Below, in pieces: positions 1-64,000 of a stretch of 64,000 bases of DNA. Every line of letters starts with the position of its first letter. Position 1 is the first letter of the stretch. The translations under genes and the position numbers were made by a program. The stretch covers positions 1 through 64,000 of the forward strand of contig BPGB01000008.1 of assembly GCA_026002815.1 (NCBI GenBank), given 5' to 3'. The notes beneath the pieces are model-generated. The model worked only from the letters and a program-made list of their open reading frames with translations, had not been told where the DNA came from and ran no database searches. The stretch comes from Candidatus Woesearchaeota archaeon (lineage in GTDB: Archaea > Nanobdellota > Nanobdellia > Woesearchaeales > UBA9642).

Positions 1-220
1 TATAATAAATTTTTCTAAATCTATAATATAGTTTTAAATGAACATCTAAAAGCCTAATAAAAAATAAGATATCAAGCCAATGAATAAAATATCTAAATAA
101 GACGCCTAAATAATCTAGATAAAGAATTAAACTAAAATAGAGAATATTCAGAGAAAGATAATTAAATTTAAAAACAACCAATTATTCGTCAAAAAAATAA
201 AGAAAATATAAAAAAATAAA

Positions 221-851
221 ATGAGAGAATACAGCTTTTATACAAAAAATTTCAAAATACACACATCAGAAAAAGAAATAAAAGACTTACTTTTATCTTG
301 GATACTAATAAGTATAGCATTCGCAATATTAAAAACAGAAAATATCATAACAGATATCATAAGTAAAAAATTTGTTATACTAATAATAATATCAGGTATA
401 ACTGTAGGAATAGCATTCATTATACATGAACTAGCACACAAGATAGTTGCACAAAAATATAATTGTTGGGCAGAATTTAGAGCAGACATAACAATGCTTA
501 TAATTGCATTATTAATGAGTTTTACTGGTTTTTTATTCATAGCACCAGGAGCAGTAATAATATCTGGTAATGTGACAAAAAAACAAAACGGAATATATAA
601 GTATTGCTGGACCATTAACAAATATCGCTTTAGCAATAATATTGCTACCATTATTGTTTATAGAAACAACAACAATATTAAAAGAGATAATACAATCAGG
701 ATATATTATAAATTCATGGATAGCACTTTTCAACATGATTCCAATATGGAATTTTGACGGCCATAAAATACTAAAATGGAACAAAGTAGCATACACATTT
801 ACAATATTAATTGCGGCAACATTATTATTTATATCTTTTATAATAAATTAA
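221..851 (+). CDS. Site-2 protease (M50) family membrane metalloprotease, interrupted by an apparent +1 frameshift near 593-600
   Basis: ORF 221..757 has the HELAH zinc-binding motif (IIHELAHKIVAQKY). Removing one base near 593-600 joins it to ORF 642..851 and gives the family-typical 'IISIAGPLTNIALAIILLPLLF...WIALFNMIPIWNFDGHKI'. An intact paralogue is at 9383..9988. Confidence 0.75.
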
Positions 852-872
852 ATAATTTCAAAAGGTGAAAAA

Positions 873-1532
873 TTGAATAAAAAAAATGCGTTACTTTTAG
901 AAAAGAAGATAATAACAGAAGAAAATATAATAAAGACAATAACAGAAGAAAATATAATAACAAAAGAAAAAACCACAGATACACAAATAGAATACAAAAA
1001 AAATAAAGAACAAACTATTAAAGAAAAATTATACGAGATAAGAAAATCAGAAATACATAACAAAGGAGCATATGCAATAAAAGACATCCCTAAAGGAACA
1101 ATAATAGCAATCTATAAAGGAGAGAAGATAACAAAAGAAGAATCAGAAAAAAGAGCGAATGAAAGATTAAAAAAACATAAGGAAAATCAACAAGGAGTCG
1201 CAGCAGTATACATATTTGAATTAAATGAGAATTATGACATAGATGGCGATGTTCCAGACAACGATGCTAAATATATAAATCATTCATGTGATCCTAATTG
1301 TGAAGTCGACATAGTAAATGATGAAATAATAATATATACTATAAAAGATGTAAAAAAAGGAGAAGAGCTAACCTTTAATTATGGTTTTGAATTTGACGAA
1401 GAATTCATAGAACACCCTTGCAGGTGTGGTTCAAAAAATTGTGTAGGATACATACTTGCAGAAGAAGAATGGCCGAAATTAAAAGAATATCTTAGCAAGA
1501 AACAACAAAAAATATATAACAACAAACATTAA
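873..1532 (+). CDS. SET-domain protein lysine methyltransferase-like with post-SET cysteine motif
   Basis: TTG start after GGTGA. SET signatures: 'HNKGAYAIKDIPKGTIIAIYKGE', 'YINHSCDPNC', 'GEELTFNYGF', and post-SET 'CRCGSKNC' (CxCxxxxC). Confidence 0.85.
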   Translation: MNKKNALLLEKKIITEENIIKTITEENIITKEKTTDTQIEYKKNKEQTIKEKLYEIRKSEIHNKGAYAIKDIPKGTIIAIYKGEKITKEESEKRANERLKKHKENQQGVAAVYIFELNENYDIDGDVPDNDAKYINHSCDPNCEVDIVNDEIIIYTIKDVKKGEELTFNYGFEFDEEFIEHPCRCGSKNCVGYILAEEEWPKLKEYLSKKQQKIYNNKH

Positions 1533-1635
1533 CATATCAAAATATTTATAAAAGACCTGTTAAATAAATATAAAGAGGCAAAATTTAAAATAAAATAATA
1601 AAAAATAAAGACAAGAAAATATAGGAGATTCTAAA

Positions 1636-2025
1636 ATGAGTTACAAGGATAGAGATATAAACACTAGAGACCTATCAGAAGACTACATGAGGTCAGTATC
1701 TGAATCAGAACTAAAAGATAGAGCATACACACCATATGAATTAGCACAACACGATAGGGAATCTATAGAAGAAATAAAAAAAGCAATAAGACTAAAAAAA
1801 TATAATAATAAAGAAATAATAAAAGAAACACTAGAATATATAGAGAATTTAGCTAACAAAATAAATATAGCAATACAAAATGAGAAAAGAGAAAACAAAA
1901 CAACATGGGAACTTGAAGCAGATATAAACGAATTAAAAAAAATATTCGAACAATTAAATTCTCTACTTTTAAATCTAGAAGATAAAGAAATAGATGGATC
2001 AATTAAGTCCGCAAAAAAGCATTAA
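1636..2025 (+). CDS. Hypothetical charged/coiled-coil protein
   Basis: Open frame with ATG preceded by AGGAGAT; Lys/Glu-rich helical composition. Confidence 0.55.
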   Translation: MSYKDRDINTRDLSEDYMRSVSESELKDRAYTPYELAQHDRESIEEIKKAIRLKKYNNKEIIKETLEYIENLANKINIAIQNEKRENKTTWELEADINELKKIFEQLNSLLLNLEDKEIDGSIKSAKKH

Positions 2026-2038
2026 AATAAAATATAAA

Positions 2039-2194
2039 ATGAAATGCGAAATATGTCATAAGAGAATAGAAACAACATTTATGAATAAGATAATAGGGAC
2101 ATATTATGTTAAAGGAAAGAAAAAATATCCAATATGCAATGAATGTCAAAAAAATAATTCTAAAGAAGATATAAAAGAAAAACTAAAAATTTAA
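2039..2194 (+). CDS. Small zinc-finger-like protein (CxxC...CxxC)
   Basis: Internal ATG of ORF 1994..2194: 'MKCEICHKRIETTFMNKIIGTYYVKGKKKYPICNECQK'. Two CxxC knuckles. Confidence 0.6.
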   Translation: MKCEICHKRIETTFMNKIIGTYYVKGKKKYPICNECQKNNSKEDIKEKLKI

Positions 2195-2224
2195 AATAAC
2201 ATAATAATTCTTAATTAATAGTTT

Positions 2225-2327
2225 GCCTCTGTAGCATAGTAGCTATTGCGGCTGCTTCGTACATAAATATGTAAAGTAAATATATAGAAAAAGCAGCAGG
2301 TCGAGGGTGCAACTCCCTCCAGAGGCT
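2225..2327 (+). tRNA. tRNA-Thr (anticodon CGT at 2258-2260) with about 30-nt intron (2262-2291) at position 37/38
   Basis: Acceptor GCCTCTG/CAGAGGC, anticodon stem GCTGC/GCAGC, T stem GAGGG/CCCTC, with T8, A14, A21, G26, C48, A58 in place. Discriminator T73 is consistent with archaeal tRNA-Thr. Confidence 0.85.
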
Positions 2328-2370
2328 TAAAAATAAAAATTTATAATGATATAATAATTCCTGTTCTTCA

Positions 2371-3027
2371 ATGATTATAAAGATTGATCCAGAAATCGTC
2401 CCTTATGATAATCTTATAAGAGGATTATGTATGACACCATATTATGGACATACACATGGATGCCCCAACTATGGTTGTAAAGAAGGCTGCCCTCCTAATA
2501 ATTTGATAGATAAGATATTCGATTTCTCAAAAGAGATGTATATAATATACACGACTTTCCCTATAGGAAAATTTGCTGAAAGGATGAGAAAGAACCATCC
2601 TGATTGGAAGGAGACAGTTTATCCGGACCATCCAAAGAAAACGTATGAGTTCAGAGACAAGATTATATCAAAACTGAAAGAGAAACATCCAGAATGGCCT
2701 GAAGAGTATTTCCCAAAGATAAATGACGAACGATGGACATCTTCAAGAGACTGGTATAATCCGAGAAGATGGCAAGCGATAGCAAGAAAAGAACATAGCA
2801 TAGAACTAGAAACATTCATCCAAAAATATCCTGGGTTAACAATAAACCGTTTTCCTGAAGCACACGGCATAAATCTTACGGGATTAATGCATAATATAGG
2901 CATAGAACTTAGTTGGCAGTGGCCACCGATTCATAATATAAAAAATAATTCTTATATAGTATCTGTAGCTGGACACTTAAAAAAAACAATAAAAAATATA
3001 GGAATTGATAATAAATATAGAAATTAA
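2371..3027 (+). CDS. Predicted cysteine-containing metal-binding protein (DUF2284-like)
   Basis: 'YYGHTHGCPNYGCKEGCPPNNLIDK' cysteine cluster; family call by motif resemblance only. Confidence 0.5.
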   Translation: MIIKIDPEIVPYDNLIRGLCMTPYYGHTHGCPNYGCKEGCPPNNLIDKIFDFSKEMYIIYTTFPIGKFAERMRKNHPDWKETVYPDHPKKTYEFRDKIISKLKEKHPEWPEEYFPKINDERWTSSRDWYNPRRWQAIARKEHSIELETFIQKYPGLTINRFPEAHGINLTGLMHNIGIELSWQWPPIHNIKNNSYIVSVAGHLKKTIKNIGIDNKYRN

Positions 3028-3062
3028 TAATAATATAATACTAATAGGAATGGATTAAATTA

Positions 3063-3971
3063 TTATTTTACAGATATATAATAACATGCGGTTTCTATAA
3101 ATTCTCTCGGACGAAATTTCTTCTTATACTGAAGAAGTTTCTCATCACTACTGCCGAAATCTAGATACTTGAAACCTTTAGCCTTAAGTTCGTTAAGAAA
3201 CAAAACTGTAAGAAAATCCCCCATATCTGGAAGAGAGTAATTATGCAAATTAATGGCAAAATATACTTTTTCAGAATTTGGAATCATCCATCCTGATGCG
3301 ATGCCACAAATCTTTCCATCAATCTTTAATATTAAACTAGCGACAGCATCTGGAAATCCTTGAGCGAAATAGTTTATATAATCATGATAATATGCTCGAT
3401 CACCAGCAGTCCTATTTTTCTTCCAATCAAGAACTAATTGCTTCATTTCTGCAATATTTGCATCTTTAGGATTGACTAATTCTATTGTATGTCTTCTATA
3501 GAGCCTATTTTTAGCTTTACGTATATTGCTTAGGTCTGAACCTTTCAATTCTGGATCCCAATCATCCAAATATATTATGGGTTTTATATATCTATCTCTA
3601 ATATTCCCTATCTTTATATTTGTATTCTTCAGCAACTTCAACAATCTCTTCCTAAGTTCCATAGTTGTCTCCACTAGAAGACTCTTAGGTTTAACATTTT
3701 CTAAGAATTCGAGTATCATTTGTGGGTGTTCTGATTCATCTGCTAATGGAGAAGCTAAAAGTTTCCAGTTCCCATTTAAGAAGTCTACAAGTAGTAAACC
3801 TTTATTTTCTCCAAAAAAAGCAAACACTGGTTTAGAATCTTTTGATTCTTGGGCAGAAAAATAAAAATAATTATGTTCAGCATCAGAGCCATAAGCTTTT
3901 ATTGATGATTCAATAATATCTTTATTTTCTGGACCTATTAGTTCCATAATCTCAATCTTCCAATTAAACAT
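3063..3971 (-). CDS. GNAT/Fem-like acyltransferase (DUF2156-like), copy 2
   Basis: C-terminal 'GDFLTVLFLNELKAKGFKYLDFGSSDEKLLQYKKKFRP', colinear with the adjacent 3971..4888 product. Confidence 0.6.
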   Translation of the reverse strand: MFNWKIEIMELIGPENKDIIESSIKAYGSDAEHNYFYFSAQESKDSKPVFAFFGENKGLLLVDFLNGNWKLLASPLADESEHPQMILEFLENVKPKSLLVETTMELRKRLLKLLKNTNIKIGNIRDRYIKPIIYLDDWDPELKGSDLSNIRKAKNRLYRRHTIELVNPKDANIAEMKQLVLDWKKNRTAGDRAYYHDYINYFAQGFPDAVASLILKIDGKICGIASGWMIPNSEKVYFAINLHNYSLPDMGDFLTVLFLNELKAKGFKYLDFGSSDEKLLQYKKKFRPREFIETACYYISVK

Positions 3972-4888
3972 TATCTAGAATTTTTTTTAATTATAGAAAA
4001 TAAATGTGTCTTATAATAACTTGTCGGCTTAAATTTACTTTTGAATTCTATAAGATTCTTCTCACCACCGCCAAAGTCTATTAATTCATAACCTTTTTTC
4101 TTCAAAGTGATTAAATCATCCATGTTAGCTATATCTCCAGCTCTGTCAAACTCTTTAGAAACTATTCCAATACTAGAGTAATATGTATTATTCTTAAGAG
4201 GATAACCTGCAGTAATACCACATATTTTGTCATCAACTATCATTATTCTTGTATTATATCCATGGAAGTCATTGTTTATTATATTAAAATAATAATCAAC
4301 ATATGTCTTATCTTTTCTGTTACGTTCTTTCTTCCATTTCTTAACCAATTCTATCAAGATATTCTTATCTTCTGGATGATACTCTCTAAACTCTACCTTA
4401 TGCTCCTTAAAAAACTTATTCCAGTAATAACGAGTATTTTTCCATTTCTTTCCTTCCATCTTATCGCCATTCCATATTCGCATATCAAACACAGGCCATG
4501 TTAAAGTATATTTTATTTTATTTATCTTATAATCCGAATCTTTGAAACTTTTCAAGACTTTTTTTCTTAAATCAGTTTTAAACTCACACCAAACCTTTTT
4601 TGCCCCCTTTGAAAAAACATAATCAAGAAATTGTCTTAATAAACTTATGTACTCTTTCTCATGAGAGAGTATTCCTGAAAATATAATCCATTCATTACAG
4701 CGATTATCTAGTGTAGAAAGTATTGCTTTATCTTCTCCCCAGACAAAAACATGAGGGATTTCATTTTTTTCTATATTATATAAATAGCAATAATAATAAT
4801 GTTCAGAATATGAACCCTGATTTTCCAAGATATTCTCAATTAACTCTTTATTTCTCTCTATATCCTTTATACCAGCAAGTATTTTCAT
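3971..4888 (-). CDS. GNAT/Fem-like acyltransferase (DUF2156-like), copy 1
   Basis: 'GDIANMDDLITLKKKGYELIDFGGGEKNLIEFKSKFKP'; abuts its paralogue with a 1-nt overlap. Confidence 0.6.
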   Translation of the reverse strand: MKILAGIKDIERNKELIENILENQGSYSEHYYYCYLYNIEKNEIPHVFVWGEDKAILSTLDNRCNEWIIFSGILSHEKEYISLLRQFLDYVFSKGAKKVWCEFKTDLRKKVLKSFKDSDYKINKIKYTLTWPVFDMRIWNGDKMEGKKWKNTRYYWNKFFKEHKVEFREYHPEDKNILIELVKKWKKERNRKDKTYVDYYFNIINNDFHGYNTRIMIVDDKICGITAGYPLKNNTYYSSIGIVSKEFDRAGDIANMDDLITLKKKGYELIDFGGGEKNLIEFKSKFKPTSYYKTHLFSIIKKNSR

Positions 4889-5024
4889 AAAATCAGAGAT
4901 ATGATATAAATTTATAAATTTAATCTTACTATTAAATTATCAAAAATAAACTATAGATATAAAAAAAATAAACAATATAATACAAGTAAGTTAATATAAG
5001 TAAATAAATAATATTTTGGAAAAA

Positions 5025-6161
5025 TTATTTTTTTCTTGAATCTTCTATATTTATTGCTGAAGAAGAAATACTTGATGGGGTGTTTATAGGTGTTAATACT
5101 ATGTCTGTTTTAACTAAAGTTTCAACTGGTTTAGGTGATGGCAATATTCTTATCGTCATGTTATTTCTCTCTAATGCTTCATTAAATATTCGCATTATTA
5201 GTTCATCATAACTTAATCCTGCCTTTTGACTTGCGAAAGGCATAAAATCAGGTTGATCTTCTGGTCCTAAATAAGGACTGATTCCTGGATTAGGATTCAT
5301 TTCAAGAACATAAGGAACACCCTCTTTACTCAATCTAAAATCTATCCTCCCATAATCTCTGCATCCTAGTATGTTATAAACTTGAAGGGCTGTTCTTTTT
5401 ATTCTATATTCTTGATATTTAGGTAAAGAAGATGGACATTCTATAGTTACACCTTTCCATTCAGAAGAATCTTTCAACCATTTTGCCTCATAACTATATA
5501 CTTTTGATTCTTCATCGGGCCAATTCTTGAAAACAACCTCTGCCAGAGGAAGTATTGTTGCATTCCTACCGTTACCTAAAATACCTACTGTTATTTCTTT
5601 TCCATCAATGAATTCTTCAACTAATGCAGGTTGATCATATGTTCTTAATATGTAACTAACCTTACTTCTTAGTTCCTCTTCATTCTTAACAACAGCATCC
5701 GCACCAATACCTATGCTATTATCCATACAAACAGGTTTAACTATGAGTGGAAATTTTAATTCTGGATCTAGTTTCTTATTCCTAGAATAAAAAACCTGAT
5801 AATTCGGTGTTAATATTCCATGATGCATCAATATTTCTTTTACCCTTACTTTATTTATACAAGTAGCAAGAGTTAATGGCCCTGAACCAGTATATGGAAT
5901 ATTTAATAGCTCTAACATAGATGCAATGTGAGGTTCGAAAAGACTAGAACCATTAAATCTCTCACAGACATTAAATGCCATATCAATGTTTGATTTTCTT
6001 AATTCTTCAAAAGTTTTTTCATTAACATCAAAAAATATGGCCTCATGACCTGCTGCTTCAAGGACCCTCTTTACAGCATTTCCTACTTCCATTAAATCTT
6101 CTTCAACTTCTTTATATTCTGTGTTTTCTTTAAACAAATTTGACAATATTGCAACCCTCAT
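5025..6161 (-). CDS. D-alanine-D-alanine ligase-like ATP-grasp protein
   Basis: 'PLIVKPVCMDNSIGIGADAVV', 'VEEFIDGKEITVGILGNG', 'CRDYGRIDFRLSKEGVPYVLEMNPNPGI' ATP-grasp motifs. Confidence 0.85.
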   Translation of the reverse strand: MRVAILSNLFKENTEYKEVEEDLMEVGNAVKRVLEAAGHEAIFFDVNEKTFEELRKSNIDMAFNVCERFNGSSLFEPHIASMLELLNIPYTGSGPLTLATCINKVRVKEILMHHGILTPNYQVFYSRNKKLDPELKFPLIVKPVCMDNSIGIGADAVVKNEEELRSKVSYILRTYDQPALVEEFIDGKEITVGILGNGRNATILPLAEVVFKNWPDEESKVYSYEAKWLKDSSEWKGVTIECPSSLPKYQEYRIKRTALQVYNILGCRDYGRIDFRLSKEGVPYVLEMNPNPGISPYLGPEDQPDFMPFASQKAGLSYDELIMRIFNEALERNNMTIRILPSPKPVETLVKTDIVLTPINTPSSISSSAINIEDSRKK

Positions 6162-6953
6162 ATTTTCTCACCGATTAAGTGACTCACAGCATTGCAAAAA
6201 TACAAATTAAAAAATAAATTAAGATAAAAGAATAAGTTTATAGTATAAAAAAAGTCATGACTGTTAAGTTTATTACTATTATTTTTAATAAAAATATCGC
6301 TTATACAAAGAAAGTTACTAAAATTTAAAACTTTTAAAGATCTGCTTATTTTTCCGGAATACATAACACGCACTTTTTATTTAACGTTTATTTTTTTAAT
6401 AAAATTATGCTTTTCTTGATTCTCAAACATGATAAAAACAATTTAATAAAATCAAAAAAAACATAAAATAATTTATAAAAGAACTTATTTAAATATTTTA
6501 TTATTATTTTTTTAGACGAAAAAAAATTTCTATAAATAAAAAAATAAATATTCTCGTCTTAAAAATAATAATAGAAAAAAATAAACAAAAAGATAAAACT
6601 AAAAAAATAAAAAGATAAAACTAAAAAAATAAAATAAAAAAGTGAAAAAGAATAATAGAAAAAAAGTATATAAAAAACAGAAAACATAAAAGAAAATGAA
6701 AAAGTAAAATTAAGAACATACAACATAAGTAATATCGCTTCTTTGAAAAAAACATTCAATAATATTAAAGAAAAAATATTTAACAAAAACAATTAAATTT
6801 TTCTTCTAAATAAGACGATGAAAACAACAACAACATTTATAAACAATAACTTGTTCAACAAATATATTAATTATCGACTATAAAAATAAATTATGAAATA
6901 TAAAAAGAATAACAAATACAAGAATAATATTAAAATAACAAAAACCATTATGA

Positions 6954-8945
<1,992 letters not shown>

Positions 8946-9055
8946 CTATATATAATAACTAATCTAAATATATAATATACTACTAATAAAAATTAATACC
9001 TAATAAAAATATACTTAATAATTATAAAACATAAAAATAAAAAAGGTGAAACAAT

Positions 9056-9187
9056 ATGAAATTTGAACAAGTTGAAAATTTACATTTAAACAAAATAATA
9101 GAACATAAAATAAAAGAAAGTAAAGAATTTGAAACAAAGGAAGATTTTATAGCATATTGTGTGAAAAAAGAACTAGGATTAAAATAA
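9056..9187 (+). CDS. 43-aa ribbon-helix-helix-like small protein
   Basis: Below the supplied ORF cutoff. ATG after AAAGGTGAA RBS; MKFEQVENLHLNKIIEHKIKESKEFETKEDFIAYCVKKELGLK. The 'F.TKEDFIAY.VKKEL' tail resembles RHH proteins. Confidence 0.55.
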   Translation: MKFEQVENLHLNKIIEHKIKESKEFETKEDFIAYCVKKELGLK

Positions 9188-9382
9188 TTATTAATTAATA
9201 AGTATATAAAAATAAAGTAACTATAAAATAAATTATATAAAAATAGATACCTAATAAAAAGTATCAATAAAATAATAGGTATAATATATAAAGTTATAAT
9301 ATATAAAGTAACATTTATAATAACATAATATAACATTAAATAATATTAAGAATAAATAATAAAAAGTAACTAATATAAAGAA

Positions 9383-9988
9383 ATGATAATAACGCCACTT
9401 GAAATATTCGATGTATTGGTAACCATTTTATTAGTTGGATTTTTATTTATGGATGTTTTTAAAGATCCCAGAAGATATAATGAAGATGAACTTGAAAGAT
9501 ATCTAAAAAATAAAGGAATACTTACTGGTTTCAATTGGAAAAATTTTTGGTTTGCAGCCAAGGTTACTGCGCCAGCAATATTGCTTCATGAATTAGGTCA
9601 TAAGCTTGTCGCATTAAGTTATGGGTATAATGCAACATTTCATGCATTTTATGCAAATAGTACAACATTATTTCTAGGAATATTAGCAATTGCTATGAAA
9701 ATTATGAATTTCGGGTTTGTTTTTTTGGTTCCTGGATTTGTAAGCATAACAGGTATAGGAGGTCCTGAACAAGCAGGAGTAATAGCGTTTGCTGGACCGG
9801 GAGTGAATTTAATATTATTATTAATATCATTATTCATAATACAGACTAGAAAAATGAACAGTAAGAAAATGCATTTTTGGGTTCTTACAAAGAATATAAA
9901 CCTATTCTTATTCATATTTAATCTATTGCCAATACCTGGTTTTGATGGATTTACTGTTTGGAGTAGTTTATGGCAACTTGTATTTTAA
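9383..9988 (+). CDS. Site-2 protease (M50) family membrane metalloprotease
   Basis: 'LLHELGHKLVALSYGY', 'FAGPGVNLILLLISLF', 'FNLLPIPGFDGFTVW'. Confidence 0.85.
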   Translation: MIITPLEIFDVLVTILLVGFLFMDVFKDPRRYNEDELERYLKNKGILTGFNWKNFWFAAKVTAPAILLHELGHKLVALSYGYNATFHAFYANSTTLFLGILAIAMKIMNFGFVFLVPGFVSITGIGGPEQAGVIAFAGPGVNLILLLISLFIIQTRKMNSKKMHFWVLTKNINLFLFIFNLLPIPGFDGFTVWSSLWQLVF

Positions 9989-10041
9989 TCAATATAAAAT
10001 AGATAATAAAATAGATAATAAATAAAAAGCAAATAAAAAAA

Positions 10042-10824
10042 ATGAAAGTTGGACTCGTTCTAAGTGGAGGAGGAGCAAGGGGTTTCGCACAAATAGGTGT
10101 TTTAAAAGTTCTTAATAAAAATAAGATTCCAATAAATAAAATAGCAGGATGTTCTATAGGCGCATTAATTGGAGCGTGCTATGCATATGATCAAAATCCT
10201 GAAAGAATAGAAGAATTACTTTTGAAAATAAAATCGAAAAAAGATGTTTATGATTATTCTTTTTCTATCAAGGGATTAATAAAAGGAGAAAAACTTCAAC
10301 AATACATTGAAGAATACTTCGAAAAGGGAAAAGAGACAAAATTTGATGATTTAAAGATTCCATTATCAATAAATGCAACAGACATAGTAAAAGGAGAGGA
10401 AGTAATATTCGATGATGGATTATTAATACCTAAGATAATGGCATCATTATCCTATCCTGGCTTCTTTACCATAAGAAAGATAGATAATAAGCTCTGCATA
10501 GATGGAGGGGTAACTAATCCTTTGCCTTTAGATCACTTAAAAGATATGGATTACCTAATAATAATAGACGTATCAGAAGAACAAATAGATATTACGGAGG
10601 ACTCAAATTTTAAGGATATTATTCTACAATCAGCTTTTATAATGCAAAAAAAATTAGTAGAAAAGAATCTAAAAGAATGTAATAAAAAATATACTATAAT
10701 AAAACCAGACACTACAAAAATACCTGTATTATCATTTAAAAATTCTCCAAAATTAATAGTTATAGGTGAAAAGGAAGCCAAAAAACAAATAGAAAAAATA
10801 AAGAAGGATATAGGTAGTTACTAA
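10042..10824 (+). CDS. Patatin-like phospholipase (RssA/NTE family)
   Basis: 'GLVLSGGGARGFAQIGVLKVL', 'GCSIGALIGACYA' (GxSxG), 'DGGVTNPLP' (catalytic Asp). Confidence 0.9.
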   Translation: MKVGLVLSGGGARGFAQIGVLKVLNKNKIPINKIAGCSIGALIGACYAYDQNPERIEELLLKIKSKKDVYDYSFSIKGLIKGEKLQQYIEEYFEKGKETKFDDLKIPLSINATDIVKGEEVIFDDGLLIPKIMASLSYPGFFTIRKIDNKLCIDGGVTNPLPLDHLKDMDYLIIIDVSEEQIDITEDSNFKDIILQSAFIMQKKLVEKNLKECNKKYTIIKPDTTKIPVLSFKNSPKLIVIGEKEAKKQIEKIKKDIGSY

Positions 10825-10913
10825 AAAACATTACGTATTCTAAAAAAATACAGACAATATTATTTAACAACAATATTTATAAATTAACTAAATTTCCAGT
10901 AAATGTGATTAAA

Positions 10914-11081
10914 ATGAGTAATAAGTGTATATCATGTAAAATTTCCTTAGTTAATAATAAGGGTGCAACAACTTTTTTATGCCCTAATTGTGGAAAATAC
11001 GAAATTAAAAGATGTGGTAAATGCAGAGAAATAGCTGCTAAATATGTATGTCCAGAATGCGGATTCGAAGGACCAAACTAG
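10914..11081 (+). CDS. Zinc-ribbon protein (DUF1610/HVO_2753-like)
   Basis: 55-aa ORF below the track cutoff: MSNKCISCKISLVNNKGATTFLCPNCGKYEIKRCGKCREIAAKYVCPECGFEGPN. Four CxxC; immediately precedes aEF1B, a common archaeal pairing. Confidence 0.85.
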   Translation: MSNKCISCKISLVNNKGATTFLCPNCGKYEIKRCGKCREIAAKYVCPECGFEGPN

Positions 11082-11088
11082 GTGAAAA

Positions 11089-11367
11089 ATGGGAACAGCA
11101 GTAATTACATTAAGAATAATGCCAGAAAGTCCTGATACGGACTTAACAAAAATAGAACAAGAAGCTTTAAAGATAATAACTAATTATACAGATGAAAGAC
11201 AAAAGAAAGTTTCTATAGAGCCAGTAGCATTTGGACTAAAATCAATAAATATAACATTCTTAATGGATGAGAAAAAAGGAGATACTGAACCCTTAGAAAA
11301 ACAATTATCAGAAATCGAAGGGGTTAATTCAGTCGAATGTGTTGATGTAAGAAGAATAGTTGGATAA
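11089..11367 (+). CDS. ef1b: Translation elongation factor aEF-1 beta
   Basis: 'TLRIMPESPDTDLTKIEQEA', 'EPVAFGLKSINITFLMDEKKGDTEPLEKQLSEIEGVNSVECVDVRRI'. Confidence 0.92.
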   Translation: MGTAVITLRIMPESPDTDLTKIEQEALKIITNYTDERQKKVSIEPVAFGLKSINITFLMDEKKGDTEPLEKQLSEIEGVNSVECVDVRRIVG

Positions 11368-11716
11368 TACAATGGCACTAGATATATTTCTTGGAAGTAT
11401 GATATTAAAAGAAAACAATAATGAAAGAATACTTGGTTATTATCAGGAAAGAGGAGAATGGTACAGGATACAAGGAGATGATAAAAAAGAATTTATTGAA
11501 AAACTTATAAAAGCACTAGATGAAAAAAAAATAAAAGAAATAACATTAAACAATAAATATATAAAATATTTTAACAATTTAATACCTAGACCAAAAATTT
11601 TAAATGAAAATACATATAATGAACTCTACAACTATATGACATCATTCAAGAATGTACATATTAAAAAATCAAATAATTCTATACTAACAGAAAATTATAT
11701 CGATATTGATCAATAA
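11360..11716 (+). CDS. Hypothetical protein (start may be 11372)
   Basis: Open frame in line with the aEF1B gene. Confidence 0.5.
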   Translation: MDNTMALDIFLGSMILKENNNERILGYYQERGEWYRIQGDDKKEFIEKLIKALDEKKIKEITLNNKYIKYFNNLIPRPKILNENTYNELYNYMTSFKNVHIKKSNNSILTENYIDIDQ

Positions 11717-11756
11717 TATAGTATATATTGTCAATAATATAGTATTAGTCATTAAG

Positions 11757-12872
11757 TTATTTATCTTTCAATACATTTAATACACTTAAAATTTCTTTAA
11801 CACTTAATTCGGATTTTATACCATTGTTTGAAAAGTGTGTTCTTACAGATTTTCCTAATTTGTTTAATTCAAGCAATAATTTCTCATAATTTGGAATAAG
11901 AAACTTATGCTTTTTAGCCAACTCATGTATATCATAAAAACCAATACTTTTAATAAGCGATTCATCAGCAATTATTTTTAATAATGAGTTACTTTTTTCC
12001 ATTTTAAATATCTTAAAAGCAATATCTGAATCATATAATTGACCAGTCCATAATGGACCAGCATACTCCATTTGCTGATTGCAACACATACACTGATTTA
12101 TTTCTGAAGTCAAGAATGATTGACAAGTATTACAATATAATAAATACTCATGCTGTCTTAATATATTATCGCATTCTTTTTTTCCTTTCACACATTTAAA
12201 AAATACCCTAAAATAATGATCCTTATAATAAGAATACATTGGTATTAATGCCTTGTCATGTTGCGCACCTATTAATTGTATCTTTCTTATCAAAATTCTT
12301 AAACCAATTTCATGCATTAAATGATTTCGTAAGGGTTTTGCCCAATATTTTCTTATACATGCATCAGGAAATGTCCCTGCAAGAGGAGCAGTATCTGTTG
12401 CAGTTACTGCAAGAATGCCCTCTCTTGAAAGCCTGACGATGGAATTTTCTAAAAAATCGTTTGGACTTCCAAACGGATCAATATCAATATAATCAAAACC
12501 TGTTGATTCCAACAATAACTTGTTTGCATCCATGGAATATACATAAACATTCGATTTCGTCTCATCAATATCATTCAATTCAAGATTCTTTTTGAACAAT
12601 CTAATGAAACCCTCATCATAATCATTAACTACTAATTTTCCTATAACTCCTTTTTTTAATTCTTTAATGAATCTCAAGCTTCTCACGCCAGAACCGGCCA
12701 TTAAGTCACACATCTGCATGTTACTCTGATTAATTACATTCAAAAGAGTAATAGAAACATCGCGGTTGAACTTCATTACTGGATTATAAAATACATCAAG
12801 TTCCTTACTTATCTTCCCATTTTTATCTCTTGAAGCATAGAACTTAGACATACCTTCTTGGATTATTTCCAT
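11757..12872 (-). CDS. trm1: tRNA (guanine(26)-N2)-dimethyltransferase Trm1
   Basis: 'MCDLMAGSGVRSLRFIKE', 'DIDPFGSPNDFLENSI', 'TATDTAPLAGTFPDACIRKYWAKPLRNHLMHEIGLRILIRKI'. Start MEIIQEG (12872) preferred over the ORF start at 12983. Confidence 0.93.
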   Translation of the reverse strand: MEIIQEGMSKFYASRDKNGKISKELDVFYNPVMKFNRDVSITLLNVINQSNMQMCDLMAGSGVRSLRFIKELKKGVIGKLVVNDYDEGFIRLFKKNLELNDIDETKSNVYVYSMDANKLLLESTGFDYIDIDPFGSPNDFLENSIVRLSREGILAVTATDTAPLAGTFPDACIRKYWAKPLRNHLMHEIGLRILIRKIQLIGAQHDKALIPMYSYYKDHYFRVFFKCVKGKKECDNILRQHEYLLYCNTCQSFLTSEINQCMCCNQQMEYAGPLWTGQLYDSDIAFKIFKMEKSNSLLKIIADESLIKSIGFYDIHELAKKHKFLIPNYEKLLLELNKLGKSVRTHFSNNGIKSELSVKEILSVLNVLKDK

Positions 12873-12989
12873 AAAATATAGAAAAGAATTTGAATTTAAA
12901 AAATTGATTATAAAAAGCATAAACAAAAAGAAATAAAATAAAAGACAATAAATCAATATATTTAAAAAAGAAATTCTATTCACATCACT

Positions 12990-14765
12990 ATGGCAACACG
13001 TTCACCGATAATAGCAGTACTTGGTCATGTAGATCATGGAAAAAGTTCTATATTAGATAAGATTAGGAATAGTTGCATTGTGGAAAACGAAGCAGGAGCA
13101 ATAACACAAGCAATAGGTGCAAGTGCAGTCCCAGCAGAAGTAATAAAAAATTTCTGTTCAACACTTAAAGTAAAGATGGAAATGACAATACCTGGACTAT
13201 TATTTATAGATACTCCAGGACATGAAGCATTTACAAGTTTAAGAAAAAGAGGCGGAAACCTAGCAGACATTGCTGTATTAGTTGTTGATATAAATGAAGG
13301 ATTCAAACCACAAACAATAGAAGCCCTAGAAATACTAAAAAGTTTTAAAACACCCTTCGTGATTGTGCTAAACAAGATAGATTTAATTGATGGATTTAAA
13401 GTATTCGACGATTTAAAAAACAAATCCTTAATAGAAAACTTAAATGCTCAAACACCAGAATTACAAGCAAAGATAGAAGAAAAACTTTACTCAATAGTTG
13501 CATTCATAAACGAAAAATTTGGTTTAAATTCAGATAGATTTGATAGGGTCGACTTTACAAAGCAAATAGCAATAATACCTTGCTCTGCAAAGCAAGGAAT
13601 AGGAATACCAGAACTATTAATGATATTAACTGGTTTAACACAAAAATTTCTTGAAGAAAAATTAAAATCAGACATATCTCCTAATGCAAAAGCAAAAGGA
13701 ACAATACTAGAAGTAAAAACAGTAGAAGGATTAGGATTATGCATAGATGCTATATTATATGATGGGATAATAAGAACAAATGATATTCTAATAATAGCCG
13801 GACTAGAAAAACCAATAATTACAAAAGTTAGGGGATTATTCGAACCAAGAAAACTTTCCGATATGAGGGACCAGAAAACAAAATTTCAATCAATGAAACA
13901 AGTGATTGCCGCATCAGGTGTTAGAATAGCTGCACCAAACATAGACGAAGTTATTGCAGGAATGCCATTCATCTCAATAATAGATCCTAAACAATTAGAA
14001 GAGTCAATTAATGAATTACAAAAAGAAGTTTCCGATATAATGATAGAAACAGAAAAAGAAGGAATAATTGTTAAGGCAGATACTATTGGTTCATTAGAAG
14101 CATTAATTAAGTTACTAAAAGATAAAGGAATAAAAATAAGAAAAGCAACAATAGGAAATATAACAAAAAAAGATATAACAGATGCTGAATCAAATTATGA
14201 AAAAGAGCCTCTCGATTCAGTAATACTCGGATTTAATGTAGAAGTTGAAAAAGACATAAAAAACGAAAAGGTAAAAATAATAACTTCAAATATCATCTAC
14301 AAAATAATAGAAGAATATGAAAAATGGAAGATAGATGAATCTAGAAGAATAGAAGAAAGAATCCTTGAAGGACTTACTACACCTTGTAAAATAGAGTATT
14401 TACATAATTACACTTTTAGACAAAGCAATCCTGCAGTAATAGGTGTTGAAATTTTAATAGGTAAAATAAAATCTGGAATGAATATAATGAACAAAGAAGG
14501 AGAAATACTCACAAATATAAAAGAAATACAGAAAAATAAGGAGACAGTCAATATTGCGATAAAAAAAGAACAAGTAGCAATATCATTGCCTGGAATAACT
14601 GTTGGAAGACAAATAAACGAGGGAGATATATTTTATTCTGCAATACCAGAAAATGAATTCAGAGAGTTAAAGAAACTAACTAAATATATGGAAAAGGACG
14701 AGGTTCAACTTTTAAAAGAGATAGCCGATATAATGAGAAGAAAGAATCCTGTTTGGGGAATTTAA
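12990..14765 (+). CDS. infB: Translation initiation factor IF-2 / aIF5B
   Basis: 'PIIAVLGHVDHGKSSILDKIR', 'GLLFIDTPGHEAFTSLRKRGGNLADIAVLVVDINEGFKPQT', 'VLNKIDLI'. Confidence 0.96.
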   Translation: MATRSPIIAVLGHVDHGKSSILDKIRNSCIVENEAGAITQAIGASAVPAEVIKNFCSTLKVKMEMTIPGLLFIDTPGHEAFTSLRKRGGNLADIAVLVVDINEGFKPQTIEALEILKSFKTPFVIVLNKIDLIDGFKVFDDLKNKSLIENLNAQTPELQAKIEEKLYSIVAFINEKFGLNSDRFDRVDFTKQIAIIPCSAKQGIGIPELLMILTGLTQKFLEEKLKSDISPNAKAKGTILEVKTVEGLGLCIDAILYDGIIRTNDILIIAGLEKPIITKVRGLFEPRKLSDMRDQKTKFQSMKQVIAASGVRIAAPNIDEVIAGMPFISIIDPKQLEESINELQKEVSDIMIETEKEGIIVKADTIGSLEALIKLLKDKGIKIRKATIGNITKKDITDAESNYEKEPLDSVILGFNVEVEKDIKNEKVKIITSNIIYKIIEEYEKWKIDESRRIEERILEGLTTPCKIEYLHNYTFRQSNPAVIGVEILIGKIKSGMNIMNKEGEILTNIKEIQKNKETVNIAIKKEQVAISLPGITVGRQINEGDIFYSAIPENEFRELKKLTKYMEKDEVQLLKEIADIMRRKNPVWGI

Positions 14766-14766
14766 T

Positions 14767-15258
14767 ATGCTAAAATATAAAATTCTAAATAGTAAAGAAG
14801 TTAAAAGTATAATAGAAAAAATAAATAGTCAATTCGATTGCGAATTAGATAAAAATGATATGCCTTATGTTTTTATAATGAATAAAGATAATAAAATATA
14901 TATAATAAGCAAAAAGCTTTCAGAAATTCCATACGATGATTTAAAGATAGATGTAGCTGGACTATATTTCGGAGAGATATATAAGGATAAATTAAGATTG
15001 AGCATAGAGGGCTCGCAAATAATAGGTAGTCATGCTAAAAAAAATATTTATGATGCTAACTATGAACAAATGATACTCTGGATAAAAGGAAATGACATAG
15101 AATTCGAGGATACTGGAGAAGATTTTGTAATACTAAGGTATAAAGATCCTAAAACAGGAAAATATGATTATCTTGGATGTGGAAGATATAACACTAATAA
15201 TGGAAAATTAATGAATTATGTTTCTAAATCCAGAAGATTAATTGTTGTTAATAATTAA
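14767..15258 (+). CDS. PUA-domain-like RNA-binding protein
   Basis: C-terminal PUA-like pattern 'VAGLYFGEI...GSQIIG...MILWIKGNDIEF...LGCGRYN'; adjacent to infB. Confidence 0.55.
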   Translation: MLKYKILNSKEVKSIIEKINSQFDCELDKNDMPYVFIMNKDNKIYIISKKLSEIPYDDLKIDVAGLYFGEIYKDKLRLSIEGSQIIGSHAKKNIYDANYEQMILWIKGNDIEFEDTGEDFVILRYKDPKTGKYDYLGCGRYNTNNGKLMNYVSKSRRLIVVNN

Positions 15259-15315
15259 CACTGTAAAATCAAAATAGCAGAGCAGATATAAATCAAAATA
15301 TCAGATGATCAAAAA

Positions 15316-16050
15316 TTATCTTATTATCTTTAACAATTCTCCTATTTCGTTTATTTCATAATCAACATATTTAAAATGAGAATCACTCTTAATATATTCT
15401 TTGGTCCAAACAGTAGTAAAACCTTTTGCCTTAGCATTTATTAAATCTATTTCAGGATGATCTCCTACCATCATGCACTCGCTCCCTTTAAGACCAGATA
15501 TTCTTAGTACATAATCCCAATTTTCTATTGATGGTTTATTTTTTCCTGTATCGTCAGTAGTTATAATATAATCAAAATATTCATATATATTAAAATGTTT
15601 CAGTCTCTTTAACTTTATTTCTTTATCTCCATCTGAATCTGTCAAACAAGCAATTTTATACTTACCAGATGATTTTAAAAAATCTAATACCTTCAAAGTA
15701 TTTGGAAACAAACTAGAATGATTTATAAGATAATCCCAATATTCTTTCTCAATAAAAGCAGTATTTATTTTTTTCTTTAATTCTTCTTTAACATTAAGAA
15801 GCTCAAGTGTCTTTTCGACCCACATCTTTCTAGAACAAGATTTTGGATCCGTATCTTTATGCATAAATCTATTCTTTATTTTTGTAAAAGCCCTTAGCAC
15901 ATCAATCGTCTTGACTCGTAGTTTTTTTGACAACAACTCAGATATATGTACCTCTGCATCTGATTCCGCAGTTCCATAATTTATTAAAGTATTATCTATG
16001 TCAAAACATATTAATTTCAGTCTTTTCTTTAAAAAAATTTTTTTAAACAT
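15316..16050 (-). CDS. HAD-superfamily hydrolase
   Basis: 'KLICFDIDNTLINYG', 'ACLTDSDGD', 'MVGDHPEIDLINAKAKGFTTVW'. Confidence 0.88.
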   Translation of the reverse strand: MFKKIFLKKRLKLICFDIDNTLINYGTAESDAEVHISELLSKKLRVKTIDVLRAFTKIKNRFMHKDTDPKSCSRKMWVEKTLELLNVKEELKKKINTAFIEKEYWDYLINHSSLFPNTLKVLDFLKSSGKYKIACLTDSDGDKEIKLKRLKHFNIYEYFDYIITTDDTGKNKPSIENWDYVLRISGLKGSECMMVGDHPEIDLINAKAKGFTTVWTKEYIKSDSHFKYVDYEINEIGELLKIIR

Positions 16051-16269
16051 TTTATATTAAATTTTAAAATCTAAATAAGTTAAACATTCAAAATATTATA
16101 AAAAGGTTCAAACATAAAAAATATAACATAAATATAAAATAAAAATAAATTAAATATAAAATATAAATAAAATAAATTATAGCAAATCATAGCACAACAA
16201 AAATAATTATAATATAATGATATAAAAATATAATTATATAAAAATATGTAATGGTATAAAAATAAAAAA

Positions 16270-17586
16270 CTATATCCTATAAGGAAGGTTTCTTCTCAAT
16301 CTTTTCCTCTTCTTCCGTATTATTAAAAATAACAATAATATTATTATAATGATAATTATTATTATAAAAACATAAAACATATTAAACTCAGTTATATCCT
16401 TACCTTCGTTTACATTTAGTATTGAACTTTTCTCGAATGTTAATTTATTGTTGTAAAGAACCCTTCCAGAGATATAATATTGGCCTTTCTTCTTTGGAGT
16501 AAAAAATACTGTAAGATTAACTACCTCGCCAGGTGCGACATCATAAAAATCAGAATCAATATTTGTTACGATTTTGTTATCAAGAGTTATTATTCCTTTA
16601 AATTTTGCTGAAACAACTCTTTGACCTAAATTTTTAAAAACAGGATTTATTGGAACAATCTCCCCTGTAGATGCCCATGGCTTATTTTCTATTCTGAGCA
16701 ATTCACCACTATCGGCTATTTGACCTTTCTCTAGAACTGAAAAAGAGACTATTTCAGATTTACCGCAAGGAACAACAGAAGCATAAGCCCAATATTGCCC
16801 TATTCTCAAATTATTACTTGATTCTCCAATAAAGACTTTTGAAGTTGTTGGTAGAACATCAATAGCATACTTGTTAGATATTGACTTTACTATCCTCGAC
16901 TGATCTTGATTCCATATATCTATACTAATGTTTGGCCTAACTCTCACATTTCCAGAATTTTGAACAGTAAAAGAATATCTTATTGGTTCGCCAATCTCTA
17001 TATCAGGTATACTTAAACCTCCAAAATTACAGGATAGTATCTGTTCACCCGTAACACTAACCTTAATTCTTATTAAAAATGCTGCTTGTAATTGACTACC
17101 ATACGGCCCTTCTGGTTTATTTATTGTGCCGGTTATTAATCTTACTGAACCGGTATAATTCCCAGCAGCAGCATCTTCAGGTGGCTGAATTATAATCTTT
17201 AATAATTCAACACGATTCCTACTTACATATAAACTAACATTATTTCCAGTAATATTATCAACCGTAGCGTTATCACCTGTAATAGACTCAATACTTATCC
17301 AACTAGCAATATCACCTAGTAATTCATACTCTAAAGGAACATCGAATTCAGTATCTGAAGAAACATATAAAATGTCTTCGGCATAACCTCCTCGTAAAAC
17401 ATTATTATAAAAAATTTCTGCCTTGGTAACAGATAAACTTGCTGCGTAGGTTAATGAAGGTAAATAAATTAATATCATAAAAAAAAGCATAGAAAGCATA
17501 ATAAAAAGTGATAAACACACAGAATGTTTTTTATTAATATTACTTCTAATTCTTGTTCTTATAAATGAAACCTTTTTCATCTTCAA
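16270..17586 (-). CDS. Secreted, membrane-anchored beta-sandwich surface protein
   Basis: N-terminal signal/TM segment, tandem Ig-like segments, C-terminal TM 'MFYVFIIIIIIIIILLLFLIIRKKRKR'. Confidence 0.6.
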   Translation of the reverse strand: MKMKKVSFIRTRIRSNINKKHSVCLSLFIMLSMLFFMILIYLPSLTYAASLSVTKAEIFYNNVLRGGYAEDILYVSSDTEFDVPLEYELLGDIASWISIESITGDNATVDNITGNNVSLYVSRNRVELLKIIIQPPEDAAAGNYTGSVRLITGTINKPEGPYGSQLQAAFLIRIKVSVTGEQILSCNFGGLSIPDIEIGEPIRYSFTVQNSGNVRVRPNISIDIWNQDQSRIVKSISNKYAIDVLPTTSKVFIGESSNNLRIGQYWAYASVVPCGKSEIVSFSVLEKGQIADSGELLRIENKPWASTGEIVPINPVFKNLGQRVVSAKFKGIITLDNKIVTNIDSDFYDVAPGEVVNLTVFFTPKKKGQYYISGRVLYNNKLTFEKSSILNVNEGKDITEFNMFYVFIIIIIIIIILLLFLIIRKKRKRLRRNLPYRI

Positions 17587-18068
17587 ACACTTTTTTTTTA
17601 ATCGAATTGCCCTTTCATATAATTAATATCGCATTTTATACGCTCGTTTTAATTATAATAAATTTTAATTATCATGTAATTTTACATTATGATCATACAT
17701 TATAATATGATTTTTTTACATTATATAACTTAGCAGTCTACAGTATACATTATTTATACATTAAACAATTTAGCATTTCACATTACACTCTTTGTTATAA
17801 ATTTGTCAAATTTTTTATTTTCATAATATATGATCTGTTTCGCCTTTTTTAAAAACTTTATGATATAACACTATTATGATAATATGATTTGATAATAAAT
17901 ATTTTTTAAATTGCGTTTTACTTATTGTATTATTGAATGAAAACAGTTATTCTATTGTTGGATAAAAGCATATGAGTATAAATCAGATATTAATTATGAA
18001 ATTGTATACATTATATATTAATTATTAGCATATTTAATTATAATAGTGTATTTATAATAGTTTATTTA

Positions 18069-21000
18069 TTAACTTATTTCAGCATTAAATATTACATATC
18101 CTGTGCACACCCTTGAAATACTTCCGATACTGGGAGTCGGCTTTATTTGCCAATAAGTAACATTATACACCGCTGATGAATTTGTCTGCTTAGGCAAAGA
18201 TAAAGATGTATTTTGTAAAAAACCAGTTAATGGGATTTTAGAAGAGTAGCTGCTTGAAGATAAGGAATACCTAATACTATCTATAGATATATTTGTTCCG
18301 TCAGAACAATTCATTCCAACAGCATCACCTATTGAGATGGCATATCCTTGAATACTAATATTAATAGGCATATTTCCTATGTTGGTAACATTAGCATAGG
18401 CTTCGGAACTTTCAAAACCTGATTCAGTGTCATCAAATGTAATACCATCAGTAATATTCAAAGCATACAATGGTGTAATATTCGTTAAATTAGAATATAC
18501 TGAATAAGCAGACTGATTATTATAAACATTTGTCGTACAATTCCATGTTCCATTATTAGCATAATAATAAACGTTAAAAGAACAAACAAAAGTTTTATTC
18601 ATAGATGTTGTCTCATTCAAAGCGCAAGAATTATTAATGTATCGAACATTATTATCTTCTAAACCATTTGAAGAATTAAGATAATAGTGAAATACCGAAC
18701 TTACAGTATTTACATTATCTGGACCAAAAAAATCCGAAGCAACAACTATACAATAAACTTTTCTAAAAGAACCGGCAGATAAAATTATTTGGTCAATAGG
18801 ATCAACATAATCTTCAATATAAAGGGATGTTACATAAGGAGGTACATAAACAGAAAAATTAATTTTCTGAGAAGAAGTAATAATATTATATTCATCAGTG
18901 CAATTTACACTCCAGTTATAAATTCCTGAAACAAGAACAGCAGAAAGAGTTATATTAGTATTCTGAGGAAGCGGAGAATTATTGGTATTATTAACTATAA
19001 TATCATTAATAATCAATGAGCAATTACTAACATTCCATAATGGATGACTTACATTAAAAGTAAAATTAACATAAGGAATATTAGATAAATAATTTTGAGT
19101 TGGAAAAATCATACCTATATTTATAGGAAAAGTTGTATTAATATTAATACTTCTTGTTCTTGTTCTCTCCACTACACTTGAGGTGTTGCAAATAACATGA
19201 TAGTATTCAGTTCCTGTAAATAATCCTGTTTTATTATAATACCTATTGTTTCCAAAAGAATTCATTGAATAAAGTGTTCCTGACCAATTTAAAACACAAG
19301 TAGCAGTACTTGGATATACAGTCACGTTCACAAAAGAGTATACCCTAGAAATGTTTGCACCATCAGGATCAGTAGGATAAACAAAATTTATTATCAACGA
19401 ATTATTATTTTTTCTTATGAAGTCGAATGAGTATGATTCATAAGTATTTATAGTATCACCAGTAGATAAAGCAGTATCACCATAATTACTAAAAACAGAA
19501 CCATTATAAAAAAAAGAACCAATATTAAAAGAAGCAGAATACCTAAAACCCAATATTTTAGCTACAGGATATTTTAAAATATTTCTATAAAGTGTTATCC
19601 AACCACCACTACCAGCATAAGAACTAAAAGTAGAAGTAGCAGAAGTACAAAGAGGAGAACAAACACGAAGACTCAAAGTAGAACCAGTAGTATCAGTATC
19701 CCAAACCAAAACACCAGAAGAACCATCAGGCAACCAAGAAAAATCAGCACAACGCCTAGTAGAAATATCAACAGCAGCATCAATATTAGAAGTAACAACC
19801 CAAGAATTAGAAGAATCATTATAAAAAGCAGAACCCAAATCATTACCAGAATCAACAAAAACAGCCTGAAAATCAAGAGACAAAGGATTAGACTTCAAAG
19901 ACAACCAACGAACATCATTAGCATCAGCAGCATCAACATCAAAAGAACCAACAACAGACCAAGAACCATTCCAAAAAGCCCAATTAACCAAACCAACAGT
20001 ACCATCAGCACCCAAAACCATAGCCTTAGAACCATTACTATTATAAGAAACAGCCAAAGCCTCATAACCAGAAGTAGCAGTAGCAGAAACAGAAAGACTA
20101 AGCTGAGAACCCCAAACAGAACCATTCCAAACCCAAGCATTAATATCACTACTAGAAGAATCAAAACCAACCAACACCAACTCAGCACTAGAAGACAAAG
20201 GACTAGCATCAACAGAAACCCAAGAATAAGAAATATCAACAGACGCAGTAACATCATCAATAAAAAACTCAGTTGTATCAGAAATATTAGCACTACTTGA
20301 GGGTATGACTCTATATGCTAAATCCTCAACAATGCTTGTACTTGGTATAGCATACACAATAATAGCATTTCCAGTGCTTGATTCAAAATCAAAATCAAAA
20401 CTTCTTTGAGAGGAAGCAGTTATAGATTGTGCAAAATCATTAGAAACAACCCAATTCGAAGAATTAGAACAATTAGAATAACACACATATCCATCTAAAA
20501 AACCATCATCACTTAGAGTCACTAAAATAAGCTTATAATACAATGGACTTGACTTCAAAACTACAAAACGTATTGGAGAACCAGCACTCGGCAATTCAAT
20601 CTCATTACCCCAAGTCCCATTTCCTGAACTATTCCAAAACCTAACCTTAGGATAATTAACACCATTACCAGAAGGAGACCTATAAGCAACAAATCCATCA
20701 GCTATAGGCATATTTACTGTTAAATATCTTGTTTCTGAATAACCATAATTGCCATAAGAATCATTGCAATATACATAATAAGAATAAAACCCATTATACA
20801 ATGGGTATATATCAATATACCAGTTACTATATGAACCATTCATCACATAAACATTTGAAGATAAATCATCAGAAAGATTAAAAAAACAAGAGGATAAGTT
20901 CTCATTTGAAGTTATATTTATAGATAAGTTAAGATCTTCTGATATACTATTATTATAAGGTGTTGGAGCTACAAAAGATATAACTGGAATGGTCGTATCG

Positions 21001-22820
21001 ATTGATAAAATTCTTGATTCAGTATATTTTATAGAATATGAAACATTACACGTAACATAATAATAATATTCTCCATCAGTAATATTAGTAACATTATAAT
21101 ATCTATAATTTCCTGAACCTAACATATTGTATAAAATTCCTGACCAATTTAATGTACATGATGCTAATGAGTTGCTAACGCTCACATTTATATAAGTAAA
21201 ATTTGTGTTAATAAAAGAATTATTTTCGTACGTTGGAAAAACAAAACTGATAATAAAAGGTATATCTCTGCTCTTTATGAAGTCGAATGAGTATGATTCA
21301 TAAGTATTTATAGTACCACCAGTAGATAAAGCAGTATCACCATAATTACTAAAAACAGAACCATTATAAAAAAAAGAACCAATATTAAAAGAAGCAGAAT
21401 ACCTAAAACCCAATATTTTAGCTATATCTGAAGTATTTAAATTCCTATAAAGTGTTATCCAACCACCACTACCAGCATAAGAACTAAAAGTAGAAGTAGC
21501 AGAAGTACAAAGAGGAGAACAAACACGAAGACTCAAAGTAGAACCAGTAGTATCAGTATCCCAAACCAAAACACCAGAAGAACCATCAGGCAACCAAGAA
21601 AAATCAGCACAACGCCTAGTAGAAATATCAACAGCAGCATCAATATTAGAAGTAACAACCCAAGAGTTAGAAGAATCATTATAAAAAGCAGAACCCAAAT
21701 CATTACCAGAATCAACAAAAACAGCCTGAAAATCAAGAGACAAAGGATTAGGCTTCAAAGACAACCAACGAACATCATTAGCATCAGCAGCATCAACATC
21801 AAAAGAACCAACAGCAGACCAAGAACCATTCCAAAAAGCCCAATTAACCAAACCAACAGTACCATCAGCACCCAAAACCATAGCCTTAGAACCATTACTA
21901 TTATAAGAAACAGCCAAAGCCTCATAACCAGTAGTAGCAGTAGCAGAAACAGAAAGACTAAGCTGAGAACCCCAAACAGAACCATTCCAAACCCAAGCAT
22001 TAATATCACTACTAGAAGAATCAAAACCAACCAACACCAACTCAGCACTAGAAGACAAAGGACTAGCATCAACAGAAACCCAAGAATAAGAAATATCAAC
22101 AGACTCAGTAACATCATCAATAAAAAACTCAGTTGTTGCTGAAAAGTTCAATTCCTCAGAAGGGAGAATTCTATATGCTAAATCTCGCGTTGTATCTGTA
22201 CTAGGAGTAGCATATACTAGTACTAAATTACCTGTGTTTGATTCAAAATCAAAATCGAAATTTCTCTGAGTAGAAACTATTGAGGTAGCAAAATTATTAT
22301 AAACATACCATGAAGAAGCATTATTACACTCATTAATACAAACATAGGCATCAAGAAAACCGTCATTTGCACTAGTAATAATTACAACCTTAGAACTTAA
22401 TGGACTTGTTTTTAAAACGATATTTCTTAAAGCAGAACCAGCACTTGGCAATTCAATCTCATTACCCCAAGTCCCATTTCCTGAACTATTCCAAAACCTA
22501 ACCTTAGGATAATTAACACCATTACCAGAAGGAGACCTATAAGCAACAAATCCATCAGCAGCATAAACCATGTTCGATATTATTGATAATATAATAATAA
22601 TTATAAACAAGTATATTATTTTATAAGCATTCAAATTAAATCTATTCTTACTAAAATTTAATTTAATAACATTCTTGTTAGAAATATACAGATTAAGCGC
22701 GTATAAACTAAAGCAACTTATGCATTTATTTAATTCTTTACTTAAATTAAATGATTTAACATAATACTTTATTATAAAATACATGATTGACACAACCCAC
22801 CCTCGAATAATTAAATTCAA
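18069..22820 (-). CDS. Large secreted adhesin-like protein: two beta-propeller-like repeats, Ig-like linkers, C-terminal 'module A'
   Basis: Hydrophobic signal ending 'ISNMVYA'; 'ADGFVAYRSPSGNGVNYPKVRFWNSSGNGTWGNEIELPSAGS' occurs twice; C-term 'FNVYYYANNGTWNC...LYALNITDGI...NIGNMPINISIQGYA...TYWQ...CTGYVIFNAE' matches ORFs 23106..24038 and 34927..35853. Confidence 0.75.
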   Translation of the reverse strand: MNLIIRGWVVSIMYFIIKYYVKSFNLSKELNKCISCFSLYALNLYISNKNVIKLNFSKNRFNLNAYKIIYLFIIIIILSIISNMVYAADGFVAYRSPSGNGVNYPKVRFWNSSGNGTWGNEIELPSAGSALRNIVLKTSPLSSKVVIITSANDGFLDAYVCINECNNASSWYVYNNFATSIVSTQRNFDFDFESNTGNLVLVYATPSTDTTRDLAYRILPSEELNFSATTEFFIDDVTESVDISYSWVSVDASPLSSSAELVLVGFDSSSSDINAWVWNGSVWGSQLSLSVSATATTGYEALAVSYNSNGSKAMVLGADGTVGLVNWAFWNGSWSAVGSFDVDAADANDVRWLSLKPNPLSLDFQAVFVDSGNDLGSAFYNDSSNSWVVTSNIDAAVDISTRRCADFSWLPDGSSGVLVWDTDTTGSTLSLRVCSPLCTSATSTFSSYAGSGGWITLYRNLNTSDIAKILGFRYSASFNIGSFFYNGSVFSNYGDTALSTGGTINTYESYSFDFIKSRDIPFIISFVFPTYENNSFINTNFTYINVSVSNSLASCTLNWSGILYNMLGSGNYRYYNVTNITDGEYYYYVTCNVSYSIKYTESRILSIDTTIPVISFVAPTPYNNSISEDLNLSINITSNENLSSCFFNLSDDLSSNVYVMNGSYSNWYIDIYPLYNGFYSYYVYCNDSYGNYGYSETRYLTVNMPIADGFVAYRSPSGNGVNYPKVRFWNSSGNGTWGNEIELPSAGSPIRFVVLKSSPLYYKLILVTLSDDGFLDGYVCYSNCSNSSNWVVSNDFAQSITASSQRSFDFDFESSTGNAIIVYAIPSTSIVEDLAYRVIPSSSANISDTTEFFIDDVTASVDISYSWVSVDASPLSSSAELVLVGFDSSSSDINAWVWNGSVWGSQLSLSVSATATSGYEALAVSYNSNGSKAMVLGADGTVGLVNWAFWNGSWSVVGSFDVDAADANDVRWLSLKSNPLSLDFQAVFVDSGNDLGSAFYNDSSNSWVVTSNIDAAVDISTRRCADFSWLPDGSSGVLVWDTDTTGSTLSLRVCSPLCTSATSTFSSYAGSGGWITLYRNILKYPVAKILGFRYSASFNIGSFFYNGSVFSNYGDTALSTGDTINTYESYSFDFIRKNNNSLIINFVYPTDPDGANISRVYSFVNVTVYPSTATCVLNWSGTLYSMNSFGNNRYYNKTGLFTGTEYYHVICNTSSVVERTRTRSININTTFPINIGMIFPTQNYLSNIPYVNFTFNVSHPLWNVSNCSLIINDIIVNNTNNSPLPQNTNITLSAVLVSGIYNWSVNCTDEYNIITSSQKINFSVYVPPYVTSLYIEDYVDPIDQIILSAGSFRKVYCIVVASDFFGPDNVNTVSSVFHYYLNSSNGLEDNNVRYINNSCALNETTSMNKTFVCSFNVYYYANNGTWNCTTNVYNNQSAYSVYSNLTNITPLYALNITDGITFDDTESGFESSEAYANVTNIGNMPINISIQGYAISIGDAVGMNCSDGTNISIDSIRYSLSSSSYSSKIPLTGFLQNTSLSLPKQTNSSAVYNVTYWQIKPTPSIGSISRVCTGYVIFNAEIS
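19415..20276 (-). repeat. Near-identical intragenic repeat, copy 2 (period about 1860 bp)
   Basis: About 862 bp aligned to 21275..22136, with a handful of SNPs and one divergent patch near 19564-19588. Confidence 0.92.
21275..22136 (-). repeat. Near-identical intragenic repeat, copy 1
   Basis: See 19415..20276. Confidence 0.92.
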
Positions 22821-23061
22821 TTAAAAGCTTAACTAATTAATATTACCTAGTAACAATATTACCTAGTAATACGAATTAAAATAAAAATACTTAAATAATC
22901 AAAATTAAAATAATAAGGATTATTTTTATATTTTTTGGAATAAAAATATAACATAGAATAAATTAGAAAATAGAATAAATATTAGAAAATAGAATAAATA
23001 AAAAATAATAAAAACTAAATTAATATTCCAATTATATAAGTGTTACTATTAATATAATTCT

Positions 23062-23111
23062 AATATTAATAAGTATAATATTATGGAATATTAATAAGTA
23101 TAATATTATGG
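23062..23111. repeat. Perfect 25-bp tandem duplication spanning a stop codon
   Basis: aatattaataagtataatattatgg twice (23062-23086, 23087-23111); stop of CDS 23106..24038 is in the second copy. Confidence 0.95.
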
Positions 23112-24038
23112 TGCTTCTGCCTGGAATATTATGTATCCAGTACAATTTCCAGCAGGATTAGGAGGCACTCTTAATTGCCAATAAGTTGTATTTACCATAG
23201 GCGTTGAGGGTAAAGTTTGCTTAGGTATGGTTAAATTCGATATTAGTTGTGCAGTACTTGATAGCGGTGTTTTATCAATCCAGTTTCCAGTGTCTACTAT
23301 TGAAAATCTCTCGTATTCAACACTTATATTTCCAAAAATACTGCAATTCATTGCTAAGCCATCTCCTCTTACAGCACCATATCCTTCAACACTAATATTT
23401 ATTGGCATGTTACCGAAATTAGTAACATTTGCTGCTTTTGTCAAAGAATCATCATCTACTGCGACATTACCATAATCTATGCCGTCAGTAACATTAAGAG
23501 CATAAAGAGGATATACATAAGTAGTGTTTGAATTATTTCCTGTTTTATTATATGTATCTATAGCCATTACCGAACAATTCCATGTCCCATTATTGGCATA
23601 ATAATATACTGGAAATATACATAAATAGTTTACTGTATAATTAATGCCATTTCCTGAGTTAATACAATTTGTCGTATAGTGACTGTTGTTATCATCTGGA
23701 GCAAACCTGCTTGATGTAGTAATGTGCCATAATGTTGCATTTACGCCTGTTATATCGCCATATCCATTCCAGTCCCTTATTGTAGCATTACAGGTAATAT
23801 TTCTTAAAGATCCTGCATTAAGTGTTACATTCAACAATGAATTATTTGTTTCTTGATAAACAATAACTTCTAATACTTCTGGATTAGAATTAGAAATAGT
23901 CACTCTAGTAGTAACAGTAACATTTCTGTAATTATCGCCTATAATATTATTTGCATTAGAGAATGAACTAAAGAAAATAGCAAGACTTATAACTAATATA
24001 AAAAATACTAAGTATAATGCCTTTTTTTTATTTAACAT
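23106..24038 (-). CDS. Secreted 'module A' protein
   Basis: Signal peptide then 'NNIIGDNYRNVTVTTRVTI...YYYANNGTWNC...YPLYALNVTDGIDYG...NFGNMPINISVEGYGAVRGDGLAMNCS...NTTYWQL...CTGYIIFQAEAP'; close paralogue of 34927..35853. Confidence 0.7.
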   Translation of the reverse strand: MLNKKKALYLVFFILVISLAIFFSSFSNANNIIGDNYRNVTVTTRVTISNSNPEVLEVIVYQETNNSLLNVTLNAGSLRNITCNATIRDWNGYGDITGVNATLWHITTSSRFAPDDNNSHYTTNCINSGNGINYTVNYLCIFPVYYYANNGTWNCSVMAIDTYNKTGNNSNTTYVYPLYALNVTDGIDYGNVAVDDDSLTKAANVTNFGNMPINISVEGYGAVRGDGLAMNCSIFGNISVEYERFSIVDTGNWIDKTPLSSTAQLISNLTIPKQTLPSTPMVNTTYWQLRVPPNPAGNCTGYIIFQAEAP

Positions 24039-24198
24039 TTTTGCACTTCTTTCTTATGCAATATTTCCTTTTATGCTAATTACTGTGCATGTAAGCAATT
24101 TTAAGTAACATGTTACTGTTCCATATAACAAAACAACCCAGTATATCTTTTAACTATTTTTATCTATTAGTATACATTTTTATATATTAGTATCATAT

Positions 24199-24217
24199 CT
24201 TATATATAAATGTTTCG
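24199..24217 (-). promoter_or_regulatory. BRE/TATA-like promoter for CDS 23106..24038
   Basis: Minus strand CGAAACATTTATATATAAG; the identical 19-mer lies upstream of CDS 41788..42558. Confidence 0.65.
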
Positions 24218-24606
24218 CTATAAAAAAGAAATAAAAAAATACTAAAAAAATAAAAAATAAAATAAAAAAAACCTTATTATACAAAAAAAAACAAAAATAA
24301 TTTCAAAAAATAAAAATAAAAACAATATAAGCTTATAAACACTAAATAAAAAATTAAAACAACTATAACAGGAATAAATAATTTAAATAATAAAGGAAAA
24401 AGAGAAGAAACAACAAAAGAAAATTAATAAAAAAATAATAAAAGAAGATATCAATTAAAATAACAAAAGCTAACAATAAAAAATAGAAAAGAAAACAGAT
24501 AATGAAAAAGAAAATAAATTCAAAAACAACACATTATTAACAAAAACACACCATAACATTTAAATATTAATAATAACCCAAACATAAAAGGTGGGTGAAA
24601 TAATAC

Positions 24607-26412
24607 ATGAATAGAGGTACTTTTTTAGTCTACAATAAAAAAATATTAAAAATATTAGAAAAAAAAACAATAAAAATAATATTAATACCATTTTTATTAT
24701 TAATTCTCTCAACAATTTTAACAACAAATGCTTATGCACTAGAAAAAGTAATAGCAAATAGTGCAGATTGGAGAGACGTTTACAGCGCGATGCTATATGC
24801 AAGTCTCATAGAAAAACAACCAGGATTATTCTTGACAAGTGCAAAACATAGCACAATACTACTATATTCAATATCAAAAAACACAAATGGAACGCTAATA
24901 GTATCATCAAGAACACAGCCATATATAGTAAATTACAAAAGCGTAATGGACGGTCAAGGATATAAAGATGTAGAAGAATTAGTATCAAACAGAATAAACC
25001 TTGATCTTGCCGAAAGAGTTTTTAGAGAAAAAAACATAAAAAAATACATAATAGTAGATGATGCGTATGGATATAATGCATTATCTGTAGCATCATATGC
25101 TGCTTTAGCAGGATACTATGTACTTTTCGCAAACGAAAGAAATATTGCTCAGGTAGATGCGTTTCTTCAAGATGTAGATCCAACAGAAGTAATATTGTTT
25201 GGACAGGTTGATGAAGCAGTAAAAACAAGACTACAAAAATATAATCCAGAAATAATAAACAAAGGAGACAGGTTTGACAACAACATAGAAATAGTAAAGA
25301 GATATTTAAAAATAAAAAACACACAGCAAACATTAATGAGTAATGGAGAATTCATAGAAGCAAGCATAATGTCCGGACAAGATCCAGTAATATTCATAGG
25401 AAGAACTGCCGTACCCCCACAAGTACAAGAATATATAAAAGAATCAGATTTTAAAGTTGCAGTTCTGATAGGAAACGAACTAATAAATTCTGCAACAACA
25501 ATAAGAAGACAACTAGGAATAAGTGTTTTTGTAAAATTCGCTCAAGGAGCAAGAAATCCCGAAGGAGCAATAGCAGCAGTAGAAGACTTAGATAAATTCC
25601 CTATGCCTAGATATAACCTAAATATGGAATTATTCTCAATAATATATAATAAGGCAACAAACACTTTATGGGTCACATATCACAATTTAGCAAACATAGG
25701 AACATATATAAAAGGAACAATAACATTAAATGTTGACGGACAACAAGTTGTTGTAGGGGATCAAGAACCTATATTTATAGATAAAAATCAATATAAAACA
25801 ATTACCTATGATGCAGTATTAGAAGGAGAAAATATCACTGCACAAATATATACTTTATTCGGGGAAGGAAAAAGAAGCCTAGAAAACGTTCTTCAAGGAA
25901 CAATGAATGTACAAATAGTAGAAATATTAGATAATTCAAAAATAAATATAACTTCTGTCGTTTATGATAAAAATAATAAGCAATTCCTTGTGACAATACA
26001 AAATATCGGAGAGGTAGATGTTTATGTAAATGTTGAATTACTAGACTTATACATAAACGGGGAATTCATAATAATATCTAGTCCAGAAACATTACTTCTA
26101 AAGCCGGGAGAAAAGATAACATTAAAAGTCCCGGCCGAATTAAGTGAGTTAGATATACAAAACAATCCAGTAATAAAAGTTAAGGCATATTACGGAGAGA
26201 GAGAAAATAGTTTGATAAAAACAGCATATGCAGAATTCGCATATAATGAGAAGAGTCCAGATTATATATTCTATATATTAGTACTTCTTGTTATAATATT
26301 AATATTATTACTAGTGTTTGGAAGAAAGAAGTGTCCTCATTGCGGAACAAAAAATTCTAGGACAAGAAAGAGATGCAAAAAGTGCGGACGAAATCTATAC
26401 GAAAAAAAATAA
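24607..26412 (+). CDS. Cell-wall-binding-repeat-2 (CWB2)-like extracellular protein with TM and C-terminal zinc ribbon
   Basis: 'NSADWRDVYSAMLYASLIEKQPGLFLTS...YIIVDDAYGYNALSVASYAALAGYYVLFANE...VDPTEVILFGQVDEAV', TM 'YIFYILVLLVIILILLLVF', then 'CPHCGTKNSRTRKRCKKCGRNLY'. Confidence 0.7.
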   Translation: MNRGTFLVYNKKILKILEKKTIKIILIPFLLLILSTILTTNAYALEKVIANSADWRDVYSAMLYASLIEKQPGLFLTSAKHSTILLYSISKNTNGTLIVSSRTQPYIVNYKSVMDGQGYKDVEELVSNRINLDLAERVFREKNIKKYIIVDDAYGYNALSVASYAALAGYYVLFANERNIAQVDAFLQDVDPTEVILFGQVDEAVKTRLQKYNPEIINKGDRFDNNIEIVKRYLKIKNTQQTLMSNGEFIEASIMSGQDPVIFIGRTAVPPQVQEYIKESDFKVAVLIGNELINSATTIRRQLGISVFVKFAQGARNPEGAIAAVEDLDKFPMPRYNLNMELFSIIYNKATNTLWVTYHNLANIGTYIKGTITLNVDGQQVVVGDQEPIFIDKNQYKTITYDAVLEGENITAQIYTLFGEGKRSLENVLQGTMNVQIVEILDNSKINITSVVYDKNNKQFLVTIQNIGEVDVYVNVELLDLYINGEFIIISSPETLLLKPGEKITLKVPAELSELDIQNNPVIKVKAYYGERENSLIKTAYAEFAYNEKSPDYIFYILVLLVIILILLLVFGRKKCPHCGTKNSRTRKRCKKCGRNLYEKK

Positions 26413-26629
26413 TACAAAGCAAGAAACACAATCTACTGAAGCACACTCCCAAACTCATAATCTAAAAAAATAAGTATCTAAATCAAAAAAATAAATATCT
26501 AAAAAAAGAAAAAGCAAATATCTGAAAGTATAATTATCTAAAATTAAAACTACACAATATCATATCAAGTATTATTATCACACATATTAAGAAAATTATT
26601 AATCGATATATTATTGATTAACTGATATA

Positions 26630-29600
26630 TTATTGATTAACCTTCGTTTCTTGATTCAAACTCGATATTTTTTCATGATGAAACTCTAACTGCTTAATAT
26701 TGTTTGCAACATAATTAAGATATTTTAACTCAGAATCAGTGTTAAGGCCAGGTATAAAACCTATATTATAAGCAATATCCCCGTAGTTTTTGTTTAATAA
26801 CTCCTTTATTTCTAAATATTTTTTAAGTCTTTTATAATAAAGATGCCTTCTCGCATTATGTATATACATATAAGCTTCTAGTTTCTTTTTCACATGATTT
26901 AATTTTTTAATATGATTCTCATCGATATAATCATTATAAAAATCTAAGTTAGAAATTAATTTTACTGTTTCATTATATATAGACCTTGCTCTCTCGTAAT
27001 CAAACATATTTATCACTGAATTACAATAATCTATTTTTCTAATAATATCCTCTGGAAGAATATCGTTAAAATTATTATTAGATAAAGTATAATTAGAAGA
27101 GCTATTATTACTTTTTATTGACTCAATATTTGTAATTAATGAATTGGTTGAATTGAAACCTATTTTTACACCTGAAAGATTAGCATTTACAGATGTTCGT
27201 GTATTCCTGTCTGATTTCAAATTGTTATTTGAATTATTTAATTTACTTTGAACACCATTTTCATATATTGTGTTTTTTTTGCTATTCATATTTTCTGTTT
27301 TTATGCTTCTTAAACCAAAAACGCCATTCACAGAATTACTGTTTCTATTCATAGAATTGCTTTTATTAATATTATGAATATTTCTAGAAAAAAACTTTTT
27401 GTCCTGTCTGTCCAACACAATAACGTATCCTCCAAGTAAAACTATCATTATTACTCCAATTATAATTATCCAATGTATTCCAGTTATTTTATTAAATGAA
27501 ATATTTTCAAACGACATCAACCCAGTTATTTTATTTGATTCTTTAAGATTGCTGATTCTAGAATCTGAAATTTTAAAGTTAGGTTTATCCATTATTAGTG
27601 TTTTTGTATTCTTTAAAGACATTAACGAAATTATGCCATCGACTAGGTAATAAATTTCTCCAGACTCAAATGAATCAAAATTCCACTTTACAACAGGATC
27701 TTCCTTAACTATCTCTGGATTTTGTGTTTTTAAATAAACTATTTCAGAAGCCTTATTTATTACCTCCTTCGGTATTTTTTCAACCAATATAACGTTTGAT
27801 AATTTCGATGGAACAATTATTTTTTTATGAATTAAAGTTTTTTTATCATAACTCTCTTGATTTAAATTTCTAATTTTAAAAGAAATTGATTCAACTTTTA
27901 CTAACACATTATCTTGAATCCCCTTATTCTTAATCATATACTCTTCCAATTGTTCTTTTGATATGTTTATGCCTTCAATGATATCCATTACAGAAGACTC
28001 AACATCAGATTCAGTTATTATTTGCTCAAAACTTCCTTGTTCTTGAATTATTATATCATCAACAACATTACCTTGCGCTTTAATTGCCTTTAATTTTAAA
28101 GAATTTAATCTTATTTCCAATTCAGACTTAGATAAATCTTGATTCTTTAAGTCTTCCAATTCAGATATTATGTTTTCAATCTCAGAACGAGAATCTTGAC
28201 TAATTTCTTCAACGTTCAACAATTCAATAATCTTTAATATTGAAGGATCTTTTATCGAAGATAATTTTCTCTCAGCTGAATCAATATCCATTAACATCGT
28301 TTCAAGCAAAGAAATCTTTTCATCTACTAAATAATAAAGTGTTTTGTCAAGAGTTTTAACTACATTATTTTCTTTCTCATCTATTATAGGAATATATATT
28401 TCTACTTCATCGCTGAATGGGCCCTCGTTGCCTGCCTTATCAACTGCAAGAATCTTATACGAATAATGCTTCCCTGCTGAAATATCTTTATCAAGATAAG
28501 ATTCTTTTGAGGTATCTGCAATTAATTCATATTTTTGTGACTCTCCTACTTCTGAACGGTATATCTTAAAAACAGGAGAATCATCATCTCTATAAAGCCA
28601 TGACAATAACACTCCTTTTTCTTCAAGTACTACAGATAATTCTTCTACTTGGGATGGCGGGTCAGTATCTATTAAAAATATCTCTCCATCAGTTATTATA
28701 TCTCCTATTATGCCATTAAAGTCTGTTCCTGAAAATTTGAAAGTAGCAACAGAAGTGCCTATGCCATCTTCTATAACTAGATATCCATTCCAGTTCTTTC
28801 CGCTTCCTGTTAAAGAAATTCTTCTTTTAGTATCATCGTTGTCTAAAATATAATATAAAGAAGGATTATTTTGCACCTCTTTTGATGTTGTCAGTGTTAT
28901 AGAGTATATTCCTTTTTTTAATGGTCCTGATTTATCTATTTTTATAGATGCTGATGGCCTCGTTGAAACTATTACGTTAATTTCATCATATCTTACTAAA
29001 CTGTTGCTTGAAGCACAAGCAACATAAATCCTGTGGCCTCCTTCTGATAAACCATTTATAATTGTTTTATGTATTATATTGTTTGTTACTGTAAACTTGT
29101 CCATTGAAGAAAATAAAGTATCTTTTATTAAAGAATACCTGCATTCTGAATCATAATTTGTTTCAAGAGTAATGCTCACTCCATTATTTGATGTCAAGCT
29201 ATATGTTTTTGACAATATTTCTACTACTTCTGTAACTATGCTAAAAGAAACTGAAGAAGATTTTGTTTCTGTGCTGGTTTCACATGTGATTTCCAAATCA
29301 TGACTCCCATTGTTTAATAGTATATTTTGATAAAAGAATAACGGAGAAATATTAAATGTTGAATTTGATATTAATACCCCTGACTTACCTGAAACATCGT
29401 AGTTACAATTCGTTTCAGTTTCTTGGTTTGTTGAGACAACTATTGATATGTTGCTTGAATTATAAGATGAATTATTTATAGGTGAAAGTATTTGAACGAC
29501 TAATGGAACATCTAATACATTTATAGTAAAATTTTCTATTGCTGAGCTTATATTATCTTTGGCTAAAACGGTATACTCATAAATGCCTGAACTTGAATAA

Positions 29601-29944
29601 TCTGTTTTTTCATAATAATAATTTTTATCACTTATTAAGGATCCTTCAAGGTATATTTCATAAGAAACATTTCCAGTATAATTATTAGCATAAAATGATA
29701 TGTTTATATAATCTGATTCGTTTATTACTGGTTCATAAATTATATTTGATATTACTATTGCACTCGCATGTGGCATAAACATGATATTCAAAATCAATAA
29801 TAATAAAAATGAAAATATCATACTACTTTTTTTTGTTTTATTAAAATACTTTTTCTTCATTTTATTAACATATAAAATTAAATATCTAGAACTAGACCTA
29901 TTAAAAATATATTCACTGTCCCGCATATGATTAACGAACACCAT
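26630..29944 (-). CDS. Large surface protein with Ig/FN3-like ectodomain, one TM and a cytoplasmic helical C-terminal domain
   Basis: FN3-like 'DTDPPSQVEELSVVLEEKGVLLSWLYRDDDSPVFKIYRSEVGE...YSYKILAVDKAGNEG', TM 'IIIIGVIMIVLLGGYVIVLD', Asn/Ser linker, helical tail. Confidence 0.7.
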   Translation of the reverse strand: MVFVNHMRDSEYIFNRSSSRYLILYVNKMKKKYFNKTKKSSMIFSFLLLLILNIMFMPHASAIVISNIIYEPVINESDYINISFYANNYTGNVSYEIYLEGSLISDKNYYYEKTDYSSSGIYEYTVLAKDNISSAIENFTINVLDVPLVVQILSPINNSSYNSSNISIVVSTNQETETNCNYDVSGKSGVLISNSTFNISPLFFYQNILLNNGSHDLEITCETSTETKSSSVSFSIVTEVVEILSKTYSLTSNNGVSITLETNYDSECRYSLIKDTLFSSMDKFTVTNNIIHKTIINGLSEGGHRIYVACASSNSLVRYDEINVIVSTRPSASIKIDKSGPLKKGIYSITLTTSKEVQNNPSLYYILDNDDTKRRISLTGSGKNWNGYLVIEDGIGTSVATFKFSGTDFNGIIGDIITDGEIFLIDTDPPSQVEELSVVLEEKGVLLSWLYRDDDSPVFKIYRSEVGESQKYELIADTSKESYLDKDISAGKHYSYKILAVDKAGNEGPFSDEVEIYIPIIDEKENNVVKTLDKTLYYLVDEKISLLETMLMDIDSAERKLSSIKDPSILKIIELLNVEEISQDSRSEIENIISELEDLKNQDLSKSELEIRLNSLKLKAIKAQGNVVDDIIIQEQGSFEQIITESDVESSVMDIIEGINISKEQLEEYMIKNKGIQDNVLVKVESISFKIRNLNQESYDKKTLIHKKIIVPSKLSNVILVEKIPKEVINKASEIVYLKTQNPEIVKEDPVVKWNFDSFESGEIYYLVDGIISLMSLKNTKTLIMDKPNFKISDSRISNLKESNKITGLMSFENISFNKITGIHWIIIIGVIMIVLLGGYVIVLDRQDKKFFSRNIHNINKSNSMNRNSNSVNGVFGLRSIKTENMNSKKNTIYENGVQSKLNNSNNNLKSDRNTRTSVNANLSGVKIGFNSTNSLITNIESIKSNNSSSNYTLSNNNFNDILPEDIIRKIDYCNSVINMFDYERARSIYNETVKLISNLDFYNDYIDENHIKKLNHVKKKLEAYMYIHNARRHLYYKRLKKYLEIKELLNKNYGDIAYNIGFIPGLNTDSELKYLNYVANNIKQLEFHHEKISSLNQETKVNQ

Positions 29945-29992
29945 TTTTAGAGTTTTTCAAAGACTATTAAACATACAGTCTTATAGTATTAT

Positions 29993-30163
29993 CTACTTGA
30001 GATTTTTTATCCTCCCAAGAATATTCTGATCTCTTTCAAGGGCTTCTCTTATTGCTCTGTCAAGGTATTCATTAAGGGTCATATCTTTTAGGACAGCGAT
30101 CACTTTTGCCTTTGTATGCGTTTCCTCGCTTAAAATAATATTAACCCTTTTGGTTTTTCCCAT
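29993..30163 (-). CDS. Ribbon-helix-helix (CopG/MetJ-like) transcriptional regulator, 56 aa
   Basis: Below the track cutoff: MGKTKRVNIILSEETHTKAKVIAVLKDMTLNEYLDRAIREALERDQNILGRIKNLK. Typical RHH pattern. Confidence 0.8.
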   Translation of the reverse strand: MGKTKRVNIILSEETHTKAKVIAVLKDMTLNEYLDRAIREALERDQNILGRIKNLK

Positions 30164-30177
30164 TTTAATCCATAAAA

Positions 30178-30195
30178 GTATACAAAATAGTATAC
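30178..30195. promoter_or_regulatory. Candidate RHH operator: two GTATAC palindromes 12 bp apart
   Basis: GTATACaaaataGTATAC immediately upstream of the RHH gene. Confidence 0.6.
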
Positions 30196-30365
30196 CTAAA
30201 TCATTTTTATTATATTTATGATATTTATGATTTAAAAACTTTACTATTTTTTATGATAAAAATAATAAAAATGATAAAAATGATAAATATCATAAAAAGC
30301 AAAGAGAAAAACACAAAAAACAATACAATAAAAAAATCAATAGATAAAATATATAAACCAAAGAT

Positions 30366-31826
30366 ATGAATAAAAAAAACATGAATAAATACTTCAAAGA
30401 TAGAAAAACAAAAATAATTTGTACTATTGGCCCAAGCTCAGACAGAAAAAACATCATAAAAAAATTATATAAAAAAGGAATGAATATAGCAAGACTCAAT
30501 TTCTCACATGGAACACACGATTATCATAAGAAAATAATAGACACAATAAAAAACATTAACAAAGAAATAGACATACCAATAAGCATACTTTTAGATACAA
30601 AAGGCCCCGAATTAAGAGTGGGAAAATTCAAACAACCAGTTTTTTTAAAAGAAAAATCACAAGTTATACTAACAACAAAAGATTTAGAGTATTCAAATGA
30701 AAAAATAATATCTGTACTAGACAAAAACATGACTAAAAAGGTAAAAAAAGGATCAAAAATATACATTGCAGATGGTACAATAGAATTAAGAGTGGAAAAA
30801 GTTGAATACGAAAAAATATATTGTACAGTAATAATAGGAGGAGAAGTTAGTACAAAGAAGAATATTAACATCCCGGGAGCATACATAGATCTACCAGCCA
30901 TATCTAAAGAAGATAAGAAAGATATATTATTTGGAATAGAAAGTGGAATAGACTTCATAGCACAATCTTTTGTAAAAAAACCAGAAGACGTAAAATACTT
31001 GAGGGATTTTTTAAAAGAAAACAATGCAGAACATATACCAATAATAGCGAAGATAGAATCGTTACAAGCATTAAACAACATAGACGAGATTATAAAAATA
31101 TCGGACGGGATAATGATTGCCAGAGGAGATTTGGGGGTTCAAATACCTATAGAGAGTATCCCCTCAATACAAAAAAACATAATAAAAAAATGTAACATTG
31201 CAGGAAAGCCGGTAATAACAGCAACACAAATGCTTGAATCAATGACAAAAAATCCACGACCAACAAGAGCAGAAGCTACAGACGTAGCAAACGCAATACT
31301 AGACGGAACAGATGCAATTATGCTATCTGGAGAAACAGCCTCAGGAAAGTACCCTGTGAAAGCAGTAGAGATAATGGATAAAATAGCAAAAAAAACTGAA
31401 CAAACACTTAAATATACAAAAATAGCAACATGGGTAGAAGAAAGCGATAAAGAATACAAATTAACTATTACTGATTCTTTAAGTAAATCAGTATGCGAAA
31501 CTGCAAAAGATTTGGAAGCAACTGCAATAGTAACGTGCACATCTACCGGATACACTGCAAGACAAATATCAAGACATAGGCCTATAACACCGATAATCGC
31601 TGCAACCCCGAATGAGCATGAATTCAAAAAACTGACTTTAGTTTGGGGAGTAACTCCATTATTAATAGAACACCCGGAAGACACTGATGAATTGATAAAC
31701 ATAAGTCTTAAAAAAATAAAAGAAAAAGGTTATGTTAAAGAATTTGATTTAGTAGTATGGACAGCAGGAATACCGTTTAATATTGGCGGTAATATAAATA
31801 CTATGAAAGTAGAATTAATAAGATAG
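30366..31826 (+). CDS. pyk: Pyruvate kinase
   Basis: 'KIICTIGPSSDRKNIIKKLYKKGMNIARLNFSHG', 'IIAKIESLQALNNIDEIIKISDGIMIARGDLGVQIP', 'KPVITATQMLESMTKNPRPTRAEATDVANAILDGTDAIMLSGETASGKYP'. Confidence 0.97.
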   Translation: MNKKNMNKYFKDRKTKIICTIGPSSDRKNIIKKLYKKGMNIARLNFSHGTHDYHKKIIDTIKNINKEIDIPISILLDTKGPELRVGKFKQPVFLKEKSQVILTTKDLEYSNEKIISVLDKNMTKKVKKGSKIYIADGTIELRVEKVEYEKIYCTVIIGGEVSTKKNINIPGAYIDLPAISKEDKKDILFGIESGIDFIAQSFVKKPEDVKYLRDFLKENNAEHIPIIAKIESLQALNNIDEIIKISDGIMIARGDLGVQIPIESIPSIQKNIIKKCNIAGKPVITATQMLESMTKNPRPTRAEATDVANAILDGTDAIMLSGETASGKYPVKAVEIMDKIAKKTEQTLKYTKIATWVEESDKEYKLTITDSLSKSVCETAKDLEATAIVTCTSTGYTARQISRHRPITPIIAATPNEHEFKKLTLVWGVTPLLIEHPEDTDELINISLKKIKEKGYVKEFDLVVWTAGIPFNIGGNINTMKVELIR

Positions 31827-31977
31827 TATATAATCAGTAAAGATATAATTATGATGTTTTTTATTTTCCAATATTAAGTACATTAATAATACCAGATTAA
31901 TAATAAAATACCAGATAATTATATAAAATACCAGATTATATTAATAATGCCATTACTAAAATACTCTTTCTATAAAT

Positions 31978-33792
31978 TTAAGCTCCATCTTTCTTTTCTT
32001 GTAATTTTTCTTTACTTGAATTTTCAGTATCTTGTTTTTTATCCGACTTATTTAATTCATCATATAATTTTTGCTTTTCATCATATTGATGATACAATTT
32101 TTCAAGTCTTTCGAATATTTCTTTCATCTCTGGATATGCAGAAATTCTCTTAATAAATTCCTCGTTAGACCTTAACTTACTTATTCTATCACAGAAATCT
32201 TTCTCCATATCAAATGGATTATTATTTTTTGAATATTCATCATACAACTCCATCAAAAGATTATATATCTTCTTTATATCAGGATACTTAAACATTATCT
32301 CTTTTGCCTCATCGTTTTTACTTAATTCATACAATTTGTTTGCAATAATATTTTCTTCCTCAGACAAAATCCTATTTTCCATTTCTATGAGTTTCATCAA
32401 ATTCTGATAGTGCATATCATCCAAATGTTTCTGTTTTTCTAGATGTATTTTCTCATTATATGCAAGGCTCTTAGATAGTGCATAAATTGCTAATGGTGCT
32501 ATTATTATAAAAAGCAACAATAACCAACTATATTTAAAAAATATGTTTGGACATAATAAAAAGAAGTAACTATAAAACAAAAATCCTATAGAAAGAAAGA
32601 CTATGCTAATAATGAACATTTTGGTCTTTCTATACTCCCCTATTATTCTTCTTGATCTGCTGAGCGCATTAATATCTTCATTTTTTCTTAACTTTTCAAC
32701 AATTACTTTTTGAATAAAAAACCTTATAAGTATAGATAGCAATAATATTAATATAAATATCAAGAAACCAATATTTTTAAAATCAAACTTCCGTTCACAA
32801 GTTTCTTTAGGCATCTCTAATTTAGGGATCTTAATAGTTATATTCTGAATTGGTTGCTCTAATAAAGAACATTTCTTTTCACACGGACCACCACAATCAA
32901 CGCCTTCCTCACACAAACCATCATGACAATTTATTAAACCATCAAAACAATTACCCTCATAAGAACATTCCTGAACCTCTGCTGGTTTATTTTTATAAGT
33001 TCCACAATTATTCTTGTCATTACATGTCCTATTTTGTAGTCCAATAACACTGCATTCGCTCCAATCAGTACAATTCCAGTCTTCGTTGCATGATTCAAAA
33101 TACCCTTCTGGTGATTGAATATAATCATTAAAGTATTCTCCTCCACCTATGACGGCACCACCTGTTCCGCCACCTCCAGCACCTCCCGCACCACCACTTC
33201 CAGAACCGCTACCAGAAGGCGTCCCTCCGCCTGTTGCATTATTAGTCACATTACCTGTGGCATTTCCCGTTTGATTAGATGTCGCATTACAGGTAAAACA
33301 ATCAGCTTCGCAAGTGTAGCAATTTTCAAGTCTATCACAAAAACCATCTCCACATATTAGTTCTGGAAAAGTAATATTTACAAAATTATAGTTTCCTGAT
33401 GAAAAATATATATCACCGAAAGCAGACGCAGGATTAGAATCTAGTCTAAAACTTATAACCTGCCCATCTATACCTCCTTCTATTTCGGAAGTTGAAGGAT
33501 CATCAGCTAGGCAGGAAAGAACTCCATAATATCCAGAATTAACTATACTAAATTGGCCACAACTTATATTACCAACATATGCTTTAACAACTCCTGAAAC
33601 TGCAGGTTGATTATAACTGTATATTGTACCATAAAACTCTGTTGGTAAGGGCGGTTCAGCAGAGACAAAATCAATTATTATTAACGCATTTATTAAAATT
33701 AAAAATAAGATAAATAAACAGTATATAATGCGATTATAAAATAAAATAAACCTTCCCTTCAAAATCCGTTTAATACTTATCAACAAATTCAT
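31978..33792 (-). CDS. Secreted/membrane Cys-rich protein with TSP1-like motif and cytoplasmic helical domain
   Basis: 'CGDGFCDRLENCYTCEADCFTC', Gly/Ser-rich linker, 'WNCTDWSECSVIGLQNRTCNDKNNCGT', 'DGLCEEGVDCGGPCEKKC', TM helices. Confidence 0.7.
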   Translation of the reverse strand: MNLLISIKRILKGRFILFYNRIIYCLFILFLILINALIIIDFVSAEPPLPTEFYGTIYSYNQPAVSGVVKAYVGNISCGQFSIVNSGYYGVLSCLADDPSTSEIEGGIDGQVISFRLDSNPASAFGDIYFSSGNYNFVNITFPELICGDGFCDRLENCYTCEADCFTCNATSNQTGNATGNVTNNATGGGTPSGSGSGSGGAGGAGGGGTGGAVIGGGEYFNDYIQSPEGYFESCNEDWNCTDWSECSVIGLQNRTCNDKNNCGTYKNKPAEVQECSYEGNCFDGLINCHDGLCEEGVDCGGPCEKKCSLLEQPIQNITIKIPKLEMPKETCERKFDFKNIGFLIFILILLLSILIRFFIQKVIVEKLRKNEDINALSRSRRIIGEYRKTKMFIISIVFLSIGFLFYSYFFLLCPNIFFKYSWLLLLFIIIAPLAIYALSKSLAYNEKIHLEKQKHLDDMHYQNLMKLIEMENRILSEEENIIANKLYELSKNDEAKEIMFKYPDIKKIYNLLMELYDEYSKNNNPFDMEKDFCDRISKLRSNEEFIKRISAYPEMKEIFERLEKLYHQYDEKQKLYDELNKSDKKQDTENSSKEKLQEKKDGA

Positions 33793-33808
33793 GCTTATAA
33801 CCCTTATT

Positions 33809-34456
33809 CTAATTAATTAACCAGTTTTGTAATGCTGAACTATTAATCCAATATGCTTTGTTCGGCGTAAAATTCAATAAAGTATTATTAGACCAACCAG
33901 GTACATAATATAGCATAATATTATTCTCATATGTTAAAACCATATTATATGACAACCCACTAAGACTATCGTTTATACTTCGAGAGATATTTGATGGATA
34001 ACCTACTAAATTCCAACCTGGCTTTAATTGTACAACAGAAGATCTTTTATGACCCTCAAAAATATATTCCTTATCGTTATTCATTAATATAATATAACCA
34101 GAAGTTCTACCCATATAATTTAACTGCTGAACCGTCCAGTTAGGTAGGTCCGGATTATAACTTTTCCAAGGATCTGCTGTGTCAAAAGCAGTGTATGTAA
34201 ATATCTTAGAATAATTCCCGCTTATATTCATAAGGACTTGTTCTCTTGGGACGCTTGAAGCAATGCAATGAAAAGAAACATAATTCCATCCTTGAGTCAA
34301 ATTAAAATTACATTCCGAAGGCAGTATTCCAATTATTTCTACCCTGGTATATACGTCCTTTCCAGTTATTGAATTATTATACTTTGGACTATAAAATATT
34401 ACTGAAAATATCCATAGTACAAGCACAGCAGTGATTATTATTATTTTTTTTCTCAT
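33809..34456 (-). CDS. Secreted membrane-anchored hypothetical protein
   Basis: N-terminal TM 'IIIITAVLVLWIFSVIFY', repeated 'L.(Q/K)GWN(Y/L)V' motifs. Confidence 0.6.
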   Translation of the reverse strand: MRKKIIIITAVLVLWIFSVIFYSPKYNNSITGKDVYTRVEIIGILPSECNFNLTQGWNYVSFHCIASSVPREQVLMNISGNYSKIFTYTAFDTADPWKSYNPDLPNWTVQQLNYMGRTSGYIILMNNDKEYIFEGHKRSSVVQLKPGWNLVGYPSNISRSINDSLSGLSYNMVLTYENNIMLYYVPGWSNNTLLNFTPNKAYWINSSALQNWLIN

Positions 34457-34485
34457 TTTAATGCTAATGAAATTTTAATTCTTTC

Positions 34486-34701
34486 TTAACTTTTAGCCTT
34501 TTTATGTTTTCCAGACTTTTTCTCTAATTTTTCGAATCTAATATACCATTTTTTAGAGTTTTTATCATATTCAAAGACTACTTCATTTGGGGAGTTCAAA
34601 TCTACATCAAAAAGAAGCTGCATAGGAATTGTTGTTTCGTAACTTCCTCCTCTAGGATATAATTTTCTCCTTAAACTTATGGACATAAAATAATTAAACA
34701 A
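34486..34701 (-). CDS. AbrB-like small DNA-binding protein
   Basis: 'MSISLRRKLYPRGGSYETTIPMQLLFDVD...NEVVFEYDKNSKKWYIRFE' resembles swapped-hairpin AbrB folds. Confidence 0.5.
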   Translation of the reverse strand: MFNYFMSISLRRKLYPRGGSYETTIPMQLLFDVDLNSPNEVVFEYDKNSKKWYIRFEKLEKKSGKHKKAKS

Positions 34702-34926
34702 ATTTTAATATATAAATTTAACTATTTACTTACTTTTTTACTTATTTTTTTACTTACTTTCTATTATATTTTAATTACTATTTAATTATGTTCTAATATA
34801 GAAAAATGAAAAAAATTGAAGGAATAAAAAAATCAAAAGAACTAAAAAAAATAACAAACTAAAAATAAAAACTAAAAATAATAAATAAAAATAATAAAAA
34901 AATCTGAAGAATATTAAAACAAGTAA

Positions 34927-35853
34927 TCACGAAGCTTCAGCCTGAAATATTATATATCCTGTACAATTACCGGCCGGATTATTAGAGACATTTACATATA
35001 ACTGCCAATAAGTTGTATTTACCATAGGAGTTGAAGGTAAAGTTTGCTTAGGTATAGTTAAACCCGGTATTAACTGAGGAGAGCTGCTTAGAGGATTCAT
35101 TAATGACCAATCAACATCTGAAGTACTAAATCTCTCCATAGACACAGTAATATTTCCAAAAAGACTACAATTCATTGCTAAGCCATCTCCTCTTACAGCA
35201 CCATATCCTTCAACACTAATATTTATTGGCATGTTACCAAAATTAGTTATGTTGGCCGTTCTATTGGCAGAATATTCCTCAACTGCAACACTGCCATAAT
35301 CTATGCCGTCAGTAACATTAAGAGCATAAAGAGGATATACATAAGTAGTGTTTGAATTATTTCCTGTTTTTCCTCCTTGATCTTCAACATTAACAAAACA
35401 AGTCCAAGTTCCGTTATTAGCATAATAATAAACGTCAAAACCACATATATAATTAACAGTATAATTAACACCATTACCGCTATTAGTACAAGAAGAATTT
35501 GTATAATGTGAATTATTATCATCTGGGGAGTTAAGTGTCGAGGAAGAATGCCAAAGAGTAGCATTAACAATAACAATATCATTATACCCATTCCAATCTC
35601 TTAAAGAAGCATTACAAGTAACCCTTCTTTGACCTCCACCACTTAAAGTTATATTCAACAAAGAAGTGTTTGATTCTTGATAAACATTCACAGATAACAC
35701 CTCCGGTCTTGCATTAGTAATATTAACAAAAGTGCGAACAGTGACATTTCTATAATTATTACCTACAATATTTTCTGCGTTAGAAAAACTCAATATTATT
35801 ATGCTAACTAAAAAAAACAATCCTATTATCCAAAACATCAATCTCGAATTCAT
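34927..35853 (-). CDS. Secreted 'module A' protein, paralogue of 23106..24038
   Basis: 'NIVGNNYRNVTVRTFVNI...YYYANNGTWTC...YPLYALNVTDGIDYG...NFGNMPINISVEGYGAVRGDGLAMNCS...CTGYIIFQAEAS'. Confidence 0.7.
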   Translation of the reverse strand: MNSRLMFWIIGLFFLVSIIILSFSNAENIVGNNYRNVTVRTFVNITNARPEVLSVNVYQESNTSLLNITLSGGGQRRVTCNASLRDWNGYNDIVIVNATLWHSSSTLNSPDDNNSHYTNSSCTNSGNGVNYTVNYICGFDVYYYANNGTWTCFVNVEDQGGKTGNNSNTTYVYPLYALNVTDGIDYGSVAVEEYSANRTANITNFGNMPINISVEGYGAVRGDGLAMNCSLFGNITVSMERFSTSDVDWSLMNPLSSSPQLIPGLTIPKQTLPSTPMVNTTYWQLYVNVSNNPAGNCTGYIIFQAEAS

Positions 35854-36014
35854 GTTAAAACAATTTTAACAATTATCTATTATTTCTTTAGTAATACATC
35901 ATGATTTTAATAACAAAAAATAATTACATAAAATAATTGTAATAAGCATAAACTAACTTCTTTTAATAATATAAAATAATTTTAGTATTCTAACTTTAAC
36001 ATTCTAACCTAATT

Positions 36015-36791
36015 CTAACCTAATTCTACGTAAAAATAATAATTAGTAGGAGTGCTCGATGATTCATTTTCAGCAACAATAATCTGAAAATCATACGTGT
36101 TTGAACCATCATAAGACAATTGATCCTGCTCTAATAAAGTAGTATATATTAAACTTCCAGATATATCGTCTTTTAATAGTATTTCTTGGAATCTGGCCGA
36201 CTCACTAACAGTTTGAGGAGCATCATTAACATAAGTAAAAGTACTTCTACAAGAACTATTAGTAATATTCTTAGTACCAACAAGAAAACTCCTATGAACA
36301 GTATAATTAAAAGTCCTATTAATATTATCACTATCAGAAACACCCATACCTAAAGCAGACTGCTCATTAATAATAACACTATTATTAACACAAGAAACAT
36401 TACTCCAAGAAACACTAGAAGCCCTAGTAACATAAACCTCACCAGAAATAACAGCCAAAGACCAATCATAAATAGTATTAGCATTAGCATCATCCAAAAC
36501 TAAATTACCAGTAACATTTCCAACATAAGCCTTCCACCTATAATCCTGCTGATTTAATGCCATAGATAGTATTGTTATGGTGCCTTTTTGATCAGTACTT
36601 CTATTGGTTAAAGTAGAAACAAATGTACTATTGCTTATATATGTTATTTGAGGTGAAGAGGGAATAGCATAAACGCTGGTTAATACTAACAGTAGAAAAA
36701 CACTAACACAAGATATCATTACAACATATCTTATAGCTTTTAATCTTGACAAAATTCTTATGCTGTATCCCAGTAATATGTTTTTTTTCAT
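36015..36791 (-). CDS. Secreted 'module B' protein (a-type)
   Basis: Signal peptide; 'YRWKAYVGNVTGNLVLDDANANTIYDWSLAVISGEVYVTRASSVSWSNVSC...FQEILLKDDISGSLIYTTLL...YDFQIIVAENE...YYFYVELG'. Confidence 0.7.
   Translation of the reverse strand: MKKNILLGYSIRILSRLKAIRYVVMISCVSVFLLLVLTSVYAIPSSPQITYISNSTFVSTLTNRSTDQKGTITILSMALNQQDYRWKAYVGNVTGNLVLDDANANTIYDWSLAVISGEVYVTRASSVSWSNVSCVNNSVIINEQSALGMGVSDSDNINRTFNYTVHRSFLVGTKNITNSSCRSTFTYVNDAPQTVSESARFQEILLKDDISGSLIYTTLLEQDQLSYDGSNTYDFQIIVAENESSSTPTNYYFYVELG
36166..36551 (-). repeat. Near-identical block shared with 40939..41326
   Basis: About 386 bp with few mismatches inside otherwise diverged paralogues. Confidence 0.9.
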
Positions 36792-36938
36792 AATACTCCT
36801 CTTACAGTTTTTTTAATAATTATTTCATGCATCATTAATTATCCCATCCATCATAACATATCTAAATTATTATAGCATATCTAAAAATTTGAAAAATAAA
36901 AAATAAAATAATTAACAAAATTTCTTAAATCAGAGTCT

Positions 36939-37673
36939 TTATTCTAACTCCAGATAAAAATAATATACTGAAGGAGTTGTGTCTCCATTATGACCATTCT
37001 CTCCCACTATTATCTGGAAGTCATGTGTTCTTCCATCAAATCCAAGCACATCATCCTCTATTAAACCAGTATATATTATTTCACCAGAACCGTCTCTCAA
37101 AAGTATTTCTGGAAAATAAACGTTTTGTTGACCTGTACTGTTATATAGATGTGTTGCGTAACAATCCTGCGAACTTTGATTAATCATAACACTTCCTACA
37201 TAAAAAGTAGTAAAGTTAGTTGTGTTAGAGAAAGTATTTTGTATTGAATCTCTGTGAATTGACGCATTCACTCCAAGAGCTGTTTCTTCAGCAATTATAT
37301 CTGATAATCCTGCACATGATATACTCGACCAAGTTGGTACAGTGGATAATCTAGTCGCATAAATCTCTCCTTGTGGATTTGTTAGTGTCCAATCGTAAAG
37401 TGTATTGTTGTTTGAATTTCCTAATACAATCTTACCTGTTATGTTACCAAAGTAACCCTGCCATGTTTGTGTAATAGTGTTTGCATTTAGATTAAACTCT
37501 GTTACATTTCCAGCATATGCATTTGCTGTTTGAGCGGAACTTAAACCAAACCTGCTGCTGCTCAATGGCGTTATTGGATTTGTTGGTCCTGTTGGTTCCG
37601 CAACAACTAATTCTATTGCACCAAAAGCCAGTGCAATAATTAAAAGTATTCCCGCAATCCTTAACCCGTTCAT
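36939..37673 (-). CDS. Secreted 'module B' protein (b-type)
   Basis: AGGAGG SD then ATG at 37673 (MNGLRIAG); 'TQTWQGYFGNITGKIVLGNSNNNTLYDWTLTNPQGEIYATR...FPEILLRDGSGEIIYTGLI...HDFQIIVGENG...YYFYLELE'. Confidence 0.75.
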   Translation of the reverse strand: MNGLRIAGILLIIALAFGAIELVVAEPTGPTNPITPLSSSRFGLSSAQTANAYAGNVTEFNLNANTITQTWQGYFGNITGKIVLGNSNNNTLYDWTLTNPQGEIYATRLSTVPTWSSISCAGLSDIIAEETALGVNASIHRDSIQNTFSNTTNFTTFYVGSVMINQSSQDCYATHLYNSTGQQNVYFPEILLRDGSGEIIYTGLIEDDVLGFDGRTHDFQIIVGENGHNGDTTPSVYYFYLELE

Positions 37674-37674
37674 T

Positions 37675-38274
37675 TTATACCTCCTCATTCCTTAATTTTA
37701 ACAATTTTTTATTTTCATTTGAGAGACTCTTCACAATTGTGATAATGAATCTCTTTTCTCCTTGAGGACCTGATACTTTGTATTCTTTCTTGGACTTCTT
37801 ATCTGATAAAGTATCTTCTAGATCCTCATTGACCAGTACTTTAATGTTCTGTGAATCTGTATAATCAAACGCTAAAATCTTTAATTTAGAAAACTTCTCT
37901 TCGTTTTCCCAATAGAATTTCTCAAAATAATATTGTAAAGAAACATCATCACAGAACCATATTTTCATTATTTCCATCTGATATGTCTGGAGAATTAGGT
38001 TCTTCTTTTCTACGAATTCAGGAGCAGTTACTAGGATATAAGAATTATTTCCTGCTAAACTATAAACTATCCTAGGTTGCCCTTTATCCCTATTAGGTAT
38101 TCTTTCACTTTTTACTATTCCTGCTAATTCTAATAATCTTAATTGCTGAGAAACATTCGCAAGACTTGTATTTGCCTCTCTTGCTAAATCTAACGGGCTT
38201 TTACTTCCTAACTCTAATGCTTTAAGAATACTCCATTTTGAACTTGTGTATAAAGTTTCTTGCTCCATATCCAC
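37675..38274 (-). CDS. ArsR-like winged-helix transcriptional regulator
   Basis: 'SSKWSILKALELGSKSPLDLAREANTSLANVSQQLRLLELAGIVKSERIPNRDKGQPRIVYSL'. Confidence 0.8.
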   Translation of the reverse strand: MDMEQETLYTSSKWSILKALELGSKSPLDLAREANTSLANVSQQLRLLELAGIVKSERIPNRDKGQPRIVYSLAGNNSYILVTAPEFVEKKNLILQTYQMEIMKIWFCDDVSLQYYFEKFYWENEEKFSKLKILAFDYTDSQNIKVLVNEDLEDTLSDKKSKKEYKVSGPQGEKRFIITIVKSLSNENKKLLKLRNEEV

Positions 38275-38330
38275 GCAGAGTCCTAACTATAACTATATTT
38301 AATTCTAGTTAGAAACTCTTCCTCAATCCA

Positions 38331-38536
38331 GACAGTTTTACTGTCTCTTGCAATCCTTGAAAACAATGAGCATGAATAATAAAAAAAATAAAAAAAAGTT
38401 GAAAAACTTAAAGTTTTTCAACATTTGTTTGGCGACTCCTGTAGGTTACGATCGTGATTTAGATTATATGATAATAAAGTTATTTTCTTTATTTCATCAA
38501 TTGTATAAACTTTTTTTATTAGTCGTCATCGACTAA
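38331..38536 (-). ncRNA. Candidate structured 5' leader of the ArsR/module-B operon (possible ncRNA)
   Basis: Three perfect hairpins at 38331-38345, 38398-38422 and 38519-38536, between promoter-like 38591-38609 and the ATG at 38274. Confidence 0.4.
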
Positions 38537-38590
38537 AAATAAATGCTGTAACAGTATACTTTTTTGTATCTTAATATATCAAGGGTATAA

Positions 38591-38609
38591 CTTATATTTA
38601 AATCTTTCG
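38591..38609 (-). promoter_or_regulatory. BRE/TATA-like promoter for the 38274 operon
   Basis: Minus strand CGAAAGATTTAAATATAAG, 17/19 match to the element at 24199 and 42640. Confidence 0.5.
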
Positions 38610-38971
38610 TTTCTTTATTATATATACAGTAATATATATAATTCTGAATATAATAAAAAAATATAATTACAATAATAAATAAAATATAATAAAAAAATAG
38701 TTACAATAAAAAATAAATTAATGTAACAATTATTTATATAATATTTACTTAAATAATTATTAATAAAATACTTAATTAATTATTAAATTTATTATTTTTA
38801 AAGCTTATAACTCTATAATTAAGTAATTAATTAACTAAATTAAATATTTATTTAGATTTAAGAATAATATGGAAACAAAAATTTAAAAACTAAACAAATA
38901 AGAACACTGTTCTATCAAAATCAATTACAATTAAAAAGAAATACTAAAAGGATATATTCCTTAGTAAAGGT

Positions 38972-39796
38972 CTATGTCAACTCTACATAAATATAATATG
39001 TTGTTGGAGTGGTCTGATATTCGTTTTCTGCAACAATTAACTGGAAGTCATATTTCTGTAGATTAAAACCAGTTTTGTTTTGATTAATAATTGTAGTGTA
39101 TACTAATCTTCCAAAAGTATCTTGCAATAAAATCTCTTGGAAGTCAGCATTTTCAGTTAAAGGCTGTGCAGTATCATTTACATATGTTGCTATTGCATTA
39201 CATGTACTATTTTGTATTAAAACATTACCTACATAAAATGCCTTATGAACTTTATTAGCAAATGTTTTATTAATAGTATCAGGATTATCTTGAGACATAT
39301 TTAGATAAATATCCTCGTTAATAATAGTTGATGAATTTGCACACCTTATTGATGACCAATCTATAGAAGAGTTTCTGCTTGCATAAACTTCTCCAGTGAC
39401 ACTAGCCAAGCTCCAATCAAATATAGATTTTGATGTTGAATCATCTAATACTAATCTTCCAGTAACGTTTCCAACATAAGCCTTCCATCTAGGAGTTTGT
39501 TGAGTAGCATTCAACAATATTGTAGTAAAAGAGCCTCCTGCAGTAGTTATTGAAGCCGCTGGTTGTGGAGTGATTGTTTCTGTACTATTATATATTATTA
39601 TTGGACCTTGAGGCGCAGCATACGTGCTGCTTAATAACAATGTACCAATTAATGGACAAATCAATAATACTCCAAATAATATTTTTACAATATTTCTAAT
39701 ATGCGGCTCAGTCCTATCTATACGATTATCTACTTGTTTTACTTGTTTATGTTTTACTTTTTTATTCTCCTTTCTTTGAGCAAGTATATTAAACAT
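38972..39796 (-). CDS. Secreted 'module B' protein (a-type)
   Basis: 'PRWKAYVGNVTGRLVLDDSTSKSIFDWSLASVTGEVYASR...FQEILLQDTFGRLVYTTII...YDFQLIVAENE...YYIYVELT'. Likely start ATG 39796 overlaps the regulator stop (ATGTTTAA). Confidence 0.7.
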   Translation of the reverse strand: MFNILAQRKENKKVKHKQVKQVDNRIDRTEPHIRNIVKILFGVLLICPLIGTLLLSSTYAAPQGPIIIYNSTETITPQPAASITTAGGSFTTILLNATQQTPRWKAYVGNVTGRLVLDDSTSKSIFDWSLASVTGEVYASRNSSIDWSSIRCANSSTIINEDIYLNMSQDNPDTINKTFANKVHKAFYVGNVLIQNSTCNAIATYVNDTAQPLTENADFQEILLQDTFGRLVYTTIINQNKTGFNLQKYDFQLIVAENEYQTTPTTYYIYVELT

Positions 39797-40367
39797 CTTT
39801 CTTTTCTCCAATTTTGTTTATTGCTCTATTGTAAACGGTTCTTATGGTTTGATAATTTTTAGACAATAATCTAGCTATTTGAGCATAATCGAAGCCTTTT
39901 TCTGATTTCAACCAAAAAACAAGACTTTCAAGAATACTTAAACCCCTGTATGAGAATATGCTTATTGGAACTAAAATTTCTGAAATAACATCCTTTTCTG
40001 TGTTAATTAGATAATTTTTTCTCTTACTTCTTTGAAATATTGTCCAAATAGTTCTAGGATCTCTGTTTAATATCCGTGCTATTTCACTGTATGTTAATCC
40101 TTTTGATTTCAGATAATTGATTAATGCATTACCACAACTTTTTCCTTTGAAGATTATTATTGGAATGAATATTTCAGAATTTTTAACAGCAGCATATCTA
40201 TTGTCAGATAATTTTAAGACAGCGTCTGTTAATGAATATAAAGAATCCTCAAAGTCAGGAAAATAAGATGCCTCAGAAATATTTTTAGTTATAACACTGT
40301 CTATACAAGAGTCTATATAAGAGGTGATAAAATTATTACTCCATGTTATTTGTTCTGATTTATTCAT
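39789..40367 (-). CDS. DNA-binding protein with two tandem HTH units
   Basis: 'GLTYSEIARILNRDPRTIWTIFQRSKRK' and 'GFDYAQIARLLSKNYQTIRTVYNRAINK' are internal repeats with HTH spacing. Confidence 0.65.
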   Translation of the reverse strand: MNKSEQITWSNNFITSYIDSCIDSVITKNISEASYFPDFEDSLYSLTDAVLKLSDNRYAAVKNSEIFIPIIIFKGKSCGNALINYLKSKGLTYSEIARILNRDPRTIWTIFQRSKRKNYLINTEKDVISEILVPISIFSYRGLSILESLVFWLKSEKGFDYAQIARLLSKNYQTIRTVYNRAINKIGEKKDV

Positions 40368-40791
40368 ATAAATATCTTAGTATTAATAAAAACCATAATA
40401 TAACTTAATATGTAATAATATTTAAAAAGTTTATTATTAAATTATATAATTTAATACTTACTATGTAATAAAATTGACATTAATAAATCTAATAAATAAG
40501 AAAATACCAAATAAGAAAATATCAAGATAGTGCTATTAAGTCAGAAGTATCTTTCACTAATAATGCAAAAATGAAGAAATTGCTAAATAAGCCGTTCAAT
40601 AATCTTTGTATTGTGCCTAATCATCTTTTTACTAAAATCTTTGTACTAAAAATAGATCTCAAATTGATAAAAATAGATCTCTAATTGATAAGAAGAATAG
40701 AAATTTAACAAAAAACGCATTACACTCCAGTTTCTAAAGGTTGCTAGTATCTTTTAAAATACAACTATGAAAACATTTAAGAAAAAAGAAA

Positions 40792-41511
40792 TTAGCCCAA
40801 CTCTACATAAAAATAATATAGAGTTGGCGTTACGGATGACTCATTCTCTGCCACGAGTATTTGAAAGTCATAAGTGTCACCACTATATCCTATTTGATTA
40901 TCTTCAATGATGGTCGTATAGATTAAGTTTTGAGTTATATCGTCTTTTAATAGTACTTCTTGGAATCTGGCAGACTCACTAACAGTTTGAGGAGCATCAT
41001 TAACATAAGTAAAAGTACTCCTACAAGAACTATTAGTAATATTCTTAGTACCAACAAGAAAACTCCTATGAACAGTATAATTAAAAGTCCTATTAATATT
41101 ATCACTATCAGAAACACCCATACCTAAAGCAGACTGCTCACTAATAATAACACTATCATTAACACAAGAAACATTACTCCAAGAAACACTAGAAGCCCTA
41201 GTAACATAAACCTCACCAGAAATAACAGCCAAAGACCAATCATAAATAGTATTAGCACTAGCATCATCCAAAACTAAATTACCAGTAACATTTCCAACAT
41301 AAGCCTTCCACCTATAATCCTGCTGACTACTGATAATGTCTATAATAGTTATTGTTCCTTTCTCATCTTGATTTCTTGATGTTGAAACTGGTGCTGAAGT
41401 ACTATTGCTAACATAATTTATAACTGGACCGGCGGGTAATGCCCATAAAAAGTTTGCAAATAATATAAGAAGAGCTATACCAAGGAAAAACCAGCAGGTT
41501 TTTTTATTCAT
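40792..41511 (-). CDS. Secreted 'module B' protein (a-type), paralogue of 36015..36791
   Basis: Shares a near-identical core (40939-41326); ends 'YYFYVELG'. Confidence 0.7.
   Translation of the reverse strand: MNKKTCWFFLGIALLILFANFLWALPAGPVINYVSNSTSAPVSTSRNQDEKGTITIIDIISSQQDYRWKAYVGNVTGNLVLDDASANTIYDWSLAVISGEVYVTRASSVSWSNVSCVNDSVIISEQSALGMGVSDSDNINRTFNYTVHRSFLVGTKNITNSSCRSTFTYVNDAPQTVSESARFQEVLLKDDITQNLIYTTIIEDNQIGYSGDTYDFQILVAENESSVTPTLYYFYVELG
40939..41326 (-). repeat. Near-identical block shared with 36166..36551
   Basis: See 36166..36551. Confidence 0.9.
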
Positions 41512-41787
41512 TTTTAAGCCTCAATCTAAACTGATACATTATATTTGCATCATTTACAATTAAACCATGTAATTCACATGCCATCTACAATTTCTCAACT
41601 TACTCTCTTCATATCTTCTAAATTTTGAAGGTATACAACATTAAACAGTTAATATATAAGCAATACCATAATACTTAAGTCATATAACAAATACTATATG
41701 CAAAATTTAAAGCATAATTTGTTTTAATAATGAATCTGAACTCATTCTGAACGTTATTAAAAATAAAAAAGCAAAAAACAAGTATGT

Positions 41788-42558
41788 TCACTCTATCTCT
41801 AAGTAAAAGTAATATGTTGATACTGCTGTATTAGTTCCATGTCCATCTTCTCCGACAATCATCTGAAAATCATGTACTTGATTGTTAAAACCTATTGAAT
41901 CGGATGTCGGATAAAATGTGTGTGATAGGAATGCTGTATATATTATTGGAACTGAACCGCCATCTGATAATATTACTTCTCTGAAAGCATCTGATTCTGA
42001 TCCTGATTGATTAAACATGTAAGCTATCGGACATGTATTTGCATCTATTTGCGAACTTGCAACATAAAATGTAGGATGTCCTAATGGACCTCCAAATCTT
42101 GATTGTGCCTCTGCTGAACCATTAACAACGAACGTCCTATTGACTGAGTCTTCATCGATTGCAATATTGTTGTTCAATGCTGCGTCTTCTGCCTCTAATT
42201 CAGAAGTGTTTGCGCATCTTGTGTTTGTCCATGTTGGAACTATTGATGATCTTATGGCAAATATCTCTCCCTGAGGACTCGTTACTGACCAATCATATAA
42301 TGTGTTATTATTAGAATCTCCTAATACTATTGTACCAGTGACATTTCCATAGTAACCCTGCCAAGCTCTAGTTATTGTGCTAGTGTCAGTGTTGAACTCT
42401 GTTACATTACCTGCTATTGCAGTTATTGATTGAGAACCCCATGTTGACCATCTGCTTATACTTATTGGAGTTATTGGCCCTGTTGGACCAGATGGCAATG
42501 CATATACTATACTAACAGAAAGTATTGCAAGCATTAATGTTAACAATACTTTTTTCAT
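41788..42558 (-). CDS. Secreted 'module B' protein (b-type), paralogue of 36939..37673
   Basis: Signal peptide; 'TRAWQGYYGNVTGTIVLGDSNNNTLYDWSVTSPQGEIFAIR...HDFQMIVGEDG...YYFYLEIE'; GAGGTGA RBS. Confidence 0.75.
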   Translation of the reverse strand: MKKVLLTLMLAILSVSIVYALPSGPTGPITPISISRWSTWGSQSITAIAGNVTEFNTDTSTITRAWQGYYGNVTGTIVLGDSNNNTLYDWSVTSPQGEIFAIRSSIVPTWTNTRCANTSELEAEDAALNNNIAIDEDSVNRTFVVNGSAEAQSRFGGPLGHPTFYVASSQIDANTCPIAYMFNQSGSESDAFREVILSDGGSVPIIYTAFLSHTFYPTSDSIGFNNQVHDFQMIVGEDGHGTNTAVSTYYFYLEIE

Positions 42559-42639
42559 TTTTTCACCTCAGGAGTTTTACCTATTTAAATAAAAAATACT
42601 TTTTGTTAATTTTTGTAAATTAATATACAAATATGTATA

Positions 42640-42658
42640 CTTATATATAAATGTTTCG
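42640..42658 (-). promoter_or_regulatory. BRE/TATA-like promoter for CDS 41788..42558
   Basis: Minus strand CGAAACATTTATATATAAG, identical to 24199..24217. Confidence 0.65.
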
Positions 42659-42998
42659 ATTATATATATTCTTAGAAAAAAATATTAAAAAAAGAAAAAA
42701 AACAAATAAAAAGACGATTAAAAATAAAAAAAGACAAAAAATACCCTTTTTTTAAAAAAAATACAAAAAAATATAAAAAACAAAAAAATAAAGTAAAAAA
42801 TCTGAAAAAAATAAATACACAAAGAGATTTATTAGAAAAGCTACTAAAATAATACTAAACTATATAGCTATAAGAAAATTAATTAATAAAACAATTAAAA
42901 CATTAAAAATTAAATATTAAAAACAGTTATTTAACAAACCATCATAAAATAAATCTTCAGACAAAAAATATAATTAAATTCAATAAATATTATACAAT

Positions 42999-44345
42999 TT
43001 AATTATTGAATACGTTCTCTCTAAAAAATCTTATCAAATCCTCTCTATCATATATAGTTGATATAGCATCAGCAAGTGAATTCTGCTTTAAAACATCTCT
43101 AAACCAATTAGAGAAATCATTCCTTTCTAACGACACATGATGATAAAATGTATCGTCAGATATCTCTTTTAAAATATCATAAAACTCTATAACAGAAGAA
43201 GCAACATGACCATCTTTAAAATAAAATCTTTCTTCAGATTTACTAACACTATTATAAATAAAGTTATTAGCACTTAAATTGATATCACTTGCGCCGGGCA
43301 TATTGTTTGGTTTATCATTCTTAATAATAGGAACAAACATCGGAGCCTTTTTCTTAATATTATTGTAAGATTTAATATTAGCAGAATCAATATTAACAGA
43401 ATCAATATTAGCAGAATCAATATTGTAAGAACCATTGCTCATTTTTTTAGAATTATTTAATGCATTGGAGGCTGCATATACTTTATTGGATAGATTATCA
43501 GAAAAATCATTAGAATAAGTACTGTCAGAATTTAACAAAGAAGCGGAATTTTTTATTATATCATATTCTAATGCATCAATTATTGATTTAATGGCTTCAT
43601 TTTTCTTTTGAAGTATTGCCCAACACTTTTCAAGAGTCTTCAATTCTTCAACAACAACACTCTTAGAATAATTTAACCCATGATAAGTATAAAGCAATGG
43701 AATAATATTGTTTATTATAATCTTAATTTTTTCATTATTGTTTTCTGCAAGTGCCTGCTCTAATTCCTCGAATAAACTTTTTTGAGAACCTACTCTTCTT
43801 TCATATACTTGTTTATTTGATTCTTTATTAATACTTCTTATATTAGTATTACTACTGGATTGAAAACTACTCTGACTAGTAATGCCTTGCTCTCTTAAAC
43901 CCCCACTTATAAACCCTTCAATCGTGTCTCCTTTTTTATTACTAATATTGACATTCGAAGTATTATCAACATACTCATTACCAGCATAATTAGAATTATC
44001 AGAAGCACCATTAGAAATAGAATAATTATTATAGACAGAATCGATATTATTAGCGTTAGTTAATGCTTCAGTAGAATTATTACCTTTTATAAGATTAAGA
44101 TCCAATCTCGGAACATTAGCTGAAGAAGGCACATTGGGCAGATTAGGCATATCATTAGCATAATCTGTTCTGTATAATTTCGTATTTGAATCAGAAACCT
44201 TACTTGAATCGGTAGTATTAGATACACTTTTTAATGAATCACTATTTAAATCAACTGCCGGTTCTACTACATCTTTAGCTAAATCTGGAAGATTCCTAGG
44301 AACATCCAGAGTATTCACCTCTTTTTTCTTAAAAAAATCAAACAT
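42999..44345 (-). CDS. Cytoplasmic protein with DUF5752-like C-terminal domain
   Basis: 'FYFKDGHVASSVIEFYDILKEISDDTFYHHVSLERNDFSNWFRDVLKQNSLADAI'; long Asn/Ser-rich linker with 'NIDSANIDSVNIDSANI'. Confidence 0.6.
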   Translation of the reverse strand: MFDFFKKKEVNTLDVPRNLPDLAKDVVEPAVDLNSDSLKSVSNTTDSSKVSDSNTKLYRTDYANDMPNLPNVPSSANVPRLDLNLIKGNNSTEALTNANNIDSVYNNYSISNGASDNSNYAGNEYVDNTSNVNISNKKGDTIEGFISGGLREQGITSQSSFQSSSNTNIRSINKESNKQVYERRVGSQKSLFEELEQALAENNNEKIKIIINNIIPLLYTYHGLNYSKSVVVEELKTLEKCWAILQKKNEAIKSIIDALEYDIIKNSASLLNSDSTYSNDFSDNLSNKVYAASNALNNSKKMSNGSYNIDSANIDSVNIDSANIKSYNNIKKKAPMFVPIIKNDKPNNMPGASDINLSANNFIYNSVSKSEERFYFKDGHVASSVIEFYDILKEISDDTFYHHVSLERNDFSNWFRDVLKQNSLADAISTIYDREDLIRFFRENVFNN

Positions 44346-44396
44346 TTAACCTCCAAAGTATATGAAAAACTAAATTATTAGTACTTAAAACTCCGC

Positions 44397-45035
44397 TTAT
44401 TTTTTGTTACTCTTTCTAAAATCATTCTTACTAAAAAATTTTCTTCTTAGGGATATAATAAAACCTACAGTATTATTTTTTAATTTTAAGTTTTTAATTA
44501 TTACATTATGACTCATTCCAAGAATAGAATTGACTAATTTCAATAATTCTTTACTATTCTTCAAATCTTTACTATTGAAAGATTTATTAATTATTTTTTC
44601 AAGTAATATTTCCTTTATTAAAGGTGCATTCTTGAATTCTTTTTCCATAAGTAAATTATGTCCTATATAGTTTAAATTCTTATCTAAAATTAAAGAGGGG
44701 GTTTTTACATTCTCTAAAAAATAATTAATAATAGGATTATTAACACTATTCTCTAAAATACAAAGAACAGAAACTATTTTATCATCATATCTAACTGGTA
44801 TGCCCATAATTTTAAGACCGTTTTTAAGAGATACATTTATCAATTTACCATCATTAAATATTAGCGGTAAATGTTTTTCAAAAAATTCCGAAAAAACATT
44901 CTTATTACTTGGAAAAGCAGTATAACTTTGATTATGCCATACTATTTTAAAATCCTTATTAACTAGAAAACATACTTCAGACAATTCCGAGCACATATCC
45001 TCTAATGTCTTTAAGTCAACATCATATTCAGGCAT
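44397..45035 (-). CDS. PAS-like sensory protein (two PAS-like segments)
   Basis: 'CFLVNKDFKIVWHNQSYTAFPS' and 'TPSLILDKNLNYIGHNLLMEKEFKNAP'. Confidence 0.5.
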   Translation of the reverse strand: MPEYDVDLKTLEDMCSELSEVCFLVNKDFKIVWHNQSYTAFPSNKNVFSEFFEKHLPLIFNDGKLINVSLKNGLKIMGIPVRYDDKIVSVLCILENSVNNPIINYFLENVKTPSLILDKNLNYIGHNLLMEKEFKNAPLIKEILLEKIINKSFNSKDLKNSKELLKLVNSILGMSHNVIIKNLKLKNNTVGFIISLRRKFFSKNDFRKSNKK

Positions 45036-45106
45036 AACACACCCCTTTTTACTTTAACCCACTTATACTATTTTTTAAATACTTATGCAAGCATAATTTA
45101 TAAATA

Positions 45107-45152
45107 TTTAGTTTAAATGCTTAAAAAGATTTAGTTTAAATGTTTAAAAAGT
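45107..45152. repeat. Tandem 23-bp repeat (x2)
   Basis: atttagtttaaatg[c/t]ttaaaaag at 45107-45129 and 45130-45152, one mismatch. Confidence 0.9.
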
Positions 45153-45215
45153 TGTTTAAATATGAATCTAATAGTATCAAAATTTAAATATAAAGTACTA
45201 TAATTAAAATAATAT

Positions 45216-48200
45216 TTATTTTATCTCGTAATAAAAGCTTACTACATTGTTTGTTCCCTTATATTCTCTTAATTTTGCAGGTATTTTTATTTCATAACTA
45301 TAATTTCCAAACAAACCCTCATATGGAAGTTTTACTTCAGTTACAAATATTAAGTCTTCTTTATCGATAAAGTCATACTGGTCATTGAAGCTTAAATCAT
45401 CGCTAGTATCCCAAAGTATTCCAGTTCTAAAATAACTGCTATTAGTAGTATTTACAACAGGAACATTAAATATTAATGTCGAACTGCCATTAATGATCAT
45501 TGTATCAATAGGTGTATTAGTATTATTTGTCCATAATAAATCTATTGAATCAGGAAGACCAGTTATATTCAATGCTGAATCTATATCTGAAAAATCATTT
45601 GCAGTTGGTAAACCATTTTTATTTCTTCCTATGGATTGTAAATTTGTAAATGAGAATGAACTGTCTTTGTCTGCTATAAACAAGTACCCTTCATATGTTG
45701 TCATATTGCCAAACATTATTATGCTTTTATTGGCATCAGATCCTAAGAGTATGTCTGCAGTAACATTTCCATAATAATATTGATATATAGGCAGGATTAT
45801 TGAATTGTTTGCTTTATTGTTGTCTTCCAATGTTTCATTAATGGAATTATTTCCATCTAGAACTATAAAGATATTGTTTATACCCATATCAAGTATATAT
45901 GAAGTATTTATTATTGTTGATTGCTGTGGGTTGAGGAAAGCAATAGTTGTATTATAAAATTGTATTCCCCCATATAAAGGATCATTTCTGTAAAATTGTA
46001 TTAAGAAAGGATTCTCAGCAGGACTTAATCCTTGATTTGTTATGTTTACAAAGATAGTTATATTTTTCCCTTCTATATACGGAGGAGATTCAAACCATAT
46101 TGAAGACTCATTCAAAAATAAATCCGGTCCCGTTATGTTAAGAATATAATTGCTGGGAGCAAATGCACTGTTTCCAAAACTATCATAGCATAATACATTC
46201 CATTCATATAAACCAACTCTTAGATATATATTTGTAAAATTATTTGTAGCATTGTTCACAGGCGTGTTATTAGTTTGATTGGCAATTAATGTGGGAGTTC
46301 CATAATACAGTGTACAATTATTTAAATTCCAATCATACGGCTTATAAGAAAAATTAAAATATCCTTGACCTGCAATATGCATATTTTCTGGACTTATTAA
46401 TTCAACTATTGGCAGAGTATAATCAGGAGTTATTTCAAAATAGGAATAAGCTATATCGCTTTGATAACCTTCCTTATCAGCCTTAACTACTAAACTATAA
46501 TTACCTAATGTTTTATTAAATGTTGACCAATACCAAGTATATACTCCTAATGGAGCAGTTGTACTGCTAATATTTCCAACTAACTCTTCTGCATTACTAA
46601 TGCTATATGCCGGTTGTTTTTCTTCTATTAAAAACCAATTTATTGTATTTACTCCTGTTGTTGTTTGCTTGTCAAAAAATAAGTTTGTTATATTTGTTAA
46701 TCTTACAGTCATTAACACATTCTGGTATGTTGTACTTGCCTGATTACTAGACCATTTTTCAACATGGAAAGACTTTCTCATTATTACAGGATTTACTGGC
46801 ATATTAACATCTGCTGTACTGACAGTTAAAGAGCCATTTTGCACATTATAATTTTCAGGCAATTCAACTACAAACCACTCAACAGATGCTGTTCCGGAAG
46901 CTGCACCCCTTGAAATGTTTATCGTTGTGCTATTAACAAAACTTGCCCTTACCCAACTTGCTACAATATTGTTGCTTCCTGTTTCCGTTCTGCTTAATAC
47001 TATTAATGCTCTTGAAGTATTCACTGGATTAATATTTTGCAACGTAGATATTGTTGCAAATGTTACATTTCCTGATTGTACACGAGTATTCTTCCATTCT
47101 ACGACCTGATAAGATGCCGTGGCAGCTGTTCCTGTAGCTGCCCTTCTTAATGATATTGTTGTACTGTTTATGAATCTTCCAGTAAAATATCCTTGTATGT
47201 TGTTTCCTGCTGTTCCACTATTTACTCTTCCATCGATTATTAGGAATGATTCATTTAAATTTACTTCATTTATTGTGAAGTTTATCTCTGCTGTTGCTGC
47301 TGCTAATGCTCCGCTTCCACGCTGTACTGTAATGTCTGATCCTTCTATTAATTGCCAGCTTATATTTGCGTTTGTTCCTGAACCATACCTGTTGAATGTT
47401 ATCTGATTGTCTGTAGTCATTGAACTATCAAATTGTATTATCGTTGGAAGGCTTGAAGCAGCGTTTATAGTAAATAATACGAATGATTTGCTCCTGTTTG
47501 CTGTTTCAATGTTTGCAGTCAATGATGTTGTTGTACCTGCAACTGTTCCCCTCTGGACTTTTATTCCATTAACATTTATGCTTCCAGATTCTTCAGGTGT
47601 ACTATTATCATAATATATGTAGTAATTATTTGATTGAGATAATGCCGGAATATTAACATTGAACCAAATGTTACATGAGTCTATTGATTGGGATATTACT
47701 TCATATGGTAGTAAAATATTTTCTATACCATCAAAATATATTAGTCTTAGTTTAGTGCAATTGCTTATTGTTCCATTGAAGCCGGTAATGTTTAATTCTA
47801 TGCTTTGATTTAATGTTATATTGTATGTATTGTTTATTAGAATGTTCTTTCTATACTTATATGAATTATTCCACCAAGGAACTGTTGTATTTCCATTTAT
47901 TATGTATGCATTAAAATCTGCATTTAAGCTTTCTCCAAAAAAACCAGTGGTTGTTATGTTTATTATTGCTGTATCTCCAGACTGATAACTATTGTTAGAT
48001 AATGTTAGATTAGCAACAATTATTGAAGCATTTAATGCTGTAAAGTTTCTCGTTACACTAAAATTATAATTTCCCGCAGCATCATAACAATCTATATACC
48101 ATGAATAATTTCCTATTCCTAAATTAACTGTAAATCCTTGCAATACTCCTGTAGAGATATTGCTTGAATTGTCTATTAAGACACTATTTATGTATACTGA

Positions 48201-48881
48201 GCAATTTTGTATAGCACTTTTATCATTTACTATAAATTGCAAGTTTATATCTCCAAAGCTTACAAAAGAATTATTAACAGGACTGACAAGTATTATCTCT
48301 GGAGGCGTTATGTCAGTAACATTAAGGAATATCCTGTTTTCTGAATATGTATAATTTTGTGTTTCATAATAAATCGCAGTAATATTATATATTCCTGGAT
48401 CCTCGAAAAAAGTGTAATTATATATATTATCAATTCCATATGTACCATTATTGATAGTTATATTATTAATTAATAATTCAACATATCCCGAGTATGGAAC
48501 ATCTAATTGTAATGAAATATTTGCATAATTATCTTCTATTATTGTTTTATTATTGTTTATGCCATCTATTAATGCATATATTGATGAATTTGCCTTCGTT
48601 ATATTATAATAAAAATTTTGGGTATTATTGAAATTTCCTGCACTATCATTCATTATCCATTTATAGTAATATACTCCGGGAACAATATTTGATATCGTAT
48701 AATAATAAATCCTGTCTCCGCCATACTCGGTATAATTATCCAGCGTTATTGTGTTTATGCTTCCTGTTAGATTACTTTCAAACAATACAGTGCTTACATT
48801 AAAATTATCACCTATTGTTATATTAAAAGTGTAATTCCTTAATGCAAAAAATGTTGGGACTTTCAGGATACGCAGATACAT
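45216..48881 (-). CDS. C-terminal part of a giant Ig-like/DUF2341/CARDB surface protein ending in a module-B-like domain (same gene as 50403..54065)
   Basis: DUF2341-like 'WWNNSYKYRKNILINNTYNI', CARDB-like 'PDLFLNESSIWFESPPYIEGKNITIFVNITNQG', C-term 'YYGNVTADILLGSDANKSI...FVTEVKLPYEGLFGNYSYEIKIPAKLREYKGTNNVVSFYYEIK'. Confidence 0.75.
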   Translation of the reverse strand: MYLRILKVPTFFALRNYTFNITIGDNFNVSTVLFESNLTGSINTITLDNYTEYGGDRIYYYTISNIVPGVYYYKWIMNDSAGNFNNTQNFYYNITKANSSIYALIDGINNNKTIIEDNYANISLQLDVPYSGYVELLINNITINNGTYGIDNIYNYTFFEDPGIYNITAIYYETQNYTYSENRIFLNVTDITPPEIILVSPVNNSFVSFGDINLQFIVNDKSAIQNCSVYINSVLIDNSSNISTGVLQGFTVNLGIGNYSWYIDCYDAAGNYNFSVTRNFTALNASIIVANLTLSNNSYQSGDTAIINITTTGFFGESLNADFNAYIINGNTTVPWWNNSYKYRKNILINNTYNITLNQSIELNITGFNGTISNCTKLRLIYFDGIENILLPYEVISQSIDSCNIWFNVNIPALSQSNNYYIYYDNSTPEESGSINVNGIKVQRGTVAGTTTSLTANIETANRSKSFVLFTINAASSLPTIIQFDSSMTTDNQITFNRYGSGTNANISWQLIEGSDITVQRGSGALAAATAEINFTINEVNLNESFLIIDGRVNSGTAGNNIQGYFTGRFINSTTISLRRAATGTAATASYQVVEWKNTRVQSGNVTFATISTLQNINPVNTSRALIVLSRTETGSNNIVASWVRASFVNSTTINISRGAASGTASVEWFVVELPENYNVQNGSLTVSTADVNMPVNPVIMRKSFHVEKWSSNQASTTYQNVLMTVRLTNITNLFFDKQTTTGVNTINWFLIEEKQPAYSISNAEELVGNISSTTAPLGVYTWYWSTFNKTLGNYSLVVKADKEGYQSDIAYSYFEITPDYTLPIVELISPENMHIAGQGYFNFSYKPYDWNLNNCTLYYGTPTLIANQTNNTPVNNATNNFTNIYLRVGLYEWNVLCYDSFGNSAFAPSNYILNITGPDLFLNESSIWFESPPYIEGKNITIFVNITNQGLSPAENPFLIQFYRNDPLYGGIQFYNTTIAFLNPQQSTIINTSYILDMGINNIFIVLDGNNSINETLEDNNKANNSIILPIYQYYYGNVTADILLGSDANKSIIMFGNMTTYEGYLFIADKDSSFSFTNLQSIGRNKNGLPTANDFSDIDSALNITGLPDSIDLLWTNNTNTPIDTMIINGSSTLIFNVPVVNTTNSSYFRTGILWDTSDDLSFNDQYDFIDKEDLIFVTEVKLPYEGLFGNYSYEIKIPAKLREYKGTNNVVSFYYEIK

Positions 48882-50402
48882 TATAATAATATGGCGCTAT
48901 TGTATCAACTATAAAAGTATAATTTTCAGGAGCGAAAACGCCCTCTTGAAGATTCATCTTCACAATAAACATTCCAAACATAATACCCATTATTTAATGA
49001 TTGATTGAAATAATTTATTGTACCATTTATTGGAGTATCATTTAACTGAATTTGAGAGAAAAGAACCTGTGAAATTTCCATATAATGCACAGAATGATAA
49101 ATGATTATCTATTGGCTGATATGAGAAATATACATTAGAATTATTTAAATAAGTTGAATTTGGAGATACTAAGTAAACTATTGGAGAGGTCAAATCTATG
49201 TAAAAAAAATCTTGTGCTTGTTTGAGCATAATTTTTTTTCTGTAGTATTATCATAACAACCTATAGACCAATTATAATCTTGTTCTTGAAGATTAGTAAT
49301 ATTAAAAATAATTATAGTCATGATTAATTATTGTATAGTATGTATTGTTCAAAACATCGTTTAAGTATACTGAGCAATTTTCTATTCCTGTCGCATCATC
49401 TATCGTGATATTTAATAATACATAATTTTCTGGTATATGAATTTCCATCTGCAGGATAATTTATTGTTATTAATGGAGGATCATTATCGATTACATTAAC
49501 TGTTAAATTATACGTTCCTGAATATCCTATGTTTCCATTATTATCGTAACAAGAGATACTCCCAATTATATGCCCCGTTATTTAAGAAGTATGTAAAATT
49601 GAATACCTCACTGTCAGTTATTGTGTCTTTAAAGGATGCTGCCTCATTATTTATTATCAGAGAACAATTACTTATTCCTGACGTTACACCGGTTATATTG
49701 TCTGTAGCATTCCCCATAGAATACAACATTGTTTGTAGTATTTTCTAGTGTATTGTTCAAAGGAGCAACTAATTGTATGTAAGGTCCAGTATTGTCAACT
49801 ATAAAAAGTATAATTATATGTATTGAATCTTGAATTATTTGCAATATCTTGACATAATATATTCCATAAGTAAAATCCGTCACTTAATGTTACTGTGAAA
49901 TAATTAGGATAAGAATTATTTATAGTATAATTGGTTTGATTTAATGAAAAAGCACCAGTCCAATTACCCCATAATTCACATTTAGATATATTATGTGTAT
50001 CGCTTGGAGTATAATTGAATACGATATTGCTTTTAGTGAAAGTATTATTCTCTGGGACTATTAAATATTATTGTTGGGGCTAATGTGTCTGTTATATATG
50101 TGAAAAACATCTGTACTGTTTTCTTGAATTGCCAAAAAACATCGTAAGCGATAACTTTCCAATAATATACTTCATTGCCATCTAATGCATAATCTAATAC
50201 ATAATATGTTTGTGATAATGAATATGAATAATAATAAAAGTCTGGACTTCCAAATCCCGAGTCCTTGTCTATTATTATTGTGTAATTGGCAAAGTTTTCT
50301 TCTGATGGCTGCTGCCATGTTAAGTTTGGATTTAAAATGTTTGATATAGTATTATTTATTGGTTCTAATAATGTGAATTCTGAAGGCTGACTTGGGGTTA
50401 CT
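48882..50402 (-). pseudogene. Frameshift-riddled middle section joining 50403..54065 to 45216..48881; likely a consensus-error patch
   Basis: Removing one base from each of 12 homopolymer runs restores one continuous Ig-like reading frame; fragments are ORFs 49038..49229, 49541..49729, 49668..49883, 50045..50416. Confidence 0.8.
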
Positions 50403-53400
50403 TCAAAATAAAACATTTATTGAAAGATTACTCCTTTGTCCTAAAGTGTCGTTTGCAGATATTAATGTTATATTGTATATGCCTAATTGTATTGTATCAT
50501 TAAATATTGTATAGAATTCTGAACCACTTCTATTTAATGTAATATTTATGCTGGAAGAATTAGGATAAAATAGTTTGATATATGATTGACTAATATTCCA
50601 ACTGTCAGTTATTGTAGCATTAAATCTTATGCTATGTGATTGATTTATGATGGAAACATTTATTGCATACGATGAAATATTAGGAGTATAATAATTCTGC
50701 ATATATGTGAAGTTTGATGGTGCAAAAGCACTATTTGAAGAATTGTCATAGCATTGAACATTCCATAAATATTGCCCATCATTAAGATTTGAGATATTAA
50801 AATAATTATTTCCAGAAGATATATTAAAAAATGTTTGATTTAAAGTAAATGTTCCAGAGAAATTTGCAAAAAGACTGCAATTTATCAATATTGTATCCCT
50901 GTTATCATTGACTGTATAATTTAATGTATAATTTATGTTTTCAACTATTGAATTATTTAATGGATATGTTAGATTTATTATTGGAGGACTAACATCTGGG
51001 CATATTCCATCCCATCTTGAACCATTATAATAATATGTTTCCCAGACAGTGCTTCCTGAACTATTACTATAAGCTATAGCCCATGTGCCATTACATAAGC
51101 CAAGGTTTATATTGCTTGAATACCCTGCTAAGTCTAATATAAAATTTGTTGATGAAGGTGTTGTTGTTATAGTGAATGGTGCAACTACTTGTATTCCTGT
51201 TTCATTGTATATTCCTGCTTTTATTGTTGAATCACTGGTATCCCTCCATGCTACAACAAAGTAGCTTTGTGTTTTCATATCTATTTCCTGTATTGCTACT
51301 CTGCTGCTTGTTCCTGCGTTAGTGTCTATATCAGTAACTGCAAGCACTGTTGATAATGTTGCGCCATTAAGTTGCCTAACAGTTAATGTTATATCATTAT
51401 CTACGTAATCATAAAATACTATTGCTGTCCTATTATTTCTTAATCCTGTTGCTGCAACTTGTCCAAAATTTCCTACATTAGCATCTAGGTCTGTCTGTCC
51501 AACTATTGATGTGCCTGTTTCACTGAATACACGTACAGTTATATCATCTGAAGCGCCAGCATCATACCATGCGTAAAGCCATCTTAAAGGATTTATTACA
51601 GCGCATGAGACTAGGTTTTGATTTGTTAATTCCGGGGTCATTGAAGTATCTGCAGCTGTTTCTCCGGTGATAATTGTTCCGGTATTGTTGAATATTCTAA
51701 AATCTGCATCGAGATCTGCAGAATCACCATTAGCATAAACTACTACGAATCTATCGCCTAATTGACATACATCTATATCACTGTTTGTTCCAACAAATGG
51801 ATCGACACTTGTTTGTCCTATTACTGCATCTCCAGTCCTGTTATATATGTAAAAATAGTTTGCCTGAGAAGGCCCATCAAATGAGGCAATTATGAAATTA
51901 TTTGAATCAATAGGTGCTAATGCAACCCTGCTTCCAGAACTTCCTGTTGAATCTATTGTTATATCATTAACTATTACAGAACCATTTGTATCCATTATTT
52001 TAATTTTTAGTGGAAATCCTGTAGCTGCAGAAATCCACGCAATTACCACAGTATTATTGTCTATTGCTAATAAATCTACATCTATTGATTCGTTGCTGTC
52101 AAATGCTTCCACGAATCCCGGATCTCCAGGGTATAATTCAACAGAATATTCTTGGCCCGGAGTTAGATTCATATACAATTCCCATGTTCCAAAGCATTCT
52201 TGTGCTGTAAAATTCCAATCCTTGCACTTCCATAATTCTTTACCTTCAGCAATTGCTGTAAATGATGCGTTATCAAACTCCATGTCATATAGGTTTATAG
52301 CATATGCTTTTATCTGATTCTTGTTTTCAAGATATTTTTTTGATATTTCTAATGTATCAACACCTATCTCCAAAGGAGTATTAGAATAGTTATTATTAGG
52401 ATTGCTACTATCAGGATTGTTATTATAAGGATTGTTATTATTTATGGTATTATTTTTTTGAATATGTCTATAGCCGGATATTTTTATCTTTTTTATAGGA
52501 TGATTAATTAATTCTACATCAATATCATATATTTCATTATTTTTTATATCATTAGGAGACACTATTTGACCTGGTGAAAAATCCTCAAGTATGAAAGTAC
52601 TGTTAGTTAAATTATCCTCTAAATTATTATTTGAATTATTATTTGAATTATTAATCAAATTCTCAGGTATAATATTTATTAAATTATTAGTTGAAGTACT
52701 ATTTGAAATATTAGTTAAATTATTAGTTAAATTGTATGAATTTGAGTATGCATCATACTCATTATAATAGTTACTTCCATAGTTAACGCTTTGATTTTTA
52801 TAATCTAAATTAATACTGTTATGATTATTCTGATTGGTAATACGGGTATTCTGATTATTACTTTGATTAGAATTGTTGTTTATAACTTCATTATTTATTA
52901 TGTTTTCATTATTAATTAATTTATTTTTCAAATTTTTTCTAGAATAAAGTACTTTCATTTTTATATCTAAATCTTTTCCATTGCTGTCTAAAACTTTTAT
53001 AACACTAGAATAATATTTTGAATAATTTATTGAATAATTTTCGTAATTTGAATTGTATATATTATTTTCTAAAACACTTGGAACCTCTTTATAGACCATA
53101 TTATTAAAATCTTTATTTATATCATTATTTATGTCAGCATTTATAGTAATATTCACATTATTATTCTTATCAGATGAATTAATTGTAACGTTTATTGAGG
53201 ATTCATCAATTTCAGTATTTCTTTTATAACCTATAATAGTATCATTAGAATAAATAGTATCATTAGAATATTCATATATATCATAACATTCAAAATAATC
53301 ACCATTTATATACAATAAATAATTTCCTATATTTTGTGGATTCCAATTAACAATTTTTTCTCCAGAAGTCTTATAATAATATTTCTTTATTGAAACAGCA

Positions 53401-54065
53401 TCATTATATATTAACTCTAGATTTAATGAAAAATTGTTGTTCAAACCCTTTTTTGAAGGATCATGTTCTAAAGAATTATTAACTGAATAATTATTAGAAT
53501 AATTATTGTACGTATAATCACTTGATGAAAATTGACCTGAAGAGATGTAATAATCAGAGATATCTATTAATATAGTATCTCCTATATAATGCTTCTTGCA
53601 AGATTCATTTTTATTTATGTTATTTGCATAAACGAAAAAACTCTTCTCAGAAACTTTAACTCCATCATAGTATAATGTTATTAAATAATTGCTTGATTTA
53701 TCTGGATAAAAGAATACTTCCTTATCTATAATTCCAATATATTTATAAGAAAATTGTTCATCTGACAATGAGATATCCATATTTAATTTTGACCTATCAA
53801 AATTCTCTATTGCGCTATTGCTACCATAAACATCTATTTCTATACGTATCAAATCTGAAACAAAATAAAAAGGTTTATCTAATAATATTTCAAAGTTCAA
53901 ATCATCATATGACAAACCATTATTGTTATCATAATCAACAATATAGGATTGCGCGATAACTATTGATGATTCTATAAAAGCTAAAAATAATATAAAAATA
54001 AAACTATTAATAAATCTTTTATTATATATTTCACCTTCTTTTTTTGAAAAATTTTTTGCTTTCAT
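50403..54065 (-). CDS. N-terminal part of a giant surface protein: signal peptide, Asn-rich linker, beta-propeller-like region, Ig-like domains
   Basis: 'FINSFIFILFLAFIESSIVIAQS' signal, poly-Asn linker, repeats such as 'IDVDLLAIDNNTVVIAWIS', 'SDIDVCQLGDRFVVVYANG', 'GQVAATGLRNNRTAIVFYD'. Confidence 0.75.
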   Translation of the reverse strand: MKAKNFSKKEGEIYNKRFINSFIFILFLAFIESSIVIAQSYIVDYDNNNGLSYDDLNFEILLDKPFYFVSDLIRIEIDVYGSNSAIENFDRSKLNMDISLSDEQFSYKYIGIIDKEVFFYPDKSSNYLITLYYDGVKVSEKSFFVYANNINKNESCKKHYIGDTILIDISDYYISSGQFSSSDYTYNNYSNNYSVNNSLEHDPSKKGLNNNFSLNLELIYNDAVSIKKYYYKTSGEKIVNWNPQNIGNYLLYINGDYFECYDIYEYSNDTIYSNDTIIGYKRNTEIDESSINVTINSSDKNNNVNITINADINNDINKDFNNMVYKEVPSVLENNIYNSNYENYSINYSKYYSSVIKVLDSNGKDLDIKMKVLYSRKNLKNKLINNENIINNEVINNNSNQSNNQNTRITNQNNHNSINLDYKNQSVNYGSNYYNEYDAYSNSYNLTNNLTNISNSTSTNNLINIIPENLINNSNNNSNNNLEDNLTNSTFILEDFSPGQIVSPNDIKNNEIYDIDVELINHPIKKIKISGYRHIQKNNTINNNNPYNNNPDSSNPNNNYSNTPLEIGVDTLEISKKYLENKNQIKAYAINLYDMEFDNASFTAIAEGKELWKCKDWNFTAQECFGTWELYMNLTPGQEYSVELYPGDPGFVEAFDSNESIDVDLLAIDNNTVVIAWISAATGFPLKIKIMDTNGSVIVNDITIDSTGSSGSRVALAPIDSNNFIIASFDGPSQANYFYIYNRTGDAVIGQTSVDPFVGTNSDIDVCQLGDRFVVVYANGDSADLDADFRIFNNTGTIITGETAADTSMTPELTNQNLVSCAVINPLRWLYAWYDAGASDDITVRVFSETGTSIVGQTDLDANVGNFGQVAATGLRNNRTAIVFYDYVDNDITLTVRQLNGATLSTVLAVTDIDTNAGTSSRVAIQEIDMKTQSYFVVAWRDTSDSTIKAGIYNETGIQVVAPFTITTTPSSTNFILDLAGYSSNINLGLCNGTWAIAYSNSSGSTVWETYYYNGSRWDGICPDVSPPIINLTYPLNNSIVENINYTLNYTVNDNRDTILINCSLFANFSGTFTLNQTFFNISSGNNYFNISNLNDGQYLWNVQCYDNSSNSAFAPSNFTYMQNYYTPNISSYAINVSIINQSHSIRFNATITDSWNISQSYIKLFYPNSSSINITLNRSGSEFYTIFNDTIQLGIYNITLISANDTLGQRSNLSINVLF

Positions 54066-54123
54066 ATTTTAAACTTTTTCCTCTTTTAATTATTTCAGGC
54101 AATAAATATTAAAATATTATAAT

Positions 54124-54155
54124 GCCTCACCTATTTCAAACCTCCCCTATTTCAA
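54124..54155. repeat. 16-bp tandem duplication (14/16) spanning a stop codon
   Basis: gcctcacctatttcaa / acctcccctatttcaa; stop of CDS 54147.. lies inside. Confidence 0.85.
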
Positions 54156-57100
54156 TTCCGCATATAATGCTACGGCATTCATTCCTGATTTATATTCTCT
54201 TAATTTTGCAGGAATCCTTAATTCGAAATCATATGTTCCATTATAACCAGTGGTGTTCATATTTATTTTAGTTATGAACACTACATCCTGACTCGCATTA
54301 AATTCTGCACCCCCATCTCCTGAATCCCATAATATCCCAGTTATAAAATTACTATTATTAGTGCTGTTCAATACTGGAACATTAAGTATTTGCCTATTGA
54401 AAACAGTTATGTTTCTCAACTCCTTAGGCAATCCTGATATTGTATATGTTCTGTTTATACTATCGCTATTATTATTCATTCCTAAAGCAAGGTCTAAATT
54501 ATAAAAATCATCTACAACATATTCTCCTGTAGCGTTTCTTGATAAGGCTGTGAGATTAAACCAATTAATATTACTGTCTAAATCTGCAGCAAAAACATTT
54601 CCTCCAGTAGCATTGTCTACTGTCCAATCAAATATCGTCTTATAAGATGGATCTTGAACAGCGAGTTTACCAGTTTGATAACCCAATATGTACTGCCAGC
54701 TTCCAACAGTTATTGTTTTTGAAGCATTATTGTTTGACTCATTTGACTCATATACTGTTCCATTACTGCTTAATGGAACGTCTGCAAGAACATAGAACAC
54801 ATTATCTCCTATAGGCAATGTATGAACTATTGATACATTTCTCGATTCATTGATAGTTAGACTCATATTAAAACTTCCTAATAATAATCCAGTCATACTT
54901 CCAAGTCTTATTTCTACTGTAAAATTATTCGCATCATTCAATCCTATGTTTTTTATTTCAGCAGTTATATTTATAGTATCATTTTCTATTGGTGAAGAAA
55001 TATTTGAATAAATCAATGAACTATCAACATAAATATCTGGAAGAACAACAAAAAACCTATATGTTTCACTAGTATTTAAATTACCGGCAATATCTATACA
55101 TGTTACATTCCAATAATGATATCCTCCTAAAAGATTATTAATAGTAATATTTGTTAAGGTATTATTTGAAATATTAAAATTAGCAATTACTAAATTATCT
55201 AATGTGACTGAACAGTTCAAATAATTTGCAAGATTATCAAAAGGCGTAAAATTCAACTCCACTGATGTTGAAGTTAAATTAGTATCATTAATTGGACTAA
55301 TCAACAATATTGTCGGTTTTATTGTATCAATATACATTGTTATTCCTGTGCTGTTCTTCTTATTTCCTGAAATATCAGTAGCTTCTAAAACAATATTATA
55401 ACTGCCGTCAGGTATTGATGAAATAGTTATGTTTGATAAAGTATTATTTTGTATTGTGCCATTAACATTGCTTATCCCATTAACATATAATGTATAATTA
55501 ATGAACTGCGCCATATTGTCAGTTATATTGACGTTTATTAAGGGGGTTGTTGTATTAAACCAACTATTATTTTCAGTCAATATGTAAGGTTCTGGTGATA
55601 AGGTATCAACGAATAATCTCCTGTAAGATGTTATATTATAAGTATTATATGAAGTGTTATCATAACATTCTATTTGCCAATCATATATTCCTGAAGACAT
55701 ATAATTTATAGTGAAATTATTCAATGCATTATTTGTTAATTCATAATTATATTTTGTTTGATTAATTACACCATTTATTATTATTGAACAATTCTCTAAT
55801 CCAGTGTCATCGCTTACATTATATATGAAAGTGTTATTCTCAAACCTGCTCCATGTATTATTTTCAGGACTAATCAAGGTTATTTTCGGAGGTATAAAAA
55901 TAGCGAATGATCTTGTTTCGCTAATATTGTAATTAAATGCTTGATCCCTGCAAGTAATATTCCAGTAATGAGTTCCTTCAGACATATTTGTTACTGTATA
56001 ATTTTGAGGTATGCCAATCGATGCATTAAATCCTGTAACATTAATATTATCTATAGTAAGATTACATATTGCATAGCTTGCAAGATTGTCATATACGGTG
56101 AAATTAAAATACACGCTTGTTGAAGTAAAGTTTTGTCCATTAGCAGGATAATCTAAAAATATATATGGCGCTGTGGTGTCAACATAAATTGTTTTTGTTG
56201 TGCTGTTTGCAGTATTATTCAAATCATCAGAAGCTTCTAAAGTAATATTATATATTCCATCTGTTAAACTTGGTAGAATTATTATTTTGCTTGTGCCATT
56301 AGTAATATTTCCCACATCTGAAACAGTATTATTAATATACAGCCTGTAATCAATCAATAAATCAATATTGTCTGTAGCTGAAATATTTATTGATGGAGTA
56401 CTTGTATTAAACCATGTTCCATTAGGAGTATTTATTACTGGCTGTGGAGGAGTGTAATCTATTGTTATATAAATACTTGTGCTGTTCTTTCTTCTTCCTA
56501 GATAATCTTGGGCTTCAACATTTATTTTCTTTATACCTTGAGTTAAATTGATATTAACTATTGTTGAAATATTGTCTGTTGTTGTTCCAGTAACGTTTAG
56601 AGAATTATCTATGAATATGGAATAATTTATTTGATTTCCAGTATAATCAAGTAATGTGAAATTGATAGAAATATTACTATAATTAAACATAGTATTATTT
56701 AATGGATAATTTATTATCGACTGTAAAATGCTTATGTTCTTTGTTGCATTATTATTTGACTCATTAAGCTCACTTATTAAATTGTATGGATCAACATATA
56801 CATGCACTATATGATAGCCAGTAGTTATGTTCCAAAGGGTCCAGAATATTACTGATGAATTAGTATTGACTGTTGCAGTATAATTTCCTATAAATGTTCC
56901 AATCCCAATTGGACCATCCCAGAATTCCACAAGCACATTGTTTGCTGGCACTCCACCAATATTAGAAACATTTGCAGTTATGTTTATTGTTTCATTAACA
57001 TTTGGATTGGTGTTATTGAAAAATATTCTATAATCATCTATATATAAGTCTGGCTGGTTAATGGTGAAATATCTTGTTTGTGTAGTGTTGCTATTGTTTA

Positions 57101-60100
57101 AATCATCATAACATGTGACACTCCAATTATGTGGTCCATCTGTTAAATTATAAACAGTAATATTGAATGATGCACCGCTTGTTTTTACTGTATAATTTCT
57201 GAATATTTCATCTACATATAATGAACAATTAATGCTCGTACCATTATAATCTGTTGCAGTCCAATTAAAGAATACATCATTCATATTAAGGAATTCTCCC
57301 TCTAAAGGCCTATCTAATTCTATAATTGGTGGGTACAAGTCTATGTAAAATATTCTTAATTCTGAATATCCTAAATTGCCTGATGGGTCATAACATTGTA
57401 TACTCCAATTATGATATCCTGGAGCAATATTGCTTATTGTAAAGTTTCTCTGTACTCCTGAATTTGATAATGTGTTATTTGTCTGATTCAATGAATCATC
57501 AATGAATATGCTGCAATTACTTATATTTCCTGAATTGTCTGTTGGAGTATAATAAAATGTTATATTCTGATTTTTTGTCCTAGTATTATTTAAAGGATTG
57601 CCTAATGATATATAAGGCGCTTCTTGGACTGTGAAATTTTTTGTACTGCTAACTCCAGAATTGCCTGCATCGTCAATACATGTGACATTCCAATACAATA
57701 ATCCATCAGTTATTCCTGAATATGTCGCATTAACTACGGTATTATTTGATGAACTTACTGGTGATTTTATTGAGCCATTTATATTTACACTACATGACAT
57801 TAAAGTATCATAATTATCTGTTGCTGACCAGTTGAAGAATACTGTACTGTTTGACAACAATTGCCCGTCAGGATAATAAGTGGTTACTGTTGGAGCTATA
57901 GTATCTATTATAAATGTCCTTGTCTCGCTTATATTATTCTTACCAACACTGTCAGTACAATTTATATACCAAGTATATGTTCCTGAAGTGAATCCCGTCT
58001 CAACAAATGTATCCTGAACCCCTGATGTCAATGCTACATGAGTGGATTGTATTGCATTATTTATATATAAGTCACAGAATCCTAAATCAAAATCCGCCGG
58101 ACTATTAGGTATATATGTAAAGTTAATATTTCCAGTATTTGTACTATAATTGTCAGCAGGACTTAAAAGCACAATATTTACATTAGAATTTATAGAAAAA
58201 TTATATGTTTCAGAAACTCCTATGAATCCAGCATTGTCTATACAAGAGATAATCCAAGTATGATTCGTAACAGATAATCCATTAACATATACCGATGCTA
58301 TAGAGTTGCTGCTAACATTAAAGTTTGTCTTATTCAATACACCATCAATAGTTAAATTACAAACAAGCACATCATCAATGTCTGTAGTGTTGAAAGTGAA
58401 ATTAACGTTTCTAGTATAAATGGTCTGATTATCGTAAGGATATATCAATTGTATATAAGGGATATCATTATCTAAGTAGAAAGTCCATTCTTCTGATGTG
58501 CCGTTAAAATTATTTGTATCAAAACATATTATTGACCAATTATAAATTCCGTAATTCATATTTGTAAGTGTAAAATTATTCAATCCATCATTCTGCTTAT
58601 ACGGTATGTTTGGAGAATAAACTGTTTGATTATAATTGTTGTTGAGTATTAATGAACAATTATCCACATTAACTGAAGATAAATAATAATACAGAGTAAT
58701 ATTTGTGCTATTAACGCCGTAACCATCAAAAGGATTGTCTAATGTAATTATTGGTATTGTTTCTGTTGTAAAATTAAGTGTTGCACTAGTTGCATTATTA
58801 CCGGCATTATCCCAACAAGTAATATTCCAATAATGAAGTCCATCTGTTATGTTTGATATATTTATAGTTCCTAAACCTGTGGCATTAAATAATTGGCTGG
58901 TTGAGTCAACAGTAATATTACACAATAATAATGTATCATAATTATCGGTGACATTGTATGTAAATGATACCGTTCCAGAAGGTCTTAGCGTATCATTAGG
59001 CTCAAGAGCATAAACTATTGGAGGAGTATCATCAATAATTAATGTATAAGTTGATGTGTTTGTATATGAGCCTAAAGTATCATAACAGTTTATAAACCAG
59101 TAATATATTCCTTCATTTAAATATACATAAAACGTATTTACTGAAGATTCGTTTATTGTTGTGTTAGTCTGATTTAAATTGCTGTTTATGTATAAAGAAC
59201 AATTTTGAACGTCATTAGCATAATCTACTGCTGTATAGTTGAAGGATATTATATTACTTCTTAATGTTGTAAGATTCGAAGGATATAATATGGTTATTAC
59301 AGGACCAAAGTTGTCAGCAATTATCTCAAACCAATCATAACCCCATCCTGCACGATAATTGCTTGATGGCGGCATTGCATAAGCTACAACACTATAATTG
59401 CCGTAAATTCTTCCTAAAGTATTGAATGATTCATTATATGCGCCTGAGGAATTAGTTGTTCCAGAAGTAATATTTATTAGTATTTGATGAACACCAGTAG
59501 TTGCTGAAATATTATTTAAAGAATAATATCCTGTTATGTTGAAATCATCAAAACCCCCATCCTCGGTTGCTACATTAACCGTTGACCTAAATCTTATATT
59601 AAAACCATTAACCCTATAAGAATTATTTAATGATAATACAACTGATTGAGTTATTGCTCCAACACCACCATTCAATACAGACACCTGCGACCATGATGAT
59701 CCACTATTGTTTGTTATATCATAAGCTAAGTAATCTAATGGGGCAGCATCCCATGTTCCATCAATACCCCAAGTAAATGAAATATTTACTATATCATATC
59801 TTGAAAAGTCAATAGTGCTTAGCAAAGAATTTGATAATCTTATTGTTGCATCTGTAACCACGCCATCAATATGCGCGTGATTTCCTGTTAATGGATCGCC
59901 TGTAGATATATCCCAACCTGTATCGGCTGTCCAATTAGAAGTTAATGTATTAAATGCATCATAAAATAATGGTTCCTGAACAATATTTCCTGATATACTT
60001 ATTGAATTATTGAAATATGTTGCATTAGGATTACCATAATATACATGATAATTGTTTTCATTTACTGCATTTGCTGAAACATCACCTATGAAGTATATTG

Positions 60101-63100
60101 TACAAAAAGTTACATCATCACCAATTATTACTCCTGATTCAACAACCGATAAATTAATGTCAGAAACAACTCTTAATTCCCTACAATCAGTAATGCTACC
60201 ATAAGGTAAAGTAACATTAACTAAAATGGCTTTATTTGTTCTTTGCGAATTATTGCTATAATTTATATATATAGGTTTCCTATAAATCCAGCTTGAATTC
60301 CACCAAGGAACATCAGAATAAGTATTATTAGTAAATATATAAGATAAGGTTATATTAGTGCTTAATCCTCCAAAGGTTTCATTTCTTGTTGTAACATTAA
60401 CTAATACATGTTCTCCCTCTTGATACTGTATTTTATCTGTTATAACAGTAACATTTACAGGGAAAGTTACATTAACAGTAAAATTCCAAGTTATAGAGGT
60501 ATTGCTGTTATATCCTAAATCTATGCAAGTAACATTCCAATAATGAAATCCATTAGTTACTGTTTGAGACCTTGTAGTTATTGTTCCATTATAAACTGTA
60601 AAATTAGCATTTCCTGGACTTACAATATCATCTATTGCAATACTACAAGTGGCATTCGGAGAATAATTATCTATAAAAGTGAAATTAAAATAAACAGGAG
60701 TAGTGTTAAATACAATATTATTAGGATAAAGCAGTGTTATTGATGGTTTTGTCCTGTCAGAAATAATAATCCAAGTTGAAGAGCTTCCAGGATATCCAGT
60801 AGTATCATAACATGTAACGCTCCAATTATATGTTCCTTCCTCAAAATTGCTCACATAAAAAGTATTATTTGCACTATTCACTATTGTAGTGTTTGTTTGA
60901 TTTAGATTATTGTTTATGTATAAAGAACAATTCTGAACACCATTACCGTCTTGAACAAAATATTTAAATGTGACATTAGAGCCGTTGCCAATAAAACCAT
61001 TAAAAGGTGATTGAAGCAATACTAATGGTCCTCCTATAACCTGGAATAATCTTGTTTCTGAAGTATTAGCATTGCCTGCATCATCCCAACAAGTTACATT
61101 CCACTGCTTATATCCATCAAGCAATGGAACAGCTTTAGAAGTTAATGTATTATTCAATGATGGAATATTGGCTGATTCAACTATCGAATTAACTGTTATA
61201 TTACATGTAAGATTAGAATCAATATTATCTATTACAGTATAATTCAATATAGGTGTTGTTCCATTAAATATTGTTCCAGAAGAGATGTTAAGATAAACTT
61301 CTGGAGGCGTTATATCATAAGTGAAGTTTCTATTCTGAGAGAATCCTCTTAATCCAAAAGAATCATAACAGCTTATATTCCAAAAGTGCAATCCTTGATA
61401 GAGATTATTGAATGTTATATTATTTACTATACTCCTATTAACATTATATAATGTAGTGTTTAATGTTCCATCTAAGAATAATGAACAATTTACTATTGGA
61501 TGAGCATCAGTGACTGTGAAATTCAATTCTAAAGGAATATTTCTGGTAAATGCACCATTGTTCGGATAATTTAATGTTATTGATGGAGCTGTTATGTCAG
61601 AATCAAAAATCCATGTCTGAGAAGTGTTCCTATTTCCTGCATTATCAATACATGTAACATTCCAATAATGTGTTCCATCGCTTATTGAAGTAATATTTCT
61701 GCTTGTTATCTCTCCATGCGTAGAATAAACATTTGAGGCCTTTACAATATTATCTATAGTGACATTACATAAAAGCACTTCATAAATCAAGTCTGTTACA
61801 TTCCAAGAGAACAATGCATAATTCGCAGTAATGTTTGTATTATTTGAAGGACTAATGAGATTAATACTTGGCTTGGTATTATCTACGTATACATATACCG
61901 AGGTATTTCTACGATTATTGAGCGTATCATTGCATAATACTGTTAGATTATAAAATCCATCATTTATGCTGGAAATATCGCTAATATTGAAGTAATAAGT
62001 GCTTGTAGTGTAACTCATTAATGTTAAATTACCAACTTGTGAAGTGCCATTATAGAATGTCCATTCACATAATCCTATGCCATCATCATCATATGCTGAT
62101 GCGTTTACAGAAACATTTTGGGAAATCAAAGGAATATTTTCTACAGTAACATCAATATAATCAGTATTAATATCTGCTCTTGCATTAGCACCTGTTCCTA
62201 TCGCAAAGCTTCCTTCTATTAAAACATATAATTGCCTGTTTCTTATGAAATCATTAAAGCCTGAAGTCAATGTAACTTCACTTATGACATCCACACTACT
62301 TGCGAAAACAGTTTTTTGCAAAACATAAGTATCAGAACTCCAATTATAAACATAAATATAGAATGAACTAGGAGATAATCCTGTTCCCTGAGTTGCATAT
62401 CCCTCATGTGTTATTTTTAATGATTTCATACTTATTGTGGAATCTGGAATAGAAAAGTTAAAGCTTTGATATGCATACCTTCCAGTAGGTGTTCCAGATA
62501 TTGTGGTGGAATATCTTGAATCATCGCTTGAAGAAATTTTTACATATGCTGAAGAAGAAAATTCATTTCCAGTTATAGGTGCAATAGCACTTCCAGGAGG
62601 TTGCGAAGTTGTCCCATTATCCCATGCAATACTAGTAGTGCTCGGATTTACTATTCCACTATAATTATGTGTTCTTATAGTATTTGATGGTGTTATTATT
62701 GTTATTTCTGGTTGTGGTGGAGGATTCCTAAACCAATCAAAAGTCATCCATCCCCTAGCAGCAGTGGCACCGTTTGTTTCGAATACAGTAGCGGAATTAC
62801 ATCCTGAACCATCCCATGAAGTGCCTGTCCATAATGAACAACCACCATCTCTAGCAGAATCGGTATATACTAAAAACACTTTATTAGATGCAGGATTAGC
62901 AACTAAGTATGCACTTCTTAACTGGCCTGCACCATTCGCAACAATTTGTGTTCCTGAACTCCAGCTTGGATTTGAGAAAGTACTTGAACTAACAGTATAG
63001 CTTCCTGATGTTAAATAAGTCTGACCATTATTAACCCATACAAATAATGCCTTAGCACCATCATCCTCCCATACACATTGAAAATTTAATGAATACTCAG

Positions 63101-64000
63101 TTGTACCTTTATTAGAACCACCACATTCCGCATTAACATTCTGCGCTGGGCTTGCTGCATGAGTAGTCTTTAATAATGAAGTACCATTCCAAATAGTTCC
63201 ATCTAAATCATTATTTACATCGCAAAACATCACTCCGGCAAGAGAATGATTAAATCCACTGTATGATTCTTGGCCGCATGCAGATATTTCACTTATTTCT
63301 CCACTGGTATTAAAAATTCTTCCTAAAGATGTCCATGTTGTACCATTAAATTTATCTGCGAGCAATGCATTGAGTGTATTATTTGAATAGAAGCATATGA
63401 AATCATTGCCGCTCCATGCACAATCAAAATGCCTATAGAATGTTCTTGAAGAGGTTTCTGCTGATTGACCATTAGTGGTTAAAACTCTCCAATTAGTAAA
63501 AGCGGTCCCATTCCAAATTCCTGCAAATATTCCAGGAGTTGCCGCATTTGTACCACCACCATTATTCTGTAATGCTATACCTATAATATTGCTTCCTTTT
63601 TTAGGATATAAGTGTATCCAATCATATTCATAATTTTCTCCACCAGTAACAGAAACAGCGGTTTCTGAACTTAATGAAGTGCCATTCCATATACGATACA
63701 TGAATTGTGTATTCGCTCCAGTGTTGTTTTCATAAACTAATAAGCATCTTCCAGATAATGACTCGCAATCAACATCCATAGCAGGCAAATCAAGGCTAGG
63801 TTGTGTTGCTAATACAGTGTTTCCACTCCAAGTCCAATTATCTGTGTAGAATATTGCAAAATTAACATCATTGCCATTATCCTTAACAATTAATAAACAT
63901 TGTGGATAATCGCGCATGCATCTAAACTTCATCCAAGAAATCCTATCACCCATATTAACACCTGAAGAAACTTCGCCTTGAAGCAATGTTCCAGTCCAAT
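54147..64000 (-). CDS. Giant (more than 3279 aa, 5'-truncated by window edge) adhesin-like protein: beta-propeller-like N region, many Ig-like repeats, DUF2341, CARDB, C-terminal module-B-like domain
   Basis: Frame stays open to the window edge (...WTGTLLQGEVSSG). Repeats of about 90 aa with 'W.(V/I)(T/N)C.D..GN...S.(T/S)..F'; DUF2341 'WWNSSWIYRKPIYIN'; CARDB 'PDLYIDDYRIFFNNTNPNVNETINITANVSNIGG'; C-term 'YDFELRIPAKLREYKSGMNAVALYAELK'. Confidence 0.85.
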   Translation of the reverse strand, partial: WTGTLLQGEVSSGVNMGDRISWMKFRCMRDYPQCLLIVKDNGNDVNFAIFYTDNWTWSGNTVLATQPSLDLPAMDVDCESLSGRCLLVYENNTGANTQFMYRIWNGTSLSSETAVSVTGGENYEYDWIHLYPKKGSNIIGIALQNNGGGTNAATPGIFAGIWNGTAFTNWRVLTTNGQSAETSSRTFYRHFDCAWSGNDFICFYSNNTLNALLADKFNGTTWTSLGRIFNTSGEISEISACGQESYSGFNHSLAGVMFCDVNNDLDGTIWNGTSLLKTTHAASPAQNVNAECGGSNKGTTEYSLNFQCVWEDDGAKALFVWVNNGQTYLTSGSYTVSSSTFSNPSWSSGTQIVANGAGQLRSAYLVANPASNKVFLVYTDSARDGGCSLWTGTSWDGSGCNSATVFETNGATAARGWMTFDWFRNPPPQPEITIITPSNTIRTHNYSGIVNPSTTSIAWDNGTTSQPPGSAIAPITGNEFSSSAYVKISSSDDSRYSTTISGTPTGRYAYQSFNFSIPDSTISMKSLKITHEGYATQGTGLSPSSFYIYVYNWSSDTYVLQKTVFASSVDVISEVTLTSGFNDFIRNRQLYVLIEGSFAIGTGANARADINTDYIDVTVENIPLISQNVSVNASAYDDDGIGLCEWTFYNGTSQVGNLTLMSYTTSTYYFNISDISSINDGFYNLTVLCNDTLNNRRNTSVYVYVDNTKPSINLISPSNNTNITANYALFSWNVTDLIYEVLLCNVTIDNIVKASNVYSTHGEITSRNITSISDGTHYWNVTCIDNAGNRNTSQTWIFDSDITAPSITLNYPNNGAFTRNIPLELNFTVTDAHPIVNCSLFLDGTLNTTLYNVNRSIVNNITFNNLYQGLHFWNISCYDSFGLRGFSQNRNFTYDITPPEVYLNISSGTIFNGTTPILNYTVIDNIDSNLTCNITVNSIVESANIPSLNNTLTSKAVPLLDGYKQWNVTCWDDAGNANTSETRLFQVIGGPLVLLQSPFNGFIGNGSNVTFKYFVQDGNGVQNCSLYINNNLNQTNTTIVNSANNTFYVSNFEEGTYNWSVTCYDTTGYPGSSSTWIIISDRTKPSITLLYPNNIVFNTTPVYFNFTFIDNYSPNATCSIAIDDIVSPGNANFTVYNGTITTRSQTVTNGFHYWNVTCIDLGYNSNTSITWNFTVNVTFPVNVTVITDKIQYQEGEHVLVNVTTRNETFGGLSTNITLSYIFTNNTYSDVPWWNSSWIYRKPIYINYSNNSQRTNKAILVNVTLPYGSITDCRELRVVSDINLSVVESGVIIGDDVTFCTIYFIGDVSANAVNENNYHVYYGNPNATYFNNSISISGNIVQEPLFYDAFNTLTSNWTADTGWDISTGDPLTGNHAHIDGVVTDATIRLSNSLLSTIDFSRYDIVNISFTWGIDGTWDAAPLDYLAYDITNNSGSSWSQVSVLNGGVGAITQSVVLSLNNSYRVNGFNIRFRSTVNVATEDGGFDDFNITGYYSLNNISATTGVHQILINITSGTTNSSGAYNESFNTLGRIYGNYSVVAYAMPPSSNYRAGWGYDWFEIIADNFGPVITILYPSNLTTLRSNIISFNYTAVDYANDVQNCSLYINSNLNQTNTTINESSVNTFYVYLNEGIYYWFINCYDTLGSYTNTSTYTLIIDDTPPIVYALEPNDTLRPSGTVSFTYNVTDNYDTLLLCNITVDSTSQLFNATGLGTINISNITDGLHYWNITCWDNAGNNATSATLNFTTETIPIITLDNPFDGYGVNSTNITLYYYLSSVNVDNCSLILNNNYNQTVYSPNIPYKQNDGLNNFTLTNMNYGIYNWSIICFDTNNFNGTSEEWTFYLDNDIPYIQLIYPYDNQTIYTRNVNFTFNTTDIDDVLVCNLTIDGVLNKTNFNVSSNSIASVYVNGLSVTNHTWIISCIDNAGFIGVSETYNFSINSNVNIVLLSPADNYSTNTGNINFTYIPNSPADFDLGFCDLYINNAIQSTHVALTSGVQDTFVETGFTSGTYTWYINCTDSVGKNNISETRTFIIDTIAPTVTTYYPDGQLLSNSTVFFNWSATDNYDTLMSCSVNINGSIKSPVSSSNNTVVNATYSGITDGLLYWNVTCIDDAGNSGVSSTKNFTVQEAPYISLGNPLNNTRTKNQNITFYYTPTDNSGNISNCSIFIDDSLNQTNNTLSNSGVQRNFTISNIAPGYHNWSIQCYDPSGNLGYSELRIFYIDLYPPIIELDRPLEGEFLNMNDVFFNWTATDYNGTSINCSLYVDEIFRNYTVKTSGASFNITVYNLTDGPHNWSVTCYDDLNNSNTTQTRYFTINQPDLYIDDYRIFFNNTNPNVNETINITANVSNIGGVPANNVLVEFWDGPIGIGTFIGNYTATVNTNSSVIFWTLWNITTGYHIVHVYVDPYNLISELNESNNNATKNISILQSIINYPLNNTMFNYSNISINFTLLDYTGNQINYSIFIDNSLNVTGTTTDNISTIVNINLTQGIKKINVEAQDYLGRRKNSTSIYITIDYTPPQPVINTPNGTWFNTSTPSINISATDNIDLLIDYRLYINNTVSDVGNITNGTSKIIILPSLTDGIYNITLEASDDLNNTANSTTKTIYVDTTAPYIFLDYPANGQNFTSTSVYFNFTVYDNLASYAICNLTIDNINVTGFNASIGIPQNYTVTNMSEGTHYWNITCRDQAFNYNISETRSFAIFIPPKITLISPENNTWSRFENNTFIYNVSDDTGLENCSIIINGVINQTKYNYELTNNALNNFTINYMSSGIYDWQIECYDNTSYNTYNITSYRRLFVDTLSPEPYILTENNSWFNTTTPLINVNITDNMAQFINYTLYVNGISNVNGTIQNNTLSNITISSIPDGSYNIVLEATDISGNKKNSTGITMYIDTIKPTILLISPINDTNLTSTSVELNFTPFDNLANYLNCSVTLDNLVIANFNISNNTLTNITINNLLGGYHYWNVTCIDIAGNLNTSETYRFFVVLPDIYVDSSLIYSNISSPIENDTINITAEIKNIGLNDANNFTVEIRLGSMTGLLLGSFNMSLTINESRNVSIVHTLPIGDNVFYVLADVPLSSNGTVYESNESNNNASKTITVGSWQYILGYQTGKLAVQDPSYKTIFDWTVDNATGGNVFAADLDSNINWFNLTALSRNATGEYVVDDFYNLDLALGMNNNSDSINRTYTISGLPKELRNITVFNRQILNVPVLNSTNNSNFITGILWDSGDGGAEFNASQDVVFITKINMNTTGYNGTYDFELRIPAKLREYKSGMNAVALYAELK

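Follow-up and report, generated by a model that had tools for sequence, protein, structure and literature searches.

Archaeal threads polymerise through an N-terminal donor strand, and their putative cap lacks one half of this interaction (PMC9715654). TasA provides a published precedent for the donor-strand polymerisation principle (PMC9674648). In addition, S-layers of DPANN archaea have been seen by cryo-ET (PMC11329633), and cultivated DPANN archaea are described as host-attached. A central open question is by what means these archaea recognise and hold other cells and exchange material with them.

A stretch of 64,000 nucleotides (the window; bases 1–64000 of the 74,164-base contig C8) from a 1.70-Mb archaeal MAG was analysed. 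The minus strand of the window matches, gene for gene, the stereotyped order of a collinear ~54-kb cluster on a single contig of the complete same-genus relative G001 (C2, ~123.6–178 kb, plus strand), and literature searches found no description of this cluster. One domain, B, occurs there in three protein classes: small Sec-secreted subunits, the C-termini of giant proteins and the ectodomain of a HerA-type ATPase. As a system, the cluster matches none of the known kinds compared with; its working principle may be the already known donor-strand one. We call it new because no chaperone or usher and no TasA/camelysin, thread or S-layer signature was found, the B fold is an orphan, and a HerA ATPase is fused to a subunit domain. 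Close to half of the relatives sampled have the cluster, its concrete genes can be named (Table 1), and the base, shaft and tip hypothesis presented below carries a sequence signature for each part.

Domain families A and B

The sequence-only reading of the window had proposed that two small secreted protein families, A and B, reappear as C-terminal domains of giants in an archaeal DPANN locus. All ORFs that it named are present in the window at their positions, and the kinship was borne out for both families. The HMM built from the window's five stand-alone B sequences aligned end to end with the C-terminus of the 54147 giant (E = 6.5e-13) and also matched the C-terminus of 45216..48881 (E = 1.9e-5); when the HMM was widened with relatives, these values became 7.7e-28 and 1.9e-15, and both matches reached the last 0–1 residue. 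Furthermore, the HMM–HMM comparison, set beforehand as a possible refutation, found a relationship between 119 stand-alone B sequences and 18 giant C-termini (hhalign probability 99.1%, E = 9.8e-19, 164 columns), and the alignment takes in the terminal Y-x-E-(L/I) strand. Chance similarity of the C-termini was thus ruled out by both methods. The same logic held for A, whose HMM matched the C-terminus of 18069..22820 alone among nine surface proteins of the window (E = 1e-50; 3.4e-75 after widening). With relatives added, all three giant C-terminal matches end 0–3 residues from the C-terminus. The guess of a DPANN source was also right: the window comes from a Woesearchaeota-type archaeon, and the 76 named module B loci come from Woesearchaeota, Pacearchaeota, 'Nanoarchaeota/Nanoarchaeia', other DPANN or misplaced archaeal MAGs. 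The restriction of B to small secreted proteins and giants did not stand, as B is also N-terminal on a HerA ATPase. The regulators paired with B genes had likewise gone unnoticed in that reading.

Module B was detected in 66 of 145 relatives, usually with 3–9 copies or matches each, and in 82 of 371 members of a phylum-wide sample, comprising 72 of the same order, 10 of the same class and none beyond. Module A was detected in 39 of the 145 relatives, and 36 of the 39 also carry B (Fisher p = 1.5e-12). A and B as one family was ruled out, since a profile comparison gave only a spurious match of 21 columns. No relatives of either module were found in Pfam, NCBIfam or PDB sequences, and Pfam searches with 50 A and 119 B members yielded no family beyond single chance matches. 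A viral origin of B was rejected as well, given no B relative on viral contigs and no structural match among viral protein models.

In a tree of 244 B modules, the C-terminal modules of giants form one clade with a local support of 100, suggesting that the tip-type class is ancient. Recurrence in ~28 large ORFs as a single clade also argues that the C-terminal B is not a chance motif. Stand-alone modules cluster by locus position (61 label changes vs. 161.6 after shuffling), indicating that the array consists of distinct, long-lived subunit types, not recent copies. The B proteins of 36015 and 40792 (76% identical) look, from their sequences, homogenised within the source genome.

An N-terminal hydrophobic segment is present in 201 of 202 stand-alone B proteins, and a later one in almost none. 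Judged from the alignment, this stretch ends in a conserved Ala followed by x-Pro-x-Gly, like a signal peptidase I site; type IV pilins and archaellins, for comparison, have a class III signal peptide and keep their hydrophobic N-terminal helix. Sequon density was 2.3 times that of shuffled sequences in B and 2.9 times in A, pointing to heavy N-glycosylation. The segment ahead of the core is ungapped across the 202 aligned stand-alone B proteins, with Gly in 200 of them and then hydrophobic residues in 100%, 100% and 99% at alternating sites. This extension motif was found in 240 of 283 stand-alone B modules vs. 1 of 28 giants (p = 7.5e-19), where B begins directly after a CARDB domain; 6 of 6 TM-anchored B modules have it. 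Module A has the pre-core motif N-x-T-V-x-T-x-V-N-I-T at ~3 bits per site; A-type giants do not regularly lack the segment ahead of A, and the attachment of A to the giant is less clean than that of B. Direct coupling analysis of extension against core gave couplings dominated by subfamily structure.

The AlphaFold2 model of mature B (40795–41439, 119-sequence alignment) has a pLDDT of 91.5 and a pTM of 0.86, with mixed beta structure and two short helices. Residues 1–43 contain no strand, and pLDDT is 65–70 over residues 21–40 vs. ~95 in the core. Foldseek gave no match of this model in the PDB (best E 0.74) or among viral models (best 0.35), and the modelled fold is not recognisable as an Ig or pilin fold; domain B is a confidently predicted fold without a PDB match. 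The model of mature A (34930–35775, 50-sequence alignment; pLDDT 95) consists of two Ig-like beta-sandwiches, and its first 24 residues have no strand. The 50 PDB matches listed by Foldseek for A include the two-Ig-domain proteins RbmA (6e-6), CsuE (3.7e-5), FimH (5e-5) and CfaE-CfaB, as well as antibodies and transglutaminases; the best TM-score among these 50, and the only one close to fold level, was that of the archaic pilus tip adhesin CsuE (0.43/0.42). As modelled, the likeness of A to CsuE and FimH is a resemblance of fold type, not membership. The pre-core segments of B and A are strongly conserved and strand-like and find no partner strand in the monomer models, as would be expected of a donor strand. 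By analogy, we infer that an extension present in stand-alone B and absent in giants is the FimA/FimH relation in outline. The extension could also pack in cis, or bind membrane, S-layer or glycans.

The gene cluster and its HerA-type ATPase

Across the 76 loci, the gene order is giant-B, DUF5752, B, B, (A), HTH then B, ArsR then B, B, A, and finally membrane and surface proteins (Table 1). The HTH–B pair was observed in 39 cases with a median overlap of 11 b, the ArsR–B pair 34 times and B–A adjacency 45 times. Coupling of an ArsR-type and a sigma-70 region-4-like HTH regulator to one B gene each in dozens of genomes suggests autoregulation or switching of subunit types. A DUF5752-like protein is conserved between the giant and the B array; a full-text literature search found no paper on DUF5752. 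Repeated domains of this type (motif N-D-F-x-x-W-I) were also noticed in several cluster proteins and at HerA-B C-termini (window 42999–44345; L001 4259–10162, equal to C8 68259–74162), and the cytoplasmic DUF5752-like domain may serve for docking within the system.

Table 1. Features of the cluster (positions in the window unless a contig is given)
Coordinates	Strand	Feature	Basis or occurrence
16270..17586	-	Conserved surface protein, C-terminal TM, end of cluster	13 loci
18069..22820	-	Giant ending in module A (~290 aa, residues 1292-1580 of 1583)	HMM 3.4e-75
23106..24038	-	Second stand-alone A, 310 aa	A family
24607..26412	+	Conserved membrane protein, large ectodomain, C-terminal zinc ribbon	32 loci
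26630..29944	-	Conserved large surface protein, TM and cytoplasmic tail	Collinear in G001 and G003
31978..33792	-	Conserved membrane protein after 33809..34456	Pair 23 times; four TM-like segments
33809..34456	-	Conserved secreted or anchored protein, no family	24 loci; no Pfam match
34927..35853	-	Stand-alone A, 308 aa, two predicted Ig-like sandwiches	A family, AlphaFold2 pLDDT 95
36015..36791	-	Stand-alone B before A, 258 aa, 76% identical to 40792..41511	B family, tree
36939..37688	-	Stand-alone B, ArsR-coupled class, 249 aa	B family, tree
37675..38274	-	ArsR-type regulator, overlaps the B gene downstream of it	Pfam HTH_5 1.2e-6
38972..39811	-	Stand-alone B, HTH-coupled class, 279 aa	B family, tree
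39789..40367	-	Sigma-70 region-4-like/HTH_38 regulator, overlaps start of next B gene	Pfam Sigma70_r4_2 1.8e-11
40792..41511	-	Stand-alone B, 'second of pair' class, 239 aa	B family, tree, AlphaFold2 pLDDT 91.5
41788..42558	-	Stand-alone B, 'first of pair' class, 256 aa, signal peptide	B family; tree class with ArsR-coupled B
42999..44345	-	Cytoplasmic protein, C-terminal DUF5752-like domain	PF19027 1.9e-4, just under cut-off; 54 loci
45216..54065	-	Second B-type giant, frameshift-broken	Several-frame Ig-like coding; intact counterpart in G001
50403..54065; 50045..50416; short ones; 45216..48881	-	Pieces of the 45216..54065 giant: first N-terminal with signal peptide, last with CARDB and C-terminal B	
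54147..63998	-	C-terminal 3283 aa of ~4288-aa giant	Pfam Big_13 1.7e-27, CARDB 7.2e-13; B 7.7e-28
C8 72567-74162 and 71660-72580	Same as giants	B-HerA copy of source genome, N-terminus missing, frameshifted	Contig edge, past window
G001:C4:35289-37220; G076:C2:302639-304891; G028:C41:61000-62802		HerA domains in very long frames	

The 54147 giant consists of Ig (Big_13) domains, CARDB and then module B at the extreme C-terminus (~54147..54740), and it runs 1005 aa past the window (L001, contig C8 64001–67016). The ORF 45216..48881 had been taken for a giant of its own; it proved to be a fragment and has no signal peptide. Consecutive Ig-like coding spans several reading frames at 48.9–50.4 kb, and G001 has one intact 2817-aa giant at the matching position (C2 143903–152356), indicating that 45216..54065 is a single frameshift-interrupted giant. 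The frameshifts at 48900–50420 and in the HerA-B gene (L001 8500–8600) may be assembly errors, the genes being intact in relatives.

Several further features of the window were noted. By eye, the 18069–22820 giant has two repeat blocks of ~440 aa (starting ADGFVAYRSPSGNGVNYP) that are almost the same and look like a recent duplication within the protein. The zinc-ribbon protein at 24607–26412 shows, over one stretch, a weak likeness to the archaellum stator ArlF (E 4e-4, well short of the cut-off). Outside the cluster, ORF 873–1532 resembles a SET-domain protein by eye, with the eukaryote-type methyltransferase motif NHSCDPNC in an archaeon. At 3063–6161, a D-Ala-D-Ala-ligase-like ORF adjoins two related acyltransferase-like ORFs, also by eye; cell-wall-like amino-acid ligation is a possible role of these genes.

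The third class of B proteins comprises a TM segment, B with the extension motif, CarboxypepD_reg-like domains, a second TM segment and a cytoplasmic HerA/DUF87 ATPase (loci L062, L111, L114, L127 and L128, with L106 truncated). DUF87 matches reached 7.8e-12 (L001, Nbig class, 8528–10162) and 3.6e-10 (L127). Both Walker A and Walker B are intact, with GATGxGKS and VFDEVHR conserved, and HerA proteins are the nearest solved sequences of the ATPase domain. Among the 145 genomes, 35 have TM-B and HerA parts in a single open frame, and 33 of these 35 have at least three B matches (p = 1e-19, a value that overstates independence because related genomes have common ancestry). In at least 13 of them, B-HerA and the B array lie on one contig within ~80 kb; 13 genomes have at least three B matches without the fused ATPase, some owing to incomplete assembly. 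In the source genome, the B-HerA copy lies upstream of the giants. A literature search for HerA in DPANN surface structures returned nothing relevant. As a separate observation, other giant proteins, with open frames of ~8,000–15,800 aa, also contain HerA domains that are related to that of B-HerA.

A proposed fibre and its alternatives

We propose that stand-alone B and A would be the repeating shaft subunits of a fibre, each both donor and acceptor, with the conserved N-terminal strand of one subunit lent to its neighbour in a donor-strand-like manner. The giants, with an acceptor-type core without the N-terminal strand, would sit at the distal tip as adhesins. Membrane-anchored B-HerA, which has both strand and anchor, would form the base and couple cytoplasmic ATP hydrolysis to assembly or activity, and the pairing of B genes with HTH and ArsR regulators would give the cell a switch between subunit types. 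This fibre and tip reading gains support from the conserved extension of stand-alone B, which giants lack, and from CsuE, a tip adhesin, giving the best listed TM-score for A. In our judgement, the chances are evenly balanced that the cluster is a conserved apparatus for surface fibres and adhesion in Woesearchaeales and in some DPANN archaea related at class level, with donor-strand polymerisation as its putative mechanism. The HerA link is not accounted for by the donor-strand model alone, as known donor-strand fibres need no cytoplasmic ATPase. More tentatively, the cluster might be an undescribed DPANN envelope machine, in which a membrane-spanning HerA-family ATPase shows a fibre-subunit domain on the outside. 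This ATPase would nucleate, build or drive a B and A assembly, either fibre or conduit, that ends in adhesins of several thousand residues and is used for host attachment or exchange.

In giants that are unrelated in other respects, B sits at the very C-terminal end, straight after CARDB, a place where retention domains are often found. B could be a generic surface attachment or docking domain, with stand-alone B and giants as separate proteins that are held by one shared partner (the S-layer, a glycan or the ectodomain of HerA-B) and form no fibre; HerA-B could then serve as a membrane receptor. We consider this rather unlikely, as stand-alone B proteins contain little besides B itself and occupy several conserved paralogue positions per locus, and docking leaves unexplained the conserved extension that is found only outside giants.

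A two-dimensional surface layer built of B and A, with the giants as embedded adhesins, would agree with the secreted glycoprotein features, the many sequons and the several paralogues, and DPANN S-layers are visible by cryo-ET (PMC11329633). The distribution of B (66 of 145 relatives; 82 of the 371 phylum-sample members) is nevertheless patchy for an essential coat, and the per-gene regulators suggest conditional expression, making such a lattice improbable. Equally doubtful is a delivery or DNA/protein transfer machine, in which the HerA-type ATPase would pump substrate through the envelope and B and A would form an external conduit or contact organ. The FtsK–HerA superfamily includes DNA and protein pumps, and the ATPase here, nearest to HerA structures by sequence and with intact Walker motifs, spans the membrane with B outside; host attachment of cultivated DPANN archaea would suit such a role. 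However, none of the genes of the collinear cluster was identified as one for a relaxase, a pore or an effector, and with Sec-type signals a pump is not needed for subunit export. Replacement of type IV pili is not supported, since PF00437-type ATPases match in 145 of 145 genomes.

Comparison with known surface systems

The proposed fibre can be set beside chaperone-usher pili (FimH/FimA, CsuE/CsuA). They share repeating subunits with an N-terminal strand extension and a large adhesin whose subunit-type C-terminal domain lacks it, and CsuE has the best TM-score for A among the listed matches. In contrast to these pili, the cluster is archaeal, its B fold is unrelated, its giants measure 600–4300 aa and it has a membrane HerA ATPase; neither the conserved neighbours nor the cluster proteins scanned with Pfam included a recognisable chaperone or usher. 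Pilin domains of these pili are incomplete Ig-like folds with an acceptor groove; of the two modules, A is modelled as Ig-like, with CsuE and FimH among its matches at a TM-score of 0.43 at best, and B matched no fold. The archaeal thread (Saci_0406/Saci_0405) likewise has Sec-exported, sequon-rich subunits with a conserved N-terminal strand and a putative terminal subunit without one half of the interaction (PMC9715654). The thread is crenarchaeal, whereas the cluster here is a multi-subunit locus with an ATPase and giants, and profile searches of all PDB sequences gave no homology to Saci_0406.

TasA/camelysin and AbpA bundling pili resemble the cluster in having secreted beta-rich subunits with an N-terminal strand that could be donated (PMC9674648). 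The sequence-only reading had drawn an analogy to TasA-like donor-strand fibres and proposed a search against these families; A and B gave no match to them in Pfam or in PDB sequences, and none stood among the listed Foldseek matches. Unlike an S-layer protein, B is far from near-universal in its lineage (66/145; 82/371).

Type IV pili and archaella are also archaeal surface filaments with an ATPase, but the ATPase of the cluster is HerA-type. Moreover, PF00437-type ATPases occur in all 145 genomes with or without B, indicating that the B cluster is an additional system. Finally, the ATPase shares with HerA helicases/translocases the DUF87/HerA domain with its Walker motifs and has HerA as its nearest solved sequences, and differs from them in being fused to two TM segments, CarboxypepD_reg and an extracellular B. 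Such a fusion would link the HerA ATPase family to surface structures.
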